NCBI RefSeq assembly: GCF_011762095.1
Contig: NZ_JAASQO010000018.1
Coordinates: 1 to 60,318, forward strand
Direction of reading: 5' to 3'
Length of the DNA stretch: 60,318 bases
Source: Parvibaculum indicum
Lineage (GTDB): Bacteria; Pseudomonadota; Alphaproteobacteria; Parvibaculales; Parvibaculaceae
Made by a program: the position numbers and the translations under genes. The notes beneath the pieces were generated by a model. It did not search any database. It was not told the DNA's origin and worked only from the letters and a program-made list of their open reading frames with translations. Below are positions 1-60,318 of the stretch, one piece after another (positions within the stretch are counted from its first letter, which is position 1; each line of letters starts with the position of its first letter).

Positions 1-408
1 GTCGAGCGACTGAACCGCTTCCAGGCGGCGCTGCTTACACCCTACGCCAGCATGGCTGCCCTGTTGGCCGACGAACAGGAAGCCGGGCTGCTCCACATCC
101 ATCCGGTGCTGCTGGCCCTCTCGGCCGAAGGTCTGCCACAGAAGGAATACGGACGGATTGCGCGCGTGTTCAACGCCAAGGTCGGCAACAGCTACGCCGC
201 ATCGGAATGCATGTTCCTCAGCTACATGTGCAGCGAAGGCAATGCCGGCATCGTTGTATCCGGGGCTGCAGTGATGCTCTTCGGATCTCCGCTTCCCGAT
301 CTGATCATCGGACTGGTGGTTGGTGGAATCGTTATCAAGGGCGGCTGGGACATTCTGGAGGAGGCGCGCGAGGCGCCACGCGAGGGCTTGCCGAGTCGCA
401 AAGATTGA
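1..408 (+). pseudogene. Chimeric ORF: adenylate-forming enzyme fragment joined to cation-efflux C-terminal fragment (partial at left edge)
   Basis: The frame is open from base 1, so the 5' end lies outside the window; the first internal ATG is at 52. Residues encoded by about 1-235 resemble part of a phenylacetate-CoA ligase/adenylate-forming enzyme (a GLPQKEYGRIARVF stretch, then AKV...YAASE). From about 240 the sequence changes to a hydrophobic stretch (GNAGIVVSGAAVMLFGS, PDLIIGLVVGGIVIKGG) typical of the last membrane helices of cation diffusion facilitator (CzcD-like) exporters. Such a fusion is not a known architecture, so I read it as an in-frame deletion or recombination junction. Both halves are far shorter than their families. 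The identities are inferred from recalled family patterns, not searched. Confidence 0.5.
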
Positions 409-711
409 TGAAGCCCCCGGTCGTTCCCGGCGTCGACTGCGCTCCAAGCAGGTTTGACTGACCGTGCACATCGCTAGTGGGTAGTCTCGGTGTCGCTGCG
501 CAGAACACGGCTCCAGTTTCGATGATATTCAGCTTGATTCTGTAGCGGCTACAGGAGGTACGCTGACGCATTGTTTGGCATCACTCAAGGGGATCGGGTC
601 TCGCCGATGCGTCGTCGGCAGTCTTCAGGTTATTTGATCTTCGAGGACTGCGGTCGGGCGTCCGGTCACATCGGTTCAGAGGCCGGGACCTAAGCTGAAG
701 GAGGCAGGCCT
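409..711. other. Intergenic region without a gene
   Basis: This 303-base stretch between the chimeric remnant and the LysR gene holds no convincing coding frame. Its one clear signal is the MerR-type promoter at 534-564, plus the ribosome binding site of the LysR gene at its right end. Confidence 0.7.
534..564 (+). promoter_or_regulatory. MerR-family metal-responsive promoter/operator
   Basis: A -35-like TTGATT (534-539) and a -10-like TACGCT (559-564) are separated by 19 bases, the overlong spacer characteristic of MerR-family promoters. The spacer contains a perfect inverted repeat CTGTAGC-G-GCTACAG (540-554), resembling the zinc/cadmium/lead operators of the CadR, PbrR and ZntR type. It fires rightwards, yet the next plus-strand gene is the LysR gene about 150 bases away, and no merR-family gene is in view. 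It is probably left over from a metal-resistance locus whose exporter survives only as the upstream fragment. Confidence 0.65.
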
Positions 712-1719
712 CTGAAGATCGAACTCCGCCATCTTCGCTATGCTATTGCCGCAGCTGAGCATGGGAGTTTTCGGCGCGCGGCGAAGGCCCTGCAAATTCA
801 GGAATCTGCCATCAGCCGGCGTATCCGGGATCTGGAAGATGAAATCGGAGCGGCACTTTTCATTCGCCACCATGGCGGCGTTCATCTCACCCAGGCGGGC
901 AAGCGATTCCTCGTTCGCGCGCGTAAAGCGATCAATCAGATTGGTCATGCCGCAATAGACGCCGGTTCCTTCGGGCGCGGCGAAGCGGGAGTTGTACGCA
1001 TCGGAATATTCTCCTCCCTTGCATCGGGATTTCTCGCTGATTTGCTACGCGACTATGTCTCAGCAAATCCGGGCGTCCGCCCCGATCTTGTTGAGGGTGG
1101 CCCGCGAGGGCACATCGCAGCAGTCCAAAGGCATCAATTGGATGTGGCCTTCCTAACCGGCACGCCGGTCGCCGACGGTTGCGATCGGGCGCATCTGTGG
1201 AATGAACGCGTTTTCGTGACTTTGCCGAGTGACCATGAATTGGCGCATAGGGATGAGATCTCTTGGGATGATCTGCGCGACCGACATTTCATCGTTAGCG
1301 AGACCGACCCCGGACCCGAGATCCACGACTATCTGGTGAAGCATCTCGCCGAGCTGGGTCACCATCCGAGTGTCGAACGTCACGGAGTGGGCAGAGACAA
1401 TTTGATGCCGCTCGTCGCTATAGGTCAGGGCCTGACCCTAACCAGCGAGGCGACTACGGCCGCACACTTTCCGGGCGTCATCTACCGGCCGTTGGCGAAC
1501 GAAGTCCTCCCCTTTTGCGCGATTTGGTCGCCGCAGAACGACAATCCGGCGCTCAGACGCCTGCTAAGTCTGGCGAGGACTATGTCGAAGCGATCCAGAT
1601 CGCACCTGCTCACAACTAGAGCAGCGACTAATCCTTCGCCGGCTCCTTCGGCGGATATACGTGGCGGGCATGCCCGGCCTCCCGACGCACCTTCGCGAAG
1701 CCTCGATCAGTCGCCATGA
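712..1719 (+). CDS. LysR-family transcriptional regulator with apparent CTG start
   Basis: The frame from 712 encodes a typical LysR N-terminus (IELRHLRYAIAAAEHGSF...ISRRIRDLEDEIG), a winged helix-turn-helix over residues 2-60, then a substrate-binding domain up to about residue 300. An in-frame TAA at 691-693 excludes an upstream start. The only start that keeps the whole domain is CTG at 712, preceded at 7-nt spacing by a perfect AAGGAGG (698-704); the first TTG in frame (1042) would remove the DNA-binding domain. The last 30 or so residues run into the convergent DUF2274 gene and do not look LysR-like, so the 3' end may be altered. A convergent LysR gene next to DUF2274 is, from memory, a recurring neighbour in such ICEs. 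Confidence 0.8.
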   Translation: MKIELRHLRYAIAAAEHGSFRRAAKALQIQESAISRRIRDLEDEIGAALFIRHHGGVHLTQAGKRFLVRARKAINQIGHAAIDAGSFGRGEAGVVRIGIFSSLASGFLADLLRDYVSANPGVRPDLVEGGPRGHIAAVQRHQLDVAFLTGTPVADGCDRAHLWNERVFVTLPSDHELAHRDEISWDDLRDRHFIVSETDPGPEIHDYLVKHLAELGHHPSVERHGVGRDNLMPLVAIGQGLTLTSEATTAAHFPGVIYRPLANEVLPFCAIWSPQNDNPALRRLLSLARTMSKRSRSHLLTTRAATNPSPAPSADIRGGHARPPDAPSRSLDQSP

Positions 1720-1891
1720 AGCGTTCCACCATCGGGGCGATCAGCTTGGCCGGCTCGCCCACAGGCTGGCCCGTCTCCCGGCCCAGGACCTCCGCGTAGG
1801 CGACGAGGTCGCGATGCACCGCGGCGGGAAGCTCGATGTTGAGTTTGACGGGTCGGTCGTCGGCGATGGGTCCGAGTTTCAGTTTCGCCAT
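1628..1891 (-). CDS. DUF2274 domain-containing protein
   Basis: An 87-residue protein starting MAKLKLGPIADDRPVKL, with a ribbon-helix-helix-like core (NIELPAAVHRDLVAYAEVLGRE). This family is routinely the last gene of the trb operon in alpha- and betaproteobacterial ICEs, just after trbI; its role is not established. It starts 3 bases after the trbI stop, so it is co-transcribed. Its 3' end overlaps the LysR frame by 92 bases in convergent orientation. Confidence 0.85.
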   Translation of the reverse strand: MAKLKLGPIADDRPVKLNIELPAAVHRDLVAYAEVLGRETGQPVGEPAKLIAPMVERFMATDRGFAKVRREAGHARHVYPPKEPAKD

Positions 1892-1894
1892 GAA

Positions 1895-3064
1895 TCATCC
1901 GCCATAGGGTTCGAGGACAAGGTCGCGCGTAACGACCACGCGGACCGGAAAGCCGGGCCGGATGGTCAGCGTCGGCGCCACATTGAGCTGGCGCCGAACG
2001 ATCTGCTGGCCAGCATCGTTGATCGTGTCCTGCGCACCGCCGCGAATGGCGCTGATGGGGCGATCGTTGTCGTCGGCAGCCAGTTCCGCCCCGACGCCGA
2101 GCAGGGTCGAGAGTGCAGCCGCCTTGGCGATGTCCCACCAGTGATAGTCGACGCCGTCCTCAAGCCCGGCATAGCCTTGCGTGTCGGCTCCAGATTGACG
2201 TTCCAGTACAATGGAACGCCCGTTCGGAAAGATCAGCCGGTTCCAGACGAGCAATACCCGACGCTGGCCGAAGCCCACATCATTGCTGTACTCGCCGATG
2301 ATGCGGGTGCCCTGGGGGATCAGGAGCATGCTGCCCGTCGGACTGTCATAGATGTGCTGGGTGACCTGCGCAGTGATCTGTCCGGGCAGATCGGAGCGAA
2401 TGCCGGTGATGAGCGCGGCGGGGATGACGGACCCGGCCTGTAGCACGTAGGGCGACGCTGGCGGCATGACGCGATCGGGCGCAACGGTGCGCCTGTCCAC
2501 GGGACCGCTGAGGAATGCGACATCACTGTTCTGAGCGGCGGGCGGTCGACCGCCGAGACTGAGACCCACGGTTTCGGGCGCAGGCGTAGAATTCGCCGTG
2601 GCCGGGGTGGTCTGGAAGAAGACCCGGCTGGTGCGCGCCGCCTCTTCTTCTGCAAGGCGTCGTTGTTCTTCCGGATCGACTGCCGGCGTGTTCATCGTGG
2701 GTGGGACGACGGGCCGCCCACGCTCCTGGGCATCGAGGATCGGCCGGCCGAGATCGCCGGGCAAGGCGGGACCGAGCACCGGGCCGGTATAGTCGCGTGG
2801 CAATTCGTTGAGCCCATCCGCGGTGCTGCGGTTCTCGGTCGAATAGAGCTCCTCGCTGCTAACTCCGTCCTCCGGGGTCTGAAGCGCATAGATGAGCGCA
2901 CCACCGACGCCGAGCGCGGCGACGAGGCCGATGCCGGCCAATACCCGACGAGAGAGACGCGTGACGCGCGGAGGATTGCCGCGCAGCCGCATTGGTTCGG
3001 CCGTGTCGGCGGGCGATGCGGTGAGCGGAGCGCTTTCGTCTTTATTATCATCGATATCGCTCAT
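1895..3064 (-). CDS. trbI: TrbI, conjugal transfer outer-channel protein (VirB10 family)
   Basis: The 389-residue product has a cytoplasmic N-terminus, one membrane helix at about 41-61, a Pro/Glu-rich linker and a C-terminal VirB10/TrbI domain from about 195 (YVLQAGSVIPAALITGIRSD, then LLIPQGTRIIGEY). TrbI spans both membranes and links the inner-membrane ATPases to the outer-membrane core of the type IV secretion channel. Its ATG overlaps the trbG stop as ATGA, so translation is coupled. Length is normal for the family. Confidence 0.93.
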   Translation of the reverse strand: MSDIDDNKDESAPLTASPADTAEPMRLRGNPPRVTRLSRRVLAGIGLVAALGVGGALIYALQTPEDGVSSEELYSTENRSTADGLNELPRDYTGPVLGPALPGDLGRPILDAQERGRPVVPPTMNTPAVDPEEQRRLAEEEAARTSRVFFQTTPATANSTPAPETVGLSLGGRPPAAQNSDVAFLSGPVDRRTVAPDRVMPPASPYVLQAGSVIPAALITGIRSDLPGQITAQVTQHIYDSPTGSMLLIPQGTRIIGEYSNDVGFGQRRVLLVWNRLIFPNGRSIVLERQSGADTQGYAGLEDGVDYHWWDIAKAAALSTLLGVGAELAADDNDRPISAIRGGAQDTINDAGQQIVRRQLNVAPTLTIRPGFPVRVVVTRDLVLEPYGG

Positions 3065-4038
3065 GACGCAGGCCTCCCGTCGATTCGCACGATCCTGACT
3101 GTCTGCTGCCGGTCGCCGCTGCCGAGACGCAGCTCGGCGGCCGCGAAGATGCGGTCCACGATCAGGATGTTGCGATAGATGCGGCTGTTGACGATCTCCG
3201 GCTCTCCATCGGGGCCGAGCACGAAGAGCGGCGGCATCTCGCCCTGCACGATTCCGGCGGGGAAGATGATGTAGACCCGTCGCCCGTCATCGAAGACCGA
3301 CACCGGCCGCCAGGGCGGGCTGTCGCCTTGCATGCCGTAGCGATAGTGTCGCGCCGAGGTTGCTGGAATGGTCGGAGTGGCCGGCGTCGCGCGCTGCGTG
3401 GCCGGCGGCTGCGGATAGGCCCAGGCGACCGCCGGCATGTAAGGTTGCTCTTCGGCGCGCAGTTCGATCATATACGTCCGGCGATCGGTGGTGACGACGA
3501 GGTTGGTCGTGATGTCCGGACGTGTCGGCTTGACGAGGATATGGACGCGCCGTGTCGCGCCGGAACCGCTTGTCGTGTCGCCGATGATCCATCGTGCCGT
3601 GTCGCCGGCGGCGATCGGCCCCGCCCCGGTGAGAGTCTCGCCGGGCTCCAGCGCGATGTTGGTGATCTGGCCTGGCGACGCATAGACCTGATAGAGCGCG
3701 CCTTCGCTCCAGGGATAGATCTGGATCGCGTTGTAATAGCCTTCCCGGCGGGGTTCGATGCGCGCTGCCGCATTGGCGCTCTCGACCTGGCCGGTCGGCG
3801 TGGACTCATCCGTACCGCCTCGTGCAACCGTCCAGGCCGGTGGCGTATGGAGCGCCCGCGGCCGTTCGTCCGTGCTTGGTCTCTGCACCGTGGGCAGCGG
3901 CGGCACGCTGTCGTCGTAGCTGATTTGCGGAGGCCGATTCGTGGCGCATCCCGCGAGCACCGTGGCGGAAAGCAGCGCAAACGCCAACGCGGATTTACGG
4001 AAAACCGGACGTGCGGGTTTGCGGAAGATCGTGCTCAT
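3061..4038 (-). CDS. trbG: TrbG, outer-membrane core lipoprotein-like protein (VirB9 family)
   Basis: The 325-residue product begins with a signal peptide ending in a lipobox-like VLAGC at residue 31. The mature part has the VirB9/TrbG pattern (EGALYQVYASPGQITNIALEPGE, GDTARWIIGD, then a C-terminal beta domain). It partners TrbI and TrbF in the outer-membrane core complex. The start at 4038 was chosen because it gives an intact signal peptide and overlaps the trbF stop as ATGA. In the P-type system the VirB7-like lipoprotein is separate, so a lipobox on TrbG itself is worth noting. Confidence 0.92.
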   Translation of the reverse strand: MSTIFRKPARPVFRKSALAFALLSATVLAGCATNRPPQISYDDSVPPLPTVQRPSTDERPRALHTPPAWTVARGGTDESTPTGQVESANAAARIEPRREGYYNAIQIYPWSEGALYQVYASPGQITNIALEPGETLTGAGPIAAGDTARWIIGDTTSGSGATRRVHILVKPTRPDITTNLVVTTDRRTYMIELRAEEQPYMPAVAWAYPQPPATQRATPATPTIPATSARHYRYGMQGDSPPWRPVSVFDDGRRVYIIFPAGIVQGEMPPLFVLGPDGEPEIVNSRIYRNILIVDRIFAAAELRLGSGDRQQTVRIVRIDGRPAS

Positions 4039-4724
4039 TGGCTCATCTCCCGCGACCAGTTGATGGCGTTGACATAGATGCCAAGCGGGTTGGCGCGCAG
4101 CTTCTCGGCGTCGCGCGGCGGCTGGATTACGATGGTCAGGATCGCCGTCCATCGCTCGGTGGTGGAGAGCTGGCCGTTCTCGTAGTGCCGCTCGGTCCAG
4201 GCGACACGGAAGGAGTTCGGCGAGGCGCGGATGACGCTGGAGACTTCGACCGCGATTTGCTGGCGTCCGACTTTGGTGAAGGGATCGTTGGCGCGGGCAT
4301 AGTCGTTGAGCGCCAGTGCGCCGCGATCGGTGGTGAACTCGTAGGCGCGCAGCCAGTTCTGACGCACGATGATCGCGTCGGCGGGGATCGCGCGCACCTG
4401 CTCTATAAAGTGCGCGAGATGGAAGGCGATCTGCGGGTCGCGGGGCTGGTAATCGGCAGTGGCAGGCGCGACAGCCTGCGCCTGGCCCAGATTGTCGACC
4501 TGCACCACCCAGGGCACGATTGAACCCGTGGCAGACTGCCAGACCAATGCTCCAGCGAAGCCGCCGGAGAGGATCAGGCAGCCGAATGCCATCAGCCGCC
4601 AGTTGCGCGCCTGCACACGTGCCGAGCCGATGCGCTCGTCCCAGACCTGGGCCGCACGCTGATAGGGCGTTTCAGGCTCGGGAGATTTGCCGTAGTGGGT
4701 CGAGGATCGTTTGAAGAAGCTCAT
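4035..4724 (-). CDS. trbF: TrbF, inner-membrane channel scaffold (VirB8 family)
   Basis: The 229-residue protein has a short cytoplasmic N-terminus, one membrane helix at about 45-62 and a periplasmic VirB8-like domain (VQVDNLGQAQAV, then FIEQVRAIPADAIIVRQNW, then WTERHYENGQ). VirB8/TrbF proteins nucleate the inner-membrane complex. The start at 4724 overlaps the trbL stop (ATGA). Size and order are typical. Confidence 0.92.
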   Translation of the reverse strand: MSFFKRSSTHYGKSPEPETPYQRAAQVWDERIGSARVQARNWRLMAFGCLILSGGFAGALVWQSATGSIVPWVVQVDNLGQAQAVAPATADYQPRDPQIAFHLAHFIEQVRAIPADAIIVRQNWLRAYEFTTDRGALALNDYARANDPFTKVGRQQIAVEVSSVIRASPNSFRVAWTERHYENGQLSTTERWTAILTIVIQPPRDAEKLRANPLGIYVNAINWSREMSQ

Positions 4725-6079
4725 GAGCGGTTCCCTTCGGAAAGATTGACGGAGCTGGCGCCGCCATGGCTGTCGCCGGAGCGCACGGCATGGGCAGTGG
4801 CCCGGACGCCATGGGAGAGCCGCTGAGAGCGCTTCATGCGCTTGGCCCAATCCGGAGGACCGTCGGAGGCGGATGAGGGGGATGGTGCAGCCGCAGCGGT
4901 TGCTGCACCGCTCGCATTGCCTATAGTGCCGCCCGTCGTCTCGAAGGCGGCTCGCCCGCCGGCTTGAAAGCTCTGCCTTAGGCTGCCGGAGGCGTTGGCG
5001 CTGGCGCGCCGCAGTGGAGAGACGGCGGCGCGCGCGCCTGTGCTCGCTACAGCGCCGAGCCCAGAGGCGACGCCTCCGGTGCCCGACTGACCGGCCGAGC
5101 CAAGGCTGTAGGCGGTCGCGGCGCCTCCCGCTGCGGCGACGCCGCCGCGAGCAGCGGCCGCGGTCCCAGACAGCGCCATACCGCCACCACGCGCTGCCAG
5201 ACCGGCGGCGCCCGCTCCAGCGAGGGCAGCGCCGCCGACGGCAAGGCCGGTGCCGACTGCGGCCCCGGCGCCGAGCTGCGGTCCGCCGGAGACGATGCCG
5301 TTCGCGATGCCAGGGCCGAAAATGCCGAGCCCGAGCAGCGACAGCGCTGCCAGCACCACGGCCATGGCCTCGTCGATAGTGGGGGTGACACCGCCAAAGC
5401 CGGCGGTGAATTGCGAAAACAGCGTCGAGCCGATACCGATGATGACGGCGAGCACCAGAACCTTGATGCCGGACGAGATCACGTTGCCGAGCACCCGTTC
5501 GGCCATGAACGCGGTCTTGCCGAAGAGACCGAAGGGAATGAGTACGAATCCTGCCAGCGTCGTCAGCTTGAATTCGATCAGGGTGATGAAGAGCTGGATG
5601 GCGAGGATGAAGAAGGCGAGAAGCACCAGTGCCCAGGCGAAGAGCAGGCAGGCGATCTGGATGAAGTTCTCGAAGAAGGCGACCCAGCCCATAAGGTCGG
5701 AGATGGATTCGAGCAGCGGCCGGGCGGCATCGAGTCCGGTCTGGGCGACACGGCCCGGCCGCATCAGGTCGGCTGTGGTGAAGCTAGTACCGGACGCCAT
5801 CAGGCCGAGGCCGGCAAAGCTCTCGAAGACGATGCGGGCGAGATTGTTCCAGTTGCCGATGATGTAGGCGAAGACGCCGACAAACAGGGTCTTCTTCACC
5901 AGACGGGCGATGATGTCGTCGTCGGCGCCCCATGACCAGAACAGCGCGGCCAGCGTCACATCGATGACGATCAGCGTGGTGGCGATGAACGCCACCTCGC
6001 CGCCGAGGAGCCCAAAGCCGGAATCGATATAGCTGGTGAAGACTCCGAGGAAACTGTCGATGACGCCCGTCCCGCCCAT
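4721..6079 (-). CDS. trbL: TrbL, polytopic inner-membrane channel protein (VirB6 family)
   Basis: The 452-residue protein has several membrane helices in residues 25-275 and then a long Gly/Ala-rich, probably disordered tail (about 275-400), the usual TrbL layout. VirB6-type proteins line the substrate path through the inner membrane. The low-complexity tail is encoded by very GC-rich DNA. It lies between trbK and trbF in the standard order. Confidence 0.92.
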   Translation of the reverse strand: MGGTGVIDSFLGVFTSYIDSGFGLLGGEVAFIATTLIVIDVTLAALFWSWGADDDIIARLVKKTLFVGVFAYIIGNWNNLARIVFESFAGLGLMASGTSFTTADLMRPGRVAQTGLDAARPLLESISDLMGWVAFFENFIQIACLLFAWALVLLAFFILAIQLFITLIEFKLTTLAGFVLIPFGLFGKTAFMAERVLGNVISSGIKVLVLAVIIGIGSTLFSQFTAGFGGVTPTIDEAMAVVLAALSLLGLGIFGPGIANGIVSGGPQLGAGAAVGTGLAVGGAALAGAGAAGLAARGGGMALSGTAAAARGGVAAAGGAATAYSLGSAGQSGTGGVASGLGAVASTGARAAVSPLRRASANASGSLRQSFQAGGRAAFETTGGTIGNASGAATAAAAPSPSSASDGPPDWAKRMKRSQRLSHGVRATAHAVRSGDSHGGASSVNLSEGNRS

Positions 6080-6085
6080 GGCTCG

Positions 6086-6370
6086 CTAGTCCTCGCTGCT
6101 CTGGGGGGTGACGGAGGTCGACGTGCGACCGAGGAAGCGATCCCGGGTTTCCGCCCAGATGCGCAGACATTCGGGATCGCGCGCGGCGGCCTCGCCCATC
6201 TGCTGGCAGCGGCGCTGAGCTGCGCGCAGCGGGTCGGCGGAAGGCGCCAGTGCCGGCGCGGAGGCCGATCGCACCGGCTCATCCTTGCGCGTCATCTCGA
6301 TCACCGTCGCCGTGATGGCGAAGGCGACGAAGATGATGGCCGCGATCCGCGCCAGCATCTTGCCCTCCAT
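6086..6370 (-). CDS. trbK: TrbK-like small inner-membrane protein (putative entry exclusion)
   Basis: A 94-residue protein with one N-terminal membrane helix (residues 5-26) and a soluble tail with two Cys (RRCQQMGEAAARDPECLRIW). Proteins of this size and position between trbJ and trbL are annotated as alternative TrbK, proposed to block redundant DNA entry. It lacks the lipobox of classical IncP TrbK, so the function is inferred from position. Start at 6370 follows AAAGGGGAAA; ATG at 6358 after GGAGGG is also possible. Confidence 0.75.
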   Translation of the reverse strand: MEGKMLARIAAIIFVAFAITATVIEMTRKDEPVRSASAPALAPSADPLRAAQRRCQQMGEAAARDPECLRIWAETRDRFLGRTSTSVTPQSSED

Positions 6371-6399
6371 CGGTTTCCCCTTTCCGGCCGTCTGGCTCG

Positions 6400-7170
6400 T
6401 CAGTTGCCGTTGTTGAACATCTGCGCGTTGCCGGGCTGGTAGCCGGTGCCCGGTGTGAGGAAGCGCTCGCGCTGGACACGGCCCTGTTCGGCCGCCGCCG
6501 CGCGCTCGGCGTCGGTCAGCGCCTGGGCCCGGCCGTTTGCGGCGATGACAGCCGTAAGGTCGGCGAGCTGCTGCGCCTGAAGCGCGAGGAGCTGGTTGCC
6601 GGCCTGTGCCGCCTGCAAGGCGCCGGTCGCGCCCTGGCTCTGACCGACCAGCGCCGACATTTGCGCGCGATTGGTTTCGATATTGCCGACCACGCCGGCC
6701 TGGACACGCATGGCGTCCTGAAGCCCGCCGACTGTGTTCTCCCAGCGCGATCGCGCGTCGGCGACGAGCTGCTGTTCCGACGTGCTCAGGTCGATGTTGC
6801 GGTAATTCTGCTGGAACGCCTGGTCGATCTGCTGGACGTCGAAGGCGATGTTCTGGGCCTGCTGGAGCAAAGATTGCGTGCGGCCCACGGCCTGCTGGAG
6901 TTGCTGCAACGAGGAATGTGGCAGGCTCGCGAGGTTGCGGGCTTGGTTGATGAGCATCTGCGCTTGGTTCTGCAGCGAGGTGATCTGGTTGTTGATCTGC
7001 TCGAGCGCCCGCGCCGCCTGGAGCACGTTCTGCGCATAGTTGGTGGGGTCATAAACGATCCACTGTGCCTGCGCCGGCGACGCCAGCACCATCGGCAACG
7101 CCGCGATCGGCGCGGCGATCAGAGCGGCGGCGAAGCGGGCTGCACGTGTGCGGGGTTTACGGGTCTTCAT
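6400..7170 (-). CDS. trbJ: TrbJ, periplasmic pilus-assembly protein (VirB5 family)
   Basis: The 256-residue product has a cleavable signal peptide (about 1-36, ending ASPAQAQ) and a long Gln-rich helical, coiled-coil region (ALEQINNQITSLQNQAQ...), as in TrbJ/VirB5 minor pilins. Its ATG overlaps the trbE stop (ATGA). Confidence 0.9.
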   Translation of the reverse strand: MKTRKPRTRAARFAAALIAAPIAALPMVLASPAQAQWIVYDPTNYAQNVLQAARALEQINNQITSLQNQAQMLINQARNLASLPHSSLQQLQQAVGRTQSLLQQAQNIAFDVQQIDQAFQQNYRNIDLSTSEQQLVADARSRWENTVGGLQDAMRVQAGVVGNIETNRAQMSALVGQSQGATGALQAAQAGNQLLALQAQQLADLTAVIAANGRAQALTDAERAAAAEQGRVQRERFLTPGTGYQPGNAQMFNNGN

Positions 7171-9623
7171 GGCAGAGTTTCCTTTTCGGCTTGGGGGATG
7201 AGATTGCTGAGGTCGGGAATGAGGTCGGCGGCCCAGTCGACGCCGCGATGGCGCAGCCAGGCGTCGAGGAATTCGTCGCGACCATGTTCAGTAAGAATGC
7301 GGGCGATGGCGGCCTGATCGGTCTTGGCGGAGGTGGCGCAGAGCGCGAGCGCCACTTCGCTGAGCCCCAGCTCGAACAGCCGGTTTCCGCGCCGCGACTG
7401 GCAATAGTAGTCGCGCTTGGGCGTCGCCCGGGCGAGGATCTCGATCTGGCGGTCGTTGAGGCCGAAGCGCCGGTAGATCGCGGTGATCTGAGGCTCGATC
7501 GCCCGCTCATTGGGCAGGAGCAATCGCGTCTGGCAGCTCTCGATGATCGCGGGCGCAATGGGGGAGCCGTCGATGTCGCTGAGGCTCTGCGTGGCGAAGA
7601 CGACGCTGGCGTTCTTCTTTCTGAGCGTCTTCAGCCACTCGCGGAGCTGACCGGCGAAGCCTTCGTCGTCCAGCGCCAGCCATCCCTCGTCGATGATGAT
7701 GAGGGTGGGCGAGCCGTCGAGCCGGTCCTCGATGCGGTGGAAGAGGTAGGCGAGCGCGGCCGGCGCCGCCCCGGTGCCGATCAGGCCCTCGGTCTCGAAA
7801 GCCTGAACAGAAGCTTCGCCGAGATGCTCAGCCTCCGCGTCGAGCAGCCGCCCGTAGGCGCCTCCCACGCAATAGGGCCGTAGCGCCTGCTTGAGATCGT
7901 TGGACTGGAGCAGCACCGCAAGGCCGGTGATCGTGCGTTCCGCCACCGGCGCCGAGGCGAGCGAAGTGAGCGCCGTCCAGAGATGTTCCTTCACCTCGGG
8001 TGTGATCCCGACGCCCTCCCGCATCAGGATCGCCACGACCCAGTCGGCGGCCCAAGCGCGCTCCGCTGTTTGCTCGAGGCGGGAAAGCGGTTGCAGCGAG
8101 ACGCTGTGCTCGTCGCCGTCGGTCAGGCCGCCGCCGAGATCGTGCCAGTCGCCGCCCATGGCGAGCGCCGCGGCGCGGATCGAGCCGCCGAAATCGAAGG
8201 CGAAGACCTGGGCGCTCGCATAGCGGCGGAACTGCAGCGCCATCAGCGCCAGAAGCACGGACTTGCCCGCGCCGGTCGGACCGACGACGAGCGTGTGCCC
8301 GACGTCGCCGACATGAAGGGAAAACCGGAACGGGGTAGAGCCTTCGGTCTTGCCGAACAGCAGTGGGGGCGCTGCAAAGTGCTCGTCCCGTTCCGGCCCC
8401 GCCCACACGGCACTCAGGGGGATCATGTGGGCGAGATTGAGCGTGGAGATCGGTGGCTGGCGGACATTGGCGTAGACATGTCCGGGCAGCGAGCCGAGCC
8501 AGGCATCCACGGCGTTGATGGTCTCGGGCATCGCGGTGAAGTCGCGGCCCTGGATGACCTTCTCGACGAGACGCAGCTTCTCGTCGGCCACACGGGGGTT
8601 GGTATCCCACACCGTCACCGTCGCGGTGACATAAGCGACGCCGGCATAGTCGGCGCCGAGTTCCTGCAGCGCGAGATCGGCGTCCGCCGCCTTGTTCGAT
8701 GCGTCGGTGTCGACCAGCACCGAGGCCTCGTTGGTCATCACCTCCTTCAGGATCGCGGCAATCGACTTGCGCTTGGCGAACCATTGGCGGCGGATGCGTG
8801 TCAGCAGCTTCGTCGCATCGGTCTTGTCCATCAAGATGGCGCGGGTGGACCAGCGATACGGAAAGGCGAGCCGATTGAGGTCGTCGAGTAGTCCTGGCGT
8901 GGTCGCTGTCGGAAACCCGGTGACGGTCAGGACGCGCAGATGCTGGTCGCCGAGTCGCGGTTCGAGCCCGCCGGCGAGCGGCTGATCGGCGAGCAGCACA
9001 TCCAAATACATCGGCGTTTCCGGCACGCGGACGCGGTGGCGCTTGGTGGAAACGCACCCGTGAAGATAGGTCAGGGTCTCGGCGTCATCGAGCCAGTGGC
9101 ATTCCGGCATGAAGGCTTCGACCAGGCGCAGCACACGGTCGGTCCGGTCGGCGAAGCCGGCCAGCACTTCATGCGGGTCGATCCCCTTGGACTCGCGGCC
9201 TTCATAGAGCCAGCCCTCGGCGCGGGCGGCGTCCTCAGCCGGCGGCAGATAAGTGAGGGTGAGGAAATAGCTGGATTCGAAATGCGCGCCAGCCTCCTCA
9301 AAGCTCGCCTTGCGCTCGGCATCGACCAGCGCCGACGCGGCATCAGGAAAGCGGCTGTCGGGGTAGCTGTTCGACGGATGCCGCTGCGCTTCCACGAAGA
9401 TGGCCCAGCCTGATCCCAGGCGCCGGAAGGCGTTGTTCAACCGGCCGGCGACGGCGACGAGTTCGGCTGGAACCGCTGAATTGAGGTCCGGGCCCCGGAA
9501 CCGCGCCGTCCGCTGGACGCTCCCGTCCTTGTTGAGGACGATGCCTCGGCCGACCAGGGCGACCCAGGGCAGGAAATCGGCGAGGCGTGCGTTGCGATTG
9601 CGATATTCGGCGAGGTTCATCAT
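7167..9623 (-). CDS. trbE: TrbE, type IV secretion ATPase (VirB4 family)
   Basis: The 818-residue protein has an N-terminal CagE/TrbE domain and a C-terminal RecA-like ATPase with Walker A GPTGAGKSV near residue 450 and Walker B TLIIIDEGWLAL near 640. A RLLLPNERA...R segment and a late Tyr/Arg-rich region are also typical. It powers pilus biogenesis and DNA export. Two ATG codons lie in tandem (9623 and 9620). It starts 16 bases after trbD ends. Full length and intact. Confidence 0.95.
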   Translation of the reverse strand: MMNLAEYRNRNARLADFLPWVALVGRGIVLNKDGSVQRTARFRGPDLNSAVPAELVAVAGRLNNAFRRLGSGWAIFVEAQRHPSNSYPDSRFPDAASALVDAERKASFEEAGAHFESSYFLTLTYLPPAEDAARAEGWLYEGRESKGIDPHEVLAGFADRTDRVLRLVEAFMPECHWLDDAETLTYLHGCVSTKRHRVRVPETPMYLDVLLADQPLAGGLEPRLGDQHLRVLTVTGFPTATTPGLLDDLNRLAFPYRWSTRAILMDKTDATKLLTRIRRQWFAKRKSIAAILKEVMTNEASVLVDTDASNKAADADLALQELGADYAGVAYVTATVTVWDTNPRVADEKLRLVEKVIQGRDFTAMPETINAVDAWLGSLPGHVYANVRQPPISTLNLAHMIPLSAVWAGPERDEHFAAPPLLFGKTEGSTPFRFSLHVGDVGHTLVVGPTGAGKSVLLALMALQFRRYASAQVFAFDFGGSIRAAALAMGGDWHDLGGGLTDGDEHSVSLQPLSRLEQTAERAWAADWVVAILMREGVGITPEVKEHLWTALTSLASAPVAERTITGLAVLLQSNDLKQALRPYCVGGAYGRLLDAEAEHLGEASVQAFETEGLIGTGAAPAALAYLFHRIEDRLDGSPTLIIIDEGWLALDDEGFAGQLREWLKTLRKKNASVVFATQSLSDIDGSPIAPAIIESCQTRLLLPNERAIEPQITAIYRRFGLNDRQIEILARATPKRDYYCQSRRGNRLFELGLSEVALALCATSAKTDQAAIARILTEHGRDEFLDAWLRHRGVDWAADLIPDLSNLIPQAEKETLP

Positions 9624-9639
9624 GGACGGCTCCTCACGC

Positions 9640-9921
9640 TCAGACCGTCAGATGCGCGGGAATGCGCAGGTGCCGGCGGCCAACCTCGACGAAGAGCGGG
9701 TCGCGCTTGGCGGCCCAGACGGCGGCCAGATGACCGATGGCCCAGATCGCGATGCCAGCGAGCCAAAGCCGCAAGCCAAGCCCGATGGCGCCCGCGAGCG
9801 TGCCGTTCATGATGGCGATGGCGCGCGGCGCACCGCCGAGCAGGATCGGCTCGGTCAATGCCCGGTGGACCGGGACCGAAAAGCCGAGCAACTCGCCGTC
9901 CTGTTCGCCAAGGCCCGCCAT
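9640..9921 (-). CDS. trbD: TrbD, small inner-membrane protein (VirB3 family)
   Basis: A 93-residue protein (start MAGLGEQDGELLGFSVPVHRAL, as in TrbD: V-P-x-H-R-A-L-x-E-P-x-L-x-G) with two adjacent membrane helices around 38-65. It works with TrbE in pilus assembly. The start codon at 9921 shares one base with the trbC stop (TGATG). Confidence 0.9.
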   Translation of the reverse strand: MAGLGEQDGELLGFSVPVHRALTEPILLGGAPRAIAIMNGTLAGAIGLGLRLWLAGIAIWAIGHLAAVWAAKRDPLFVEVGRRHLRIPAHLTV

Positions 9922-10253
9922 CAGACGAGCGCTCCGCCGCCGAAGGAGAAGAACGACAGGAAGAACGAACTTGCCGCGAAGGCGATCGACAGACCGAAGA
10001 CGATCTGGATGAGGCGCCGGAAGCCGCCCGACGTGTCCCCGAAGGCGAGTGTCAGGCCGGTGATGATAATGATGATGACGGCGAGGATCTTGGCGACCGG
10101 CCCCTCGATCGATTCGAGGATGGACTGGAGCGGTGCCTCCCATGGCATGGAGGAACCGGACGCATGAGCGGCAGGCGTGGTCATCAAAGTCATGACCGCC
10201 ACCGATGTCGCCGCGGCCAGGCGATGGTAGGCGTTACGCAGGGTCTGGTGCAT
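9921..10253 (-). CDS. trbC: TrbC, prepilin (VirB2 family)
   Basis: A 110-residue protein with a long signal peptide (to about residue 34, PAAHASG) and two membrane helices (about 52-70 and 80-105), the standard propilin layout. It is the major subunit of the conjugative pilus; TrbC prepilins are cyclised by a TraF-type peptidase, and one is encoded at 41539-42084. It overlaps trbB by 20 bases. Confidence 0.9.
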   Translation of the reverse strand: MHQTLRNAYHRLAAATSVAVMTLMTTPAAHASGSSMPWEAPLQSILESIEGPVAKILAVIIIIITGLTLAFGDTSGGFRRLIQIVFGLSIAFAASSFFLSFFSFGGGALV

Positions 10254-11259
10254 GTGGACTTTCCTTTGCGTCTGGTGTGAGAAGAGGTGCGCCGGGCGCG
10301 AAGACGGCTGTCGCGACGCGGTAATCGCCGTCCGGCCCGAGGCCTTCCACGCGAACGAGTTCGGAAAGACGGCGGGCCGTGCCACGGCCTGACAACACCG
10401 CCACGATGTCGATTGTCTCGGCGATCAGCGCGCGCGGAACGGTGACGACAGCTTCCTGGATGAGCTGTTCGAGACGGCGCAGCGCACCGAGGGCCGAGCC
10501 CGCGTGGATCGTGCCGACGCCGCCCGGATGGCCGGTGCCCCAGGCCTTCAGAAGATCAAGCGCCTCACTGCCGCGGACCTCGCCGATGGGAATGCGGTCG
10601 GGACGCAGGCGCAACGAAGAGCGGACGAGATCGGAGAGAGAGGCCACGCCATCCTTCGTCCGCATGGCGACGAGGTTGGGTGCCGCACACTGCAGTTCGC
10701 GTGTGTCCTCGATGATGACGACGCGGTCGGAGGACTTCGCTACCTCGGCCAGGAGAGCGTTGGTCAGCGTCGTTTTGCCTGTGGAGGTGCCGCCGGCGAC
10801 GAGGATGTTGGCTCGGGCCGCGACTCCGTCGCGCAACGCGGTGGCCTGTTCGGCCGTGATGATGCCGGCGGCGACGTAATCGTCGAGAGTGAACACCGCG
10901 ACGGCGGGCTTGCGGATCGCGAAGGCCGGGGCTGCGACCACCGGCGGCAGGAGTCCCTCGAACCGCTCCCCCGTCCCGGGCAGCTCTGCCGAAACGCGCG
11001 GGCTCCCGCTATGGACCTCCGCGCCGACATGATGGGCGACGAGGCGGATGATCCGCTCGCCATCCTCCGGCGCCAGGCGTTCACCCGTATCGGACAGGCC
11101 TTCGGAGAGGCGGTCGATCCACAGCCGCCCATCCGGATTCAACATCACCTCGACGACGCCTGCGTCTTCGAGAAAGCGGCCGATGGCGGGACCGAGCGCG
11201 GTGCGTAACATCCGCGCGCCGCGCGCAATACCTTCCGAATTGTGATGCGAGGTCGCCAT
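10234..11259 (-). CDS. trbB: TrbB, type IV secretion ATPase (VirB11 family)
   Basis: The 341-residue product has Walker [10 protein letters not shown] near residue 158, an Asp box IIEDTRELQ, Walker B-like [12 protein letters not shown] and the [15 protein letters not shown] segment of VirB11 ATPases. It is a hexameric ATPase that switches the channel between pilus assembly and DNA export. The start at 11259 follows GGGGATCAG; a start at 11301 would add 14 atypical residues. It is the first gene of the trb run. Upstream I would expect the ribbon-helix-helix/traG pair, but the cargo block is there instead. Confidence 0.94.
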
Positions 11260-11310
11260 CTGATCCCCGATTTCGACGGGGACAAACCAGATGGTCCCCA
11301 TGCGGGGATG

Positions 11311-11341
11311 ATTAAAAGGGCCTGCTTTAGGGTCGATTCAA
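11311..11341 (-). promoter_or_regulatory. Candidate promoter upstream of trbB
   Basis: On the minus strand a TTGAAT (-35-like, 11336-11341) precedes TTTAAT (-10-like, 11311-11316) with 19 bases between; the spacing is long, so the match is weak. A short repeat TCCCC-ATGC-GGGGA lies just downstream (about 11296-11309). A local promoter would be needed because the cargo separates trbB from the traG operon. Confidence 0.25.
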
Positions 11342-11380
11342 CAAGGAATTAGCGTCGTCGTAGTGTGGCGTGCAAAGACA

Positions 11381-11400
11381 GGAGAGCGGCGGCGGTCTCC
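11381..11400 (-). terminator. Possible weak terminator after the multicopper oxidase gene
   Basis: On the minus strand GGAGA and TCTCC flank a 10-base loop and are followed within a few bases by TTT, some 70 bases past the stop of the oxidase gene. The 5-bp stem makes this only a candidate. Confidence 0.25.
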
Positions 11401-11471
11401 TTTGCCGACTGGTGTTATGTGTCGGCGCCGGGGTCACTTCCGGGCGTCCAGCGCGCTGCACGATGCTTCGC

Positions 11472-12881
11472 TCAGGTAACGGTGAATTGCCCCATCATGC
11501 CAGCGTCTTCATGCTCGAGGATATGGCAGTGAAACATGAGCGGTGTCTCGCGGCTCGCCGGCTGGTCGAAGCGAGTGAGGATCTCGGCCTCGCCGGGGAC
11601 CAGAACGGTATCCTTCCACCCGGTGTCTTCGGGTCGTGGCGGCCCGCCATTCTCGGACACCACCCGGAAGCGCACGCCGTGGACGTGGAATGGATGGGCC
11701 ACCATCGTGCTGCGGACATGCCAGCGCTCGACCGACCCGAGCGCCACCTCGAAATCGACCCTGTTCATGTCGAAGGGGCGGCCGTTTATGGCAAAGCCGC
11801 CGCCGCCCATCATCATGCCGCCTATGCCCATGTCGAGCGAAACCTGTCGGGTCCTGATCTCGTTGCCCGACAGATCCTCGGGTGCACCGTCAAGCTGGTC
11901 CGGCAGGCGCATGATCCGGGCCGTCTGCGTGGGATCTTTCTCGAATTGCAGAACACCATAGGGCTGACCGGGATCGCTGAGCAGCACCGGCGCCCCGCCT
12001 GCGGCGAAATCGACAAGGATCTCCGCGCGTTCGCCCGGAGCAAGCCGCAGCACGTCCAGCGCCAGCGGCGCAGGCAGGTAGCCGCCATCCGTCGCCACCA
12101 GGTGCATCAGCCGCGTGTCGTCGAAGAACAGCGTGTAGATGCGCGCGTTGGAGCCGTTCAGAAGCCGCAGCCGGACGATCCCTTCCGGCACGACCGCCGT
12201 CGCGCCCGCCTGCCCGTTCACCAGCATCCGGTTGCCGGCGAACCCGTGCATGATGTCCATCATGGAAGGGTCATAGACCATCCGTCCCGCGGCATCGAAT
12301 CGTCGATCCTGGAGCACCAGTGTCAGATCATCGACACCGTACTCCGCTGGAAGACCGCGCTGGTCGTCGCGGCCGTCGGCGACATGGATGACGCCCGCCA
12401 GGCCGGAATAGACCTGTGCCGCCGTGCGTTCATGAATATGCGTGTGATACCAGGCGGTTGCCGGATCCTGAGCGATCACCATCTCCGGCCGCCATGTCGC
12501 ACCGGGCGCAATGGCGAGGTGCGGACCGCCATCATGCTCTCCCGGCACCAGGAGACCGTGCCAATGCGCGCTGACAGGCTCGTCCAGCCTGTTGGTGACC
12601 TCGGTCGCAAGGTCGCCGTTCTGCACGATGATCGTCGGCCCCAGATAACCCTGGTTGAAGCCAGCGGTTGCAACGGCGGGTCCGTCACTGAATCTCCTGC
12701 TGCCAGCCATCGCTGTCAGGGACAGCCGACCCGTCGCCCGCGTATCGAGGAGTGGCGGCATCGACAGGCGTGTCAAGCGAGCGGTGTCCTGGGCAAAGGC
12801 ACGCCGGGCAGGCACGGACGAAAGGATACCGGCGGTCAGGAGTGCGGAGAACGAGGAAGTCAGGAACTGGCGTCTTTTCAT
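11472..12881 (-). CDS. Multicopper oxidase (CueO/laccase-like, Tat-exported)
   Basis: The 469-residue protein starts with a twin-arginine signal (KRRQFLTSS, cleavage after AFA at about 30). It has the copper ligands of three-domain multicopper oxidases: HWHG at 106, HTHIH at 146, HPFHVHG at about 396, and HCHILEHEDAGM near 452. The distal Met and Met-rich loop (MGIGGMMMGGG) suggest oxidation of Cu(I) in the periplasm, as in CueO. It follows the SHOCT gene on the same strand by 170 bases. Full length. Confidence 0.92.
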   Translation of the reverse strand: MKRRQFLTSSFSALLTAGILSSVPARRAFAQDTARLTRLSMPPLLDTRATGRLSLTAMAGSRRFSDGPAVATAGFNQGYLGPTIIVQNGDLATEVTNRLDEPVSAHWHGLLVPGEHDGGPHLAIAPGATWRPEMVIAQDPATAWYHTHIHERTAAQVYSGLAGVIHVADGRDDQRGLPAEYGVDDLTLVLQDRRFDAAGRMVYDPSMMDIMHGFAGNRMLVNGQAGATAVVPEGIVRLRLLNGSNARIYTLFFDDTRLMHLVATDGGYLPAPLALDVLRLAPGERAEILVDFAAGGAPVLLSDPGQPYGVLQFEKDPTQTARIMRLPDQLDGAPEDLSGNEIRTRQVSLDMGIGGMMMGGGGFAINGRPFDMNRVDFEVALGSVERWHVRSTMVAHPFHVHGVRFRVVSENGGPPRPEDTGWKDTVLVPGEAEILTRFDQPASRETPLMFHCHILEHEDAGMMGQFTVT

Positions 12882-13050
12882 TCTGGTCTTTCGATAGGCA
12901 TGGCGGGTGCCCGATGCTGGGCCACCCGGACCCCATGGGCAAATCGCTTGCAGTTCCCCCGTATCACGTGCCCGAGGACGGATGCCATTCCATCGTGCAC
13001 GCGCTTACGGGATATCATCCTCTTGGATCATGGAAGCAAGGGAAGTCCGG

Positions 13051-13422
13051 TCAATCTGCCAGCAGCTTCTTGCGTTCCTCGAATTCCTTGCTGTCGATCT
13101 CGCCCTTGGCATAGCGTTCCTTGAGCAGTGCCAGGGCTCGATCATGCGCCGCATGGCCGCTGCCGGTCATCGCCGGACCGCCGAAGTGCCGGACGAGGAA
13201 TACCGTCCCCGCGATGATCGCGACCACGATCAGGATCATGAAGATCGGTCCGAGTATCATGCCGAATCCTCCCCATTGGCTGCCACCCCACATCATGTCA
13301 TGTCCGTAGAAGTAAGGGGCGCTAAGATCCGGAATGTCTCCGACCTGCGCAATCGCGGGATGCGCTGTTGCGATTGTTGCTGCGATGAGGCTTGTGGCCA
13401 CCGCAAAGCTTCTGGTTTTCAT
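13051..13422 (-). CDS. Small exported/membrane protein with C-terminal SHOCT domain
   Basis: The 123-residue protein has a signal peptide (MKTRSFAVATSLIAATIATAHP...), a Trp/Met/His-rich stretch (YFYGHDMMWGGSQWGG), one membrane helix at about 58-80 and a C-terminal SHOCT motif (RALALLKERYAKGEIDSKEFEERKKLL). SHOCT proteins are common beside copper genes and may act in membrane-associated oligomerisation; the substrate is unknown. Start 13422 was chosen because AAGGA lies 8 bases upstream. Confidence 0.8.
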   Translation of the reverse strand: MKTRSFAVATSLIAATIATAHPAIAQVGDIPDLSAPYFYGHDMMWGGSQWGGFGMILGPIFMILIVVAIIAGTVFLVRHFGGPAMTGSGHAAHDRALALLKERYAKGEIDSKEFEERKKLLAD

Positions 13423-13492
13423 CCGTCTCATCCTTTTGGTTGGCGATAATTGCCATAACGTACTCATATGGAGGGTGAGTAACCTCCGCGCC

Positions 13493-13506
13493 CTGATCTA
13501 CATCAA
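13493..13506. promoter_or_regulatory. FNR/FixK-like box
   Basis: CTGAT-CTAC-ATCAA matches the FNR/FixK consensus TTGAT-N4-ATCAA at 9 of 10 positions. It lies between the divergent SHOCT gene (78 bases away) and DUF302 gene (about 150 bases away). A -10-like TATGTT at 13531-13536 sits about 34 bases from the box centre, close to class II geometry for the DUF302 direction. Confidence 0.65.
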
Positions 13507-13653
13507 TCCCGCGATCCTGCTTTCAGGTGCTATGTTGCAGAAGGTGGCTGGAGCGGGTCGCCCCGGATGCTCGCCACGAACGCCGAATCCGGCTCGCCCG
13601 CCCTGCGGCGGCCTACCCGGTGTCGCCATTCACATAACCAGGAGAACGCTTAC

Positions 13654-14040
13654 ATGAGCTACACGATCAATCGCATGATCTCCGACGCGAATATCGACGA
13701 CCTCGACGCGCGGACCCGAAAAGCGCTTGCAGACCGCGGCTTCGGCGTGCTGACCGAGATCGACGTCAAGGCGACGATGAAGACGAAGCTTGACGTCGAG
13801 ATGCCGCCCTATCGCATCCTCGGCGCCTGCAACCCGAAAATGGCGCATCGGGCCATCGGGATCAAGCCTCGGGTGGGTGCGATGCTGCCCTGCAACGTCA
13901 TCCTGCGCGAGGTCGAGGGCGGCGTCGAGGTCAGCGCGATCGACCCGGTGGTGTCTATGCAAGCGATCGAGAACCCTGAACTGACCGCGGTCGCGGGTGA
14001 GGTTCGCGACCTTCTGGCGAAGGCCGTCGCGGCGATCTGA
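13654..14040 (+). CDS. DUF302 domain-containing protein
   Basis: A 128-residue soluble protein with the DUF302 pattern (RKALADRGFGVLTEIDVKAT, then PYRILGACNPKMAHRAI, and MLPCNVILRE). The family is often linked to sulfur, copper or low-oxygen gene clusters but has no assigned reaction. The ATG follows AGGAGAACG. A class II-like FNR promoter lies upstream. A 35-codon ORF starts one base after its stop. Confidence 0.88.
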   Translation: MSYTINRMISDANIDDLDARTRKALADRGFGVLTEIDVKATMKTKLDVEMPPYRILGACNPKMAHRAIGIKPRVGAMLPCNVILREVEGGVEVSAIDPVVSMQAIENPELTAVAGEVRDLLAKAVAAI

Positions 14041-14041
14041 G

Positions 14042-14149
14042 ATGAATTTGCGCGCAAGGTTTCTCGCGGGTCTTGCGGTCCTCGGGATGCTGGTAGCGCA
14101 CGCCATGCTCTGCGTCGAAGCCACGAGTTCGGTACGTCACGATGCTTGA
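14042..14149 (+). CDS. Small single-span or exported peptide (35 aa), downstream of DUF302
   Basis: The ORF starts one base after the DUF302 stop (TGAGATG) and encodes MNLRARFLAGLAVLGMLV..., a positively charged start followed by a hydrophobic segment (residues 7-23) and a short polar tail. This suits a small membrane peptide or a residual signal sequence. There is no homologue I recognise; the spacing favours coupled translation. Confidence 0.4.
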   Translation: MNLRARFLAGLAVLGMLVAHAMLCVEATSSVRHDA

Positions 14150-14258
14150 GTGCGTGGCAGGACTCTACCCGTCTCGGGGAATGCGGCCAAGTCACCCGAC
14201 CGGTAATCCGTTGCTCGCGTCACCGCGGAACGCGTTCGACGTCTGGCTTTATGTGCGA

Positions 14259-15335
14259 CTACGGCGTGATTGCGACCTTCAGGACGCCGTCACGCTGGTG
14301 AGAAAAGAGGTCGTAGGCCGCCTCGATGTCGTCCAGCTTGTAGCGGTGCGTCACCAGCGGTGTCAGGTCCACACGCTCGGACCGGATGACTTCCATCAGC
14401 CGCCGCATGCGCTCCTTGCCGCCCGGGCAGAGCGTTGTCACGATGGTGTGGTCACCAAGTCCGGCAGAGAACGCACCGAGCGGTATCCTGAGGTCGCTTG
14501 AATAGACACCGAGACTCGACAACGATCCCCCTGGCCGCAGGACGCGAAGCGCGGCTTCGAACGTCGCCTGGGTGCCCAGCGCCTCGATGGCGACATCGAC
14601 GCCCCGGCCATCGGTGATGCGCATGATCTCGTCCACGGGATCGACCTTCGTGAAGTCGATGACGTGGCTCGCCCCGAGCTTCTGCGAGATTGCCATCCGC
14701 TCGGCCACCCGGTCCACGGCGATGATGGTCGTCGCGCCGCTCAACCGTGCACCGACTGTCGCGCAAAGACCTATCGGGCCCTGGGCGAAGACCGCGACCG
14801 CGTCGCCGATGCGGACCCTGCCGCGCTCCGCGCCACTGAAGCCGGTCGACATGATGTCCGGGCACATCAGCACCTGCTCGTCGGTGAGCCCGTCCGGCAC
14901 GGGCGCAAGGTTGGCCATCGCGTCTGGTACGAGAATGTACTCCGCCTGGCAGCCGTCGATGGTGTTGCCGAATTTCCAACCCCCCATCGGCTTCCAGCCG
15001 TGTTTCGTGCCGGCACCATCCTGCGAGCAGTAGCCGCAGAGGCAGGCGTTGCTCCAGCCGCTCGGAGTGATCGCTCCAGCAATGACGCGCTGCCCCTCCG
15101 TGTAACCGACGACCGCAGAGCCGAGCTCCTCGATCACGCCGACCGGTTCATGTCCGATCGTGAGCCCCTTCGCGACCGGATACTCCCCCTTCATGATGTG
15201 TACGTCCGTGCCGCAGATCGTGGTGGTGGTGACGCGGACGAGCGCATCGAGCGGGCCGACATCGGGGATCGGCTTTTCATCCAGCGCGATGCGGCCGGGC
15301 TCCACGAAAATGGTCACCTTCATCTTCCGGGTCAT
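14259..15335 (-). CDS. Zinc-dependent alcohol dehydrogenase (MDR family)
   Basis: The 358-residue product has catalytic zinc ligands of the isopropanol/secondary alcohol dehydrogenase type (CGTD at 41, GHE at 61, CPDIMSTGF near 154) and a Rossmann segment (AQGPIGLCA, about 178). Only a partial structural-zinc cysteine set is present (CLCGYC). It interconverts alcohols and aldehydes or ketones with NAD(P)H. The start at 15335 has GGAGG 6 bases upstream. It is last in a minus-strand run with the ATP-grasp and GAPDH genes. It could recycle NAD(P)H produced by the GAPDH, but the substrate is not determined. Confidence 0.88.
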   Translation of the reverse strand: MTRKMKVTIFVEPGRIALDEKPIPDVGPLDALVRVTTTTICGTDVHIMKGEYPVAKGLTIGHEPVGVIEELGSAVVGYTEGQRVIAGAITPSGWSNACLCGYCSQDGAGTKHGWKPMGGWKFGNTIDGCQAEYILVPDAMANLAPVPDGLTDEQVLMCPDIMSTGFSGAERGRVRIGDAVAVFAQGPIGLCATVGARLSGATTIIAVDRVAERMAISQKLGASHVIDFTKVDPVDEIMRITDGRGVDVAIEALGTQATFEAALRVLRPGGSLSSLGVYSSDLRIPLGAFSAGLGDHTIVTTLCPGGKERMRRLMEVIRSERVDLTPLVTHRYKLDDIEAAYDLFSHQRDGVLKVAITP

Positions 15336-15379
15336 CGATAGCCTCCACATGTTTGGGGTCGCCGGTCATGCCTTGGCAA

Positions 15380-16657
15380 TCAGATCACGAAGACCGGGGC
15401 AAAGCCGCCCCCCGGCGTCCTGAAATTGGTGGTCTGGCCCTGATAGAGGCGGGCGGCCACCAGAAGCACCTGCGCGTCATATGTATAGAGCCGCACGTCC
15501 ATCTTGCGCGCCTCGATTGCGTCGTCGATCCGGATCATGCGCTCGCTCGGCTTGACCAGGGTCTGGGCGACGTAGCCGCCATGCGCGATGTCCGACCAGA
15601 CGCCTTTCGTCACCTTGTCGCCGCGGTACACCGCCTTGCCGCCATGTCCGCCTGTCGGCTTGAAGAACAGGCTCTTGCGCGATCTCCACAGGTCATCGGC
15701 AGTTTCGGGAGTGACAACGACGGTTCGCGGGATGGATCTGAGCCGAGCCAAGACTTTCGGTTCCACGCCCCAGCCTTCGAGCATCGCGGGATCCGAGAGG
15801 ATCGAAAGGTTCCGCTTGTCGGCGAGAAGGGCATGGTTGTGCGGATTTGGCGTCGCGACCACCGCGCCATCCCGGTAGGCATCTCTCAGCGCCCTGTGTT
15901 CCGGCTGATCGAACGCGAAGTCGGTGACCCGGTTGTAGACGACGTCGATTGGCTTGCCCTCGACGCTGAGCCGACCGGTTTCATAACGAAGATGGCTGCC
16001 GTCCGCGATAACGGCATCGACGCCGCGTGCGACCAGCGCCTGCCGCACCAGGACGAACTCGGGATAGAGATACTGTTCCTCCGGCCTGTCGTCGACGATG
16101 GCAATTCGGCCTGCGGAACCGCTTCCCCGCTGACGCCCCCATTCGTCCTGGAACATGCGACATGCGACATCCTCGAAGGCGTGCGGCTTCAACGGCATGT
16201 CCATTTCGGCACAGCAAGCGCGCTGCGCCCTTGCAAGAAGTGCGTTGAGGAATGCCCCGCCGGCGTTGGTATTGATCTCGATGAGCCGGGGGCCGTCTTC
16301 GCCGAGATGGAAATCGTAGCCCATCAACGCACCAACAGGGCCGTGATCCACTTGCGAGATTTCCGGCGCCCAGGAGAGGACAGCGGCCTTGTATGCGGTG
16401 AGCCGCGCGGTCGCCTCGATCGCTGCGACCACCTCCTGCATCTCGGCCACCTGGCTGGCCGAGAGGAACACAGGCACATTCGAGAAAAGGTGCGCCTTGG
16501 GGTGGATGAAGGTATCGCAGAACTCCGGGTCGGCAGCCTCGCGCTCAAGCGCCTCGCACAGCGACCGACGGTCGAGGGTGATGCAGAAGCAATTCTGGTT
16601 CAGCCGCTCCGAGAGGGTCTGAACTGGACCCGTGGACGTGGGGCCTGGATCGCTCAT
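15380..16657 (-). CDS. Circularly permuted ATP-grasp-like protein of unknown function
   Basis: A 425-residue cytoplasmic protein. Around residues 110-135 it has DFHLGEDGPRLIEINTNAGG, a metal-binding E-x-N motif of ATP-grasp enzymes that here precedes the nucleotide-binding part (KSLFFKPTGGHGGKAVYRG near 340), so the fold looks permuted, as in glutathionylspermidine-synthase-like and type 2 permuted ATP-grasp proteins. These ligate a carboxylate to an amine via acyl-phosphate; the substrates here are unknown. Its ATG overlaps the stop of a 26-codon ORF (ATGA). TTG at 16666 is an alternative start. Confidence 0.65.
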   Translation of the reverse strand: MSDPGPTSTGPVQTLSERLNQNCFCITLDRRSLCEALEREAADPEFCDTFIHPKAHLFSNVPVFLSASQVAEMQEVVAAIEATARLTAYKAAVLSWAPEISQVDHGPVGALMGYDFHLGEDGPRLIEINTNAGGAFLNALLARAQRACCAEMDMPLKPHAFEDVACRMFQDEWGRQRGSGSAGRIAIVDDRPEEQYLYPEFVLVRQALVARGVDAVIADGSHLRYETGRLSVEGKPIDVVYNRVTDFAFDQPEHRALRDAYRDGAVVATPNPHNHALLADKRNLSILSDPAMLEGWGVEPKVLARLRSIPRTVVVTPETADDLWRSRKSLFFKPTGGHGGKAVYRGDKVTKGVWSDIAHGGYVAQTLVKPSERMIRIDDAIEARKMDVRLYTYDAQVLLVAARLYQGQTTNFRTPGGGFAPVFVI

Positions 16658-16734
16658 CGCCCCCAAAGCCCTGGCTGTCCCGAGGCCGGACGCGCGTCAG
16701 GCCCGATGCGGGCATCGAAAAGTCTTGGAATCAT
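16654..16734 (-). CDS. 26-codon ORF bridging the GAPDH and ATP-grasp genes
   Basis: The ORF begins MIPRLFDARIG and ends LWGR. Its ATG overlaps the GAPDH stop (ATGA) and its TGA overlaps the ATP-grasp start (ATGA). Such double coupling means ribosomes would translate it whether or not the peptide matters, so it may relay translation across the 73-base gap. No family recognised. Confidence 0.4.
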   Translation of the reverse strand: MIPRLFDARIGPDARPASGQPGLWGR

Positions 16735-17786
16735 CGTTGCCTCAGTGTTTCGGTCAGCAGGCCGATCCCGAGTGCCGCATCCGTCTTTGCGATGGAGTCT
16801 TCGGCGCTCGCGATCACTCCGCACAGTGCCCGGATCGCGTCGATCGTCTCTGGAATGACGATGGCCTGGTTGTCCACCATGTAGGCGTAGAACAGTTCGT
16901 CCCCCTGGACCTTCAGCATGTCCGACCAAAGCGCGACTTCGTAGAGGTTGTCATGTGGCCGGCCGAGGTCGGCCATGAGTTCCTTGACCGCGTTGAGGGC
17001 CGTCAACCCGGCATCCATGCGGATCAGGGCAATCCGAGACGATGCGGCAAAGGCGTCGAGCACCTCTTCCCTGGAAGCCGGCCGGGTCAACTGCACCGAC
17101 CAGTAGTGCAGATGGGCCAGGGTCTCCGGCACCTTGACCGCCATCGTGACGACATCGAGGTCGGGGTCGACGCTCTGCGCATCCGGCCCCTGATGGCTGG
17201 GAATCTCGGGCTCGGGGACGAGCGTGTTCATGATCCCGCCGAGGTGACTTTCCCAAGGGTCCGTCGCCCGGCGCAGCAGCGTCCCGCGCGCGCGACGCAG
17301 CAGGCCTGCCTGCTTCAATGCCGTAAGGGTTCTCACGATCGAGGTGGTGTTGCAGGAGACGACGCGCGTGCTGTCCCGGTTCAGCGCACTCGCATAGGTG
17401 GATTCCGCAACGAAGGAGTGTCCGGTCACATCGTGCTTCTCGCCACCCTGGACGATGAACTTGATGCCCCTTTGTCGATAGATGTCGACGTTCACCGCCG
17501 CGATCCGCTTCGGCGTGCAGTCGACCACCAGATCACTCGCTTCAAGCAGATCATCGAGGTTCCCGGCGACATCGAGACCGGCGTTCCGCATCGCCTCTGC
17601 ATGGTCACCGGTGGCTGCGAAAAGGCGGTAACCCTTCTGCGTCGCCATGCGTGGCCGCCAGTCGGCGCTGATATCCGCAACCCCGGCCAGCTCCATATCG
17701 TCTTGCACGGCAACGGCGTCGGCGACACGCTTTCCGATCACGCCGTAGCCGTTGACGGCGACGCGGATCTTTTTCGCTGGGGTCAT
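16731..17786 (-). CDS. Type II (archaeal-type) glyceraldehyde-3-phosphate dehydrogenase
   Basis: The 351-residue product matches the archaeal GAPDH family rather than bacterial GapA: Rossmann VNGYGVIGKRVADAV (11-25), GGEKHDVTGHSFVAEST (114-130), catalytic Cys145 in RVVSCNTT, and PSHQGPDAQSV. It would oxidise glyceraldehyde-3-phosphate with NAD(P)+. In archaeal enzymes the last motif usually reads PSHHGPD, so the second His is Gln here. The start at 17786 has GAGGAG 6 bases upstream. Phosphoketolase, encoded in the same cargo, yields glyceraldehyde-3-phosphate, which gives this enzyme an obvious substrate. Confidence 0.88.
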   Translation of the reverse strand: MTPAKKIRVAVNGYGVIGKRVADAVAVQDDMELAGVADISADWRPRMATQKGYRLFAATGDHAEAMRNAGLDVAGNLDDLLEASDLVVDCTPKRIAAVNVDIYRQRGIKFIVQGGEKHDVTGHSFVAESTYASALNRDSTRVVSCNTTSIVRTLTALKQAGLLRRARGTLLRRATDPWESHLGGIMNTLVPEPEIPSHQGPDAQSVDPDLDVVTMAVKVPETLAHLHYWSVQLTRPASREEVLDAFAASSRIALIRMDAGLTALNAVKELMADLGRPHDNLYEVALWSDMLKVQGDELFYAYMVDNQAIVIPETIDAIRALCGVIASAEDSIAKTDAALGIGLLTETLRQR

Positions 17787-17842
17787 CGGCTTCTCCTCGC
17801 GTTGGTAGCGCACGTCCGTGATGTGCCGCTGGCTGCTGTCGA

Positions 17843-17858
17843 AATACTGCCAAGTATT
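17843..17858. promoter_or_regulatory. Palindromic operator candidate upstream of the GAPDH gene
   Basis: AATACT-GCCA-AGTATT is a perfect 6-bp inverted repeat with a 4-base centre, 57-72 bases upstream of the GAPDH start in a 185-base gap. It is AT-rich against a GC-rich background. It is a candidate binding site for an unidentified regulator. Confidence 0.4.
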
Positions 17859-17971
17859 CCACAAATGCGGCTCAGTTACTGCCCCCGAACCACCCGGCTT
17901 GGCGAATTTCTTTGAACGGTGTCCACCGTATCATGGCCTGTCCAATGCCATCCTCGTTTCCGTTGGCGCCG

Positions 17972-18850
17972 TCAGGATGAAGCGGCGCTCCGCTGCACCA
18001 GGAAGATGCCGCTCAGCACCAGGACGACACCGAAAATCTGGACTGCCTCCAGCCGCTCACCGAAAAAGGCCGCGCCGATAATGAGCCCGAAGATTGGCAC
18101 CAGAAACGTGAAGGCATTCGCCCGACTGAGCTCGACTCGCTCCAGCGCCACGAACCAGAGCCAGAACGCGAGCGATGATCCGAGGACCGCAAGGGAAACG
18201 AGGACGAGGACGAATTCCTTCGACCACGTCAGCACCGAGATGTCTTCCGTCAGCATGGACAGCAGAGCCAAGGGCGCCGCACCGATGAGCAACTGGAAAC
18301 CCATCGCCATGATGGGGTCGGCCTGGCCGGTGAGGCGCTTGATGGCGACATTGCCGATGGAAACACCGGTGGCGGCAAGCAAGACATAGGCGATGCCTTG
18401 GGAGTAGCCTCGGGCGTCGTCTCCGGCGAGGCCCGGCCACGCGACCACCGTGATGCCGGCCAAGCCGACCGCAAGCCCGATCCTTCCAGTCGCCTTGAGG
18501 CGTTCCTCCAGGAAAACATACGCGAGAACCGCGGCGACGATCGGCTGCACGTTCGCGATGACGGTCGCGAGTCCCGGCGAAACGAACTCGGCCGCATGGA
18601 ACATGCCGAAGAAACCCATGCTTGTCGCCCCCAGCCCGACCACGACGATCAGAAACCAGGGCCGCGCGCCGACAGGAACCGGACGATGGCAGAGGGCTCC
18701 GAGTGCAATCAGGCAAACGCCTGCCAACGCAGCGCGCAGGGCCGCAAAGGCAAGATGCGGCGCAAGGTCCAGGCCAATGGTGATGAGGGGAAAGCATGCG
18801 GCCCAAAGCACCATGACCACCAGAAGGCGGAGGGCGGCGCCGATGGTCAT
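17972..18850 (-). CDS. EamA/DMT-family transporter
   Basis: A 292-residue protein with about ten membrane helices in two EamA repeats (LRLLVVMVLWAACFPLITIGLDLAP and a second repeat from about 150). DMT-family exporters move amino acids and other metabolites; the substrate cannot be read from sequence. It is the first gene of the minus-strand half of the cargo. An FNR-like box with a well-spaced -10 lies about 80 bases upstream. Confidence 0.88.
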   Translation of the reverse strand: MTIGAALRLLVVMVLWAACFPLITIGLDLAPHLAFAALRAALAGVCLIALGALCHRPVPVGARPWFLIVVVGLGATSMGFFGMFHAAEFVSPGLATVIANVQPIVAAVLAYVFLEERLKATGRIGLAVGLAGITVVAWPGLAGDDARGYSQGIAYVLLAATGVSIGNVAIKRLTGQADPIMAMGFQLLIGAAPLALLSMLTEDISVLTWSKEFVLVLVSLAVLGSSLAFWLWFVALERVELSRANAFTFLVPIFGLIIGAAFFGERLEAVQIFGVVLVLSGIFLVQRSAASS

Positions 18851-18900
18851 TGCTCATGCGCCAAGTTTCGCCCGATGAATGGAACTGGCAGTTTCATTCG

Positions 18901-18941
18901 AGAGTAATCCGTCCTATCATTGCCAAATTGATCCAGATCAG
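18901..18941 (-). promoter_or_regulatory. FNR/FixK-like box and -10 for the EamA gene (bidirectional region)
   Basis: TTGAT-CCAG-ATCAG (18928-18941) matches TTGAT-N4-ATCAA at 9 of 10 positions. On the minus strand a -10-like TACTCT (18901-18906) is centred 31 bases from the box centre, as expected for class II FNR-activated promoters. The box is nearly midway between the EamA start (18850) and the first plus-strand cargo gene (19010). A plus-strand -10 is less clear. Confidence 0.65.
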
Positions 18942-19009
18942 AGCGGACGTTGCGACGCCATCCTACATGGAGGGTCGCAGAAAGTCCGGTGGACAAGGCA
19001 AGAAATACC

Positions 19010-19414
19010 ATGTCGCAGGCAATTACTTGGCAGTGCAGAAAGGATCCGTATCGTTTGACACGGGGCCTGAAGCATTGGCTGGCGCTGCTGCTTGTACTTG
19101 CCTTTTCAACGTCAGGTCTTGCCCATGTTTCGATGGGCGACCATGCCGCATCGGCAACATCGCTTTCGCTTGATGTTGCGTCCATTGATCAGGCCGTGAC
19201 TGCGGAACCGGATTGTGGCGGCGATGCCCATGAAGCCCACGGTCCAACCTGTTGCACCGGCAGCGTCTGTTCCTATTTCGTCCCGCCGGTCTCGGCGGGA
19301 GGCACGAGCATGGCGACGGTCGCTGAAGTTGTAGCACGCCTTCCCGACGAAGTTCATCCCGGCCGCGCGCCGTCGCCCGGTTTGCGACCTCCGAGTCTCT
19401 CCGCGAACGGCTGA
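19010..19414 (+). CDS. Exported Cys/His-rich protein (DUF2946-like), first gene of the copper run
   Basis: A 134-residue protein with a membrane/signal segment at about 22-38 (HWLALLLVLAFSTSGLAHV), then a stretch with CGGDAHEAHGPTCCTGSVCSYF that could bind metal. Its size, signal and clustered Cys/His recall DUF2946-type proteins found beside copper genes, but the match is loose. ATG at 19010 was chosen to place the signal near the N-terminus. It heads a plus-strand run after the FNR-like box. Confidence 0.6.
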   Translation: MSQAITWQCRKDPYRLTRGLKHWLALLLVLAFSTSGLAHVSMGDHAASATSLSLDVASIDQAVTAEPDCGGDAHEAHGPTCCTGSVCSYFVPPVSAGGTSMATVAEVVARLPDEVHPGRAPSPGLRPPSLSANG

Positions 19415-19498
19415 GCCCGCGCGCCTCTCCCGGCGTGTCGGGCTGATCCGACCGGTCCCGCCGGTCCGGCCCTGCAACGTTCCCGAGAGAGTTTCGTC

Positions 19499-19615
19499 AT
19501 GAACCATCCATCATATCGCCAGTTTCTGGCATTCACCGACACCGCAGGCATGATCGGCGCGGCTTCTTCGCTGCTGTTTTCAAAGTGCCCCCGTCACGAG
19601 GGCGCAGGGTCATGA
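19499..19615 (+). CDS. Small ORF (38 aa) coupled to the DUF2933 gene
   Basis: The ORF encodes MNHPSYRQFLAFTDTAGMIG..., ends at TGA 19613-19615 and overlaps the next ATG as ATGA. A short hydrophobic centre (AGMIGAASSLLF) and one Cys are visible. No family recognised. The coupling and position inside the run favour translation. Confidence 0.45.
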   Translation: MNHPSYRQFLAFTDTAGMIGAASSLLFSKCPRHEGAGS

Positions 19616-19851
19616 CCCATCACGATCACTCACCCGCCGAGCCAAAGGCAGACGAAGATCGGCGCCAGCCGTTTCTGAAAACACCGGCGGGACTTGCGAT
19701 CTGCGTGTTTCTCGCCGTCGGCGGCGTCCTTCTTGTTTTCGAGCACAGGGTTCATCTCCTGGGAGCCTGGCCGCTCCTGTTCCTGCTGGTCTGCGGCGGC
19801 ATGCACTTCTTCATGCATCGAGGTCACGGTGGTGGCAGCGATGAACGGTGA
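19612..19851 (+). CDS. DUF2933 domain-containing small membrane protein
   Basis: A 79-residue protein with a His-rich N-terminus (MTHHDHSP), two short membrane segments (about 27-42 and 49-64) and a C-terminal CGGMHFFMHRGHGG typical of DUF2933. These proteins sit in copper/silver resistance clusters; the His and Met residues suggest metal handling, but no function is proven. It is coupled to the ORF before it and overlaps the next gene by 11 bases. Confidence 0.8.
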   Translation: MTHHDHSPAEPKADEDRRQPFLKTPAGLAICVFLAVGGVLLVFEHRVHLLGAWPLLFLLVCGGMHFFMHRGHGGGSDER

Positions 19852-20497
19852 TGTTCCTGCCTACGGCCTGTGGTTTCTGGCGGCCCTGAACGCGGGCATC
19901 TTCATCCTGTTCGCCTTCAGCTTCTTCAAGCCCGAAACGACGCGCGACTGGCGCTCGCTCGGGGCCTTTTCGGCCTTCATCGTTGCCCTGTTCGCCGAGA
20001 TGTACGGGTTCCCGCTGACGCTCTATCTGCTGGCAGGCTGGCTCGGCAGCACCGTGCCGGCTTTCGATCCGCTCTCGCACGATGCAGGACATCTTTGGCC
20101 AGCCCTGTTCGGCTGGTCCATGAATCCGCATTTCAGCCCGTTCCATCTGCTGAGCTACGTCCTCATTGGCGGCGGTTTCATACTGATCGCCGCCGCCTGG
20201 CGGGTGCTGCACGATGCGCAGAAGAAGGGATTGCTCGCGACGACCGGCCCTTACGCCCGCTTGCGGCATCCGCAGTATCTCGGCTTCGCGCTGATCATGA
20301 TCGGATTTTTCCTGCAGTGGCCAACGCTGGTGACGGGTCTGATGCTGCCAGTGCTTCTGGTCATGTATTGGCGGCTCGCAAGGACCGAGGAGCGCGAAGT
20401 AGAGGCGGCCTTCGGTGACCAATACCGCCGCTATGCCAGTGCGGTTCCGGCTTTCCTGCCGCGCCCCTCCAATCTGCTTCGTTCGAGCAGGGGGTGA
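19841..20497 (+). CDS. Isoprenylcysteine carboxylmethyltransferase/PEMT-like membrane protein
   Basis: A 218-residue protein with four to five membrane helices and the C-terminal family motif (TGPYARLRHPQYLGFALIMIG, later EEREVEAAFGDQYRRYASAVPAFLP) of the ICMT/phospholipid methyltransferase superfamily. It would use S-adenosylmethionine at the membrane. In metal-resistance clusters it often follows DUF2933; the substrate is unknown. ATG at 19841 overlaps the DUF2933 3' end. Confidence 0.8.
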   Translation: MNGDVPAYGLWFLAALNAGIFILFAFSFFKPETTRDWRSLGAFSAFIVALFAEMYGFPLTLYLLAGWLGSTVPAFDPLSHDAGHLWPALFGWSMNPHFSPFHLLSYVLIGGGFILIAAAWRVLHDAQKKGLLATTGPYARLRHPQYLGFALIMIGFFLQWPTLVTGLMLPVLLVMYWRLARTEEREVEAAFGDQYRRYASAVPAFLPRPSNLLRSSRG

Positions 20498-20539
20498 CTG
20501 TGGCGATTTTTCCTTCTCATCAACCAAGGAGTACGGAAC

Positions 20540-21196
20540 GTGAGAACACGAAACCTTCAGGCGGCCCTGTTCGCGGGTTTGCTACTTATCGGGACCGCAG
20601 CATCGGTCGCAGCCCAAGCCAGCGCACAGCCACAGGACGAACACCACCCGGAAGAAACCCAGGACGCTCCGCCAGCGAGCCCGGCGCCCGGTGACGCGCC
20701 CTCAGCAGCCGCACCCGGAAGCATGCCCGGCATGGGCATGATGACGCCGGAGATGATGCAGATGATGCAGCGCATGATGAGTCAGGGTGCAATGACCGGC
20801 ATGATGATGGGCGAAATGGCAGGCCAGGGCATGGCCGAGGGTGGCGCGGTTCCAGGCATGGCCGGTCAGATGCCCATGGCAGGCATGATGGCGTGCCCGA
20901 TGATGCGAATGATGATGAACGGCCAGGCAGGAATGGGCATGCCCGGCATGATGGGTGGTCAGGGCATCCTCCTCGGAACGCCGAACGGCACACCGGAGGA
21001 GATGACGGAGGATCGCGTACGCGCCTTGCTCGAGCAGCAGGTGACCAATCTTGGCAATCCCCGTCTGAGGCTCGGCGAGATCGGCACTGCGCCTGACGGG
21101 AGCATCACTGCAGAGATCGTCACCGTGGACGGCTCGCTGGTGCAGAAGCTCGCCTTCAACCGCTATCCCGGTCTGTTCCGGCAGATAGCCGAATAA
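20540..21196 (+). CDS. Exported methionine-rich protein, likely periplasmic copper binder
   Basis: The 218-residue product has a signal peptide (about 1-29, ending VAAQASA), an acidic/His/Pro linker and a central block (about 60-145) with dozens of Met residues in MxxM and MMxM patterns (GMGMMTPEMMQMMQRMMSQG). A compact Met-poor domain follows (EDRVRALLEQQV...). Methionine clusters bind Cu(I) in the periplasm. It uses GTG at 20540 (AAGGAG upstream). Its place just before a CPH-type ATPase supports delivery or buffering of copper. Confidence 0.75.
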   Translation: MRTRNLQAALFAGLLLIGTAASVAAQASAQPQDEHHPEETQDAPPASPAPGDAPSAAAPGSMPGMGMMTPEMMQMMQRMMSQGAMTGMMMGEMAGQGMAEGGAVPGMAGQMPMAGMMACPMMRMMMNGQAGMGMPGMMGGQGILLGTPNGTPEEMTEDRVRALLEQQVTNLGNPRLRLGEIGTAPDGSITAEIVTVDGSLVQKLAFNRYPGLFRQIAE

Positions 21197-21242
21197 CGCG
21201 GACACCTGACACCGGTACTGGCGCCCGCCTAAGGAGAACACG

Positions 21243-23522
21243 ATGAAAACAATCGCAATCGACGTCGGCGACTTGCTGACAGCCTTGGGCCCGGACGAAG
21301 TGGGACGGCGGATCGGCGAGGTGCCGGGCGTCGAAAGCGTCTCCGTGGATCACGCGTCGCAAAACGCCACGGTCGAATACGACGAGACCCGCATAAAGGT
21401 CGCCGACATCAAATCCCTGGTTCGGCGGCCTGGTCCCGGCGTCGATGCGCCGCCTGCCGCTTCGACCGGCAGGGGGCACGAAAGCCACGCGACGGCCGGA
21501 GCATCACCAGAGAGTCCAGGACCGGCATCGGGCCATTCAGGACACCAGGACCATGACAAGCACGCGGGCCACTCGCCCGCGATGTTTCGGGACCGCTTCT
21601 GGCTTTCGCTTGCCCTGACGGTTCCGGTGGTTATCTGGTCGGCCCACATCCAGGACCTTCTCGGCTACCGGGCCCCCGCGTTTCCGGGATCGGAGTGGAT
21701 CGGCCCCGTGCTCTCCACGGTCGTCTTCCTCTACGGCGGTCTCGTGTTCCTGCAGGGGGCCTGGCGGGAACTGCGGTCCCGGCTGCCGGGGATGATGACC
21801 CTCATCTCGCTCGCGATCTCCGTCGCTTTCCTGTTTTCCTGGGTGGTTCAGCTCGGGCTGATCGAGGCGAGTGCCCTGTGGTGGGAACTGGCGACGCTGG
21901 TCACGATCATGCTGCTTGGCCACTGGATCGAGATGCGGTCCATCAACCAGGCCGAAGGCGCATTGAAGGAACTCGCGAAGCTCCTTCCGGATACCGCGAC
22001 GCGGATCACCGACGGGGGCGAGGAGAAGGTCGCCGTCAGCGCGCTGCGGAACGGAGACCTCGTTCTGGTCCATCCGGGGGAGAGCATTCCCGCCGACGGG
22101 ACCGTGAGAAAGGGAGAGAGCGACGTCAACGAGGCCATGATCACCGGCGAGTCCCGGCCGGTGAAAAAGCGGGAAGGCGACGAGGTGATCGCCGCCACGA
22201 TCAACGGAGAAGGGTCTCTGCGCGTCGAGGTCACCGGCACCGGAGAGGAAACCAAGCTTTCCGGCATCATGCGACTCGTGGCCGATGCCCAGAAGTCCAA
22301 GTCCAGAGCGCAGCACCTTGCAGATCGCGCAGCCCGGCTTCTGACCTTCGTCGCGATCGCCGCCGCGGCCATCACCATCGTGGTGTGGCAGTCTGTCGGC
22401 GCAGCGATCGACTTCTCCGTGGTGCGGATGGTGACGGTGCTGGTGATCGCCTGCCCGCACGCGCTTGGGTTGGCCGTGCCGCTGGTGGTGGCCATCTCGA
22501 CGACGCTGGGCGCCCGCAACGGGCTTCTGGTGCGCGACCGGCGCGGACTCGAGGAGGCGAGGAACCTCGACACCGTGATCTTCGACAAGACCGGCACGTT
22601 GACGCTTGGCGAGTTCCGGGTCGTGGCGATGTCTGTCGCGGATGGGCTGGCCGAGGACGAGGCGCTTCGGATCGCATCCGGCATCGAAGCCGAATCCGAG
22701 CACCCGATCGCCCGGGGCATCGTGAAGACCGCACAGGACAAGGGCATAGACGTGCCCGTCGCCGAAGGCTTCCGCGCAATCACCGGCAAGGGGGTGGCGG
22801 CGACGATCGCCGGCACCGAATACCACATGGGTGGCCCGGCTCTGCTCAAGGCCGAGAATGTGCAGGTACCGCAGGCGCTGCTGGAGGCGGCCAAGGCGGC
22901 GGCCGACAGTGGACGGGCTGCCATCTATCTCGTCCGCGAAGGCAAGGCCCTGGCCGTCTACACCGTGGCGGACGCGATCCGCGAGGAGAGCCGCGAAGCC
23001 ATTACGGCGCTGCATGAACGGGGGATCGAGGTTGCCATGCTGACCGGCGACGCGCAGGCCGTGGCCGATGCCGTCGCGAGGGAGCTGGGCATCGATACCG
23101 TGTTTGCGGAAGTGCTCCCCGAGGACAAGGCCTCGAAGGTCCGCGAGCTTCAGGCGCAGGGCAAGAAGGTCGCGATGATCGGCGACGGCGTGAACGACGC
23201 CCCGGCCCTGGCCACTGCCGATATCGGGATCGCGATCGGCGCGGGCGCGGATGTTGCCGTCGAGGCCGGGCATATCGTGCTGGTGCGGTCCGATCCCCGC
23301 GATATCCCCCGCATCATCACCCTGAGCCGCGCCACGTACCGCAAGATGATCCAGAATCTCTGGTGGGCGGCGGGTTACAACATCTTCGCCATACCCCTTG
23401 CCGCCGGCGTTCTGGCACCCTGGGGCATACTGCTGACACCCGCAGTGGGCGCGATCCTGATGTCCGCGAGCACGGTGGTTGTGGCCATCAACGCGCAACT
23501 GTTGAAGCGCGCAAAACTATGA
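21243..23522 (+). CDS. copB: P1B-type copper-transporting ATPase, CPH (CopB-like) class
   Basis: The 759-residue ATPase has an N-terminal HMA-like fold (residues 1-62) lacking the CxxC metal motif, a His-rich linker (about 78-118, with HSGHQDHDKHAGH) and membrane helices. The helix-6 metal motif is CPH (about 404-406) rather than CPC; the phosphorylation site is DKTGT (about 448) and a GDGVNDAPAL hinge follows near 648. CPH plus a His-rich N-terminus marks the P1B-3/CopB class, which exports Cu(II), Cu(I) or silver. Its stop overlaps the APC gene (ATGA). Confidence 0.93.
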   Translation: MKTIAIDVGDLLTALGPDEVGRRIGEVPGVESVSVDHASQNATVEYDETRIKVADIKSLVRRPGPGVDAPPAASTGRGHESHATAGASPESPGPASGHSGHQDHDKHAGHSPAMFRDRFWLSLALTVPVVIWSAHIQDLLGYRAPAFPGSEWIGPVLSTVVFLYGGLVFLQGAWRELRSRLPGMMTLISLAISVAFLFSWVVQLGLIEASALWWELATLVTIMLLGHWIEMRSINQAEGALKELAKLLPDTATRITDGGEEKVAVSALRNGDLVLVHPGESIPADGTVRKGESDVNEAMITGESRPVKKREGDEVIAATINGEGSLRVEVTGTGEETKLSGIMRLVADAQKSKSRAQHLADRAARLLTFVAIAAAAITIVVWQSVGAAIDFSVVRMVTVLVIACPHALGLAVPLVVAISTTLGARNGLLVRDRRGLEEARNLDTVIFDKTGTLTLGEFRVVAMSVADGLAEDEALRIASGIEAESEHPIARGIVKTAQDKGIDVPVAEGFRAITGKGVAATIAGTEYHMGGPALLKAENVQVPQALLEAAKAAADSGRAAIYLVREGKALAVYTVADAIREESREAITALHERGIEVAMLTGDAQAVADAVARELGIDTVFAEVLPEDKASKVRELQAQGKKVAMIGDGVNDAPALATADIGIAIGAGADVAVEAGHIVLVRSDPRDIPRIITLSRATYRKMIQNLWWAAGYNIFAIPLAAGVLAPWGILLTPAVGAILMSASTVVVAINAQLLKRAKL

Positions 23523-24877
23523 CTCCGTCGACGGGCCAGCCACGAATGCAAGGGCAGTACAAGGCAAACAGCATCACCTTGCACGGTGCGGTCGCGATGG
23601 GCACGGGCGTGATGATCGGCGCCGGCATTTTTGCCCTGACCGGTCAGATCGCCGAATTGGCGGGACCCTGGTTTCCGCTGTCCTTCATCGCCGGAGCCAT
23701 CGTGACCGCGCTCAGCGCCTACAGCTACATCAAGATGTCGAACGCCTGGCCTTCCTCGGGCGGAATCGCGATGATCCTGCAGAAGTGTTACGGGCGCGGA
23801 GCGGTCACCGCCGGCGCGGCGCTGCTGATGGCGCTCAGCATGGTGATCGCCGAAAGCCTGGTGGCGCGCACCTTCGCGACTTACGTGCTGCGGCCTTTCG
23901 AGATAACGGGCGGGCCGCTCGTGCCGATCCTCGCCGTTGCGGTGATCCTGTTCGCGTTCCTCGTCAACATTGCCGGCAACCGGTCGGTCGGGCTGTTCTC
24001 GCTGGTCATGGCGACGCTCAAGATCGGCGGCATCGCGCTCTTCGGGATTGCGGCGTTGTGGGCGAGCGGATTTTCCTTCGCCGCAGCGTCCGAGACAGGC
24101 CGGGACTTCACCGCGACCGGCTTCGTCGCTTCGGTGGCGCTGGCCATACTTGCCTTCAAGGGCTTCACCACGATAACCAACAGCGGCGCCGAGATCACCG
24201 AACCGAACCGCAACGTTGGCCGGGCCATCATGATCTCGATCGCGCTCTGCGTCGTCGTCTATCTGCTCGTAGCCTTCGGCGTCGGATCGAGCCTCACCAT
24301 CGACCGGATCATCGCCGCGCGCGACTATTCGCTCGCCGAGGCCGCCGAGCCCGCCCTTGGCCAGGCAGGGTTCCTGCTGACCGTGCTTCTCGCGGCGGTG
24401 GCCACCGCTTCGGGACTGCTGGCCAGCGTCTTCGCGGTGTCGCGGATGCTGGCGATGCTCACCGACATGAAGCTGATCCCACACCGCCATTTCGGCATGG
24501 CGGGCCCGATCCAGCGCCACACGCTGATCTACACCGTCGTCATCGCTTCGGCGCTGGCGGTGTTCTTCGATCTGGGCCGCATCGCGTCGCTGGGCGCATT
24601 TTTCTATCTGATCATGGACATGACCATCCACTGGGGCGTGTTCCGCTACCGGCGGCAAGAGATCGGTGCCGTGGGCGCTGTCCTGCTGGCCGCAATCGCC
24701 TTTGACGCGGCGGTGCTCGCGGCCTTCACTACGATGAAGCTGCAAAGCGATCCCGCAATCGTCCTCTACGCCGCCATCGCGATCGGCGCGGTGTTCGGCC
24801 TTCTGTGGATTTACCTCGGTCAATGGACCGCAACGCCTGGCGATGCCCACGCGGACCACAAGGCCGGTGGATCATGA
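23519..24877 (+). CDS. APC-superfamily amino-acid/cation permease
   Basis: A 452-residue polytopic protein with the APC signature in helix 1 (GVMIGAGIFALTGQIAELAGP) and about twelve helices. It imports or exchanges amino acids, polyamines or similar; the substrate is not evident. Start at 23519 overlaps the copB stop. It joins the copper part of the run to the carbon/energy part. Confidence 0.9.
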   Translation: MTPSTGQPRMQGQYKANSITLHGAVAMGTGVMIGAGIFALTGQIAELAGPWFPLSFIAGAIVTALSAYSYIKMSNAWPSSGGIAMILQKCYGRGAVTAGAALLMALSMVIAESLVARTFATYVLRPFEITGGPLVPILAVAVILFAFLVNIAGNRSVGLFSLVMATLKIGGIALFGIAALWASGFSFAAASETGRDFTATGFVASVALAILAFKGFTTITNSGAEITEPNRNVGRAIMISIALCVVVYLLVAFGVGSSLTIDRIIAARDYSLAEAAEPALGQAGFLLTVLLAAVATASGLLASVFAVSRMLAMLTDMKLIPHRHFGMAGPIQRHTLIYTVVIASALAVFFDLGRIASLGAFFYLIMDMTIHWGVFRYRRQEIGAVGAVLLAAIAFDAAVLAAFTTMKLQSDPAIVLYAAIAIGAVFGLLWIYLGQWTATPGDAHADHKAGGS

Positions 24878-24941
24878 CTTTGGTGCATTCAGCAGCGCGG
24901 ACGACCTACGCAGGGCTGCATGCGCAAGAGGAATTCGATTG

Positions 24942-26165
24942 ATGTCATCTGGAGTGTGCATCCTGACGATCAACGGGGGCTCATCGAGCATCAAGTTCGC
25001 GTTGTACAGGATGGACGGCGACCAGCCCCGGAAGGGCCTGCGCGGCAAGATCGACCGCATCGGCCTGCAGGGAACCCATTTCACTTTCGATGACCCCACC
25101 CGGAAGCAGCAGGGTAATCGCGGCATCGGTGAGCTCGATCATCGTTCGGCGACAGATTTCCTGCTCGACTGGCTTGCCGAGCAGATCGGTCTTTCGTCGA
25201 TTGCGGCAGTAGGCCACCGCGTCGTAAACGGTGGCGCCAGGTATCGTGAACCGCATCGGATCACGCAGGAAGTTCTTCGGGAACTGCGCCGTGTCAGCGC
25301 CTATGCGCCGGAGCATCTGCCTTCCGAGATCAACATGATTGAATTGGTCGACGAGCGGATACCGGGTCTGCCACAGGTGGCATGTTTCGATACGGCATTT
25401 CATCGGGACATGCCTCGGGTCGCCAAGACTCTGGCAATTCCCCGGCGTTTTGCGGCCAAGGGGGTCGAGCGCTATGGCTTTCATGGCCTGTCCTACGAGT
25501 TCCTCATTGAAGAGCTCGCGCGCCTGGCCGGCGCTGAGGCTGCGAAAGGGCGGGTGATCCTGTGTCATCTCGGAAATGGGTCGAGCCTCGCAGCGGTCCG
25601 CGACGGGAAGAGCGCTGATACCAGCATGGGCTTTACGCCCGCGGCGGGCTTGCCGATGAGCACTCGCTCCGGCGATCTGGATCCCGGGCTGGGCTGGTAC
25701 CTTGCGCAAACCGAGCAAATGACCGCGCAGCAGTTTCACCAGATGGTGAACCAGGAATCGGGGTTGCTGGGCGTTTCGGAAACGAGCTCCGACCTGCGGG
25801 ATCTGTTGGGTCGCGAGGCGAGCGATGTTCGGGCTGCCGAAGCAGTCGAGTTGTTTTGCTACCAGGTGAGGAAGTGGATCGGTGCCTTTGCCGCCGCGCT
25901 TGGCGGACTGGACACGCTCGTCTTCGCGGGTGGCATCGGCGAGAACGCCCCCGCGATCCGTGCGCGCATCTGCGAGGGCCTCGGCTTTCTCGACGTCCAA
26001 ATTGACGAGAGCCGGAACGCTGCCGGCAAGCCAGTCGTCTCGGCCGATCGGGGGCGCGTCGAGGTGCGCGTCATTCGCACCGACGAAGATGCAATCATTG
26101 CAGAAGCGGTTTTCGGAATGCTTGCCGGCGCCGAAACTGGCCAGCACGCTCATCCGGAGGAGTAA
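24942..26165 (+). CDS. ackA: Acetate kinase
   Basis: The 407-residue protein has the ASKHA kinase motifs: phosphate 1 [10 protein letters not shown] (about 8-17), VGHRVVNGG near 90, [11 protein letters not shown] near 205, [20 protein letters not shown] and a C-terminal [10 protein letters not shown]. It makes ATP from acetyl-phosphate and ADP. The ATG follows AAGAGGAA. It directly precedes phosphoketolase, whose product is acetyl-phosphate, with 4 bases between the genes. Confidence 0.95.
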
Positions 26166-26169
26166 GCCA

Positions 26170-28554
26170 ATGAACAAGCCGCTTTCGACCGACCTCATCC
26201 AGAAGATGGACGCCTACTGGCGAGCGGCCAACTATCTCTCGGTTGGCCAGATCTATCTGTTCGACAACCCGTTGCTCAGGACACCCTTGAAGATCGAGCA
26301 CGTGAAGCCGCGACTGCTCGGTCATTGGGGCACCACCCCGGGGTTGAACTTCATCTATGTCCATTTGAACCGCATTATCAACGAGCATGACCTGAACATG
26401 ATGTATGTCACCGGCCCCGGGCACGGAGGCCCTGGCCTGGTGGCCAACACCTATCTCGAGGGAACCTATAGCGAACTCTACCCGGACATCTCGCAGGACG
26501 AAGCGGGGATGAAGAAGCTGTTCACGCAGTTTTCCTTTCCCGGCGGCATACCGAGTCACGTTGCGGCGGAGACGCCAGGCTCCATCAATGAAGGCGGTGA
26601 ACTCGGCTATTGCCTGTCGCATGCCTACGGCGCCGCCTTCGACAATCCCGATCTGCTCGTGGCTTGTGTCGTGGGCGATGGCGAGGCGGAAACTGCCGCA
26701 CTCGCCACCAGCTGGCACTCGAACAAATTTCTCAATCCGGTGCACGACGGCGCGGTCCTGCCGATCCTGCATCTGAACGGCTACAAGATAGCAGGCCCCA
26801 CCGTGCTTGCCCGCATTCCCCGTGACGAGCTCGAATCGCTGTTTCGCGGCTACGGCTACACGCCTCACTTCGTCGAGGGCGACGATCCGATGGAGATGCA
26901 TCAGCTCATGGCTGAGACGCTCGATACCGTGGTCGAAAGCATCCGCCACATCCAGCAAGATGCCCGCGCCAACGGATTCAAGAAGCGTCCGCTCTGGCCG
27001 ATGATCATTTTGCGGTCACCGAAAGGTTGGACTGGCCCGAAGGAGGTCGACGGCAAACCGACGGAGGGAACCTATCGCTCGCACCAGGTGCCCATGGGCG
27101 ACATGAGCCATCCCGGGCACGTAAAGGTTCTGGAAGAGTGGCTGGAGAGCTATCGCCCGCGAGAACTGTTCGACGAGACCGGCAGGCTACGGCCCGAACT
27201 CGCTGAACTGGCCCCGTGCGGCCCGCGGCGGATGGGCGCCAATCCGCATGCCAATGGCGGCCTGCTATTGCGCGACTTGCACCTTCCGGATTTCCGAGAC
27301 TACGCGGTGAAGATTCCGAAACCCGGTAGCGTGAGTGCGGAAGCTACGCGCGTCCAAGGCGAACTGATCCGCGACGTGATCAAACTGAACCCCGAAACCT
27401 TCCGCGTTTTCAGTCCGGACGAAACGGCGTCGAACCGCTGGGGTGCGGTATTCGAGGTGACCAACCGTTGTTCGACCGCGGAAATAGTTCCCGGCGACGA
27501 CCATGTTGCGCCGGACGGCCGGGTGATGGAGGTCTTGAGCGAGCACCAGTGCGAAGGATGGCTCGAAGGATATCTGCTCACGGGCAGACATGGCTTTTTC
27601 TCCTGCTACGAAGCCTTCATCCACATCATCGATTCGATGTTCAACCAACATGCCAAGTGGCTCGACGTTGCGAACCGCATTCCATGGCGGCGGCCGGTTG
27701 CTTCTCTGAACTACCTGCTTTCGTCACACGTGTGGCGGCAGGATCACAATGGTTTCAGCCATCAGGATCCTGGCTTCATAGATCACGTCATGAGCAAGAA
27801 GGCGGAGGTCATCCGCGTCTATTTGCCGCCCGACGCCAATACCCTGCTCTCCGTTACCGATCATTGCCTGCGCAGCCGAAATTACGTGAACGTCATTGTT
27901 GCCGGCAAGCAACCGTCGCCGCAGTGGCTCGATATGGATGCCGCCATCCGGCACTGCACCACCGGACTGGGCATCTGGGAATGGGCCAGCACCGACGAAG
28001 GTGGCGAGCCGGACGTGGTGATGGCCTGCGCAGGCGACGTGCCAACTATTGAAACACTGGCTGCGGTCGAAATCTTGCGTCAGCATTTCCCAGTGCTCAG
28101 GATCCGGGTCATCAACGTGGTCGACCTGATGACTTTGCAGTCACAGAACCAGCATCCGCACGGCCTAAGCGACGAGGACTTCGATGCGCTGTTCACCAGG
28201 GACAAACCCATCATCTTTGCCTATCACGGGTATCCCCTGCTGATTCACAAGCTGACCTATCGTCGAGCCAACCATCACAATCTGCACGTTCACGGGTTCA
28301 AGGAAGAGGGAACGACGACGACACCATTCGACATGGTCGTGCTCAACGAGCTTGATCGGTTCCATCTGGCTAAAGCCGTTGTTGAGCGGGTGCCGCGATT
28401 GGGTCCGGAAGCGGCAGCCTTCGCTCAATTCATCGGCGCCAAACTCTCCGCTCACGGATCCTACATCCGACAGCACGGCGAGGACATGCCAGAAATCCGA
28501 AACTGGCAATGGGCCGCAAATGGAGGGCATTCCAATACTTCCAGAAAAGCATGA
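26170..28554 (+). CDS. xfp: Phosphoketolase (xylulose-5-P/fructose-6-P)
   Basis: The 794-residue enzyme has the expected family blocks: [60 protein letters not shown], the thiamine-diphosphate segment [20 protein letters not shown], and C-terminal [10 protein letters not shown]. It splits xylulose-5-phosphate with phosphate into acetyl-phosphate and glyceraldehyde-3-phosphate (or fructose-6-phosphate into acetyl-phosphate and erythrose-4-phosphate). Full length. With acetate kinase it forms an ATP-yielding pair. Confidence 0.97.
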
Positions 28555-28586
28555 GCAAACCGCCCTACCGGGGAAATGAGCAAGCC

Positions 28587-29372
28587 ATGAGCGAGCACGA
28601 CGATGCAATCGAGAAAAGCGGCTTTCACTGGCGCATCATGCGCTGGATCCTGTGGCGCTTTATCTGCAACGCAGCTGAGCGCGTTCTCATCGACAGAAGC
28701 CTGAGGAACAAGACGGGCGGTGAAATTCGCTGGTTGCAGAACGACATCGATTTGTTCCTGAGCCAGGTCTCAACGAGGACGGCGCTCCTGCGCCCGGTGG
28801 CGCAGCTTGACGCATTGCCAAATTTCGGCAGTCGCCTCATGGTCGAGCTTGCGATCTATACCGTTGCGGCCGACCGGACGCTGCGTGACCGAGATCTTGA
28901 TCCCCAAAGCGCGCGGGACGCCTTGGCGGACATCGGTTGGTCCGTCTATCGCAGGCAGCTTGCCCTCTCGTCCCTGCCCGCTCGCCTCGTCACCCGCGAC
29001 CCGGGAAAGCGATTGCGCTGGAGCATCCGCGGGCTGCTCGTTTTCCCCTTCCGGCCCGTGGGTGCCCCCGGCTACGCCGCCGAAGTCTTTCGAAAAGGCG
29101 AGGACATCCACACGCACTTCACGCACTGTCCCCCGCAAAGCTTTGCCCGGCGCATTGCCGACGAGACGGGCGATCCTGAAGCACTGGCCGGCTTCGCAAA
29201 CAGCTGGTGCAAATATGACTGGCCTGGCGCCGATCTGATCGCCGCCGACGGACATCGGGGACACTATATCCGGCGGCAAACACTCTCGGCCGGGGATCCG
29301 GTCTGCGACATGTGCTGGGCGGCGCGGGCACCCCGCCAGACCAGCGAAAACAACAATGAAGACGGCAAATGA
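28587..29372 (+). CDS. L-2-amino-thiazoline-4-carboxylate hydrolase-like protein
   Basis: A 261-residue protein whose C-terminal half (THCPPQSFARRIADETGD, then SWCKYDWPGADLIAADG, then RQTLSAGDPVCDMCW) fits the ATC-hydrolase family (PF14196-like). That family is named for opening the thiazoline ring on the way to L-cysteine; most members are uncharacterised. The N-terminal half is helical. ATG at 28551, overlapping the phosphoketolase stop (ATGA), is an alternative start that adds 12 residues. Confidence 0.6.
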   Translation: MSEHDDAIEKSGFHWRIMRWILWRFICNAAERVLIDRSLRNKTGGEIRWLQNDIDLFLSQVSTRTALLRPVAQLDALPNFGSRLMVELAIYTVAADRTLRDRDLDPQSARDALADIGWSVYRRQLALSSLPARLVTRDPGKRLRWSIRGLLVFPFRPVGAPGYAAEVFRKGEDIHTHFTHCPPQSFARRIADETGDPEALAGFANSWCKYDWPGADLIAADGHRGHYIRRQTLSAGDPVCDMCWAARAPRQTSENNNEDGK

Positions 29373-29418
29373 GGCCGGAGCGTGAAAGATCCAGAAATCG
29401 CTCTGCGGAGATGAAAGT

Positions 29419-29481
29419 ATGAGAAACGCGACGATCGATGCGCCGACCAGCGATCCCAAGAAGAACAGGCGGGCCTTATGA
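29419..29481 (+). CDS. 20-codon ORF coupled to the glucoamylase-like gene
   Basis: The ORF starts at ATG 29419 with GGAG upstream, encodes MRNATIDAPTSDPKKNRRAL, and its TGA overlaps the next gene's ATG (ATGATG). It may serve as a translational lead-in; no peptide function is visible. Confidence 0.3.
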   Translation: MRNATIDAPTSDPKKNRRAL

Positions 29482-30791
29482 TGCAGCGGCAATCGCATGT
29501 GAAACGGCCCCACTCCGGAGAAACGAGGCTGGATGCGTTACAGCGGCATGCCTTCGATTACTTCCTGAACGAAACCAATCTCGCCAATGGCCTCGTAGCC
29601 GACAAATCGCAGCCGGGCGCGCCCGCGAGCATCGCAGCCGTGGGTTTCGCCCTGGCGGCCTACCCCGTCGGTGTCGAGCGCGCATGGATCTCACGCATAA
29701 GTGCAATCGACCGGACTCTGGCGGCATTGCGGTTCTTCAGCAACGCCCCGCAGGGCACGGACCCTGACACGACCGGGCACAAGGGCTTCTTCTATCACTT
29801 TCTCGACATGACGACCGGGCGGCGCGCGGGCATTTGCGAGCTGTCCACCGTCGATACCGGATTCCTGCTGGCCGGCATGCTCGCCGCCGCTGCGTATTTT
29901 GATCGGAACAGTGAAGACGAGCAGGAGATACGGTCGCTCGCCGACGCGCTTTACCGCCGGGCGGACTGGCAATGGGCCTGCAACGGCGGCGAGACGATCA
30001 CCCACGGGTGGACGCCTGAGGGCGGATTTCTGCCTTACCGCTGGGAAGGCTATGATGAGGCCTCTCTTCTGTATGTACTCGCATTGGGCTCACCAACCCA
30101 TCCGCTGGCTGCAGAGGGCTACATAGCGTGGACCTCGACCTACCAATGGAAGGAAATCTACGGCTACGAATTCATTTATGGCGGACCGCTCTTCATCCAC
30201 CAGTACTCGCACATCTGGATAGACTTCCGCGGAATCCAGGATGCATTCACGCGAGACAAAGGCATCGACTATTTCGAGAACAGCCGCCGCGCCACCTACG
30301 TCCAGCGGGAATACGCGATCCGCAATCCGCTCGGATTTGCGGGCTACGGAGAGAATTTCTGGGGCCTGACCGCGAGTGACGGGCCCGGTCGGACGACGCG
30401 GCGCGTCAATGGCATCGAGCGCGCTTTCTTCGACTATGCCGCCCGTGGGGCGCCGTACGGCCCTGACGACGGAACGGTCGCGCCGTGGGCCGTGCTGGCG
30501 GCGTTGCCGTTCGCACCGGAAATCGTGTTGCCGGCGATTGCGCATTTTCAGGACGTGTATCCGCAGGTGACCGGAAAGTACTGCTTTCGGTGTAGCTTCA
30601 ACCTGAGCTTTCAGAACGAAGAAGATGTCCACGGTGGCTGGACGTCGCCCTATCACTTCGGGATCAACCTCGGTCCCGTGGTGCTGATGTGTGAGAATTA
30701 CCGATCGGAATTACTGTGGCGGCTGATGCGAGCCAGCCCTTACATAGTTACAGGTTTCCGTCGCGCGGGATTCACCGGCGGTTGGCTGTGA
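29478..30791 (+). CDS. Glucoamylase-family (PF10091-like) protein
   Basis: The 437-residue protein has the family's (alpha/alpha)6-type blocks: LQRHAFDYFLNETN, ASIAAVGFALAAYPVGVER, GFFYHFLDMTTGRR (about 113-126), ELSTVDTGFLLAGML, GFLPYRWEGYDEASLLYVLALGSPTHPL and GLTASDGPG. No signal peptide is visible, so it would act in the cytoplasm on oligosaccharides such as beta-glucans or storage glucan. Related domains occur in cyclic glucan synthases. The enzymatic target is not established. Confidence 0.8.
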   Translation: MMQRQSHVKRPHSGETRLDALQRHAFDYFLNETNLANGLVADKSQPGAPASIAAVGFALAAYPVGVERAWISRISAIDRTLAALRFFSNAPQGTDPDTTGHKGFFYHFLDMTTGRRAGICELSTVDTGFLLAGMLAAAAYFDRNSEDEQEIRSLADALYRRADWQWACNGGETITHGWTPEGGFLPYRWEGYDEASLLYVLALGSPTHPLAAEGYIAWTSTYQWKEIYGYEFIYGGPLFIHQYSHIWIDFRGIQDAFTRDKGIDYFENSRRATYVQREYAIRNPLGFAGYGENFWGLTASDGPGRTTRRVNGIERAFFDYAARGAPYGPDDGTVAPWAVLAALPFAPEIVLPAIAHFQDVYPQVTGKYCFRCSFNLSFQNEEDVHGGWTSPYHFGINLGPVVLMCENYRSELLWRLMRASPYIVTGFRRAGFTGGWL

Positions 30792-30916
30792 CGGCGGTGG
30801 AGGATTGCGATTGTCGAAGACGAGATAGACCGCCGATGGAGCGTGGGAATGGGTGAGCTGCGCTCTTCTACGGGCGGCACTGAGGCCACCGGTAGAAACT
30901 GAAAGAGTACATTGAC
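30792..30916. other. Spacer before the PRPP synthase gene
   Basis: This is the longest gap (125 bases) in the downstream half of the plus-strand run and could hold a promoter, but no FNR-like box or convincing -35/-10 pair was found. Confidence 0.4.
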
Positions 30917-31915
30917 ATGCGGCTGATCCTGCCTTTGCCCGGCAACGAAACTTTTGCCCGTCATCTTGCTGAAGCCGGAGGATGGGAGCTTGGGCACATC
31001 GAAACCCGGCGTTTCCCCGATGGCGAGAGCTATGTCCGCATTCTTTCGGATGTCGCCGATCGGCCGGTGGATTTGGTCTGCACGCTTGCACGGCCGGCCG
31101 ATGGCTTCCTCAGCCTCGCATTCGCCGCGGACGCCGCCCGCTCGCTTGGCGCGAGCGAGGTGACGCTGATCGCGCCCTACCTTTCCTACATGCGACAAGA
31201 CCGACGCTTCCAACCGGGCGAGGCCATAACTTCGAAGACATTCGCGCGGCTCCTATCTTCGACCTTCGACCGCCTGGTGACAGTCGACCCCCACCTACAC
31301 CGATATCCTGCGCTTTCCGCGCTCTACACGATCCCGACCGATACGCTGCACGCGGCACCTCTGCTGGCAGATTGGATCGCCGCAGAGGTCGACAAACCGC
31401 TGATCGTCGGCCCGGATGAGGAGAGCGAACAGTGGGTGTCGGCAATCGCCGAGCGCATCGGCGCTCCGTATACCGTCCTGCGCAAGATCCGGCATGGCGA
31501 CCGCAACGTCGATGTCGAATTGCCCGACCTTTCGGAATGGAAGGCCCACTGTCCGGTCATCGTCGATGACATAGCCTCGTCCGGGCAAACGCTCATCGAT
31601 GCGGCAAAGAAGCTGCCGCTCCAGGGCTTCCGGCGACCTGTCTGCGCAGTTGTCCATGGCGTATTCGCCGAAGGATCCTATGAGCGCCTGAGGCTCCTCA
31701 CCGACAGAATAGTTTCCAGCGACTCCATTCCACATGAGAGCAACGCCATCGGGCTTGCGCCGCTGATCGCAGCCATGATCGCGTCCGCCAACAAGACTCC
31801 GGTCGACATAAAGCGGCACCGCCGTCCGCCCGAACCTTATGACGAAGTTGAACAGGCGGGCCTGGATTCGTTTCCCGCCAGCGATGCTCCGCCTTGGACA
31901 GGTGGCGTCGACTGA
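30917..31915 (+). CDS. prs: Ribose-phosphate pyrophosphokinase (PRPP synthase)
   Basis: The 332-residue enzyme has RQDRRFQPGEAITSK (about 94-108), VDPHLHRY, a catalytic Lys/Arg region RKIRHGDRNVDVELP and the PRPP loop PVIVDDIASSGQTLID (about 214-229). It converts ribose-5-phosphate and ATP to PRPP and AMP, and the reverse. VDPHLHRY resembles archaeal and class III enzymes more than the bacterial housekeeping Prs. It ends with an added tail (EVEQAGLDSFPASDAPPWTGG) known from unrelated alphaproteobacterial stress proteins. Confidence 0.9.
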   Translation: MRLILPLPGNETFARHLAEAGGWELGHIETRRFPDGESYVRILSDVADRPVDLVCTLARPADGFLSLAFAADAARSLGASEVTLIAPYLSYMRQDRRFQPGEAITSKTFARLLSSTFDRLVTVDPHLHRYPALSALYTIPTDTLHAAPLLADWIAAEVDKPLIVGPDEESEQWVSAIAERIGAPYTVLRKIRHGDRNVDVELPDLSEWKAHCPVIVDDIASSGQTLIDAAKKLPLQGFRRPVCAVVHGVFAEGSYERLRLLTDRIVSSDSIPHESNAIGLAPLIAAMIASANKTPVDIKRHRRPPEPYDEVEQAGLDSFPASDAPPWTGGVD

Positions 31916-31970
31916 GCGGCGAACCCTTTCAGGTGGCGACTAAGCACATGAATTCGACCAGGAGGAAGTC

Positions 31971-33329
31971 ATGCTCAAATTCACATCACTCGGCGGTGCG
32001 GGCACTGTCACCGGTTCGAAACATCTTCTTGACCATGACGGCAAGCGGATCCTCGTCGACTGCGGATTGTTCCAGGGCCTTAAGAACCTGCGTGAGTTGA
32101 ATTGGGAGTCACTGCCGATCGCCCCTTCGAGCATCGATGCAGTGGTTCTCACCCACGCCCATCTCGATCATTCTGGCTATTTGCCCAAGCTCGTAAGGGA
32201 TGGCTTCCAGGGCAAGATCTTCGCAACCGACGCGACGCACGACGTTGCGAAGCTGATCCTGAGGGACAGCGGGTTTCTCCAGGAGAAGGATGCCGAATAC
32301 GCAAACCGCAAGGGGTTCTCGAAGCATAAGCCGGCCCTACCGCTCTACGGGGTTCGCGACGCGGAACGCGCCCTCGAACGCTTCTCGTCAGTTCGGTTCG
32401 ACGAGCCCATGCAATTGCCCGGCGGTGCGACTCTGAGGTTCAGGCATGCAGGCCACATCATGGGTGCCGCCACCGCAGATATCGAATGGGGCGGCAAGCG
32501 GATCGTGTTTTCCGGGGACCTGGGGCGTTATGACGATCCGGTCATGCCCGATCCGGTCTTGGTTCCGGAGGCAGATTATATTGTCGTTGAATCGACTTAC
32601 GGCAACCGAACCCATCAAAAGGGCGATCCGACCGAGATGCTGGGTTCCGTCATCGACCGCACGGTTCAGCGCGGCGGGACCGTGGTGATTCCGGCATTCG
32701 CCGTTGGCCGGGCGCAGTCGCTGCTCTATCACCTCTGGCAATTAAAGCAGGCTGGTCGTCTGGCATCCATCCCGATTTTCCTCGACAGTCCGATGTCGAT
32801 CAGCGCGACCGACCTGCTTCACACGCATCGCGCGGATCACCGGCTCTCGCCTGAGGTTTGCGACGCAGTCTGCGCCATCGCCACCTACACCAGGGACGTC
32901 GAGGCATCCAAGGCGATTACCGCCAGTACCTATCCCAAGGTGGTGATCTCTGCCAGTGGCATGGCGACCGGTGGCCGCGTTCTCCACCATCTCAAAGCCT
33001 TTGCACCCGATCAGAAGAACACCATTCTGTTCTCTGGCTTTCAGGCGGCCGGAACCCGCGGACGAGCCATGTTGCAGGGCGCCCGTGAGATCAAGATCCA
33101 CGGACAGTGGATACCGGTCCAGGCAGAGATTGCCGACCTTCCTGCACTTTCGGCGCACGCAGATTCCGATGAGCTGATGCGCTGGCTCTCCGGCTTTCGT
33201 CATGCGCCTGCCCGCACCTTCATCGTCCATGGGGAGCCCGAAGCTTCGGAAGCCCTGCGCGTCCGCATCGGCAGGGAGCTGGAGTGGAAGGCCACCGTTC
33301 CCCGCCAGGATCAGGCGTTCGACCTATGA
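31971..33329 (+). CDS. Metallo-beta-lactamase/beta-CASP RNA-processing exonuclease
   Basis: The 452-residue protein has motif 2 THAHLDHSG (61-69), motif 3 RHAGHIMGAA (near 160), motif 4 SGDLGRYDDP, and the beta-CASP parts ESTYGNR, PAFAVGRAQ, SASGMATGGR and late IVHGE. These identify the CPSF73/RNase J-like group that cleaves or degrades RNA using two zinc ions. The AGGAGG just upstream (31960-31965) supports the start. Its stop overlaps the phosphorylase start (ATGA), so the two are translationally coupled. Confidence 0.92.
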   Translation: MLKFTSLGGAGTVTGSKHLLDHDGKRILVDCGLFQGLKNLRELNWESLPIAPSSIDAVVLTHAHLDHSGYLPKLVRDGFQGKIFATDATHDVAKLILRDSGFLQEKDAEYANRKGFSKHKPALPLYGVRDAERALERFSSVRFDEPMQLPGGATLRFRHAGHIMGAATADIEWGGKRIVFSGDLGRYDDPVMPDPVLVPEADYIVVESTYGNRTHQKGDPTEMLGSVIDRTVQRGGTVVIPAFAVGRAQSLLYHLWQLKQAGRLASIPIFLDSPMSISATDLLHTHRADHRLSPEVCDAVCAIATYTRDVEASKAITASTYPKVVISASGMATGGRVLHHLKAFAPDQKNTILFSGFQAAGTRGRAMLQGAREIKIHGQWIPVQAEIADLPALSAHADSDELMRWLSGFRHAPARTFIVHGEPEASEALRVRIGRELEWKATVPRQDQAFDL

Positions 33330-34858
33330 GCCAGGGTGACGCCGAACTCCCCGCCACACCGAAGCTGCGCGCAACACGCCTTCGCCTGCACACACAGCAC
33401 CAGGCGGTGGTCATCATGCGGACCGACTGCCATGTCTGCCGCTCGGAGGGTCTGGCTTCCCGATCGCAGGTCCTGGTGTCGAGCGGTGGCCGGGAGGTGC
33501 AGGCAACCCTGTTCCAGATCGAGGGGGACGATCTGCTCGCCATCGATCAGATTGCGCTCACCGAAACCACATGGAAGATCCTGAGCCTCGACGAGGATGC
33601 CGCGGTCACCGTCACGCATGCACCGACGCTCGAATCCCTCGCCAGTGTCCGCCGTCGGATCTATGGGAATCGCCTCGACGCGCACGCCGTAGGGTCGATC
33701 GTCAGGGACGTCGCCGCACGACGCTACACAGATGTGCATCTGGCGGCCTTCCTGACGGCGAGCGCCGCCCTTCCTCTGGACGAGCAGGAGACCATCGATC
33801 TGACGGGAGCCATGGTCGATGTCGGCGAGCGCTTGCACTGGGATTCCCCGATCGTGCTCGACAAGCATTGCATTGGCGGACTGCCGGGCAACCGCACCAC
33901 CCCGATCGTCGTCGCGATCGTTGCAGCCTGCGGACTCGTGATTCCCAAGACCTCGTCGCGCGCAATCACATCGCCGGCAGGAACTGCGGATACCATGGAG
34001 ACGCTTGCACCGGTTGACCTTGATATCGCGACGCTCCGACGCGTCGTGGAGGCCGAGGGCGGCTGCATTGCCTGGGGCGGGGCGATGCATCTCAGTCCGG
34101 CCGACGATATTTTCGTCCGCATAGAGCGCGAGCTCGATGTCGATACCGAGGGACAGCTCATCGCTTCGGTCCTGTCTAAGAAGATCGCGGCCGGCTCGAC
34201 GCACGTCGTGATCGATATCCCGGTCGGAGCTACCGCGAAGGTCCGCGGCGAGGCGTCGGCGCGTCACCTCGCGGAACGGATCAGCGCCGTCGCTGCGCGT
34301 TTCGGACTCTCGGCCACTTGCCTCTTGACCGACGGATCGCAACCGGTCGGTCGCGGAATAGGCCCGGCTCTGGAAGCGCTCGATGTCCTCGCGGTTCTCC
34401 GTAGTGCACCGGATGCACCGGATGATCTGCGCAGACGCGCGGCGGCACTGGCTGGCGCCGCCCTGGAGATTGGTGGGAAGGCCGCCAAGGGGGAAGGAGC
34501 AGCCGCTGCGCTTGCGACCCTTGCGGACGGGCGAGCCTGGCGGAAGTTCCAGGCCATTTGCGCGGCGCAAGGAGGCATGCGCACGCCGCCGCGGGCGTCC
34601 CACATTCATCCACTGATCGCACCGCGTGCAGGTCGCATTGTTCATATCAACAATCGCAAGCTGGCAAGGCTCGCCAAGCTCGCTGGCGCGCCGGAAGCCA
34701 AGGCAGCGGGCGTCTACTTGAATGTGAGTCTCGGTCAGGAGATCGACAAGGCCGAGGCACTGCTTGACATCCACGCGGAATCCGCGGGCGAACTCGCCTA
34801 TGCGTTGGAGTATGCGCGAAGAAGTCCGGACATCATCGAAGTTGAGCTTTCGTCTTGA
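33326..34858 (+). CDS. deoA: AMP phosphorylase (archaeal-type, thymidine phosphorylase family)
   Basis: At 510 residues it is longer than bacterial thymidine phosphorylase (about 440) and carries the extra N-terminal domain (about 1-90) of archaeal AMP phosphorylases. The phosphate/nucleotide site reads LDKHCIGGLPGNRTTPIVV (near 185), followed by SSRAITSPAGTADTMETLAPVDL, both archaeal AMPpase-like. The expected reaction is AMP + Pi to adenine + ribose-1,5-bisphosphate, though pyrimidine nucleoside activity cannot be excluded. It is coupled to the RNase gene and is the last gene of the run. deoA is the symbol of the wider family. Confidence 0.85.
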   Translation: MSQGDAELPATPKLRATRLRLHTQHQAVVIMRTDCHVCRSEGLASRSQVLVSSGGREVQATLFQIEGDDLLAIDQIALTETTWKILSLDEDAAVTVTHAPTLESLASVRRRIYGNRLDAHAVGSIVRDVAARRYTDVHLAAFLTASAALPLDEQETIDLTGAMVDVGERLHWDSPIVLDKHCIGGLPGNRTTPIVVAIVAACGLVIPKTSSRAITSPAGTADTMETLAPVDLDIATLRRVVEAEGGCIAWGGAMHLSPADDIFVRIERELDVDTEGQLIASVLSKKIAAGSTHVVIDIPVGATAKVRGEASARHLAERISAVAARFGLSATCLLTDGSQPVGRGIGPALEALDVLAVLRSAPDAPDDLRRRAAALAGAALEIGGKAAKGEGAAAALATLADGRAWRKFQAICAAQGGMRTPPRASHIHPLIAPRAGRIVHINNRKLARLAKLAGAPEAKAAGVYLNVSLGQEIDKAEALLDIHAESAGELAYALEYARRSPDIIEVELSS

Positions 34859-34934
34859 TGGTCGCTGTCGAGCTTGGATGGCTGAACGCTCTGCGATGCT
34901 ACTGATCGCCTTGGGGAATGGCAACTGAACATAT

Positions 34935-35196
34935 TTAGCTGCTGTGCGAGCAGGCCCGCGCCTGCTCCCTGATCACCGCGTAGTCGCTCAGCATCTCGGC
35001 AATGGCCGAGACCCGTCCAGCAGCAGATCGAGTTCGTCGGCTGAGCGCGCCTGGAACTCGCGGCCATACTCGACCACCGGTGGGCAGACGGTGGCGACGC
35101 GAGGGTCAGAAGCGGCCGTTGCGCAGCCGGTCAGCGAGATCGTTGCGATCGCGAGGTCGGCGAGCCGCCGCGTCGAGCATCTGGCGTTGGACGTCA
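34935..35196 (-). pseudogene. Rz1-like outer-membrane spanin lipoprotein remnant
   Basis: The minus-strand frame from ATG 35196 has a short signal with lipobox LTGC, then ATVCPPVVEYGREFQARSADELDLL, a pattern I associate with small phage/prophage lysis-cassette lipoproteins of alphaproteobacteria. The frame then ends early (DGSRPLPRC stop). The expected ending (IAEMLSDYAV-IREQARAC) is present in another frame down to TAA at 34935, so it is frameshifted near 34997-35010. Confidence 0.45.
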
Positions 35197-35321
35197 TTGG
35201 CCTTCTCCAAAGTTTCGAGGCGTTCCGCCAGCCGTCCCGCACGCTCGCCGGAGCGCCGCCGTGCGAGCAGGAACAGCAACACAGCATGTGCGATGGCGCC
35301 GAAGCGCAGGACAGCCCGCAT
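35106..35321 (-). CDS. Rz-like small membrane/coiled-coil protein (phage lysis-cassette type)
   Basis: A 71-residue ORF with an N-terminal membrane segment (LRFGAIAHAVLLFLLARRR), a helical region (RLAERLETLEKANDVQRQMLDAAARRP) and the ending DLADRLRNGRF. It overlaps the Rz1-like remnant in another frame, the nested arrangement of Rz/Rz1 spanins. It abuts the recombinase fragment on the opposite strand, so it is probably stranded phage DNA without function here. Confidence 0.45.
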   Translation of the reverse strand: MRAVLRFGAIAHAVLLFLLARRRSGERAGRLAERLETLEKANDVQRQMLDAAARRPRDRNDLADRLRNGRF

Positions 35322-35324
35322 CTA

Positions 35325-35525
35325 CGGGGTCGCGGCGTCCCGCAAGCGCGGCATGTGGATGGGCGGCTACGTACCGCTGGGCTACGACGTGCGCGACCGC
35401 AAGCTGTAGTCAATGAAGACGAGGCCGCGACGGTCAGGATGATCTTCGAACGGTTCGTCGCCACCGGCTCCGCGACGACGCTGGCGAAAGCGCTGGCAGC
35501 CGAAGGCGTCCAGAACAACCGCCCG
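35325..35525 (+). pseudogene. Serine recombinase fragment, frameshifted
   Basis: The translation AASRKRGMWMGGYVPLGYDVRDRKL (read across the break) followed in the next frame by VNEDEAATVRMIFERFVATGSATTLAKALAAEGV is the Recombinase-domain middle of large serine recombinases. Both catalytic and C-terminal parts are missing. The frame breaks at about 35407: CTGTAGTCAAT needs one added G to read L-V-V-N. This is a degraded scar at the cargo edge. Confidence 0.7.
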
Positions 35526-35856
35526 TACGTCCGCCATGAAACGCCTACCTCGCGTTCTCTGGATTGTGACGCCAGCCGGAAGAAGGGTCGCAGAAGGTGC
35601 GCCAGAGGAACGAGCAGAACTTGCCGAAAACATTGCCTTTCGCGAAGCCGAACCAAACGAGACGAGGTTCGCTCGGTTAGAGACGAAAGCCCGTCAGAGA
35701 CCGAAAGTCTGCGCTACGCCAGTCTCCGAGGTTCGGATGGCTTCAGCAAGCCCCTTTGAAACTTGGAAGAAATCCGGCGCTCATGGCGCGCCGCTTGAAG
35801 TTCGTAACGGGAAAATGGCGGAACACATGGGATACGAACTACGTCATCGCTCGGCG
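35526..35856. other. Stretch without a recognisable gene at the cargo/traG boundary
   Basis: About 330 bases between the recombinase scar and the ribbon-helix-helix gene. Open frames exist but show no family pattern or ribosome binding site. The right cargo boundary probably lies in this stretch. Confidence 0.5.
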
Positions 35857-36288
35857 TTATTGACTGCCTGAACCGCTGACATCCTCGGAAATCTCCTGCC
35901 TGAGCTTCGGCCCTTTGGCGAGGCGCCGGCCGAGAGCGGTAATGAACGCCTCATAGCGCTCGCCGGCTTTGGCACGCGCGGCCTGTGCAGCCGGCTCCGG
36001 CAAAGTCGGTGTCGTCGCGAGCCAGAACCGGACGAAGATTGCAAGGGTCTCGACGGAAATCCCGATATCGCGCTCCAAGCGGTTCATTCGGCGGTCGAGC
36101 TGGTCGAGGCGCTTGGCGATCGCGGCCTCGCGCCTTTCAGCGTCATCCGGCGACAGGAAGGAGGCGATCGCCGCCTCCGCAATCATCGACTGCGATTGCT
36201 CGCGACGGGCGGCATAGTCCGCCAGCATCGTCATGATGTCCGGGTCGATATAGACGGAGATCTGCGCTTTCTTCTTGCGGCTGGGCAT
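35857..36288 (-). CDS. Ribbon-helix-helix (CopG-like) protein downstream of traG
   Basis: A 143-residue protein with a basic N-terminus and an RHH core (KAQISVYIDPDIMTMLADYAARREQSQSMIAEAAI, 7-42), then a helical segment (LDQLDRRMNRLERDIGIS) and a membrane-like or helical stretch (TLAIFVRFWLATTP). It starts 3 bases after traG, normally sitting between traG and trbB in this ICE type. It probably regulates the transfer operon or acts as a coupling accessory. Its 3' side is now the cargo scar. Confidence 0.82.
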   Translation of the reverse strand: MPSRKKKAQISVYIDPDIMTMLADYAARREQSQSMIAEAAIASFLSPDDAERREAAIAKRLDQLDRRMNRLERDIGISVETLAIFVRFWLATTPTLPEPAAQAARAKAGERYEAFITALGRRLAKGPKLRQEISEDVSGSGSQ

Positions 36289-36291
36289 GGC

Positions 36292-38277
36292 CTAGAGCTC
36301 CATGCCGTCGTTGGGGTCCAGTGAGACCTGCCGCGCCACACGCTGCATCATTCGGTTCATCCCGCTGGTGCGCGCAGTCTCCTCCTGATCGTCATCGGCG
36401 GGATCGATCTCGAACTCGTTTTCAAACGGGGCCTTCTTCTCGACGGGTTTGGCACGGCTCAACTCGGGCTGGCGGCGCCGTTCTGAATCAGTCGTGTCCT
36501 CCTCCGATGCAGCGCTGGCAGACATGTGAGCGGTTTCCAACGGGCTCGCCGGCAATGGCAGACTCGTCCAGTCATCAGCCTTCGTATGCACGGATTCGGT
36601 GTTCGACGGCGGCGGCAGGATGCGTTCTTGGAAACGTCCGTCCTCGAAGTAGCGGACCTTCTTCGCTCGAATAGGCGATGTCCCGGCGACCATAACGATC
36701 TCATCGGCTGGCGGAAGCTGCATGACCTCGCCCGGCGTGAGCAGTGGTCGCGCGGTTTCCTGCCGCGACACCATCAGGTGGCCAAGCCAGGGCGAGAGTC
36801 TGTGCCCGGCGTAGTTCTTCATCGCCCGCATCTCGGTCGCAGTGCCGAGCGCGTCGGAAACTCGCTTGGCCGTGCGCTCGTCATTGGTCGCGAAGCTCAC
36901 GCGCACATGGCAGTTGTCGAGGATCGAATTGTTCGGCCCATAGGCCCTTTCGATCTGATTGAGCGACTGGGCGATGAGAAAGCTCTTGAGCCCGTAGCCC
37001 GCCATGAAGGCGAGCGCACTCTCGAAGAAGTCGAGGCGACCGAGCGCTGGAAACTCGTCCAGCATCAGCAGCAACCGATGCCGTCCGGCCTTGGCCTGCA
37101 GGTCCTCGGTTAGGCGCCGACCTATCTGGTTGAGGATCAGGCGGATCAGCGGCTTTGTGCGGTTGATATCGGAGGGGGGCACGACAAGGTAGAGCGACGT
37201 CGGATGCTTACGGCCGACGAGATCGGCAATGCGCCAGTCGCAGCGGCGCGTCACCGTTGCAACGACAGGGTCGCGGTAGAGGCCGATGAAGGACATGGCG
37301 GTGGAGAGCACACCGGAGCGTTCGTTGTCCGACTTGTTCAAGAGTTCGCGCGCGGCGCTGGCGATGACCGGATGTGGGCCGGATTCGCCGAGATGCGCCG
37401 TCTTCATCATCGCAGCGAGCGTCGACTCGATGGGACGCCTTGGGTCGGAAAGAAAAGCGGCGACGCCGGCGAGTGTCTTATCCTTCTCGGCATAGAGGAC
37501 GTGGAGGATGGCACCGACTAGTAGCGCGTGGCTGGTCTTTTCCCAGTGATTGCGCTTCTCGAGCGACCCTTCCGGATCGACGAGGATGTCGGCGATGTTC
37601 TGGACGTCGCGGACCTCCCACTCGCCGCGGCGCACCTCGAGCAGCGGGTTGTAGGCCGACGAAGTCGGGTTGGTCGGATCGAACAGCAGGACGCGGCCGT
37701 GCCGAGCGCGAAAGCCGGCTGTGAGCTGCCAGTTTTCGCCCTTGATGTCATGGACGATGGCGGAGCCCGGCCAGGTTAGCAACGATGGAATGACGAGCCC
37801 GACGCCCTTGCCGGAGCGGGTCGGCGCGAAGCACAGGACATGCTCCGGTCCCTCATGGCGCAGATAGTCGTCTTTGAGCTTGCCGAGAACGACACCGTCG
37901 GGTCCGAGCAGTCCGGCCGCCTTGACCTCATCGGGCCGCGCCCATCGCGCCGAACCATAGGTATCGACACTCTGTGCCTCGCGCGCCCGCCAGACGGACA
38001 TCAGGATCGCCACCGCGATCGCCATGAAGCCGCCCGAGGCGGCGATGATGGCACCCTCGATGAAGATCGGCGGGGCATAGGCGTCGTAGAAATACCACCA
38101 CCAGAAGAAGGCCGGGGGATAGTAGATCGGCCATCCCGCGAACTCGAACCAGGGCGCGCCGAGCTGGGGCTGGAAACCGAGGCGCCAGGCCGTCCACTGC
38201 GTCGCCGTCCAGGTGGTGGTGAGGACAATCGTGAAGACAATGAGGATCTGGCCCCAGAGAATTTTCGTACCCGACAT
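36292..38277 (-). CDS. traG: TraG, type IV coupling protein (VirD4 family)
   Basis: The 661-residue ATPase has N-terminal membrane helices (about 8-25 and 74-95), Walker A CFAPTRSGKGVGLV (149-162) and Walker B LLLMLDEFPALG (near 410). Typical VirD4 segments follow (FATNDERTAKRVSDALG, PLLTPGEVMQLP). It brings the relaxosome to the Trb channel. The acidic C-terminal tail is low-complexity. Full length. Confidence 0.95.
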   Translation of the reverse strand: MSGTKILWGQILIVFTIVLTTTWTATQWTAWRLGFQPQLGAPWFEFAGWPIYYPPAFFWWWYFYDAYAPPIFIEGAIIAASGGFMAIAVAILMSVWRAREAQSVDTYGSARWARPDEVKAAGLLGPDGVVLGKLKDDYLRHEGPEHVLCFAPTRSGKGVGLVIPSLLTWPGSAIVHDIKGENWQLTAGFRARHGRVLLFDPTNPTSSAYNPLLEVRRGEWEVRDVQNIADILVDPEGSLEKRNHWEKTSHALLVGAILHVLYAEKDKTLAGVAAFLSDPRRPIESTLAAMMKTAHLGESGPHPVIASAARELLNKSDNERSGVLSTAMSFIGLYRDPVVATVTRRCDWRIADLVGRKHPTSLYLVVPPSDINRTKPLIRLILNQIGRRLTEDLQAKAGRHRLLLMLDEFPALGRLDFFESALAFMAGYGLKSFLIAQSLNQIERAYGPNNSILDNCHVRVSFATNDERTAKRVSDALGTATEMRAMKNYAGHRLSPWLGHLMVSRQETARPLLTPGEVMQLPPADEIVMVAGTSPIRAKKVRYFEDGRFQERILPPPSNTESVHTKADDWTSLPLPASPLETAHMSASAASEEDTTDSERRRQPELSRAKPVEKKAPFENEFEIDPADDDQEETARTSGMNRMMQRVARQVSLDPNDGMEL

Positions 38278-38400
38278 GGTCTATGTTCCGCGCAAATATC
38301 TGCACGCTGCGGGCCATGCCTGCCGCTCTCAAGCTTATTCTTCGCTCATCGCAGAAACGGTGGCCGCCGGTAAGAAATCGGAGAGTTTCTAGCGGAGGCA

Positions 38401-40140
38401 TCACCGGCCCAGGCCCCGCTTGCGTCCGAAACCCCAGTCGACGCCGCCGTCGCCGCGTGCCACGCCTGAGACGTGGCGGCCAAGATGCTTTTCGAGCGAG
38501 GGTGTCCAGGGAACAAGCTGGAAGCCGAGACCATCGTCGATCATCGCGAAGCGGCCGGAGGCGAGCGTGAAACGCTGGCGGTAGGCGCCGGCGACGTACT
38601 CGCCGTTGGTCGCACGCTGGAAGGGCTGGCCGGTCTGAGCCGCGAGCTTCTCGCCGAGTGTGTCCACTTCGCGCCGGCGGAGCGTGTTGAGGAGATTGCG
38701 ACTGAAGATGATCCGCCGGCCCTGCCGTTCGGCGAAACCTTGCTCGATCAGGTGATCTGCACGCCGGTCCAGGGCATCGCGGACTTCGGCGCCGAACCCG
38801 CCTTCCGACAGAGCTGCGGGATCGCGTGCGATGTTTTGCCGATCGAGCCAGGTCGCGCCCGATGCGGTCACCTGCCGTTCAATGTCGAGATCGGAACGCA
38901 CCGCGAGCGCGACCCGCCGCTGTCCACGGGCATCGTCATAGGCGCGCAGCTCGACGATCGAGCCTAGCGCGCTGTCGCCGGCCGCATCGAGATCGGCGAG
39001 CTTGATGTGGTGGGTCCGTCCGTCGACGCCGTCGACCACGGCATAGGCCGTGCCCTTCAGTTCGTCGTCGAGTCCACGTTCGACCAAGCGGCCGACGATC
39101 GGCGTGTCGAGACTTTCGGCGGCCAGCACGTAATCCGCCGATCCGCGCCCGATGCCGCGCTCGGTCAGCGCCCGGTGCATGCGCTTGATGATGTCACCGC
39201 GTTCGCCGAGTTCGCGCAGCGTCGCCTCGGCCGTGTCGTCGATTATCCATTGGCCGGGGCCGACCAGCTCGGCCAGGCCGAGCGTCTCCAGCTTGCGCAG
39301 CCGCCCGACCTTGAGCGCGTGGAACTCGTCGGGCTGCTCGCCCGGATGCGGCGCGAGGTCGATGACGCCGGTGCGCCGGCTGTCACGAACGAGCTGGCGG
39401 TCGAGCTGCGTCCAGCGCTCGGAGGCGATCTGGTTCTCGAGGCTGCGTCGGATGTCGAGGTCGGTGCGCGGACCGAGTTCCTGGGTGATGAGGTCGCGCG
39501 CCCGATCGCGCATGCCCTCCTTGATGTAATCGCGCGAGATGACGAGATCCTGGCCGTCGTCGCGCACACCGCGCACGATCAGATGGACATGCGGGTGTTC
39601 CGTGTTCCAGTGATCGACGGCCACCCAATCGATCTCAGTGCCGAGATCCTTCTCCATCTGTCCGACGAGGTCGCGGGTGAAGGATTTGAGGTCCGACATC
39701 TCCAGCGCGTCGTCCGGCGAGACGATGAAGCGGAAATGGTGGCGGTCGTCCTCGCAGCGCTCGGCGAAGGCGCGGCCATCCGTCTCCTCCTCTCCGGGCC
39801 CGAACAGCCGCGCCTTCTCGCCGTCGCGGGTCACCCCGTCGCGGCGCAGATAATCGAGATGCGTGCCAAGCGGCGCGGCGCGCGCGGCATGCCGGACCAC
39901 ACGTGCCTTGATCACCGCGCCGCGTGAGCGCGCGGTGATGAGCCGGTTGGCTTGGATGCTGGCACGCTGGCCATGGCCGAAGCGCGAGCGGTTGCCGGAA
40001 ACGACGCGGCCAGACCGCGACACGCCTCCGCCGGCTTTCTTCGCGGCGGCGAGCGCCTGGGCGATGAACGGGCGCGCGGCCTGTGCACGCGTCGAGCGGA
40101 TGCGGCCGGGACGGATGCGGAACTCGCGATCATCGGCCAT
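38401..40140 (-). CDS. traI: Conjugative relaxase (VirD2-like, DUF3363 family)
   Basis: The 579-residue protein has the relaxase features of the MOBP group: a candidate nicking Tyr97 in GTHLDYLRRDG, HHFRFIVSPDDA (135-146) and the metal-binding HPHVHLIVRG (182-191). A long DUF3363 C-terminal region follows. It would nick oriT and stay bound to the 5' end. The start at 40140 removes a non-conserved upstream extension. A nic-like site lies about 155 bases upstream, as expected for a relaxase gene. Confidence 0.92.
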   Translation of the reverse strand: MADDREFRIRPGRIRSTRAQAARPFIAQALAAAKKAGGGVSRSGRVVSGNRSRFGHGQRASIQANRLITARSRGAVIKARVVRHAARAAPLGTHLDYLRRDGVTRDGEKARLFGPGEEETDGRAFAERCEDDRHHFRFIVSPDDALEMSDLKSFTRDLVGQMEKDLGTEIDWVAVDHWNTEHPHVHLIVRGVRDDGQDLVISRDYIKEGMRDRARDLITQELGPRTDLDIRRSLENQIASERWTQLDRQLVRDSRRTGVIDLAPHPGEQPDEFHALKVGRLRKLETLGLAELVGPGQWIIDDTAEATLRELGERGDIIKRMHRALTERGIGRGSADYVLAAESLDTPIVGRLVERGLDDELKGTAYAVVDGVDGRTHHIKLADLDAAGDSALGSIVELRAYDDARGQRRVALAVRSDLDIERQVTASGATWLDRQNIARDPAALSEGGFGAEVRDALDRRADHLIEQGFAERQGRRIIFSRNLLNTLRRREVDTLGEKLAAQTGQPFQRATNGEYVAGAYRQRFTLASGRFAMIDDGLGFQLVPWTPSLEKHLGRHVSGVARGDGGVDWGFGRKRGLGR

Positions 40141-40196
40141 GAGATCGCTCCGCAAGGTGCGAAAACCCGCGTAGACACGGGCATTTGAGCGGTCGG

Positions 40197-40227
40197 CGCA
40201 CATTGCGCCAAGGCTGGGCAATGTGCG
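40197..40227. repeat. Inverted repeat in the oriT region
   Basis: CGCACATTGC (40197-40206) and GCAATGTGCG (40218-40227) form a perfect 10-bp inverted repeat with an 11-base loop. The left arm also lies in a second palindrome (GGCGCA-CAT-TGCGCC). The same half-site, GCGCACA, recurs in the palindrome at 40267, giving a cluster of related sites for a relaxosome accessory or regulatory protein. Confidence 0.6.
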
Positions 40228-40266
40228 GAACGCGCCAGAAAATCCAAGCAAAACAACCGACCGACC

Positions 40267-40295
40267 GGCGCACAATGTGCGCCCTTTTATCCTGC
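40267..40295 (+). other. oriT: Putative origin of transfer: palindrome plus IncP-like nic core
   Basis: A perfect palindrome GGCGCACA-A-TGTGCGCC (40267-40283) is followed 5 bases later by TATCCTGC (40288-40295), identical to the nic core of IncP plasmids, cut between G and C (here 40294/40295). In RP4 the TraJ-bound repeat likewise lies just 5' of nic. The site is upstream of the relaxase gene. If used, the plus strand is transferred and 40.3-60 kb enters the recipient first. Confidence 0.75.
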
Positions 40296-40383
40296 CATCG
40301 TGCGGTTGTTGGGCCTGCCGCCCCCACCAGCGCCCGCCATACCACGCCAGAGCCCGACAGGGCACGAATGCACATGGCCTCAG

Positions 40384-41151
40384 TCACGACGGTCCCCTCA
40401 TGCTGCCGTGGGCGACGAATACCGATTCCGATTGTGGCCGTTGATTGGGTTCGCGCTGCTCCGGGACGGGGGAGTGGGACGTCTTCGACGGCTCCTCGGA
40501 GGCACGGTTGTCGACAGTCCGATGGTCGTTTGAGCGCGGGACGAACAGCGGTGCCTCGCGCCAGTCCGGTGGCGATGGCGGTGCGGCCGGAGCGTTCGGC
40601 GACGGCACAGCGGCGCCAAGCGCGGGCGCAAGCAAATCGACATAGGCACGCGTTTCGGCAGGCAATGGCCGACCGGTTGCAAGGTGCTCGTCGTAGCGGG
40701 CTGGCCCCGCATTGTAGGCCGCCAGCATGGCCGGAATGGCGCCGTAGCGGTCGTACATCTCGCGCAAATAGGCTGCGCCCGCGAGGATGTTGTCGCGCGG
40801 ATCGAACGGATCGCGGCCGAGGCGATACCGGGTGCGCAGGTGATCCCAGGTATCGGGCATGACCTGCATCAGCCCCATCGCGCCCGCGGATGAGACGGCA
40901 CGCGTAGCGCCGGCGCTCTCGGCGCCCATGACGGCGACGATCCAGTGTTCGGGAATGCGAAAGCGACGCGCCGCCTCGGCAACGTAAGCGGCGAATGGAT
41001 GGCCGATCTGCTGCTGTCCGGCGGTCGCCGGCTGAGCGAAAACGACGCCGCTTTCGACCAGGCTGAGGGACAGGCCGGAAAGGAGAAGGAGGGCAATGCG
41101 GCCGCAAGGGCCGCACCGCCGCAGTGCTGGGGACAAGCGGACGCAGCGCAT
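40384..41151 (-). CDS. Lytic transglycosylase (conjugal transfer muramidase)
   Basis: A 255-residue exported protein with a signal peptide (about 15-40) and a soluble lytic transglycosylase domain: ESAGATRAVSSAGAMGLMQVMPDTW (catalytic Glu in ESAG, about 77), RDNILAGAAYLREMYDRYG, and AYNAGPARYDEH. It opens the peptidoglycan for the transfer channel (VirB1 role). The C-terminal 80 residues are Pro/Ser-rich and probably disordered. It starts 3 bases after the DUF736 stop. Confidence 0.9.
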   Translation of the reverse strand: MRCVRLSPALRRCGPCGRIALLLLSGLSLSLVESGVVFAQPATAGQQQIGHPFAAYVAEAARRFRIPEHWIVAVMGAESAGATRAVSSAGAMGLMQVMPDTWDHLRTRYRLGRDPFDPRDNILAGAAYLREMYDRYGAIPAMLAAYNAGPARYDEHLATGRPLPAETRAYVDLLAPALGAAVPSPNAPAAPPSPPDWREAPLFVPRSNDHRTVDNRASEEPSKTSHSPVPEQREPNQRPQSESVFVAHGSMRGPS

Positions 41152-41154
41152 CGT

Positions 41155-41490
41155 TCAGTCCTGGTCGTCGCGCTTTTTCGGGCGGGTCCAGTGCAGGCCC
41201 CAGTCGCGTCCGTCCTCATCCGACTGGAACAGCCGGGCGCGGATCGGAAGCGGAAATGCCGGATCGTCCAGGACGACGGAGATGAACGTGCCCGCCCGTT
41301 CGCCGGAGTGTTTCCAGCCCGCGCCGACCTCCGGACCGTGTTCGTCGCCGAGATGAACCCGGTAGGCGGGCGCGTTGTCGCTGTCGGCGTTGTCGGCGGT
41401 GACAAAGGTGAGTTCGCAGTCGAACCAGAGGGTGCGGAGACGGCCCGAATATCCTCCGGGTGTGCGAGTGAACTGACCGATCTGGGGCAT
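41155..41490 (-). CDS. DUF736 family protein (copy 1)
   Basis: A 111-residue soluble protein with the DUF736 pattern (GGYSGRLRTLWFDCELTFV, APAYRVHLGD, GAGWKHSGERAGTFISVVLDDPAFPLPIRARLF). The family is confined largely to conjugative elements and its role is unknown. It lies between the traF-type peptidase and the transglycosylase and is clearly diverged from the second copy at 46788-47108. Confidence 0.88.
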   Translation of the reverse strand: MPQIGQFTRTPGGYSGRLRTLWFDCELTFVTADNADSDNAPAYRVHLGDEHGPEVGAGWKHSGERAGTFISVVLDDPAFPLPIRARLFQSDEDGRDWGLHWTRPKKRDDQD

Positions 41491-41538
41491 GGGAATCTCC
41501 TTTTTGGTTGCGGTGGATTTGCGGGAAGGCGTGCGTCG

Positions 41539-42084
41539 TCACCGCGTCGGCGCGCGCCAGACGAAGCGGCCGTTTCCGTCTTCGTCGGTGTAAAGGGGGA
41601 CTGCCCGGCCGATGACGGTGGTGGCCGGGAGCGGGCCGAAGTAGCGACCATCGAGACTGTCGGGGATGTCGATGTTCATGAGGAACAGCTCGTCCGGCTG
41701 GACGCGGCGACAGCCGTGCCAGACCGGCAGGGGGCGGCCGTGACTGTCGTGGTCGCGCGCTTCGCCGAGAGGGATGTCATCGACGGTGATGGCGTGGCCG
41801 GTGCGACACACCCGCTGCCCGGGACGCCCCATGACGCGCTTCAGGAGCGGCACGTCGCGGCCGATATAGCCGCGCTCGACCATGAAATCTTCGAGCGGCT
41901 CGGGCGGCATCACCGCGACCAGGTCGGGAACTTCGAGACGCTCGGCCGGATCGATCCGATAGAGCCCGATCGGCGCGCTGGCCGACACGTTCCAGACGAG
42001 CCTGGTCGATGTCGGAATGACCGCTGCTACGGCAACGCCCATCGCGGCAACGTAGGTCAGCATGACATAGCCGAAGCGGGTCAT
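41539..42084 (-). CDS. traF: S26-family peptidase, TraF-type (pilin maturation)
   Basis: A 181-residue membrane-anchored protein (helix about 5-25) with the catalytic Ser region SASAPIGLYRI (about 35-45), the Lys region LLKRVMGRPGQRV (about 81-93) and a C-terminal DGRYFGPLPATTVIGRA, as in TraF of IncP and signal peptidases of family S26. In RP4, TraF cyclises TrbC pilin, so it probably matures the prepilin encoded at 9921-10253. ATG at 42084 overlaps the DUF2840 stop (ATGA). Confidence 0.9.
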   Translation of the reverse strand: MTRFGYVMLTYVAAMGVAVAAVIPTSTRLVWNVSASAPIGLYRIDPAERLEVPDLVAVMPPEPLEDFMVERGYIGRDVPLLKRVMGRPGQRVCRTGHAITVDDIPLGEARDHDSHGRPLPVWHGCRRVQPDELFLMNIDIPDSLDGRYFGPLPATTVIGRAVPLYTDEDGNGRFVWRAPTR

Positions 42085-42854
42085 TGTTCGATCTTCCGCC
42101 GCTTGAGCCATGCCTGATGGCGCGCAAACGTGTAGGAGCGCGGTTCGTGACCGGCGTTCATCCTGTGCGCCACATGGCGCCAGTGGTCGGGGGCGACGTC
42201 GCAGGGATCGACGCCGGCGGCTTCCACCGCGTCGATATGCAGGAGCACTTTCTCGACCTTCGGCCAGCCTTCGATCTTGAGGAGGATTTCGCCGCCAGGA
42301 CGCACGAAAGGCAGCGTCTGATAGGCGGCGCCGGCGTCGACGGCGCGCACGATGTCGATGCGCGAGATGACGGTGCCGAAGTCGTTTGCCGCCCACCGGA
42401 CAAAGGCGAAGATGGCGCCGGGACGAAAGGACACTACACGCCGACGACGATCGAGAATCCGGTCACCGGCCTGGCGGCCGAAGCGGATCCAGTATTCGAT
42501 CCGGTTCTCGATCCAGGTCAGCTCGACATGGGTGAGCGCATCGGGACTGTTGGCGGACGGCATCGGGCCGCCGCGCGCGCGGGAGGCCGCGGTGCCGGTC
42601 ATGAGGGGGTCTCCTTCGTCTGCGGGGAATTCGCGGGCGAGCAGGTCGCGGAGCATGCCGGCGACGGTCTGTCCGCGCCGGAACGCCGCGATCTTGATCC
42701 GGCCGCGCAGTTCGGGCGTGACGTCGATCGTCAGCCGGGCGGTGAAGCCGGCGGCATCCGCGTCGCGCGCCGGCGGTGCATCCGACGCCTTGATCCAGCG
42801 CTCGGGATCGGCGGGGCGCGACGCGAAACCGCGTTTCGGAGCGCGCCCGCTCAT
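42081..42854 (-). CDS. Ribbon-helix-helix/DUF2840 fusion protein
   Basis: The single 257-residue frame joins an RHH segment (about 36-75: FTARLTIDVTPELRGRIKIAAFRRGQTVAGMLRDLL) to a DUF2840 domain (from about 100: THVELTWIENRIEYWIRFGR, to WLKRRKIEQ). In related elements I recall two genes. Here an internal ATG at 42602 is preceded by GAAGGAG at good spacing, and its ATGA would provide a stop in another frame. A one-base change may have fused two formerly overlapping genes; DUF2840 could still be made separately. Confidence 0.75.
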   Translation of the reverse strand: MSGRAPKRGFASRPADPERWIKASDAPPARDADAAGFTARLTIDVTPELRGRIKIAAFRRGQTVAGMLRDLLAREFPADEGDPLMTGTAASRARGGPMPSANSPDALTHVELTWIENRIEYWIRFGRQAGDRILDRRRRVVSFRPGAIFAFVRWAANDFGTVISRIDIVRAVDAGAAYQTLPFVRPGGEILLKIEGWPKVEKVLLHIDAVEAAGVDPCDVAPDHWRHVAHRMNAGHEPRSYTFARHQAWLKRRKIEQ

Positions 42855-43489
42855 GGCGCAAGCCTTCCCACCTCGGCACCAAGGGCCGCGACCTCGCGCG
42901 CGGCCGGGCTGTCCTCGTCGATCTCGAAGACGAGCCGCCCGGATTGCGCTGTATCGGCGAAAGCGACGCGCTGACCGATCCGCGCCGTCAGCACCGGCGG
43001 ATCGTGATCGGCGAGCGTCTCGGCCGTCTCGCGGGCGATGACGGTACGCGCGCCGCAGCGGTTGAGAACGAAACGGGCGGCAAGCTGCGGGCGATAGATG
43101 CGCGCTTCATGCAGGAGCGACAGCATCTCGGCCGAAGCCCAGCCATCGAAGGGCGACGGCTGCACCGGGATCAGCACCAGATCGGCGGCGAGCAGCGCCG
43201 AGCGCATCAGCGAGGCGACACGGGGCGGTCCGTCGATGACAATGTGATCGGCGTCCCGCGCCAGCTCCGGCGCCTCGCGATGCAGCGTGTCACGCGCGAG
43301 GCCGACGACGCCGAACAGGCGTGGCAGGCCTTCGCGCGCCCTCTGCTGCGACCAGTCCAGCGCCGAGCCCTGCGGATCGGCGTCGATCAGGGTGACGCGC
43401 CTTCCCTGCCGTGCCCATTGTCCCGCGAGATGCAGCGCCAGCGTCGTCTTGCCGACGCCGCCCTTCTGGTTGAGAAACGCGACGATCAT
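42851..43489 (-). CDS. parA: ParA-family partition ATPase
   Basis: A 212-residue P-loop protein with deviant Walker A NQKGGVGKTT (7-16), Walker A' LIDADPQGSALDWS and Walker B HIVIDGPPRV. It is of the short ParA type without an N-terminal DNA-binding domain. It would position the excised or replicating form of the element. It overlaps repA (ATGA) and the RHH-DUF2840 gene, forming a rep-par unit. Confidence 0.9.
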   Translation of the reverse strand: MIVAFLNQKGGVGKTTLALHLAGQWARQGRRVTLIDADPQGSALDWSQQRAREGLPRLFGVVGLARDTLHREAPELARDADHIVIDGPPRVASLMRSALLAADLVLIPVQPSPFDGWASAEMLSLLHEARIYRPQLAARFVLNRCGARTVIARETAETLADHDPPVLTARIGQRVAFADTAQSGRLVFEIDEDSPAAREVAALGAEVGRLAP

Positions 43490-44631
43490 CGTCCCCCTCC
43501 CGGCTTACGCCCGAGGGAGAGTCGCGATGGGTGAGCGGTGTCGCTGCCGGTTGGCCGCGCCCCGGATGTCTTTCGGAGGAGCCCGTTGATGGCGGCAGCG
43601 ACGGTGTTTTCCACATCGCTCCGCGCAACATAAGAGTTAGATTCTCTGTTAGATTCTAAGTTAAGGCCCGGAATCGTCGTTTCCGGCCAGAGACTTAACT
43701 GCGATCTCTGCGTGCGAAGTCCCGATGGTCCTACGTGCGAAATCCCGATACCGCTTGCGTGCGAAGTCCCGACCGCGTCCACAGCGCCGTCCACAGGTAC
43801 GGCGGATGGCTTCGCCGGCAGGATGCGCAGCAGTTCGCGTCGGCCTTTGCGCTCGATGTGCAGGCGGTAGCCGGGCAGCGGCTGGCGCGGGACGATGCGC
43901 CGGAGCTGGAGCGCGAAGTCGGAGACGCGCATGAGGCTGCCGGACTTTTCATGGAGATGGGCGAACTCGAAAATCCAGCCCGGCGGCTGGCGGCCGGCGT
44001 GCTTGCGCGCGACACGGTAGAGCCAGCGTTCGATGCCGCCCGTCAGCCGGAAATAGGCCGGGTCGATGGTGAGCACCAGCGAGCGGTCGGTGACGCCGCG
44101 ATAGAACCAGTCTGGCAGCACGAACTCCATGCCCTCGACGCGGCCGTCGCGCGTGACGCATTCCTCCCATTCGTTGATCCAGGAGAATTGGTGGCGGCGC
44201 CAATGCTCGCCCTGGCGGATGGTGGTGCGGATGACGGTCGATTGCAGGCGGGTGAGCGCGCCCTTCAGCAGCTTGTAGTCGCGCTGGCCGGTTTCGCGGC
44301 CGATCGATGTCAGGAGCTGATAGGGTGTGAAGCGCAGGAAGCGCGAGGTCTGGAGACCGAGATTCTCGGCCTCGACGATCTGCGAGGCGGCCCAGATGAG
44401 GATGTCGGCATCCCAGATGGTCGCCATGCCGTGCTCGGGCACGGCGAAGACCTCGACGCGAACACCGCCGGTCTCATAAAGGATCGGCGCGATGCGCTTG
44501 GCCTTGGCGAGCGAGAAGAACGGCCGCTCCATGAGATCGCGCTGATCGCGGGGGCTGGCGTCGCCGGTCGCAACGATGAAGGGATCGAGCCTGGCCCGCT
44601 CGGTCGAGGTGATGAGGCGGCGCCGCTTCAT
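43486..44631 (-). CDS. repA: Replication initiator RepA (plasmid-type)
   Basis: A 381-residue protein of the RepA/replication-initiator family (RPFFSLAKAKRIAPILYETGGVRVEV, ATIWDADILIWAASQI, then a winged-helix region TSIGRETGQRDYKLLKGALTRL, and GIERWLYRVARKHAG). It would allow autonomous replication of the excised element. Its 3' half contains three copies of a 15-base iteron-like repeat, and the last 100 residues are poorly structured. Confidence 0.88.
   Translation of the reverse strand: MKRRRLITSTERARLDPFIVATGDASPRDQRDLMERPFFSLAKAKRIAPILYETGGVRVEVFAVPEHGMATIWDADILIWAASQIVEAENLGLQTSRFLRFTPYQLLTSIGRETGQRDYKLLKGALTRLQSTVIRTTIRQGEHWRRHQFSWINEWEECVTRDGRVEGMEFVLPDWFYRGVTDRSLVLTIDPAYFRLTGGIERWLYRVARKHAGRQPPGWIFEFAHLHEKSGSLMRVSDFALQLRRIVPRQPLPGYRLHIERKGRRELLRILPAKPSAVPVDGAVDAVGTSHASGIGISHVGPSGLRTQRSQLSLWPETTIPGLNLESNRESNSYVARSDVENTVAAAINGLLRKTSGARPTGSDTAHPSRLSLGRKPGGGR
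43711..43772. repeat. Iteron-like direct repeats inside repA
   Basis: CGTGCGAAGTCCCGA occurs at 43711-43725 and 43758-43772, and CGTGCGAAATCCCGA (one mismatch) at 43734-43748, a period of 23-24 bases, about two helical turns. The first copy is in a different repA reading frame from the other two, so the conservation is at DNA level. They are candidate RepA-binding iterons marking a replication origin or autoregulatory site. Confidence 0.65.
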
Positions 44632-44642
44632 GATCGGACGTC

Positions 44643-44924
44643 TCAGCGACGGGTGCGGCCGGCCTGGGCCGCCGGTGCGGGTTCATGGCGCTTGGCGGGC
44701 AGCACAGACCCACGCGGGTCGGAGGTCGAGGTGACGGCGCCCCGATCGGCCCAGGCCTGTAGGTCCTCGATCGCATAGACGACGCGGCCCCCGAGCTTGC
44801 GATAGGCCGGGCCGGTTCCATAAGTGCGGTGCTTTTCCAGCGTCCGGCCGGAGAGACCGAGGAAACGCGCGGCTTCGGGAGTTCTGAGAAAGCGCGGCGG
44901 CAAGCCGGCGAGATTGGGCGACAT
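44643..44924 (-). CDS. AlpA-like helix-turn-helix protein
   Basis: A 93-residue protein with a MerR-like/excisionase HTH (PPRFLRTPEAARFLGLSGRTLEKHRTYGTGPAYRKLGGRVVYAIEDLQAWADRG read as residues 9-63). Such AlpA-type proteins precede repA in these elements and may control rep-par or excision. ATG at 44924 was chosen to begin just before the domain. The gap to repA is 11 bases. Confidence 0.85.
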   Translation of the reverse strand: MSPNLAGLPPRFLRTPEAARFLGLSGRTLEKHRTYGTGPAYRKLGGRVVYAIEDLQAWADRGAVTSTSDPRGSVLPAKRHEPAPAAQAGRTRR

Positions 44925-45006
44925 GATCGGGGCCTCCGTGGGTTGGTTGAGGCCGCTGGCAATGAGCGGCGGACGCAGGCCACGGTGGCGAAGGAGAGCC
45001 GCGAGG

Positions 45007-45050
45007 GGGGAGTGCGAACAAGGGAATGCCAAAATCGCACCCCCTCTGCC
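45007..45050. terminator. Long imperfect hairpin between DUF2285 and AlpA-like genes
   Basis: GAGGGG and GTGCGA on the left pair with TCGCAC and CCCCTC on the right, separated by a small bulge and a 17-base loop. It lies just past the DUF2285 stop on the minus strand. With no T-run it is more likely a processing or attenuation structure than a classic terminator. Confidence 0.35.
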
Positions 45051-45059
45051 GACATCGGA

Positions 45060-45834
45060 TCAGGATCGGCGGCGATGGCGCAGGAGAACGCGATAGCCCC
45101 CGGCGATCATGGCGAGGGCATCCTTGACAAGGTCCATGGTCGCGTCGCGCAGCGCCGAGGACTTCCAGGGATCGGATGCAACGCGGGACACGCCGTAAAT
45201 GACGCCCGCGATCTCGCGGTAGGTCGCGCCGTTCATGCGCCCGTCGACCGCTTGCAGCATGTGGCGGGCACGCCGGCGTTGCTGCTTGGTCAGGCGGGCA
45301 TCGGGCGGGACAGCACGGCCAAGCAGGGATTTGAGCAGACGCTCGACGGCTTCGAGCCGGTCGAGGCCGTCGAGATCGAGCGGGACCAGCGCGGCAAGGG
45401 GTTCGCCGCCGGCAACGCCTGCCAGCCGCAGGAGATGCAGAACCTGCCCATCTCCGGGATCGTGCAGGAAATGGACGCCCCGTTCGTCGGAGCGGGCGGC
45501 GGTTTCCTGAACGACGGTGAAGAGATTGATATCGGCGGGAAGTATGGAAGGCGCGGCCGTTAGCAGCACGGTGCTGGTGTCGTCCTCGGGACACCAGAAG
45601 ACCGGCGCTTCAGTGGCGTTGAGCGATGGACGGGCGACGAAATTGCAACCCCCAGCGTTTCCGCACCCGGTTCGTCAATTCCCGGAGATCGCACGCCGGA
45701 CGCCTGGTCTCGGCATAGTCGCGCTGATAGTCGCCATTGCGCCGCAGCCATTCCCAGCCGAGATCGGGCGATACGAGATCGTCGAGATAGTCGTAGGTCG
45801 ATGTCGACCGCCACCGGGATATGTCAGGGGTCAT
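45060..45834 (-). pseudogene. DUF6499-DUF2285 regulator gene split by a one-base frameshift
   Basis: The first frame (ATG 45834) encodes a transcriptional-regulator-type N-terminus (ISRWRSTSTYDYLDDLV, then GWEWLRRNGDYQRDYAE, LTNRVRKRWGLQF) and stops at 45610. The second frame, from about 45640, continues FVARPSLNATEAPVFWCPEDD and runs through a DUF2285 domain (LTKQQRRRARHMLQAVDGRMNGATYREIAGVIYG) to 45060. In the family both halves are one protein. Deleting one T from the TTT at about 45640 restores it. Either mutated, a sequencing error, or a slippage site. Confidence 0.7.
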
Positions 45835-45945
45835 GGGAGTCCTCTGCGCGCTGTCTACCGGGAGGCGCACCATTCCCGGTTGCAGAGGCCGCCGGAAGCC
45901 CCGAAGGCGGCAACGGGCGATGCGGGTGAGGCATCGCGATTGCGG

Positions 45946-46230
45946 TCAGTGAGCGCGGCCCTCGCGCACGAGCAGGCGATAGCCATGCTCGGTCATCCAG
46001 CGGGCGCGGGCGAGATGGGTGTCATGGACATGGCGCGCGCGATCCGGCTCGCGAGCCGGATCGAGGCCGAACAGGATCGTGACGGCCTCGCGCCAGTCGG
46101 CGCCGTCGGTCGCCGCATCGAGCAGCCGCATGTAGAGCTTCATATGCTCACGGTCATAGGCCGTGAGCGCCGCGCTCTGCGGCGGTTCATCGAGGAATTG
46201 TACTTGCGTCACCCCAGCCCCCAGAGCCAC
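45946..46230 (-). CDS. Small DUF2285-type DNA-binding-like protein
   Basis: A 94-residue protein with the pattern LTAYDREHMKLYMRLLDAATDGADWREAVTILFGLDPAREPDRARHVHDTHLARARWMTEHGYRLLV, which recurs in ICE DUF2285/RovC-like DNA-binding proteins. Probably a regulator of transfer genes; no direct evidence. The start could be ATG at 46230 or the later ATG at 46143. Confidence 0.65.
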   Translation of the reverse strand: MALGAGVTQVQFLDEPPQSAALTAYDREHMKLYMRLLDAATDGADWREAVTILFGLDPAREPDRARHVHDTHLARARWMTEHGYRLLVREGRAH

Positions 46231-46347
46231 ACCATATCCGCCCGCGCCCCATTTGTTAACCAGGCGTTCGATGGGCAGAGGGAAGACCGCTGGCGCATCG
46301 CGTGATGCGTGGCAGGCATCGCCGAGGCGCTGAATGGGATGTCGGGG

Positions 46348-46596
46348 CTATTTTCGGCTGTCGATTTTCGCACGAACGAACATCACCCCTTCTCCTTGGT
46401 CGGAGTTGAGGAAGACGATGCCATTGGCCTCGAACGCCCGGCGCACCTGATCGCGCGTCGTCTCATACACCTTCAGTCCGCTCTCGGACTCGAGGCGCTT
46501 CAACGCGGTCAGGGATACCAGGGCCTTTTCAGCGAGCGTCTCCTGCGTCCAACCAAGCAACGCGCGTGCGGCCCGCGTCTGTCGGGCGGTGATCAT
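46348..46596 (-). CDS. XRE-family helix-turn-helix regulator
   Basis: An 82-residue protein with an XRE HTH (ITARQTRAARALLGWTQETLAEKALVSLTALKRLES, residues 2-37) and a short tail (RRAFEANGIVFLNSDQGEGVMF) seen in small repressors. A perfect palindrome overlapping TATAAT lies 43 bases upstream, so autorepression and control of a divergent promoter is likely. Confidence 0.88.
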   Translation of the reverse strand: MITARQTRAARALLGWTQETLAEKALVSLTALKRLESESGLKVYETTRDQVRRAFEANGIVFLNSDQGEGVMFVRAKIDSRK

Positions 46597-46638
46597 GCAT
46601 GATCACCTCCCACCGACACGAACGCACATGCCAGAACT

Positions 46639-46655
46639 ACGACTATAATAGTCGT
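46639..46655. promoter_or_regulatory. Operator/promoter palindrome for the XRE regulator
   Basis: ACGACTAT-A-ATAGTCGT is a perfect 8+1+8 inverted repeat containing TATAAT (46644-46649), an ideal -10. Repressor binding would block any promoter using this -10, in the usual XRE autoregulatory style. No clear plus-strand gene follows. Confidence 0.6.
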
Positions 46656-46749
46656 TCTATAGGTGAAGGACCAGACACAAAACGCTGTGTTGGTGTCCTT
46701 CGGAGCGATCGGCGTTGTGACTGATTCGGTCGGATACGAACGGCGAACG

Positions 46750-46776
46750 GCCCCGCCCGGATCGTCCGGGCGGGGC
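46750..46776. terminator. Strong hairpin after the second DUF736 gene
   Basis: GCCCCGCCCGGA and TCCGGGCGGGGC form a perfect 12-bp stem with a 3-base loop, 12 bases past the stop of the minus-strand DUF736 gene. There is no T-run, so it may stabilise the 3' end rather than end transcription alone. Confidence 0.55.
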
Positions 46777-46787
46777 GTCGCGGCGCA

Positions 46788-47108
46788 TCAGTCGCCGTTG
46801 CGGCGGGTGGGACGGGACCAGATGAGGCTGAAACCGCCGTCCTCGTCGTCGAAGAGGTTGGCGTAGATCGGAGCGGTGAAGCTCGGATCGTCGAGCTTGA
46901 GGCCCAGATAGTCGCGGCCCTCGTTGGACTGCTTGGACCAGGCGGCGCCGATCTCGGCGCGGCCGACCAGAATGCGGTGGCTGGGGGCGTTCTCGCTGGT
47001 CTGGTTGGTTTCCGGGACGATGCGGACGTTCTTGGCCTGCACATTGAGGGTGACGATTTCGCCGGTGTATTCGTTGCCGGTCTTCTTGAAGGTGCCGATG
47101 GTCGCCAT
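46788..47108 (-). CDS. DUF736 family protein (copy 2)
   Basis: A 106-residue protein with the canonical DUF736 start (MATIGTFKKTGNEYTGEIVTLNVQAKNVRIVPE) and end (SFTAPIYANLFDDEDGGFSLIWSRP). This is the more typical of the two copies. It is a single-gene unit: a hairpin lies at its 3' end and a 596-base leader region precedes it. Role unknown; its high conservation in ICE leading regions suggests an early function after transfer. Confidence 0.9.
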   Translation of the reverse strand: MATIGTFKKTGNEYTGEIVTLNVQAKNVRIVPETNQTSENAPSHRILVGRAEIGAAWSKQSNEGRDYLGLKLDDPSFTAPIYANLFDDEDGGFSLIWSRPTRRNGD

Positions 47109-47704
47109 GTCAGTTCTCCTTGATTTGAAGCTCCGAGCCCGCACCATTGCGGCCTCGATGGCGATCGACGGGCCGGAGGCGATCGACGCCGCACCCGCTA
47201 GGGCCGCAGCGCCAGCGGAGGATGGCGCCCGAGCGACTTTGTTGTTTCGCGAGGAATGAGCGCGCAGCGCTCAGGGGAAGAAAGTTGATCGGTGCCATTG
47301 CGGCATAGGCGATCGAGGCGCAGCCGGTCTTCGGCCAGATCAGGCCATTGGAGAGGCCGTTTGGAGCGGTCGACCCGACAAAAAGATCAAGGGAGAACGT
47401 GGCGGTCCCATGCAGCCGTAGGAATCCTGGCAACGGGTCGCTGCCGGTGACGACGTTGCACCTGTCCTGGCGAGAACCGCGATGGGCTTCCCGCAGCCCT
47501 CGGCTCGTGAAACGCCATCCGCGCCTTCGTCGTCGAGTAGCTGTGCAGCGGACCAGCTACCTGTCCAGCGCCGCTTCAACATGCCTTACGCTATTTCGGG
47601 CCTGACATTGCGATCTCTGCTCGAGGGCCAGTTTCGTCCATCTCCTGCGTCGAGGATGGCAGGCGTGCCGACTTGCTGGCCATGCTCCGACGGCTGTGTC
47701 TGTG
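47109..47704. other. Long non-coding leader upstream of DUF736
   Basis: No convincing gene is seen in 596 bases. The region holds a hairpin element at 47241-47273 that recurs upstream of DUF2493. The length is unusual for this tightly packed element, so regulatory or single-strand-initiation functions are plausible. Confidence 0.5.
47242..47273. repeat. Hairpin element, copy 1 (upstream of DUF736)
   Basis: TTGTTTCGCGAGGAA is followed by a perfect stem TGAGCGC-GCA-GCGCTCA (47257-47273). A near-identical lead sequence with a different but equally perfect 7-bp stem lies at 51014-51049. Each copy is about 150 bases upstream of a minus-strand gene start. Confidence 0.55.
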
Positions 47705-48145
47705 TCAGCCCCGCGCCATGCCCTGTCCGGCCGGCTCGGGCGCGGCCATCGCCGAGATCCGCAGGAATGCCGTGACGCCGACCGCGATCGCACCGACGAC
47801 GGAAAAGGCGATCTGCCAAGTCTCCGACGGCATGGCGTGCTTCACGATGCCATGGGTCGCGTGATAGCCCGCGATCGCCGCAGGCGCGACGAAGGCAAGC
47901 GCAATGACGATGCGCAGCCAGAGCGGCCGGGCGAAGGCAAGGAGCAGTTGGCCGACGCCGAAAATCAGCGCGGCCGCGACCAAGCCGATCGCGATGCCGC
48001 CCGGCCAGCCGGCGCCGCTGTCATAGGCCCACATACCGGCGGTGACGCCGGCGAAGGCTGGAAGCGCGTAGATAGCAAGCGTGAACAGCAGCCAGCAGAG
48101 AACGCCGATGGCCGCGATGCTGAAGATGATGCCAAGGAAGATCAT
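47705..48145 (-). CDS. Small polytopic membrane protein of unknown function
   Basis: A 146-residue protein with four predicted membrane helices (MIFLGIIFSIAAIGVLCWLLF, YALPAFAGVTAGMWAYDSG, GIAIGLVAAALIFGVGQLLL, IVIALAFVAPAAIAGYHA and a final one near 120). I recognise no family, but similar proteins occur at this place in related ICEs. The start at 48145 was chosen for a hydrophobic N-terminus. Confidence 0.7.
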   Translation of the reverse strand: MIFLGIIFSIAAIGVLCWLLFTLAIYALPAFAGVTAGMWAYDSGAGWPGGIAIGLVAAALIFGVGQLLLAFARPLWLRIVIALAFVAPAAIAGYHATHGIVKHAMPSETWQIAFSVVGAIAVGVTAFLRISAMAAPEPAGQGMARG

Positions 48146-48289
48146 GGTGGTGGTCTCCGTGAGAAAAGGTCTGACGGTCGCGCCTTCCACCACCACCACG
48201 GCGCGGTGCCAAGTATAGCTGAAGATGAGCGGCCACGGGAGCGGAAATCGGCTAGGAAGTTCCGCTCGCCAGACCAGGCGCTCCCTTCG

Positions 48290-48457
48290 TCAGGACTGGA
48301 AGGGATCGAATTCATGGATGATGGCGGCGGTGTCGCCGTCGTATTCGTTGGCAGGAACGACCGAAAGGCTGCCGTCGCCGGCCCGGAAGATGACGATGGC
48401 GACCATGAGTGTGGTGGCGAGGCTGAAGGCGTAGGCGTGGGCGTCGTTGAGGGACAT
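48290..48457 (-). CDS. Small hypothetical protein (55 aa)
   Basis: A 55-residue protein starting MSLNDAHAYAFSLATTLMVAIVIF, with one hydrophobic helix and an acidic tail (NEYDGDTAAIIHEFDPFQS). No known function. A perfect hairpin lies 22 bases upstream of its start. Confidence 0.55.
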   Translation of the reverse strand: MSLNDAHAYAFSLATTLMVAIVIFRAGDGSLSVVPANEYDGDTAAIIHEFDPFQS

Positions 48458-48478
48458 TGTTCCGGCTCCTGTCTGGAG

Positions 48479-48497
48479 GCGGGGGACCATCCCCCGC
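48479..48497. terminator. Hairpin between the orphan nuclease and the 55-aa gene
   Basis: GCGGGGGA-CCA-TCCCCCGC is a perfect 8-bp stem about 160 bases past the stop of the nuclease gene and 22 bases before the next minus-strand start. It could be a terminator without a T-run or an attenuator. Confidence 0.4.
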
Positions 48498-48658
48498 GCG
48501 ACAGGCGCCCGATGTGTCCGGCCGAGGGCCGCAATCACCGCGGAGGCGAAGCCTCAAGGCCGCACGCTCGCGTAGCGGACCCTTCACGGGTTGATGGCGT
48601 CAGGCCATCGGCTGGACCAAGGATCAGCGCATTGAGAGCGGTTGATGGCGACGCTTTC

Positions 48659-49873
48659 TCAGGAGGAGGGTGTAAGACCAAATCGAAGCCGAGGAAATTC
48701 ACCGCGTTCGCGAGCGACCTTGAATACCTGCTCGAGCGCCCCAATGAACGCGTCCTCTGTTCGGAGATGAAGCGTATACGCGTGAAGTTCCGGGTAGTCC
48801 AAGACGAAGCATGGAACGCCGGTATTGTCGTATATTCCCATAACTGGTGGTGTATAAACCGAGAATTCAGTCATGAAGAGTTCCTTAACTACAATCAAAC
48901 CAATAATCTCGCGGTTTCCAATATCGATTTCGTGAGTGATGCCATTCGTGAGAAACGTAAGCGGGTGGTGCTGTTGCGCGTAGGAAATAGAGCCGCGCAA
49001 CTGAGCAGTCGCCTTCGTAAGATGGGAGACGACGGTGGATATTTTACGTTCAATCGATCTTTGCAATGCTAGCTCCGTGTTCGGGCTGTCTTTCGCTTGA
49101 ATGAGCAGGATCGCAGATGCTGTGATGACAAGAACATCTACAAACTCCTTCCCGTCGTCAGGCCTGATCGGATTTAGATAGATCTGGTCGCTCGCGAATG
49201 TCCGATGCAGGGCATGAACGATGTCGAGTTCACTGAAGTGACCGGCGTCATCACGCTCTAGGACCGTGTGCATGTTGGTTTTCTTGCCATGATAGGAGTT
49301 CACTTCGGGTCGGGTGTCCGAGATATAAAGATCTTCCGGAAATAGAGGTTCTTGGAGATGGATCGCAAATGATTGCTCGTCGTCCAACGTTGTCCTACGT
49401 CCGAACCAATCAGGCATCTGATCAAGAAACTCCCTTGCTATGTGAAACGAGAACGGCAAGAAATTCATGGTTTCAGCGAATGCCCGGAAGCGTGGGGCGT
49501 CATCGTTCTTCGCGGAATAGCCCAGCAATTCTCGATTATGCTCGTCGAGAAAATGGATATTAAAGTCGTCGGACGAAAGCAGTTGTCTGATGTCGATGGT
49601 CATCTGGTCGTCGAACAGCGGAGACCAGAATGTCAGCGGCTCGTCGTGGTCGTCGAAGAAAGCCGTTACGAGCCCATAAGAGGATGAGCCGTTGGCTATG
49701 AGCGGTGCTAGATAGAAGCGAAATTCACGCTTTATCTTCGCTGCCAGCATGTACTCTTTCGGGCATTTGATGATCAGTCTTGTGGCCTCTTCCTCGGGTA
49801 GCCGCAGGGGCCAGAGGCCTCCAGGAAAGGCTACAAGTTCTGCGAATATTTCTGGATGAGTAATTGTGAGCAT
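48659..49873 (-). CDS. Orphan putative PD-(D/E)XK-type nuclease, low-GC insertion
   Basis: A 404-residue protein I cannot assign to a named family. Its C-terminal half has a motif series like restriction/Mrr-NERD nucleases: an acidic residue in FSELDIVHALHR (about 213-224), Asp246 in GKEFVDVLVI, and Gln259-Ala-Lys261 in ILLIQAKDS. The N-terminal 200 residues match nothing I know. The DNA is visibly poorer in GC than its neighbours, and the gene splits otherwise standard ICE genes. A defence or anti-competitor role is possible but unproven; the start context is weak. Confidence 0.55.
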   Translation of the reverse strand: MLTITHPEIFAELVAFPGGLWPLRLPEEEATRLIIKCPKEYMLAAKIKREFRFYLAPLIANGSSSYGLVTAFFDDHDEPLTFWSPLFDDQMTIDIRQLLSSDDFNIHFLDEHNRELLGYSAKNDDAPRFRAFAETMNFLPFSFHIAREFLDQMPDWFGRRTTLDDEQSFAIHLQEPLFPEDLYISDTRPEVNSYHGKKTNMHTVLERDDAGHFSELDIVHALHRTFASDQIYLNPIRPDDGKEFVDVLVITASAILLIQAKDSPNTELALQRSIERKISTVVSHLTKATAQLRGSISYAQQHHPLTFLTNGITHEIDIGNREIIGLIVVKELFMTEFSVYTPPVMGIYDNTGVPCFVLDYPELHAYTLHLRTEDAFIGALEQVFKVARERGEFPRLRFGLTPSS

Positions 49874-49945
49874 TGCCAGTCCGTTCCGAGAATACTTTGC
49901 TGCGAAGACAATAGCCGCCTTTGCGAGATTTAGCAGTAGCGGCGC

Positions 49946-50881
49946 TTACGCGCCGCCGTCGCCGAACTTCCAGACGGGAATGCCCATCTTGCGGGCCTTG
50001 TCGGCGAGATTGCCCTGGATTCCGGTGCCGGGGAACACCATCACGCCGATCGGCAATACCGCCAGCATGGAGTCGTTGCGCTTGAACGGCGCGGCCTTGG
50101 CATGGCGGGTCCAGTCGGGCTTGAACGCGACCTGCGGCACCTTGCGCTGGTCTGCCCAGCGGGCAGCGATGCGCTCGGCGCCCTTGGGCGATCCGCCGTG
50201 CAGCAGCACCATGTCGGTATGCTTGGCATGGACCTGATCGAGTTTCGCCCAGATCAGCCGGTGGTCGTTGAACTCGAGCCCGCCGGTGAAGGCGATCTTC
50301 GGTCCGGTCGGCAGCAGCACCTCGGTCTCAGCCCGGCGCTTGGCGGCGAGGAAATCGCGGCTGTCGATCATGGCCGAAGTCAGGGTGCGATGATTGACCA
50401 TCGATCCGCTGCGTGGCCGCCAGGAGGATCCGGTGTGGCGCTCGAAATGCTCGGCGGCCTGGTCGCGCATCAGCTCGAATGCGTTGCGGCGCTCGATCAA
50501 TGTCTGCCCTTCGGCGGTGAGGCGCTCCAGTTCGACCGATTTCACCTCCGAGCCGTCCTGTTCCCGCTGGCTACGGCGCTGCCCCTGCTCGTTGTCGTCG
50601 AGCTCGCGCTCGATCCGGTCGGCGGCGCGATGGAAGAGGTTGACGGCCGACCAGAGAAGGTCGTCGAGGTCGGGCTCGAGGCGGGTGTCGCCGAGGGTCG
50701 CGATCAGGGCATCGAATATATCTGCGATGGCCCCGGCGACGATGTTTCCCTCCGGGAGCGGTCTCGGATCGGGTTCGTCGTGGAATGGGCGGTAGCCGTA
50801 GAGCTGGAGTTCGGTGAGAACGTGGTCGGTGGAGGATGAGGCGTGGTGAGGCTCGAAGCCGTCGTCGTGTTCGCTCGCCAT
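49946..50881 (-). CDS. DUF2493 domain-containing protein (SLOG-like)
   Basis: A 311-residue protein. Residues 1-190 are helical and acidic (DHVLTELQLYGYRPFHDEPDPRPLPEGNIVAGAIADIFDAL). The C-terminal DUF2493 domain has a SLOG/Rossmann pattern (KIAFTGGLEFNDHRLIWAKLDQ, VLLHGGSPKGAERIAARWA, GVMVFPGTGIQGNLADKARKMGIPVW). SLOG domains bind nucleotides or nucleotide-derived ligands. Common in the leading module of these ICEs; function unknown. Confidence 0.85.
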   Translation of the reverse strand: MASEHDDGFEPHHASSSTDHVLTELQLYGYRPFHDEPDPRPLPEGNIVAGAIADIFDALIATLGDTRLEPDLDDLLWSAVNLFHRAADRIERELDDNEQGQRRSQREQDGSEVKSVELERLTAEGQTLIERRNAFELMRDQAAEHFERHTGSSWRPRSGSMVNHRTLTSAMIDSRDFLAAKRRAETEVLLPTGPKIAFTGGLEFNDHRLIWAKLDQVHAKHTDMVLLHGGSPKGAERIAARWADQRKVPQVAFKPDWTRHAKAAPFKRNDSMLAVLPIGVMVFPGTGIQGNLADKARKMGIPVWKFGDGGA

Positions 50882-51203
50882 GGGATGCTCCTTCGTCGGT
50901 TTGACCGCGACCCTCGCGGCCTTCTGGCGACGAAAGCTGTCGGGCGGGCCGGACCTGCACCCGGAGCGTCAGCGCAGGGCCAAGCATCGCGCCGGATGGC
51001 GAAGGCCGGCTATTTTGTTTCGCGATGGAAAGCGCTCCTCTTGGAGCGCGCCGGAAAATAGCTGGGCGCAGCCATTGCCGGTCCGGTCCGCTTGACGGCC
51101 GATCGCCCTCTCGAAGGCCGGGTCGCGGTCCCCTCCGATGCAAAGGGAGCAGCCTCGTGCGATACGGCGACGGCTGCCGCTCCCCCGCGCTTGTCCCTTC
51201 CGG
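50882..51203. other. Non-coding leader upstream of DUF2493
   Basis: About 320 bases with no gene. It contains the second copy of the TTGTTTCGCGA hairpin element (51014-51049), roughly 150 bases before the DUF2493 start. Confidence 0.5.
51014..51049. repeat. Hairpin element, copy 2 (upstream of DUF2493)
   Basis: TTTGTTTCGCGATGGAA precedes a perfect stem GCGCTCC-TCTT-GGAGCGC (51032-51049). The lead sequence matches copy 1 while the stem sequence differs, so the structure rather than the sequence of the stem is kept. Confidence 0.55.
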
Positions 51204-52247
51204 CTATGCCGCCAGGGCGAGAAAACGGGCGACATCCTCCAGGGCGAGCTGCTGGTGGACCGCTGCCCGCAGAGCGTCGATGCCGAAGGTGCGGAGATCC
51301 TCGTTGAAGTCCCCGAGCACCGGCGACAATACGATCGCCTCGATCCCGGCGCCGTTCGCCCGCTCGATCAGGCTGTCGCGCGCCCCATCGCCGGCCGGAT
51401 CGTCATCGCGGACGATGTAGAGTCTGCGCAGTGCCGCCGGGAACAGGATAGCGGCAAGGTGGGCGGCCGACAGCGCGGCGACCATCGGCATGTGGGGCAG
51501 GACACAACGCAATGACAGGATCGTCTCGATGCCTTCTCCCGCCGCTATCACGTCGTGCGCCACGCCGAACCGGACCGCATGGCCGAGAAGGTCGCCCATT
51601 GCCCGCCTCGGCGTGTCGATCGGCGCCTTGCCGTCGCCATCGGGGGAAAGCCAGGTGCGGTGCGCTCCGGTGATCCGGCCGTCGAGGTCCGTGACGGAAG
51701 CGATCATCGCCGGCCAGGTCTCGGTCGGCGAATGCTCGTCGGGCCGATAATAGCAGCGCGGGTGGAAGCGGAGCGATCCGGCTCCGTGCAAATTCGTGAT
51801 GCCGCGTTTCCGTAAGTACGCTTCTGCGACGGTGCCGGTAATCGGCTGCGACATGGCGAAAAGCCGTCGCGCAGCCTCCGACGATCCGGTGGGCGCCGGC
51901 GTCGGCCGCCGTTGGCGGTCCGGTTCGGGTTCGGGACGCGGCAAGCTCAGGAAGGTCCGGGCCTCATCGGCGACATCCCTGAAGTCGACCAGCCCGCAAC
52001 TCTCGCGAATGACGTCGAGCAGGTCGCCATGCTCGCCGGTGGCCGCGTCGGCCCACTTGCCGGCCGCGCCCTTGCCGGATTCGGGTCCGATCAAGCGGAC
52101 GAACATGGAGCGGCCCGGCGTATTGCGGACATCGCCCACCATCCAGTAGCGGCCCTCGCGCCGTCCGCTGGAGAGATATTCGCGGCAGACGGCCTCGGCC
52201 TGACGGCCGAGACGGTGTGCCAGGTCTGAAGCGTCGCGGGTCATCAT
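51204..52247 (-). CDS. Toprim-domain protein (plasmid primase-like)
   Basis: A 347-residue protein with an N-terminal zinc-finger-free primase-like region (WMVGDVRNTPGRSMFVRL, GKWADAATGEHGDLLDVI), a central SLRFHPRCYYRP block, and a C-terminal Toprim domain (AAGEGIETILSL with catalytic Glu near 240; LYIVRDDDPAGDGARDSL near 280). Likely primes or supports complementary-strand synthesis after transfer. Its ATG overlaps the helicase gene's end in the opposite order (helicase first). Confidence 0.85.
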   Translation of the reverse strand: MMTRDASDLAHRLGRQAEAVCREYLSSGRREGRYWMVGDVRNTPGRSMFVRLIGPESGKGAAGKWADAATGEHGDLLDVIRESCGLVDFRDVADEARTFLSLPRPEPEPDRQRRPTPAPTGSSEAARRLFAMSQPITGTVAEAYLRKRGITNLHGAGSLRFHPRCYYRPDEHSPTETWPAMIASVTDLDGRITGAHRTWLSPDGDGKAPIDTPRRAMGDLLGHAVRFGVAHDVIAAGEGIETILSLRCVLPHMPMVAALSAAHLAAILFPAALRRLYIVRDDDPAGDGARDSLIERANGAGIEAIVLSPVLGDFNEDLRTFGIDALRAAVHQQLALEDVARFLALAA

Positions 52248-55200
52248 GCAGCCTCCCGCTCGGCGATGCGCTCGATCGGAAACCGCTCCAGCAGTTTGGC
52301 GAGGGTCGCAGGACCGGATGTGTCGGTCGGAACGAACAGGCGGAACTTCCAGGAGATGATCTCGCCGAACAGCCCATAGGTCTTGAGACGGTCGCGCATG
52401 GTGTCGGTGAAGCCGGTGAGTTCGATCCGGTTGACGCCCATGACGCGCGCGCGGCGAAGCCGCAGGCCTTCGGCGAGATCGAGAATCGTCCGCCCGTCCA
52501 TCAGCGCCGCAAACGCTTCCTCCGGCGAGAGCGCCGTCGTGCCGGTTGCCGTTGCGTTTGCTGCCCAGGCCGGCGAGACCTTGCGGCCGATGACGCGCTC
52601 GCCCGTATCGGTCTGGAGCCGATAGACCCGCGTCGACTCATTCGGCAGGCGCTTCCAGATCGGCAGCAGGAGCCCGGCGACGATGTGAATGGTGCTGTCG
52701 GTAAACTCCGGCACGGACGCGACTTCCGCCTCCCAGGCCTTCGTAAATGCCGCCCGGTCGGCTTCCACCCAATGGGTGTCGCCCATCATGGCTACGGGTA
52801 CATTGGTCGCCTCCATCGGCCGGATCAGCCGCACGCGGCGTTCGACCGCGCCGTCATCGTCGATCACGCTGGTGGTCGGGATGCGCACCGCGGCTCGTCG
52901 GGAGCGCTCGTTGACGAGGAGCGCCGCGCGGGGATCGGTGAGATGGTCGAGCGCCGCGTCGAGCATCACCGGCCGGTTGCGTTCGCGCTGGGCAATGGTG
53001 AGCAACGTCGTCACCGCGCTGGTCGCGGGATGCGTGTGGATGGCCTGCCGGTCCGTGACGGTGAAGCGCTCGGCCCGCAAGGTTTCCAGCCCGCCATCAT
53101 AAGTGCCGCTGGCGATCGCGCCTTCGATCCGGGCCGATAGGATTTGCTCGAAGCTCGCGAACAGAATGTTCTGCAGATCGATGGTGAGCGCCAGCAGCCG
53201 GTTGAGGAATGTGGTAATCGGCGGCAGTTCGTCCTTGATGCCATTGGCGTCGGTGAGCTTGAGGCCGGTCGATTGGTCGAAGGTCTGGAGCGGGCAGCCC
53301 TCGACCTTGCCGGCGACGATCAGGAGATAGAGCCGGCGCAGCGCATCGCGCGCATAGGCGCTTTCGAGATTGTCCTCCGCGCGGAACAGGCCCTGGCCTC
53401 CGGTCTGGCGCTGGCCGCGCGTGATGGCGCCGAGCGTGTCGAGCCGCCGCGCGATGGTAGAGAGGAAGCGCTTTTCCGCCTTCACATCGGTCGCCACCGG
53501 CCGGAAGAGCGGTGGTTGCACCTGGTTGGTGCGGTTGGTGCGCCCAAGGCCCTGGATCGCGGCATCGGCTTTCCAGCCCGGCTCCAGCAGGTAGTGGACG
53601 CGGAGCCGCCGGTTCTTCGCCGCGAGGTCGGCATGATAGGAGCGTCCGGTGCCACCCGCCTCCGAGAAGATCAGGATGCGCTTGGCGTCGTCCATGAAGG
53701 CTGCGGTCTCGGCGAGATTGGCGGCGGCGGCCCGGCTTTCCACGGCGAGGCGATCCCCCTTGCGGACGATGCGGCGCGAACGGCCCGTCACCTCGGCCAC
53801 CACGTCCGTGCCGAAGCGCTGGACGATCTGGTCGAGCGCGCCGGGGACCGGCGGCAGCGAGGCAAGCTTCTCGATCAGCCGGTCGCGCCGGGCGACGGCC
53901 TCGCGGCTTTCTACGGGCTGGCCGTCCCGGAATACCGGCCGTGAGCAGAGATTGCCCTCGCTGTCGGTGAAGGGCTCGTAGAGCTGCACCGGGAAGGAAT
54001 GCGCCAGATAGTCGAGCACATATTCGCGCGGCGTGATGTCGACCTGGATGTCGTTCCAGTCCTCGATCGGAATCTCGGCCAGACGCCGCTCCATCAGCGC
54101 TTCGCCGGTCGAGACGATCTGGATAACGGCTGCGTGCCCGGCGTCGAGATCGGATTCGATCGATCGGATCAGCGACGGCGTCTTCATCGCCGTGATGAGA
54201 TGATTGAAGAAACGCTGCTTGGCGCTCTCGAAGGCCGAGCGGGCAGCGGACTTGGCCTGCCGATTCAGCGTGCCTTCACTGCCGGTGACGTTGGTCGCCT
54301 GCATGGCTGCGTCGAGATTGTTGTGAATGATCGCGAAGGCGCCAGCATAGGCGTCATAGATGCGCCGCTGTTCGTCGGTGAGCTGGTGCTCGACCATCTC
54401 ATATTCGACGCCCTCATAGGAGAGCGAGCGGGCCTGATAGAGGCCGAGCGCCTTGAGGTCGCGCGCCAGCACTTCCATCGCCGCGACCCCGCCATCCTCG
54501 ATCGCCTCAACAAACTCGGCGCGGGTGGCGAAGGGGAAGTCCTCGCTGCCCCACAGGCCGAGCCGCTGGGCATAGGCGAGATTGTGCACCGTGGTGGCAC
54601 CGGTCGCCGAGACATAGACCACGCGCGCATCGGGCAGCGCGTGCTGCAGGCGAAGCCCGGCGCGGCCCTGCTGCGAAGCGGCCTGGTCGCCGCGTTCGCC
54701 CTTCGATCCAGCGGCGTTCTGCATGGCGTGGCTTTCGTCGAAGATGATTACTCCATCGAAGTCTGCTCCCAACCAATCGACGATCTGCTGGACCCGCGAA
54801 ACCTTCGATCCGCGCTCGTCGGAGCGCAGCGTGGCGTAGGTGGTAAAAAGGATGCCCTGCTCCAGACGGATCGGCGTGCCCTGGCGAAAACGCGAGAGCG
54901 GCGTGACGAGGAGTCGTTCCTGTCCGAGCGCCGACCAGTCGCGCTGCGCGTCCTCGATCAGCTTGTCGGATTTGGAAACCCAGACCGCACGGCGGCGGCC
55001 CTTGAGCCAGTTGTCGAGCAGGATGCCGGCGACCTGGCGCCCCTTGCCCGCGCCGGTGCCGTCGCCCAGGAACCAGCCGCACCGGAAACCCACCGCGCCG
55101 TCCTGGTCGTCCGCCGCCGCGGTGACGACATCGAAGGTCTCATCAACGGTCCACGCGCCGGGCAGATGTTGGCTATGAGCTTCGCCGGCATAGATGACGC

Positions 55201-56569
55201 TTTCGAGCTGGGCGTCCGACAGGATGCCGGTCCCGACGAAATTTGCCGGCAGATGCGGGCGATAGCTCGGTGTCGGCGGTGCCACCGAGGCCATGGCTGC
55301 CGACTGCACCAGCTTGGTCGGATGGACCTTAGAGCCGGAAATACGGATCGACTGAAGCGCGTATTCCTCATAAAGCGCATCGGTGAGCCGCGCGTTCTGG
55401 GGTGGGCTCCATTCGATGGTCTCATAGGCGAGTTCTTCGCCCGCCGGTGTGGCGATGGTGAAGGCCGGTTCGACCGCGCCCGCGTGACATGACGAACGAT
55501 TGTTCGGATCGGGGGCCGCAGGGCGAAGCGGCGCGATGGTCGGAAGCGAGACAGACGCCCTCGGCGGAAGGTTGTCCTCGATCCAGCCAAGCAGCGTCGC
55601 CGGATCAGGCGCGACACCCGGTGATGCGGGAAACGCGGTCGGATCATCGGCTGGCACCTTGTCGATGACGGTGAGCCGCGTGTCGATGGTCGTCCCGTGC
55701 CGCGCATAGACACGGCCGTCGATGGCGGCGGCAAAGACGACGCGGCCGTGCTCCTGCAGCCGGACGAAGGCGTCGCGCCATTTCGGGGCATCGGGGGCAA
55801 AGCCCGCGCCGGTGATGGCGACGAGACGCCCGCCGGGCGCCAGGCGCGCCAGCGCCGAGGCGACATGGCGATAGGCGGCGTCGGCCATGCGCCCCGAGAC
55901 ATTCGCCATCGCCGAGAACGGCGGGTTCATGACGACGACGCTGGGCACAAGGTTGGCGTCCAGATAGTCGTCGATCTGCGCCGCATCGAAGCGGGCGACC
56001 GGGATGGCCGGAAAAAGGGAGGAGAGAAGATCCGCGCGCGCCTCGGCAAGTTCGTTGAGAATGAGCCTGCCGCCGGCGATCTCGGCGAGGATGGCGAGTA
56101 GCCCGGAGCCTGCCGAGGGTTCCAGCACGGCGTCCTGCGGCGTGATCACGGCCGCGGTGGCGGCGATAAACCCGAGCGGGATCGGCGTCGAGAATTGCTG
56201 GAAGGCCTGACTTTCTTCGGAGCGGCGGGTATGGGTCGGGAGAAGATCGGTGATCTTCGCGAGCAGCGGCAACGCAGCGGCTGGAGATCCGGCTTTGCGC
56301 AAAAGCACTTTGCCGTATTTGCGCAGGAACAGGATGGTCGCCGCCTCGCAGGCGTCATAGGCCAGCTTCCAGTCCCAGGCGCCGTCGGCGTCGGAGCCGC
56401 CATAGGCGATCTCCATGGCGTCCCTCAGGATTGGTGCATCGATTTTGCGGCCCTGTTCGAGATGAACGAGAAGCGTCCTGGCCGCATCGGCGGCATGCGG
56501 GATCGGTTCGATATCGGCGAGCGGATGTGTGGCGGCGGCGTGCGCCGCGGCGGGGAACATTTGCGTCAT
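52244..56569 (-). CDS. Methyltransferase-helicase fusion (strawberry-notch-like SF2 helicase)
   Basis: At 1441 residues it is the largest gene here. The N-terminal part has an adenine-methyltransferase-like motif (VVMNPPFSAM, about 211-220). The centre is an SF2 helicase with Walker A GDGTGAGKGRQVAG near 505 and DESH (IIFDESHAM) near 610, and a strawberry-notch C-terminal helicase domain (AKRILIFSEAGGTGRSYHADL, GLGRTNRTNQVQPPLF). Such fusions are a hallmark of large plasmids and ICEs and probably act in DNA modification or anti-restriction; the precise role is unknown. Overlaps the toprim gene (ATGA). Confidence 0.9.
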   Translation of the reverse strand: MTQMFPAAAHAAATHPLADIEPIPHAADAARTLLVHLEQGRKIDAPILRDAMEIAYGGSDADGAWDWKLAYDACEAATILFLRKYGKVLLRKAGSPAAALPLLAKITDLLPTHTRRSEESQAFQQFSTPIPLGFIAATAAVITPQDAVLEPSAGSGLLAILAEIAGGRLILNELAEARADLLSSLFPAIPVARFDAAQIDDYLDANLVPSVVVMNPPFSAMANVSGRMADAAYRHVASALARLAPGGRLVAITGAGFAPDAPKWRDAFVRLQEHGRVVFAAAIDGRVYARHGTTIDTRLTVIDKVPADDPTAFPASPGVAPDPATLLGWIEDNLPPRASVSLPTIAPLRPAAPDPNNRSSCHAGAVEPAFTIATPAGEELAYETIEWSPPQNARLTDALYEEYALQSIRISGSKVHPTKLVQSAAMASVAPPTPSYRPHLPANFVGTGILSDAQLESVIYAGEAHSQHLPGAWTVDETFDVVTAAADDQDGAVGFRCGWFLGDGTGAGKGRQVAGILLDNWLKGRRRAVWVSKSDKLIEDAQRDWSALGQERLLVTPLSRFRQGTPIRLEQGILFTTYATLRSDERGSKVSRVQQIVDWLGADFDGVIIFDESHAMQNAAGSKGERGDQAASQQGRAGLRLQHALPDARVVYVSATGATTVHNLAYAQRLGLWGSEDFPFATRAEFVEAIEDGGVAAMEVLARDLKALGLYQARSLSYEGVEYEMVEHQLTDEQRRIYDAYAGAFAIIHNNLDAAMQATNVTGSEGTLNRQAKSAARSAFESAKQRFFNHLITAMKTPSLIRSIESDLDAGHAAVIQIVSTGEALMERRLAEIPIEDWNDIQVDITPREYVLDYLAHSFPVQLYEPFTDSEGNLCSRPVFRDGQPVESREAVARRDRLIEKLASLPPVPGALDQIVQRFGTDVVAEVTGRSRRIVRKGDRLAVESRAAAANLAETAAFMDDAKRILIFSEAGGTGRSYHADLAAKNRRLRVHYLLEPGWKADAAIQGLGRTNRTNQVQPPLFRPVATDVKAEKRFLSTIARRLDTLGAITRGQRQTGGQGLFRAEDNLESAYARDALRRLYLLIVAGKVEGCPLQTFDQSTGLKLTDANGIKDELPPITTFLNRLLALTIDLQNILFASFEQILSARIEGAIASGTYDGGLETLRAERFTVTDRQAIHTHPATSAVTTLLTIAQRERNRPVMLDAALDHLTDPRAALLVNERSRRAAVRIPTTSVIDDDGAVERRVRLIRPMEATNVPVAMMGDTHWVEADRAAFTKAWEAEVASVPEFTDSTIHIVAGLLLPIWKRLPNESTRVYRLQTDTGERVIGRKVSPAWAANATATGTTALSPEEAFAALMDGRTILDLAEGLRLRRARVMGVNRIELTGFTDTMRDRLKTYGLFGEIISWKFRLFVPTDTSGPATLAKLLERFPIERIAEREAA

Positions 56570-56663
56570 GGAGGAGACCTCGGGAGAGCGGGAAAGGGTC
56601 GAACCAGGCGGCGCTCTCTCTTTGACGTCCCGGCTCAAACCCGTCCCGGCCATCCTCTCCCTC

Positions 56664-56882
56664 TCACGGCTCCGGCGGCACATAGGCCTCGTAGGGATTG
56701 CCCTCGGCGAGGTGGCCGAAGGGTGTGAAGACGAAGTCTTCGCCGTCGCGACCGACGGCGAAGATGACGTAGCGCGGTGTGCCCGTCGCGGCGTCGACGC
56801 ACTCCATGAGAGCGAGATTGCCGTCGGCCGCTGCGCGCAGGAGCGTCTCGAAATTGGCGCGGGCATGATCGGGAATGCTCAT
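56664..56882 (-). CDS. Small conserved ICE protein (DUF6117-like, 72 aa)
   Basis: A 72-residue protein (MSIPDHARANFETLLRAAADGNLALMECVDAATGTPRYVIFAV...FTPFGHLAEGNPYEAYVPPEP). The pattern matches a small family seen only in such elements; no function is known. Its ATG overlaps the upstream gene's stop (ATGA). Confidence 0.75.
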   Translation of the reverse strand: MSIPDHARANFETLLRAAADGNLALMECVDAATGTPRYVIFAVGRDGEDFVFTPFGHLAEGNPYEAYVPPEP

Positions 56883-57289
56883 GGCCGGCCTCCGCGGATC
56901 GTATCGTCGAGCCAGCCATGGGTGCCGATCCAGGCGACGGTGTCCCGCTGGCCGAGATCGAGCACATGGGCGCCGCCGGCGAAGGCATTGATGCGCGGAC
57001 GCGAACAGGTGTTGGCCCATTGAAAGCCCCAGCGGCCGGTGAGCGCGAAGGCGTCGGCGCAGCGCAGGACGAAGTCGATGACACGCTGCGGGTCGCCGGC
57101 GCCGTCTTCCTGCATCCAGAGTTTCGAACCTCCGTGGGCGGGATCGACCGACAGGAGAAAGCCGTCGGAAGGCGGATCCTCCGACGCGCTGTGCGCGCAG
57201 AGGTCATTGTAGATGTCGAGGGCACGGGCGGCATTGCCGGACGTGCCTACGTCGAGCAGGCAGGAGAAGTGTGTGAAGTAGTCAGCCAT
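56879..57289 (-). CDS. Conserved hypothetical ICE protein (136 aa)
   Basis: A 136-residue soluble protein (ADYFTHFSCLLDVGTSGNAARALDIYNDL, WANTCSRPRINAFAGGAHVLDLGQRDTVAWI). The acidic, compact sequence recalls DNA-mimic or anti-restriction-associated ICE proteins but I cannot name a family. It is coupled to the 72-aa gene and lies between ParB and the helicase. Confidence 0.7.
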   Translation of the reverse strand: MADYFTHFSCLLDVGTSGNAARALDIYNDLCAHSASEDPPSDGFLLSVDPAHGGSKLWMQEDGAGDPQRVIDFVLRCADAFALTGRWGFQWANTCSRPRINAFAGGAHVLDLGQRDTVAWIGTHGWLDDTIRGGRP

Positions 57290-57309
57290 GGTGGCCTCCG
57301 GAAACGAAA

Positions 57310-57335
57310 AACGCCCGGTGCGGAGACCGGGCGTT
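57310..57335 (-). terminator. Rho-independent terminator after parB
   Basis: On the minus strand AACGCCCGGT and ACCGGGCGTT form a perfect 10-bp stem with a 6-base loop, followed by a T-rich run (TTTCGTTT). It lies 54 bases past the parB stop. A second perfect 10-bp hairpin (CGCGGGGCGG/CCGCCCCGCG, 57357-57383) lies between, just after the stop codon. Confidence 0.85.
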
Positions 57336-57388
57336 GTCGGAATTGATGGTGAAGGGCGCGGGGCGGCGCGGGACCGCCCCGCGTCTGC

Positions 57389-59497
57389 TTATTCGGCGGC
57401 CACGGGCTGAGGCTCGTCGGCGGGTTCGCCGTCGGCCTCCTCCTGATCGGCGAGAAAGGCCGGCAGCGTTTCGGATTCGCCACTGGTCGCCCCGGGGGTC
57501 ACGTCATCGTCCAGCGCGGGAAGGCGAAGCGGTTCGGGCAACCAGCCGCTGTCTGCGAGCAGTCGCTCGGCTTCCTTGGCCATGTCCGGCTTCTTCAGAT
57601 GGTCGATGAGCTGCGCGGTTTCCTCGCCCTTCGCCTCGCGCACCGCGTCGAGGATGCGCGGCTTCGTCACCCGGCCGAAATAGTTGTCGACCGTCGGACG
57701 CCAGCCAACCTCCACCATGTTGAGACCGGTAGCGCGCGCCAGCCGGTCCGCCTCGTGGATGCGCTGCTGCACGCCGTGCACGGTCGGTCCGGCGCCGTAG
57801 GGATTGGCCTTCTCGTGGAGCGCATTGACGCCGAAGGAGACGCAATGGGCGAGAAGCGCCATGCGGCTTGCGTCGTCAAGACCGTCGAGCCTCTCCCAGA
57901 GCGCGTCATCGTCGCCGAGGGGAAGATCGACCTTCCACGCCTCCTGCCGATCGTCGACGGACTTGGCGGATGCACTGTCCTTCAGATCATCGGCCTGCAC
58001 GGGAAAGAACACATGTCGAACCGAGGCATCGAGGCATCCCGGCGAGGAGACGTGCTGGAAGGTATCGCGCACCAGCTTGTGGAGGAGCGCGGTCATGGCG
58101 ATATGCGGATTGTTGGCCAGCGCATCGCGCAGCGCGAGGGTGCGGTGTGCGGTCAGTTCGATCACCAGCCGCTCGGGCAGCGGCTTGACCACATCGTCCT
58201 CGTCATCCTGCGGCTCAGGCTCGCCGCCGACCGAAATGACCGTGCGTTGACCGTCACTGCCCGGCGTTTGGCCGTCATCGCCGCCAACGCCGGTGTCGCC
58301 GCCCGCCGGGGCTTCGTCGTCGGGCCGGACATAGCCGCGATCGACGCTGAGGCGGCCATCATGACCGATGCCGACGAACACGCCGGCACGGCCGATCTCG
58401 GCAGGATCGAAATGCTTCGGCCGGTCCTCGAACGCGTCGAGTGCCGTCTCGATCTCACCGAGCCGTTCATCCACCTCGTCGGGCAATTCGTCGGCTTCGG
58501 CATATTCGGATTCGAGACGGTCATATTCGTCACGCAGCGCCTCACGCGTCGCGCGTTCCTCGTCGGTCAGATCGACCGGTGCGCCGGCAAGCTGTCGCAG
58601 GCCTTGCGTATGGCCGTAGGGAAAATCGGCGGCGACCTCGATCCACTTCCAGCCTTCGCCGGCGATGGTCTCCGCCTCTGCCTTGAGCTTGTCGGCGACG
58701 AGACGCTCCAGCAGCGGCACGTTCTCGACCCAGCCGCCGTCATCGTCCTGGAACAGGTCGCGCATGACGGCGCCGCCAGCCTCTTCATAGGCTTCGATGG
58801 TCACGAAGCGCACGCGTCGGTCGGCGGCGCGCACGGTGTTTTCCGTCAGCATGCGGCGGATCTGGTAGGGTTCCTTCGACCAGCTATGCTGGATCGACTC
58901 CCAGACCTGTTCCTGTCGCGCATGGTCGGCCGAGACGGTGAAGGCCATGAGCTGCTCGAGCGTCATCCCGTCTTCGGCATAGATGTCGAGGAGCTTCTCC
59001 GACACGGTGACCAGCTTGAGCCGCTGCTTGACGATGTTGGCGGACACGAAGAAGCGCGCGGCGATCTCCTCCTCGGTCGTGCCCTGTTCGCGCAAGGTCT
59101 GGAAGGCGCGGAACTGGTCGAGCGGGTGCAGCGGCGCGCGCTGGACGTTCTCGACCAGGGAATCCTCCTCCGCCGAGATGTCGCTGCCCGCCTCCCGCAC
59201 GATGCAGGGCACGGGCGCGGTCCTGGCGAGGCGCTTCTTCTTGGCGAGGAGTTCGAGCGCCCGGTAGCGCCGGCCGCCGGCCGGGATCTCGAACATGCCG
59301 GTTTCCTTGCCCTCGGCGTCGAGGAGCGGTCGCACATTGAGGCTCTGCAGGAGGCCGCGGCGGGCGATGTCCTCGGCCAGTTCCTCGATCGAGACGCCGG
59401 CCTTCAGGCGCCGAACATTGGACTGGGAGAGGACGAGTTTGTTGAAGGGGATGTCGCGCGACGCGCTGAGGGTGATCTTCTGAGTGGCGGTTGCCAT
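57389..59497 (-). CDS. Large ParB/RepB/Spo0J-family protein
   Basis: A 702-residue protein with an N-terminal ParB nuclease-like domain (LVLSQSNVRRLKAGVSIEELAEDIARRGLLQSLNVRPL, GGRRYRALELL, ENVQRAPLHPLDQFRAF) and a KorB/HTH region (EEEIAARFFVSANIVKQRLKLVTV) at about 150-180. A long C-terminal part with acidic linkers follows. It is far bigger than partition ParB and sits away from parA, so it may be a regulator, CTPase-like DNA clamp or nuclease. Good match to a widespread ICE family. Confidence 0.88.
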   Translation of the reverse strand: MATATQKITLSASRDIPFNKLVLSQSNVRRLKAGVSIEELAEDIARRGLLQSLNVRPLLDAEGKETGMFEIPAGGRRYRALELLAKKKRLARTAPVPCIVREAGSDISAEEDSLVENVQRAPLHPLDQFRAFQTLREQGTTEEEIAARFFVSANIVKQRLKLVTVSEKLLDIYAEDGMTLEQLMAFTVSADHARQEQVWESIQHSWSKEPYQIRRMLTENTVRAADRRVRFVTIEAYEEAGGAVMRDLFQDDDGGWVENVPLLERLVADKLKAEAETIAGEGWKWIEVAADFPYGHTQGLRQLAGAPVDLTDEERATREALRDEYDRLESEYAEADELPDEVDERLGEIETALDAFEDRPKHFDPAEIGRAGVFVGIGHDGRLSVDRGYVRPDDEAPAGGDTGVGGDDGQTPGSDGQRTVISVGGEPEPQDDEDDVVKPLPERLVIELTAHRTLALRDALANNPHIAMTALLHKLVRDTFQHVSSPGCLDASVRHVFFPVQADDLKDSASAKSVDDRQEAWKVDLPLGDDDALWERLDGLDDASRMALLAHCVSFGVNALHEKANPYGAGPTVHGVQQRIHEADRLARATGLNMVEVGWRPTVDNYFGRVTKPRILDAVREAKGEETAQLIDHLKKPDMAKEAERLLADSGWLPEPLRLPALDDDVTPGATSGESETLPAFLADQEEADGEPADEPQPVAAE

Positions 59498-59629
59498 GAT
59501 TGGTTACTCCGCGACGGGCGCCGAGAGCCCTTCTCTCGACTTCCAACCCGTCACGGAAAAGGGCGCAGCCCTCTCACTCTCCTGTCCGGAGACGGAAGTC
59601 AGAGGATCAGGCCGATGGAGCGGGAGAGA

Positions 59630-60007
59630 TCATCGCCCGTTCCGCAGGGAGGCCGCTGCTGCCTTGAGCAGGCGTTCGCTCTCCACGATGCTGCCCGCCT
59701 GCCGCGCTGCCTCGGCATAGACCGACAGAGGAAAGGAACCCTCGAAGAGGATGTCCCGCTCGATACCGAGATCGAATGGCAGGCGGACTGAGGTGAGCTC
59801 GGCGAGGCTACAGGAGCCGAGTTCGGGGCACCCGAAGCCAAGATCGGCGAGGCCGAACAACGTGTCGCCGTTTGGCTCCATCTCGGAGATGAGCCAGGTT
59901 CCGGCGCCGACGGGATTGAAGAACTTCACCACCGGCACATGGTCGACGTCGCGCTGTCGCTCATTGGCGAGCAGCCGATCTCGCAGGTCGTCGGTCAGCA
60001 GGATCAT
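59630..60007 (-). CDS. DUF2958 domain-containing protein
   Basis: A 125-residue protein with the DUF2958 pattern (MILLTDDLRDRLLANERQ, VPVVKFFNPVGAGTWLISEM, TLFGLADLGFGCPELGSCSLAELTSVRLPFDLGIERDILF). The family accompanies anti-restriction genes in mobile elements; function unknown. ATG at 60007 overlaps the ArdC-like gene's stop (ATGA). Confidence 0.9.
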   Translation of the reverse strand: MILLTDDLRDRLLANERQRDVDHVPVVKFFNPVGAGTWLISEMEPNGDTLFGLADLGFGCPELGSCSLAELTSVRLPFDLGIERDILFEGSFPLSVYAEAARQAGSIVESERLLKAAAASLRNGR

Positions 60008-60294
60008 GCCACCCTCCTGTCGCAAGATGGCTCGACCGTGACCGTTTGTTCGGCTTCAGCCGGCGCGAAGGTCAGGAGCCAGTCGGCGGCCTTGCTCGCC
60101 TGGGATGCGGCACGGACGATGACGCGGTTGTCCTCGCGCAGCACTTCGAGCCAGGAGCCGATGTAATCGGCGTGCCGCACGGACGGTACGATGCCGAGCG
60201 ACGCGCAGCAGAAGGCGGCGTTGATCTCCGCGATATATCCTGACAGTCCAGCCCCAATCTGAAATTTTTCCGCAGTGAAGATGAGGTTGATCAT
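60004..60294 (-). CDS. ArdC-like antirestriction protein, C-terminal-type fragment
   Basis: A 96-residue ORF whose second half (IAEINAAFCCASLGIVPSVRHADYIGSWLEVLREDNRVIVRAASQASKAADWLLTF) matches the end of ArdC-type zincin antirestriction proteins. The first 20 residues (MINLIFTAEKFQIGAG) do not, and the HExxH part is absent. GAGGAG lies 8 bases upstream of its ATG. It may be a truncated, separately started fragment, or the frame may continue beyond the window. Confidence 0.6.
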   Translation of the reverse strand: MINLIFTAEKFQIGAGLSGYIAEINAAFCCASLGIVPSVRHADYIGSWLEVLREDNRVIVRAASQASKAADWLLTFAPAEAEQTVTVEPSCDRRVA

Positions 60295-60318
60295 GCTGCC
60301 ATCTCCTCTGCCTGGGGC
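60291..60318 (-). CDS. 3' end of a gene entering from the right edge
   Basis: On the minus strand the last codons read PQAEEMAA then TGA, and this stop overlaps the ATG of the ArdC-like ORF (ATGA). Only eight or nine codons are visible, so no product can be given; the coupling suggests it belongs to the same operon, possibly the ardC N-terminal part. Confidence 0.4.

Follow-up and report, generated by a model that had tools for sequence, protein, structure and literature searches.

Introduction

The closest described counterpart of the locus reported here is the archaeal NMP (AMP) phosphorylase of the pentose bisphosphate pathway, TK0352 of Thermococcus. In the excerpts of the two articles used here, this enzyme is described as cleaving AMP, CMP and UMP (PMC9700705) and all natural NMPs (PMC8376864). 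The phosphorylase-type protein of our locus (TP) is homologous to it, and ribose-1,5-bisphosphate (R15P) would be the intermediate common to both. The next step would differ: the archaeal pathway uses an R15P isomerase, whereas here R15P would be consumed by a PRPP-synthase-like protein (Prs*) or by PhnN. The PhnN of E. coli, a ribose-1,5-bisphosphate phosphokinase, acts on R15P (PMC9700705, in excerpt), and it belongs to a guanylate-kinase-like family, unlike Prs*. With class I and archaeal PRPP synthases, Prs* has its sequence family and catalytic residues in common, but it departs from those enzymes in three respects: PDxG has become PDxES, HxxQ has become HLHR, and Gly224 of the second phosphate loop is lost.

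Two low-oxygen gene sets also bear comparison. In Bradyrhizobium diazoefficiens, bll3117-3116-3115 and bll2518-2517 encode TP-family, Prs, metallo-beta-lactamase (MBL), phosphoketolase and acetate kinase proteins under FixK2, a match by product name in the published excerpts, where a gene table lists them and gives no pathway; these form two separate operons there, whereas our locus is one contiguous mobile block. The low-oxygen lxa locus of Burkholderia cenocepacia (BCAM0275-0323) is likened to ours by its description, in the part of PMC6127331 used, of metallo-beta-lactamase-family, ADH and phosphotransacetylase-type proteins; that main text has no mention of "thymidine phosphorylase" or "phosphoketolase". 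Excerpts of PMC3759415 and PMC9104464 serve as lxa background only. Among the literature titles and abstract openings covered, none proposes an R15P pathway of this kind in bacteria, and a prior description is possible. In this report, we describe a block that we read, leaning only slightly towards this view, as conjugative cargo with an R15P salvage core, in which TP would make R15P and Prs* would consume it.

Results and Discussion

A cargo block in a conjugative element

The window is positions 1 to 60,318 of contig NZ_JAASQO010000018.1 of Parvibaculum indicum (GCF_011762095.1), and the block studied spans 11472..34858. The original prediction, made from the letters alone, had placed a set of named enzymes in this one block, and profile searches with Pfam and NCBIfam found every one of them. 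The block and its immediate flanks comprise:

10234..11301, minus strand, trbB, left flank of the insertion (PF00437)
11472-12881, minus strand, multicopper oxidase (PF07731, PF07732)
14259-15350, minus strand, zinc alcohol dehydrogenase, ADH (PF00107, PF08240)
15380..16666, minus strand, ATP-grasp-like protein (PF14403 match under cut-off)
16731-17864, minus strand, type II (archaeal-type) GAPDH (TIGR01546, 339.8 bits, cut-off 232.9)
17972..18850, minus strand, EamA-family transporter (PF00892)
19694..20497, plus strand, PEMT/ICMT-type methyltransferase (PF04191)
21243-23522, plus strand, heavy-metal (copper-type) P-type ATPase (PF00122, PF00403)
23519..24877, plus strand, amino acid permease (PF13520), overlapping the P-type ATPase stop
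24843-26165, plus strand, acetate kinase (PF00871; ackA TIGR00016), its true start, judged by eye, probably at about 24942
26170-28554, plus strand, phosphoketolase (PRK05261.1-4, 1487 bits)
28587..29372, plus strand, protein without a Pfam or NCBIfam match
29478-30791, plus strand, glycoamylase-family protein (PF10091)
30917-31915, plus strand, PRPP-synthase-like protein, Prs* (PRK07199, 424 bits, cut-off 322)
31971-33329, plus strand, beta-CASP metallo-beta-lactamase RNase (PF00753, PF10996, PF07521)
33326-34858, plus strand, NMP-phosphorylase-type protein, TP (PRK04350, TIGR02645)
35857-36288, small gene before traG, right flank
36292..38277, minus strand, traG, right flank of the insertion (PF02534)

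A conjugative element carries the block as cargo between trbB and the small gene that precedes traG. Its predicted mobility is borne out by TrbI, TrbL and TrbE-type and TrbB-type ATPases on one flank (1.9-11.3 kb) and by TraG, a relaxase and RepA on the other (36.3-44.6 kb). A distance of 221 bases separates the aligned ends of trbB and the small pre-traG gene in Shinella sp. PSBB067 (L260); the same gap measures 24.6 kb in the window. A search for repeats marking a transposon boundary gave no convincing case, and a circular contig was rejected, its ends sharing no overlap. On the minus strand, the EamA gene heads a run that includes the genes for type II GAPDH and ADH.

The enzymes had also been called archaeal-type. 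Judged by the nearest solved structures, the term suits TP (4ga5, which we take to be the Thermococcus AMP phosphorylase), Prs* (the archaeal PRPP synthase 1u9y, presumably from M. jannaschii) and GAPDH (1cf2 and other archaeal-type GAPDHs), but not the RNase, for which the nearest is the RNase TTHA0252, presumably from Thermus.

The phosphorylase and the ribonuclease

TP passes both family cut-offs, with 660 bits for PRK04350 (cut-off 434) and 566 for TIGR02645 (434.6). The original prediction had named it an AMP phosphorylase; the family assignment holds, but the match to the narrower AMP_phos profile TIGR03327 (478.6 bits) stays below its cut-off of 535. From its family and its neighbours, TP would be expected to convert AMP or another NMP and phosphate into the free base and R15P. 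TP is common: 57 of the 385 genomes in the class sample and 44 of the 398 in the phylum sample have it above cut-off. In relatives it carries the annotation "thymidine phosphorylase family", and in the plasmid annotations viewed the pair appears as "thymidine phosphorylase family protein" and "ribose-phosphate pyrophosphokinase/diphosphokinase" (Prs*). A set of 171 plasmid records probably takes in ordinary thymidine phosphorylases too.

The ATGA coupling of the two genes was confirmed: the RNase stop overlaps the TP start at 33326-33329. The RNase has the MBL, Beta-CASP and RMMBL domains expected for a TTHA0252-like beta-CASP RNase. As for the proposal that the block burns RNA, such an RNase often joins TP and Prs*, but it is found in only 14 of the 40 phylum-sample loci and is absent from the other 26; RNA as fuel would therefore be an option of the system rather than its core.

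TP and Prs* recur together

Prs* was found in 132 of 180 TP loci, in 122 of these within 1.5 kb of TP, and neither Prs* nor PhnN in 39, some of them on short contigs; several genomes of those 39 loci have PhnN or Prs* elsewhere. The 180 loci combine 60 from the class, 80 from GTDB and 40 from the phylum, sets that may overlap. Of the class loci, 58 exceed the TP cut-off and two do not (G038, G363), the window's own locus being left out; the phylum sample uses 40 of 42 new places, omitting a fragment (G595) and a below-cut-off match (G613). The GTDB set takes the 80 best of at least 586 loci, which biases it to close relatives; neighbours were recognised by their resemblance to proteins of the window and a few more, so that diverged relatives are missed.

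The association also holds at the level of genomes. PRK07199 is over cut-off in 30 of the 385 class genomes, and all 30 have TP over cut-off, at 640 bits or more in 29; in G227, TP is split across two contigs. Fisher's test of the association gave p 7e-36 against 41 TP-rich genomes, uncorrected for kinship. TP and Prs*, often with the RNase, recur across Pseudomonadota and in loci titled with Bacteroidota genera and Pyrinomonadaceae. This recurrence supports a functional unit of TP close to Prs*, often with the beta-CASP RNase. Around this core lies a looser shell made up of phosphoketolase, acetate kinase, type II GAPDH and the copper-type ATPase.

These data bear on the idea that the block is a loose stress island, whose enzymes became neighbours through selection for mobility and share no joint pathway. 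Gene order does differ between loci, the shell is variable, and ADH and glucoamylase genes related to those of the window seldom recur. Against this stand the tight TP-Prs*/RNase clusters, the co-occurrence at the level of genomes, which includes cases on different contigs (G271, G175), and, in the published excerpts, the FixK2 dependence of two separate Bradyrhizobium operons; we regard a loose island as very improbable. Given the co-occurrence and neighbourhood counts, the co-location of genes in a block with this recurrent core is not due to chance.

An altered phosphate loop in Prs*

NCBIfam names the family of Prs* ribose-phosphate diphosphokinase, and the protein retains the PRPP-synthase catalytic Lys190/Arg192, FPDGE (FxDxE), RQD, His126 and the DD motif. 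These facts favor the view that Prs* is an ordinary, if divergent, PRPP synthase and that the pair serves nucleotide salvage, with TP recovering bases and ribose phosphate and Prs supplying PRPP. Several observations argue otherwise. The pyrophosphate loop is rewritten to G-P-D-x-E-S-x-Q-W and lacks the PDxG glycine of PRPP synthases. At position 169 in this pocket, Glu stands in 88 of 88 Prs* sequences, and then in 35 of 35 from a later set that is partly dependent on the first because L105 and L246 have phosphoketolase-like proteins of 100% identity (the locus sets may overlap). Ordinary Prs has Gly there in 34 of 34 cases, a control of 30 loci extracted by tblastn plus four solved chains; weaker Prs paralogues fall outside it because those loci are the best-scoring ordinary ones. 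In a 50-row tree, Prs* makes up one side of a branch that has an SH-aLRT support of 99. Further, an ordinary Prs is already present in the host, Prs* over cut-off is restricted to TP genomes in the class sample, and PhnN adjoins TP in other loci. Counting against the pairing with TP, a near-cut-off Prs* with the same loop (312 bits) occurs in G051, where no TP passes the cut-off. We consider an ordinary PRPP synthase unlikely, though it deserves serious weight.

The original prediction had a PRPP synthase running in reverse to yield ATP. Prs* is probably not an ordinary member of that family, and its loop sequence and neighbors point instead to an R15P-consuming step. As such an enzyme, it would probably fill the link that the original prediction had described as missing.

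PhnN and the missing step

The reported lack of an R15P isomerase was upheld: TIGR00511 is above cut-off in none of the 80 genomes searched, the host included, and the archaeal route via this isomerase was rejected on that count. Weaker matches, scoring 75-181 bits, probably represent methylthioribose-1-phosphate isomerases. Forty of the genomes used in these searches and in those for PhnN, phosphoketolase and type II GAPDH were hand-picked comparisons from the same class, mostly larger and all without TP over cut-off. The host has ribose-5-phosphate isomerase A, and a profile search of its genome gave no match to PhnN above cut-off.

Elsewhere, PhnN adjoins TP in 9 of the 180 TP loci, always within 1.5 kb, and no locus has both Prs* and PhnN. 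Five of these PhnN proteins, from the class sample, pass TIGR02322; the four phylum-sample calls rest on tblastn. The PhnN neighborhoods require two changes on a TP tree of 97 of 100 loci (L096 and L098 omitted as too short, L097 as very divergent). Among TP-rich genomes, PhnN is present in 6 of 10 without Prs* versus 5 of 30 with it (p 0.014). Clustering of neighboring ORFs, in which the TP count of 106 leaves out the window's own TP, gave no further likely candidate for the missing enzyme; PhnN was found separately, through a family search and tblastn.

The variable shell and the copper genes

The original prediction had treated the whole gene set as a unit. This view fits the TP-Prs* core, often with the RNase, and loosely the phosphoketolase, acetate kinase and type II GAPDH, but not the window-type ADH and glucoamylase. 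In the 80 GTDB loci, the top-scoring ones of at least 586, the ADH of the window has relatives in one locus, its glucoamylase in none (and in 1 of 40 phylum loci), the ATP-grasp-like protein in 8 (2 of 40 phylum loci), the PEMT/ICMT-type methyltransferase in 20 and the P-type ATPase in 27. Other zinc ADHs are annotated close to TP on two of the six plasmids viewed. Phosphoketolase was rejected as an essential partner, being above cut-off in just 7 of the 80 genomes searched, and TIGR01546 passes its cut-off in one of these, the window's own genome.

The multicopper oxidase and the P-type ATPase are copper-type genes that the original prediction had not listed. Together with the DUF302 gene in the block, the ATPase relatives counted above, and the copper genes that surround the operon on plasmids of Agrobacterium (where mercury genes occur too) and Paracoccus, they raise the possibility that the block is chiefly a copper-tolerance island for low-oxygen niches, in which sugar-phosphate genes co-travel for general stress. 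The TP-Prs* pair, however, recurs without copper genes, and 34 of the 40 phylum loci have no ATPase relative; we judge this account improbable.

Possible oxygen control

In the excerpts of PMC9104804, bll3117 (TP family) and bll3115 (MBL) of B. diazoefficiens lie in a predicted operon with bll3116, bll2518-bll2517 encode phosphoketolase and acetate kinase, bll3117, bll3115 and bll2518-bll2517 show 6.6- to 30.6-fold lower expression when fixK2 is mutated, and FixK motifs precede bll3117 and bll2518. The excerpted data of PMC6515984 have bll3115-3117 and bll2518 induced at 0.5% O2 and marked "-" in the final three columns, seemingly for induction in nodules and for direct targets of NifA and FixK2. 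The low-oxygen role proposed for the block thus finds support in FixK2-dependent genes, as excerpted, but these are matched to the window by product name only. The window itself contains two intergenic FNR/FixK-like boxes:

13493..13506, plus strand, one mismatch, between the divergent SHOCT and DUF302 genes
18928..18941, plus strand, one mismatch, about 78 bp upstream of the EamA ORF

It has no exact FNR box, and the relaxed pattern is no more frequent across the window than in shuffled sequence. Exact boxes numbered 16 versus 1.65 and 16 versus 0.8 in shuffles of two locus sets, and 2 versus 0.8, little enrichment, in a low-scoring set; the 40 phylum loci hold one. By analogy, the window's own copy may be under oxygen control.

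A proposed route from nucleotides to energy

If the block indeed carries an R15P salvage core, its reactions and their direction may run as follows. TP would convert a 5'-nucleotide and phosphate into base and R15P, which Prs*, with its phosphate pocket rebuilt, would consume. Most likely, Prs* would either pass the C1 phosphate to AMP (R15P + AMP -> ribose-5-phosphate + ADP) or make PRPP from R15P, as PhnN does. Under standard conditions, such a transfer of phosphate from R15P to AMP may be energetically uphill. Nucleotides released from RNA by the beta-CASP RNase of this element could feed the pathway, making RNA a putative fuel. The host ribose-5-phosphate isomerase, with the cargo phosphoketolase and acetate kinase, would lead from pentose phosphate through acetyl-phosphate to ATP, and the type II GAPDH would oxidize triose phosphate. 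Sugar phosphates from RNA nucleotides stripped of their bases would probably enter energy metabolism under low oxygen.

A bolder version, possible but rather doubtful, holds that Prs* has a new activity, that of an R15P:AMP phosphotransferase, and that with TP, the RNase, phosphoketolase and acetate kinase it would confer a transferable capacity for living on RNA at low oxygen. Prs* would have arisen from PRPP synthase by the filling of its terminal-phosphate pocket, so that one phosphate is moved instead of two. TP and Prs* would then provide a route from NMP to ribose-5-phosphate that dispenses with R15P isomerase, RuBisCO and PhnN, with the net conversion of two AMP and one phosphate into adenine, ribose-5-phosphate and ADP.

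If the reading as an R15P salvage unit is correct, a widespread bacterial R15P pathway would lie hidden behind the annotation names that TP and Prs* now carry, and a re-tooled housekeeping enzyme would close the metabolic gap. It would also give the oxygen-responsive gene set of the rhizobia a concrete function.

The cargo block and its surroundings

The cargo block (11472-34858) is bounded by trbB on one side and by a small gene before traG on the other, and is flanked by conjugation genes and a RepA-type replication gene. In Shinella sp. PSBB067, 221 bases separate the aligned ends of trbB and the gene before traG, against 24.6 kb in the window; this difference marks the block as an insertion into the conjugative element. 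The host genome measures 4.02 Mb in 37 contigs, of which the window is C18. Pfam and NCBIfam searches recovered every enzyme named in the original prediction, together with copper-type genes beyond that list, and the ATGA overlap coupling the RNase gene to its neighbor is present. The genes most discussed below are:

30917-31915 (+), PRPP-synthase-like protein (Prs*)
31971-33329 (+), beta-CASP RNase
33326-34858 (+), NMP-phosphorylase-type protein (TP)

Other features of the window are:

15380-16666 (-), ATP-grasp-like protein, recurrent near the module; many of its residues are invariant, and no family is over cut-off
34944-35759, to the right of TP, without a Pfam match; by eye, its translation resembles a broken serine recombinase
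48001-50000, G+C falling to 0.556, with a 404-residue ORF (48659-49873, -) without a Pfam family
52244-56866 (-), in the element backbone, protein of 1540 residues carrying AAA_34 and strawberry-notch helicase domains

A recurrent core with a variable shell

TP is over cut-off in 57 of 385 genomes of the class; 60 loci were taken from this class sample (58 above the TP cut-off, two below). The 41 high-scoring loci (L039-L079) contain RNase in 31 cases, Prs* in 26, and at least one of the two in 37; the 19 lower-scoring loci contain neither. Among the best 80 of at least 586 GTDB loci, some titled Flavobacterium, Aequorivita, Arenibacter or Pyrinomonadaceae, Prs* occurs in 71 and RNase in 55. 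Relatives of other genes are sparser in this best-80 set: copper-type ATPase (27), methyltransferase and phosphoketolase-like protein (20 each), acetate kinase and type II GAPDH (12 each), ATP-grasp-like protein and PPK2 (8 each) and phosphoketolase (5). Forty further phylum loci have Prs* in 35 and RNase in 14. Three or more shell genes accompany TP in 20 of the 80 GTDB, one of the 60 class and three of the 40 phylum loci. From these neighbor counts, TP with Prs* is the steadiest part of the module, RNase is frequent, and the energy genes form a shell that varies between loci. The proposed mobile gene set is a real, recurrent module, but not at its full extent: TP, Prs* and RNase recur, whereas relatives of the window's alcohol dehydrogenase occur in one and relatives of its glycoamylase in none of those best 80 GTDB loci. 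Type II GAPDH is over cut-off in one of 80 genomes searched, the window's own, and is otherwise nearly absent from the class.

TP matches occur in 171 plasmid records, probably including ordinary thymidine phosphorylases; coverage reaches at least 80% in 98. The host has two TP copies, and its second TP-Prs*-RNase set (L046; G000:C8:198115-200522) is 49% (TP), 41% (Prs*) and 39% (RNase) identical to the mobile copies by tblastn. A second phosphoketolase gene lies elsewhere in the host (G000:C13:73979-75052). A divergent 793-residue phosphoketolase-like family (L105:6238-8619; L033:16275-18644) is 23-26% identical to the window's enzyme; the genes there run Prs*-XFP-like-RNase-TP, and plasmid annotations call the protein "xylulose 5-phosphate 3-epimerase". 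Polyphosphate kinase 2 lies near TP at L159:1840-2703 and in seven others of the 80 GTDB loci, a placement that would be consistent with a function involving AMP and ADP.

Probable oxygen control

Like-named genes of B. diazoefficiens, equated with those of the window by product name and not by sequence, respond to oxygen. PMC9104804 places FixK motifs at -74 of bll3117 (TP family; predicted operon bll3117-bll3116-bll3115) and at -89 of bll2518 (phosphoketolase; operon bll2518-bll2517), and reports decreases in a fixK2 mutant of 6.6-fold (bll3117), 30.6-fold (bll3115), 10.0-fold (bll2518) and 10.2-fold (bll2517). PMC6515984 lists bll3115, bll3116, bll3117 and bll2518 among genes and proteins induced at 0.5% oxygen; their entries in the final three columns, apparently for nodule induction, direct NifA targets and direct FixK2 targets, are "-". 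Exact FNR boxes number 16 (in 13 loci) in the best 80 of at least 586 GTDB loci versus a shuffled mean of 1.65, and 16 (in 12) in 47 alphaproteobacterial loci versus 0.8; the 19 low-scoring loci show little enrichment (2 versus 0.8), and the 40 phylum loci hold one, counted without a shuffled control. The window has no exact box. Both one-mismatch boxes of the cargo fall within its 2.1 kb of intergenic DNA; a relaxed pattern gives five hits across the window versus 3.2, not above chance, two of them inside cargo genes. For the window's own block, oxygen control is thus likely by kinship.

Prs* differs in sequence from ordinary PRPP synthases

PRK07199 is over cut-off in 30 of the 385 genomes, all of which also have TP over cut-off (on different contigs in G271 and G175), and in none of 14 well-known control genomes. 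Genome G051, without TP over cut-off, has one near-cut-off protein (312 bits). An orphan Prs* with a PDEES loop lies at L214:8431-9399 (-); no TP is over cut-off in its genome.

Prs* proteins stand apart in a thinned tree of 50 rows, separated from the others by a branch with SH-aLRT 99. They retain the catalytic residues of PRPP synthase, have HLHR in place of HxxQ, and have lost Gly224. Position 169, in the pyrophosphate-holding loop, is Glu in 88/88 triad-type proteins versus Gly in 34/34 ordinary ones; at position 170 the former all have Ser (88/88), the latter Gly (31), Ala (2) or Asp (1). In the 35 proteins from later phylum loci, at least one of which repeats an earlier locus, position 169 is always Glu and position 170 is Ser (32) or Ala (3).

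The ribose-1,5-bisphosphate step

The original prediction correctly named a gap at ribose-1,5-bisphosphate (R15P): R15P isomerase is over cut-off in none of 80 genomes (40 TP-rich, 40 comparison). The host has an ordinary Prs and ribose-5-phosphate isomerase A. It has neither PhnN (R15P phosphokinase) nor R15P isomerase over cut-off, and Prs* is therefore the only candidate found there for using R15P.

PhnN of E. coli phosphorylates R15P to PRPP (PMC9700705). A PhnN gene adjoins TP in five class loci (L042, L056, L081, L082 and L084, all above the TIGR02322 cut-off) and, by tblastn, in four phylum loci (L256-L259). Sixteen of the 19 low-scoring class loci (L080, L083, L085-L098) lack Prs*, PhnN and RNase. 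Across 180 loci, Prs* occurs in 132 (122 within 1.5 kb of TP) and PhnN in nine (all within 1.5 kb); the two never occur together, and 39 loci have neither. Mapped onto a phylogeny of 97 TP proteins, the PhnN label requires two changes. PhnN is present in 6 of 10 TP-rich genomes without Prs* versus 5 of 30 with it (p 0.014, kinship ignored; the latter include G365, whose adjacent Prs* is below cut-off), and in 14 of 40 hand-picked comparison genomes.

In the PRPP synthase reaction, C1 of ribose-5-phosphate receives the beta and gamma phosphates of ATP as one unit. If Glu occupies the terminal-phosphate site of Prs*, one phosphate fewer would be transferred: ribose-5-phosphate + ADP <-> R15P + AMP. 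Run toward ribose-5-phosphate, this reaction would conserve the phosphate of R15P as ADP. PhnN with ordinary Prs in reverse would give the identical net change, which would explain why PhnN and Prs* substitute for each other. Alternatively, Prs* may convert R15P to PRPP; we infer both reactions from sequence.

The correction with the best support is that the gap at R15P is filled by the PRPP-synthase-like gene rather than by an unseen enzyme. The RNA-burning energy package originally envisaged is plausible for extended forms of the block, and the module's general core is an R15P unit.
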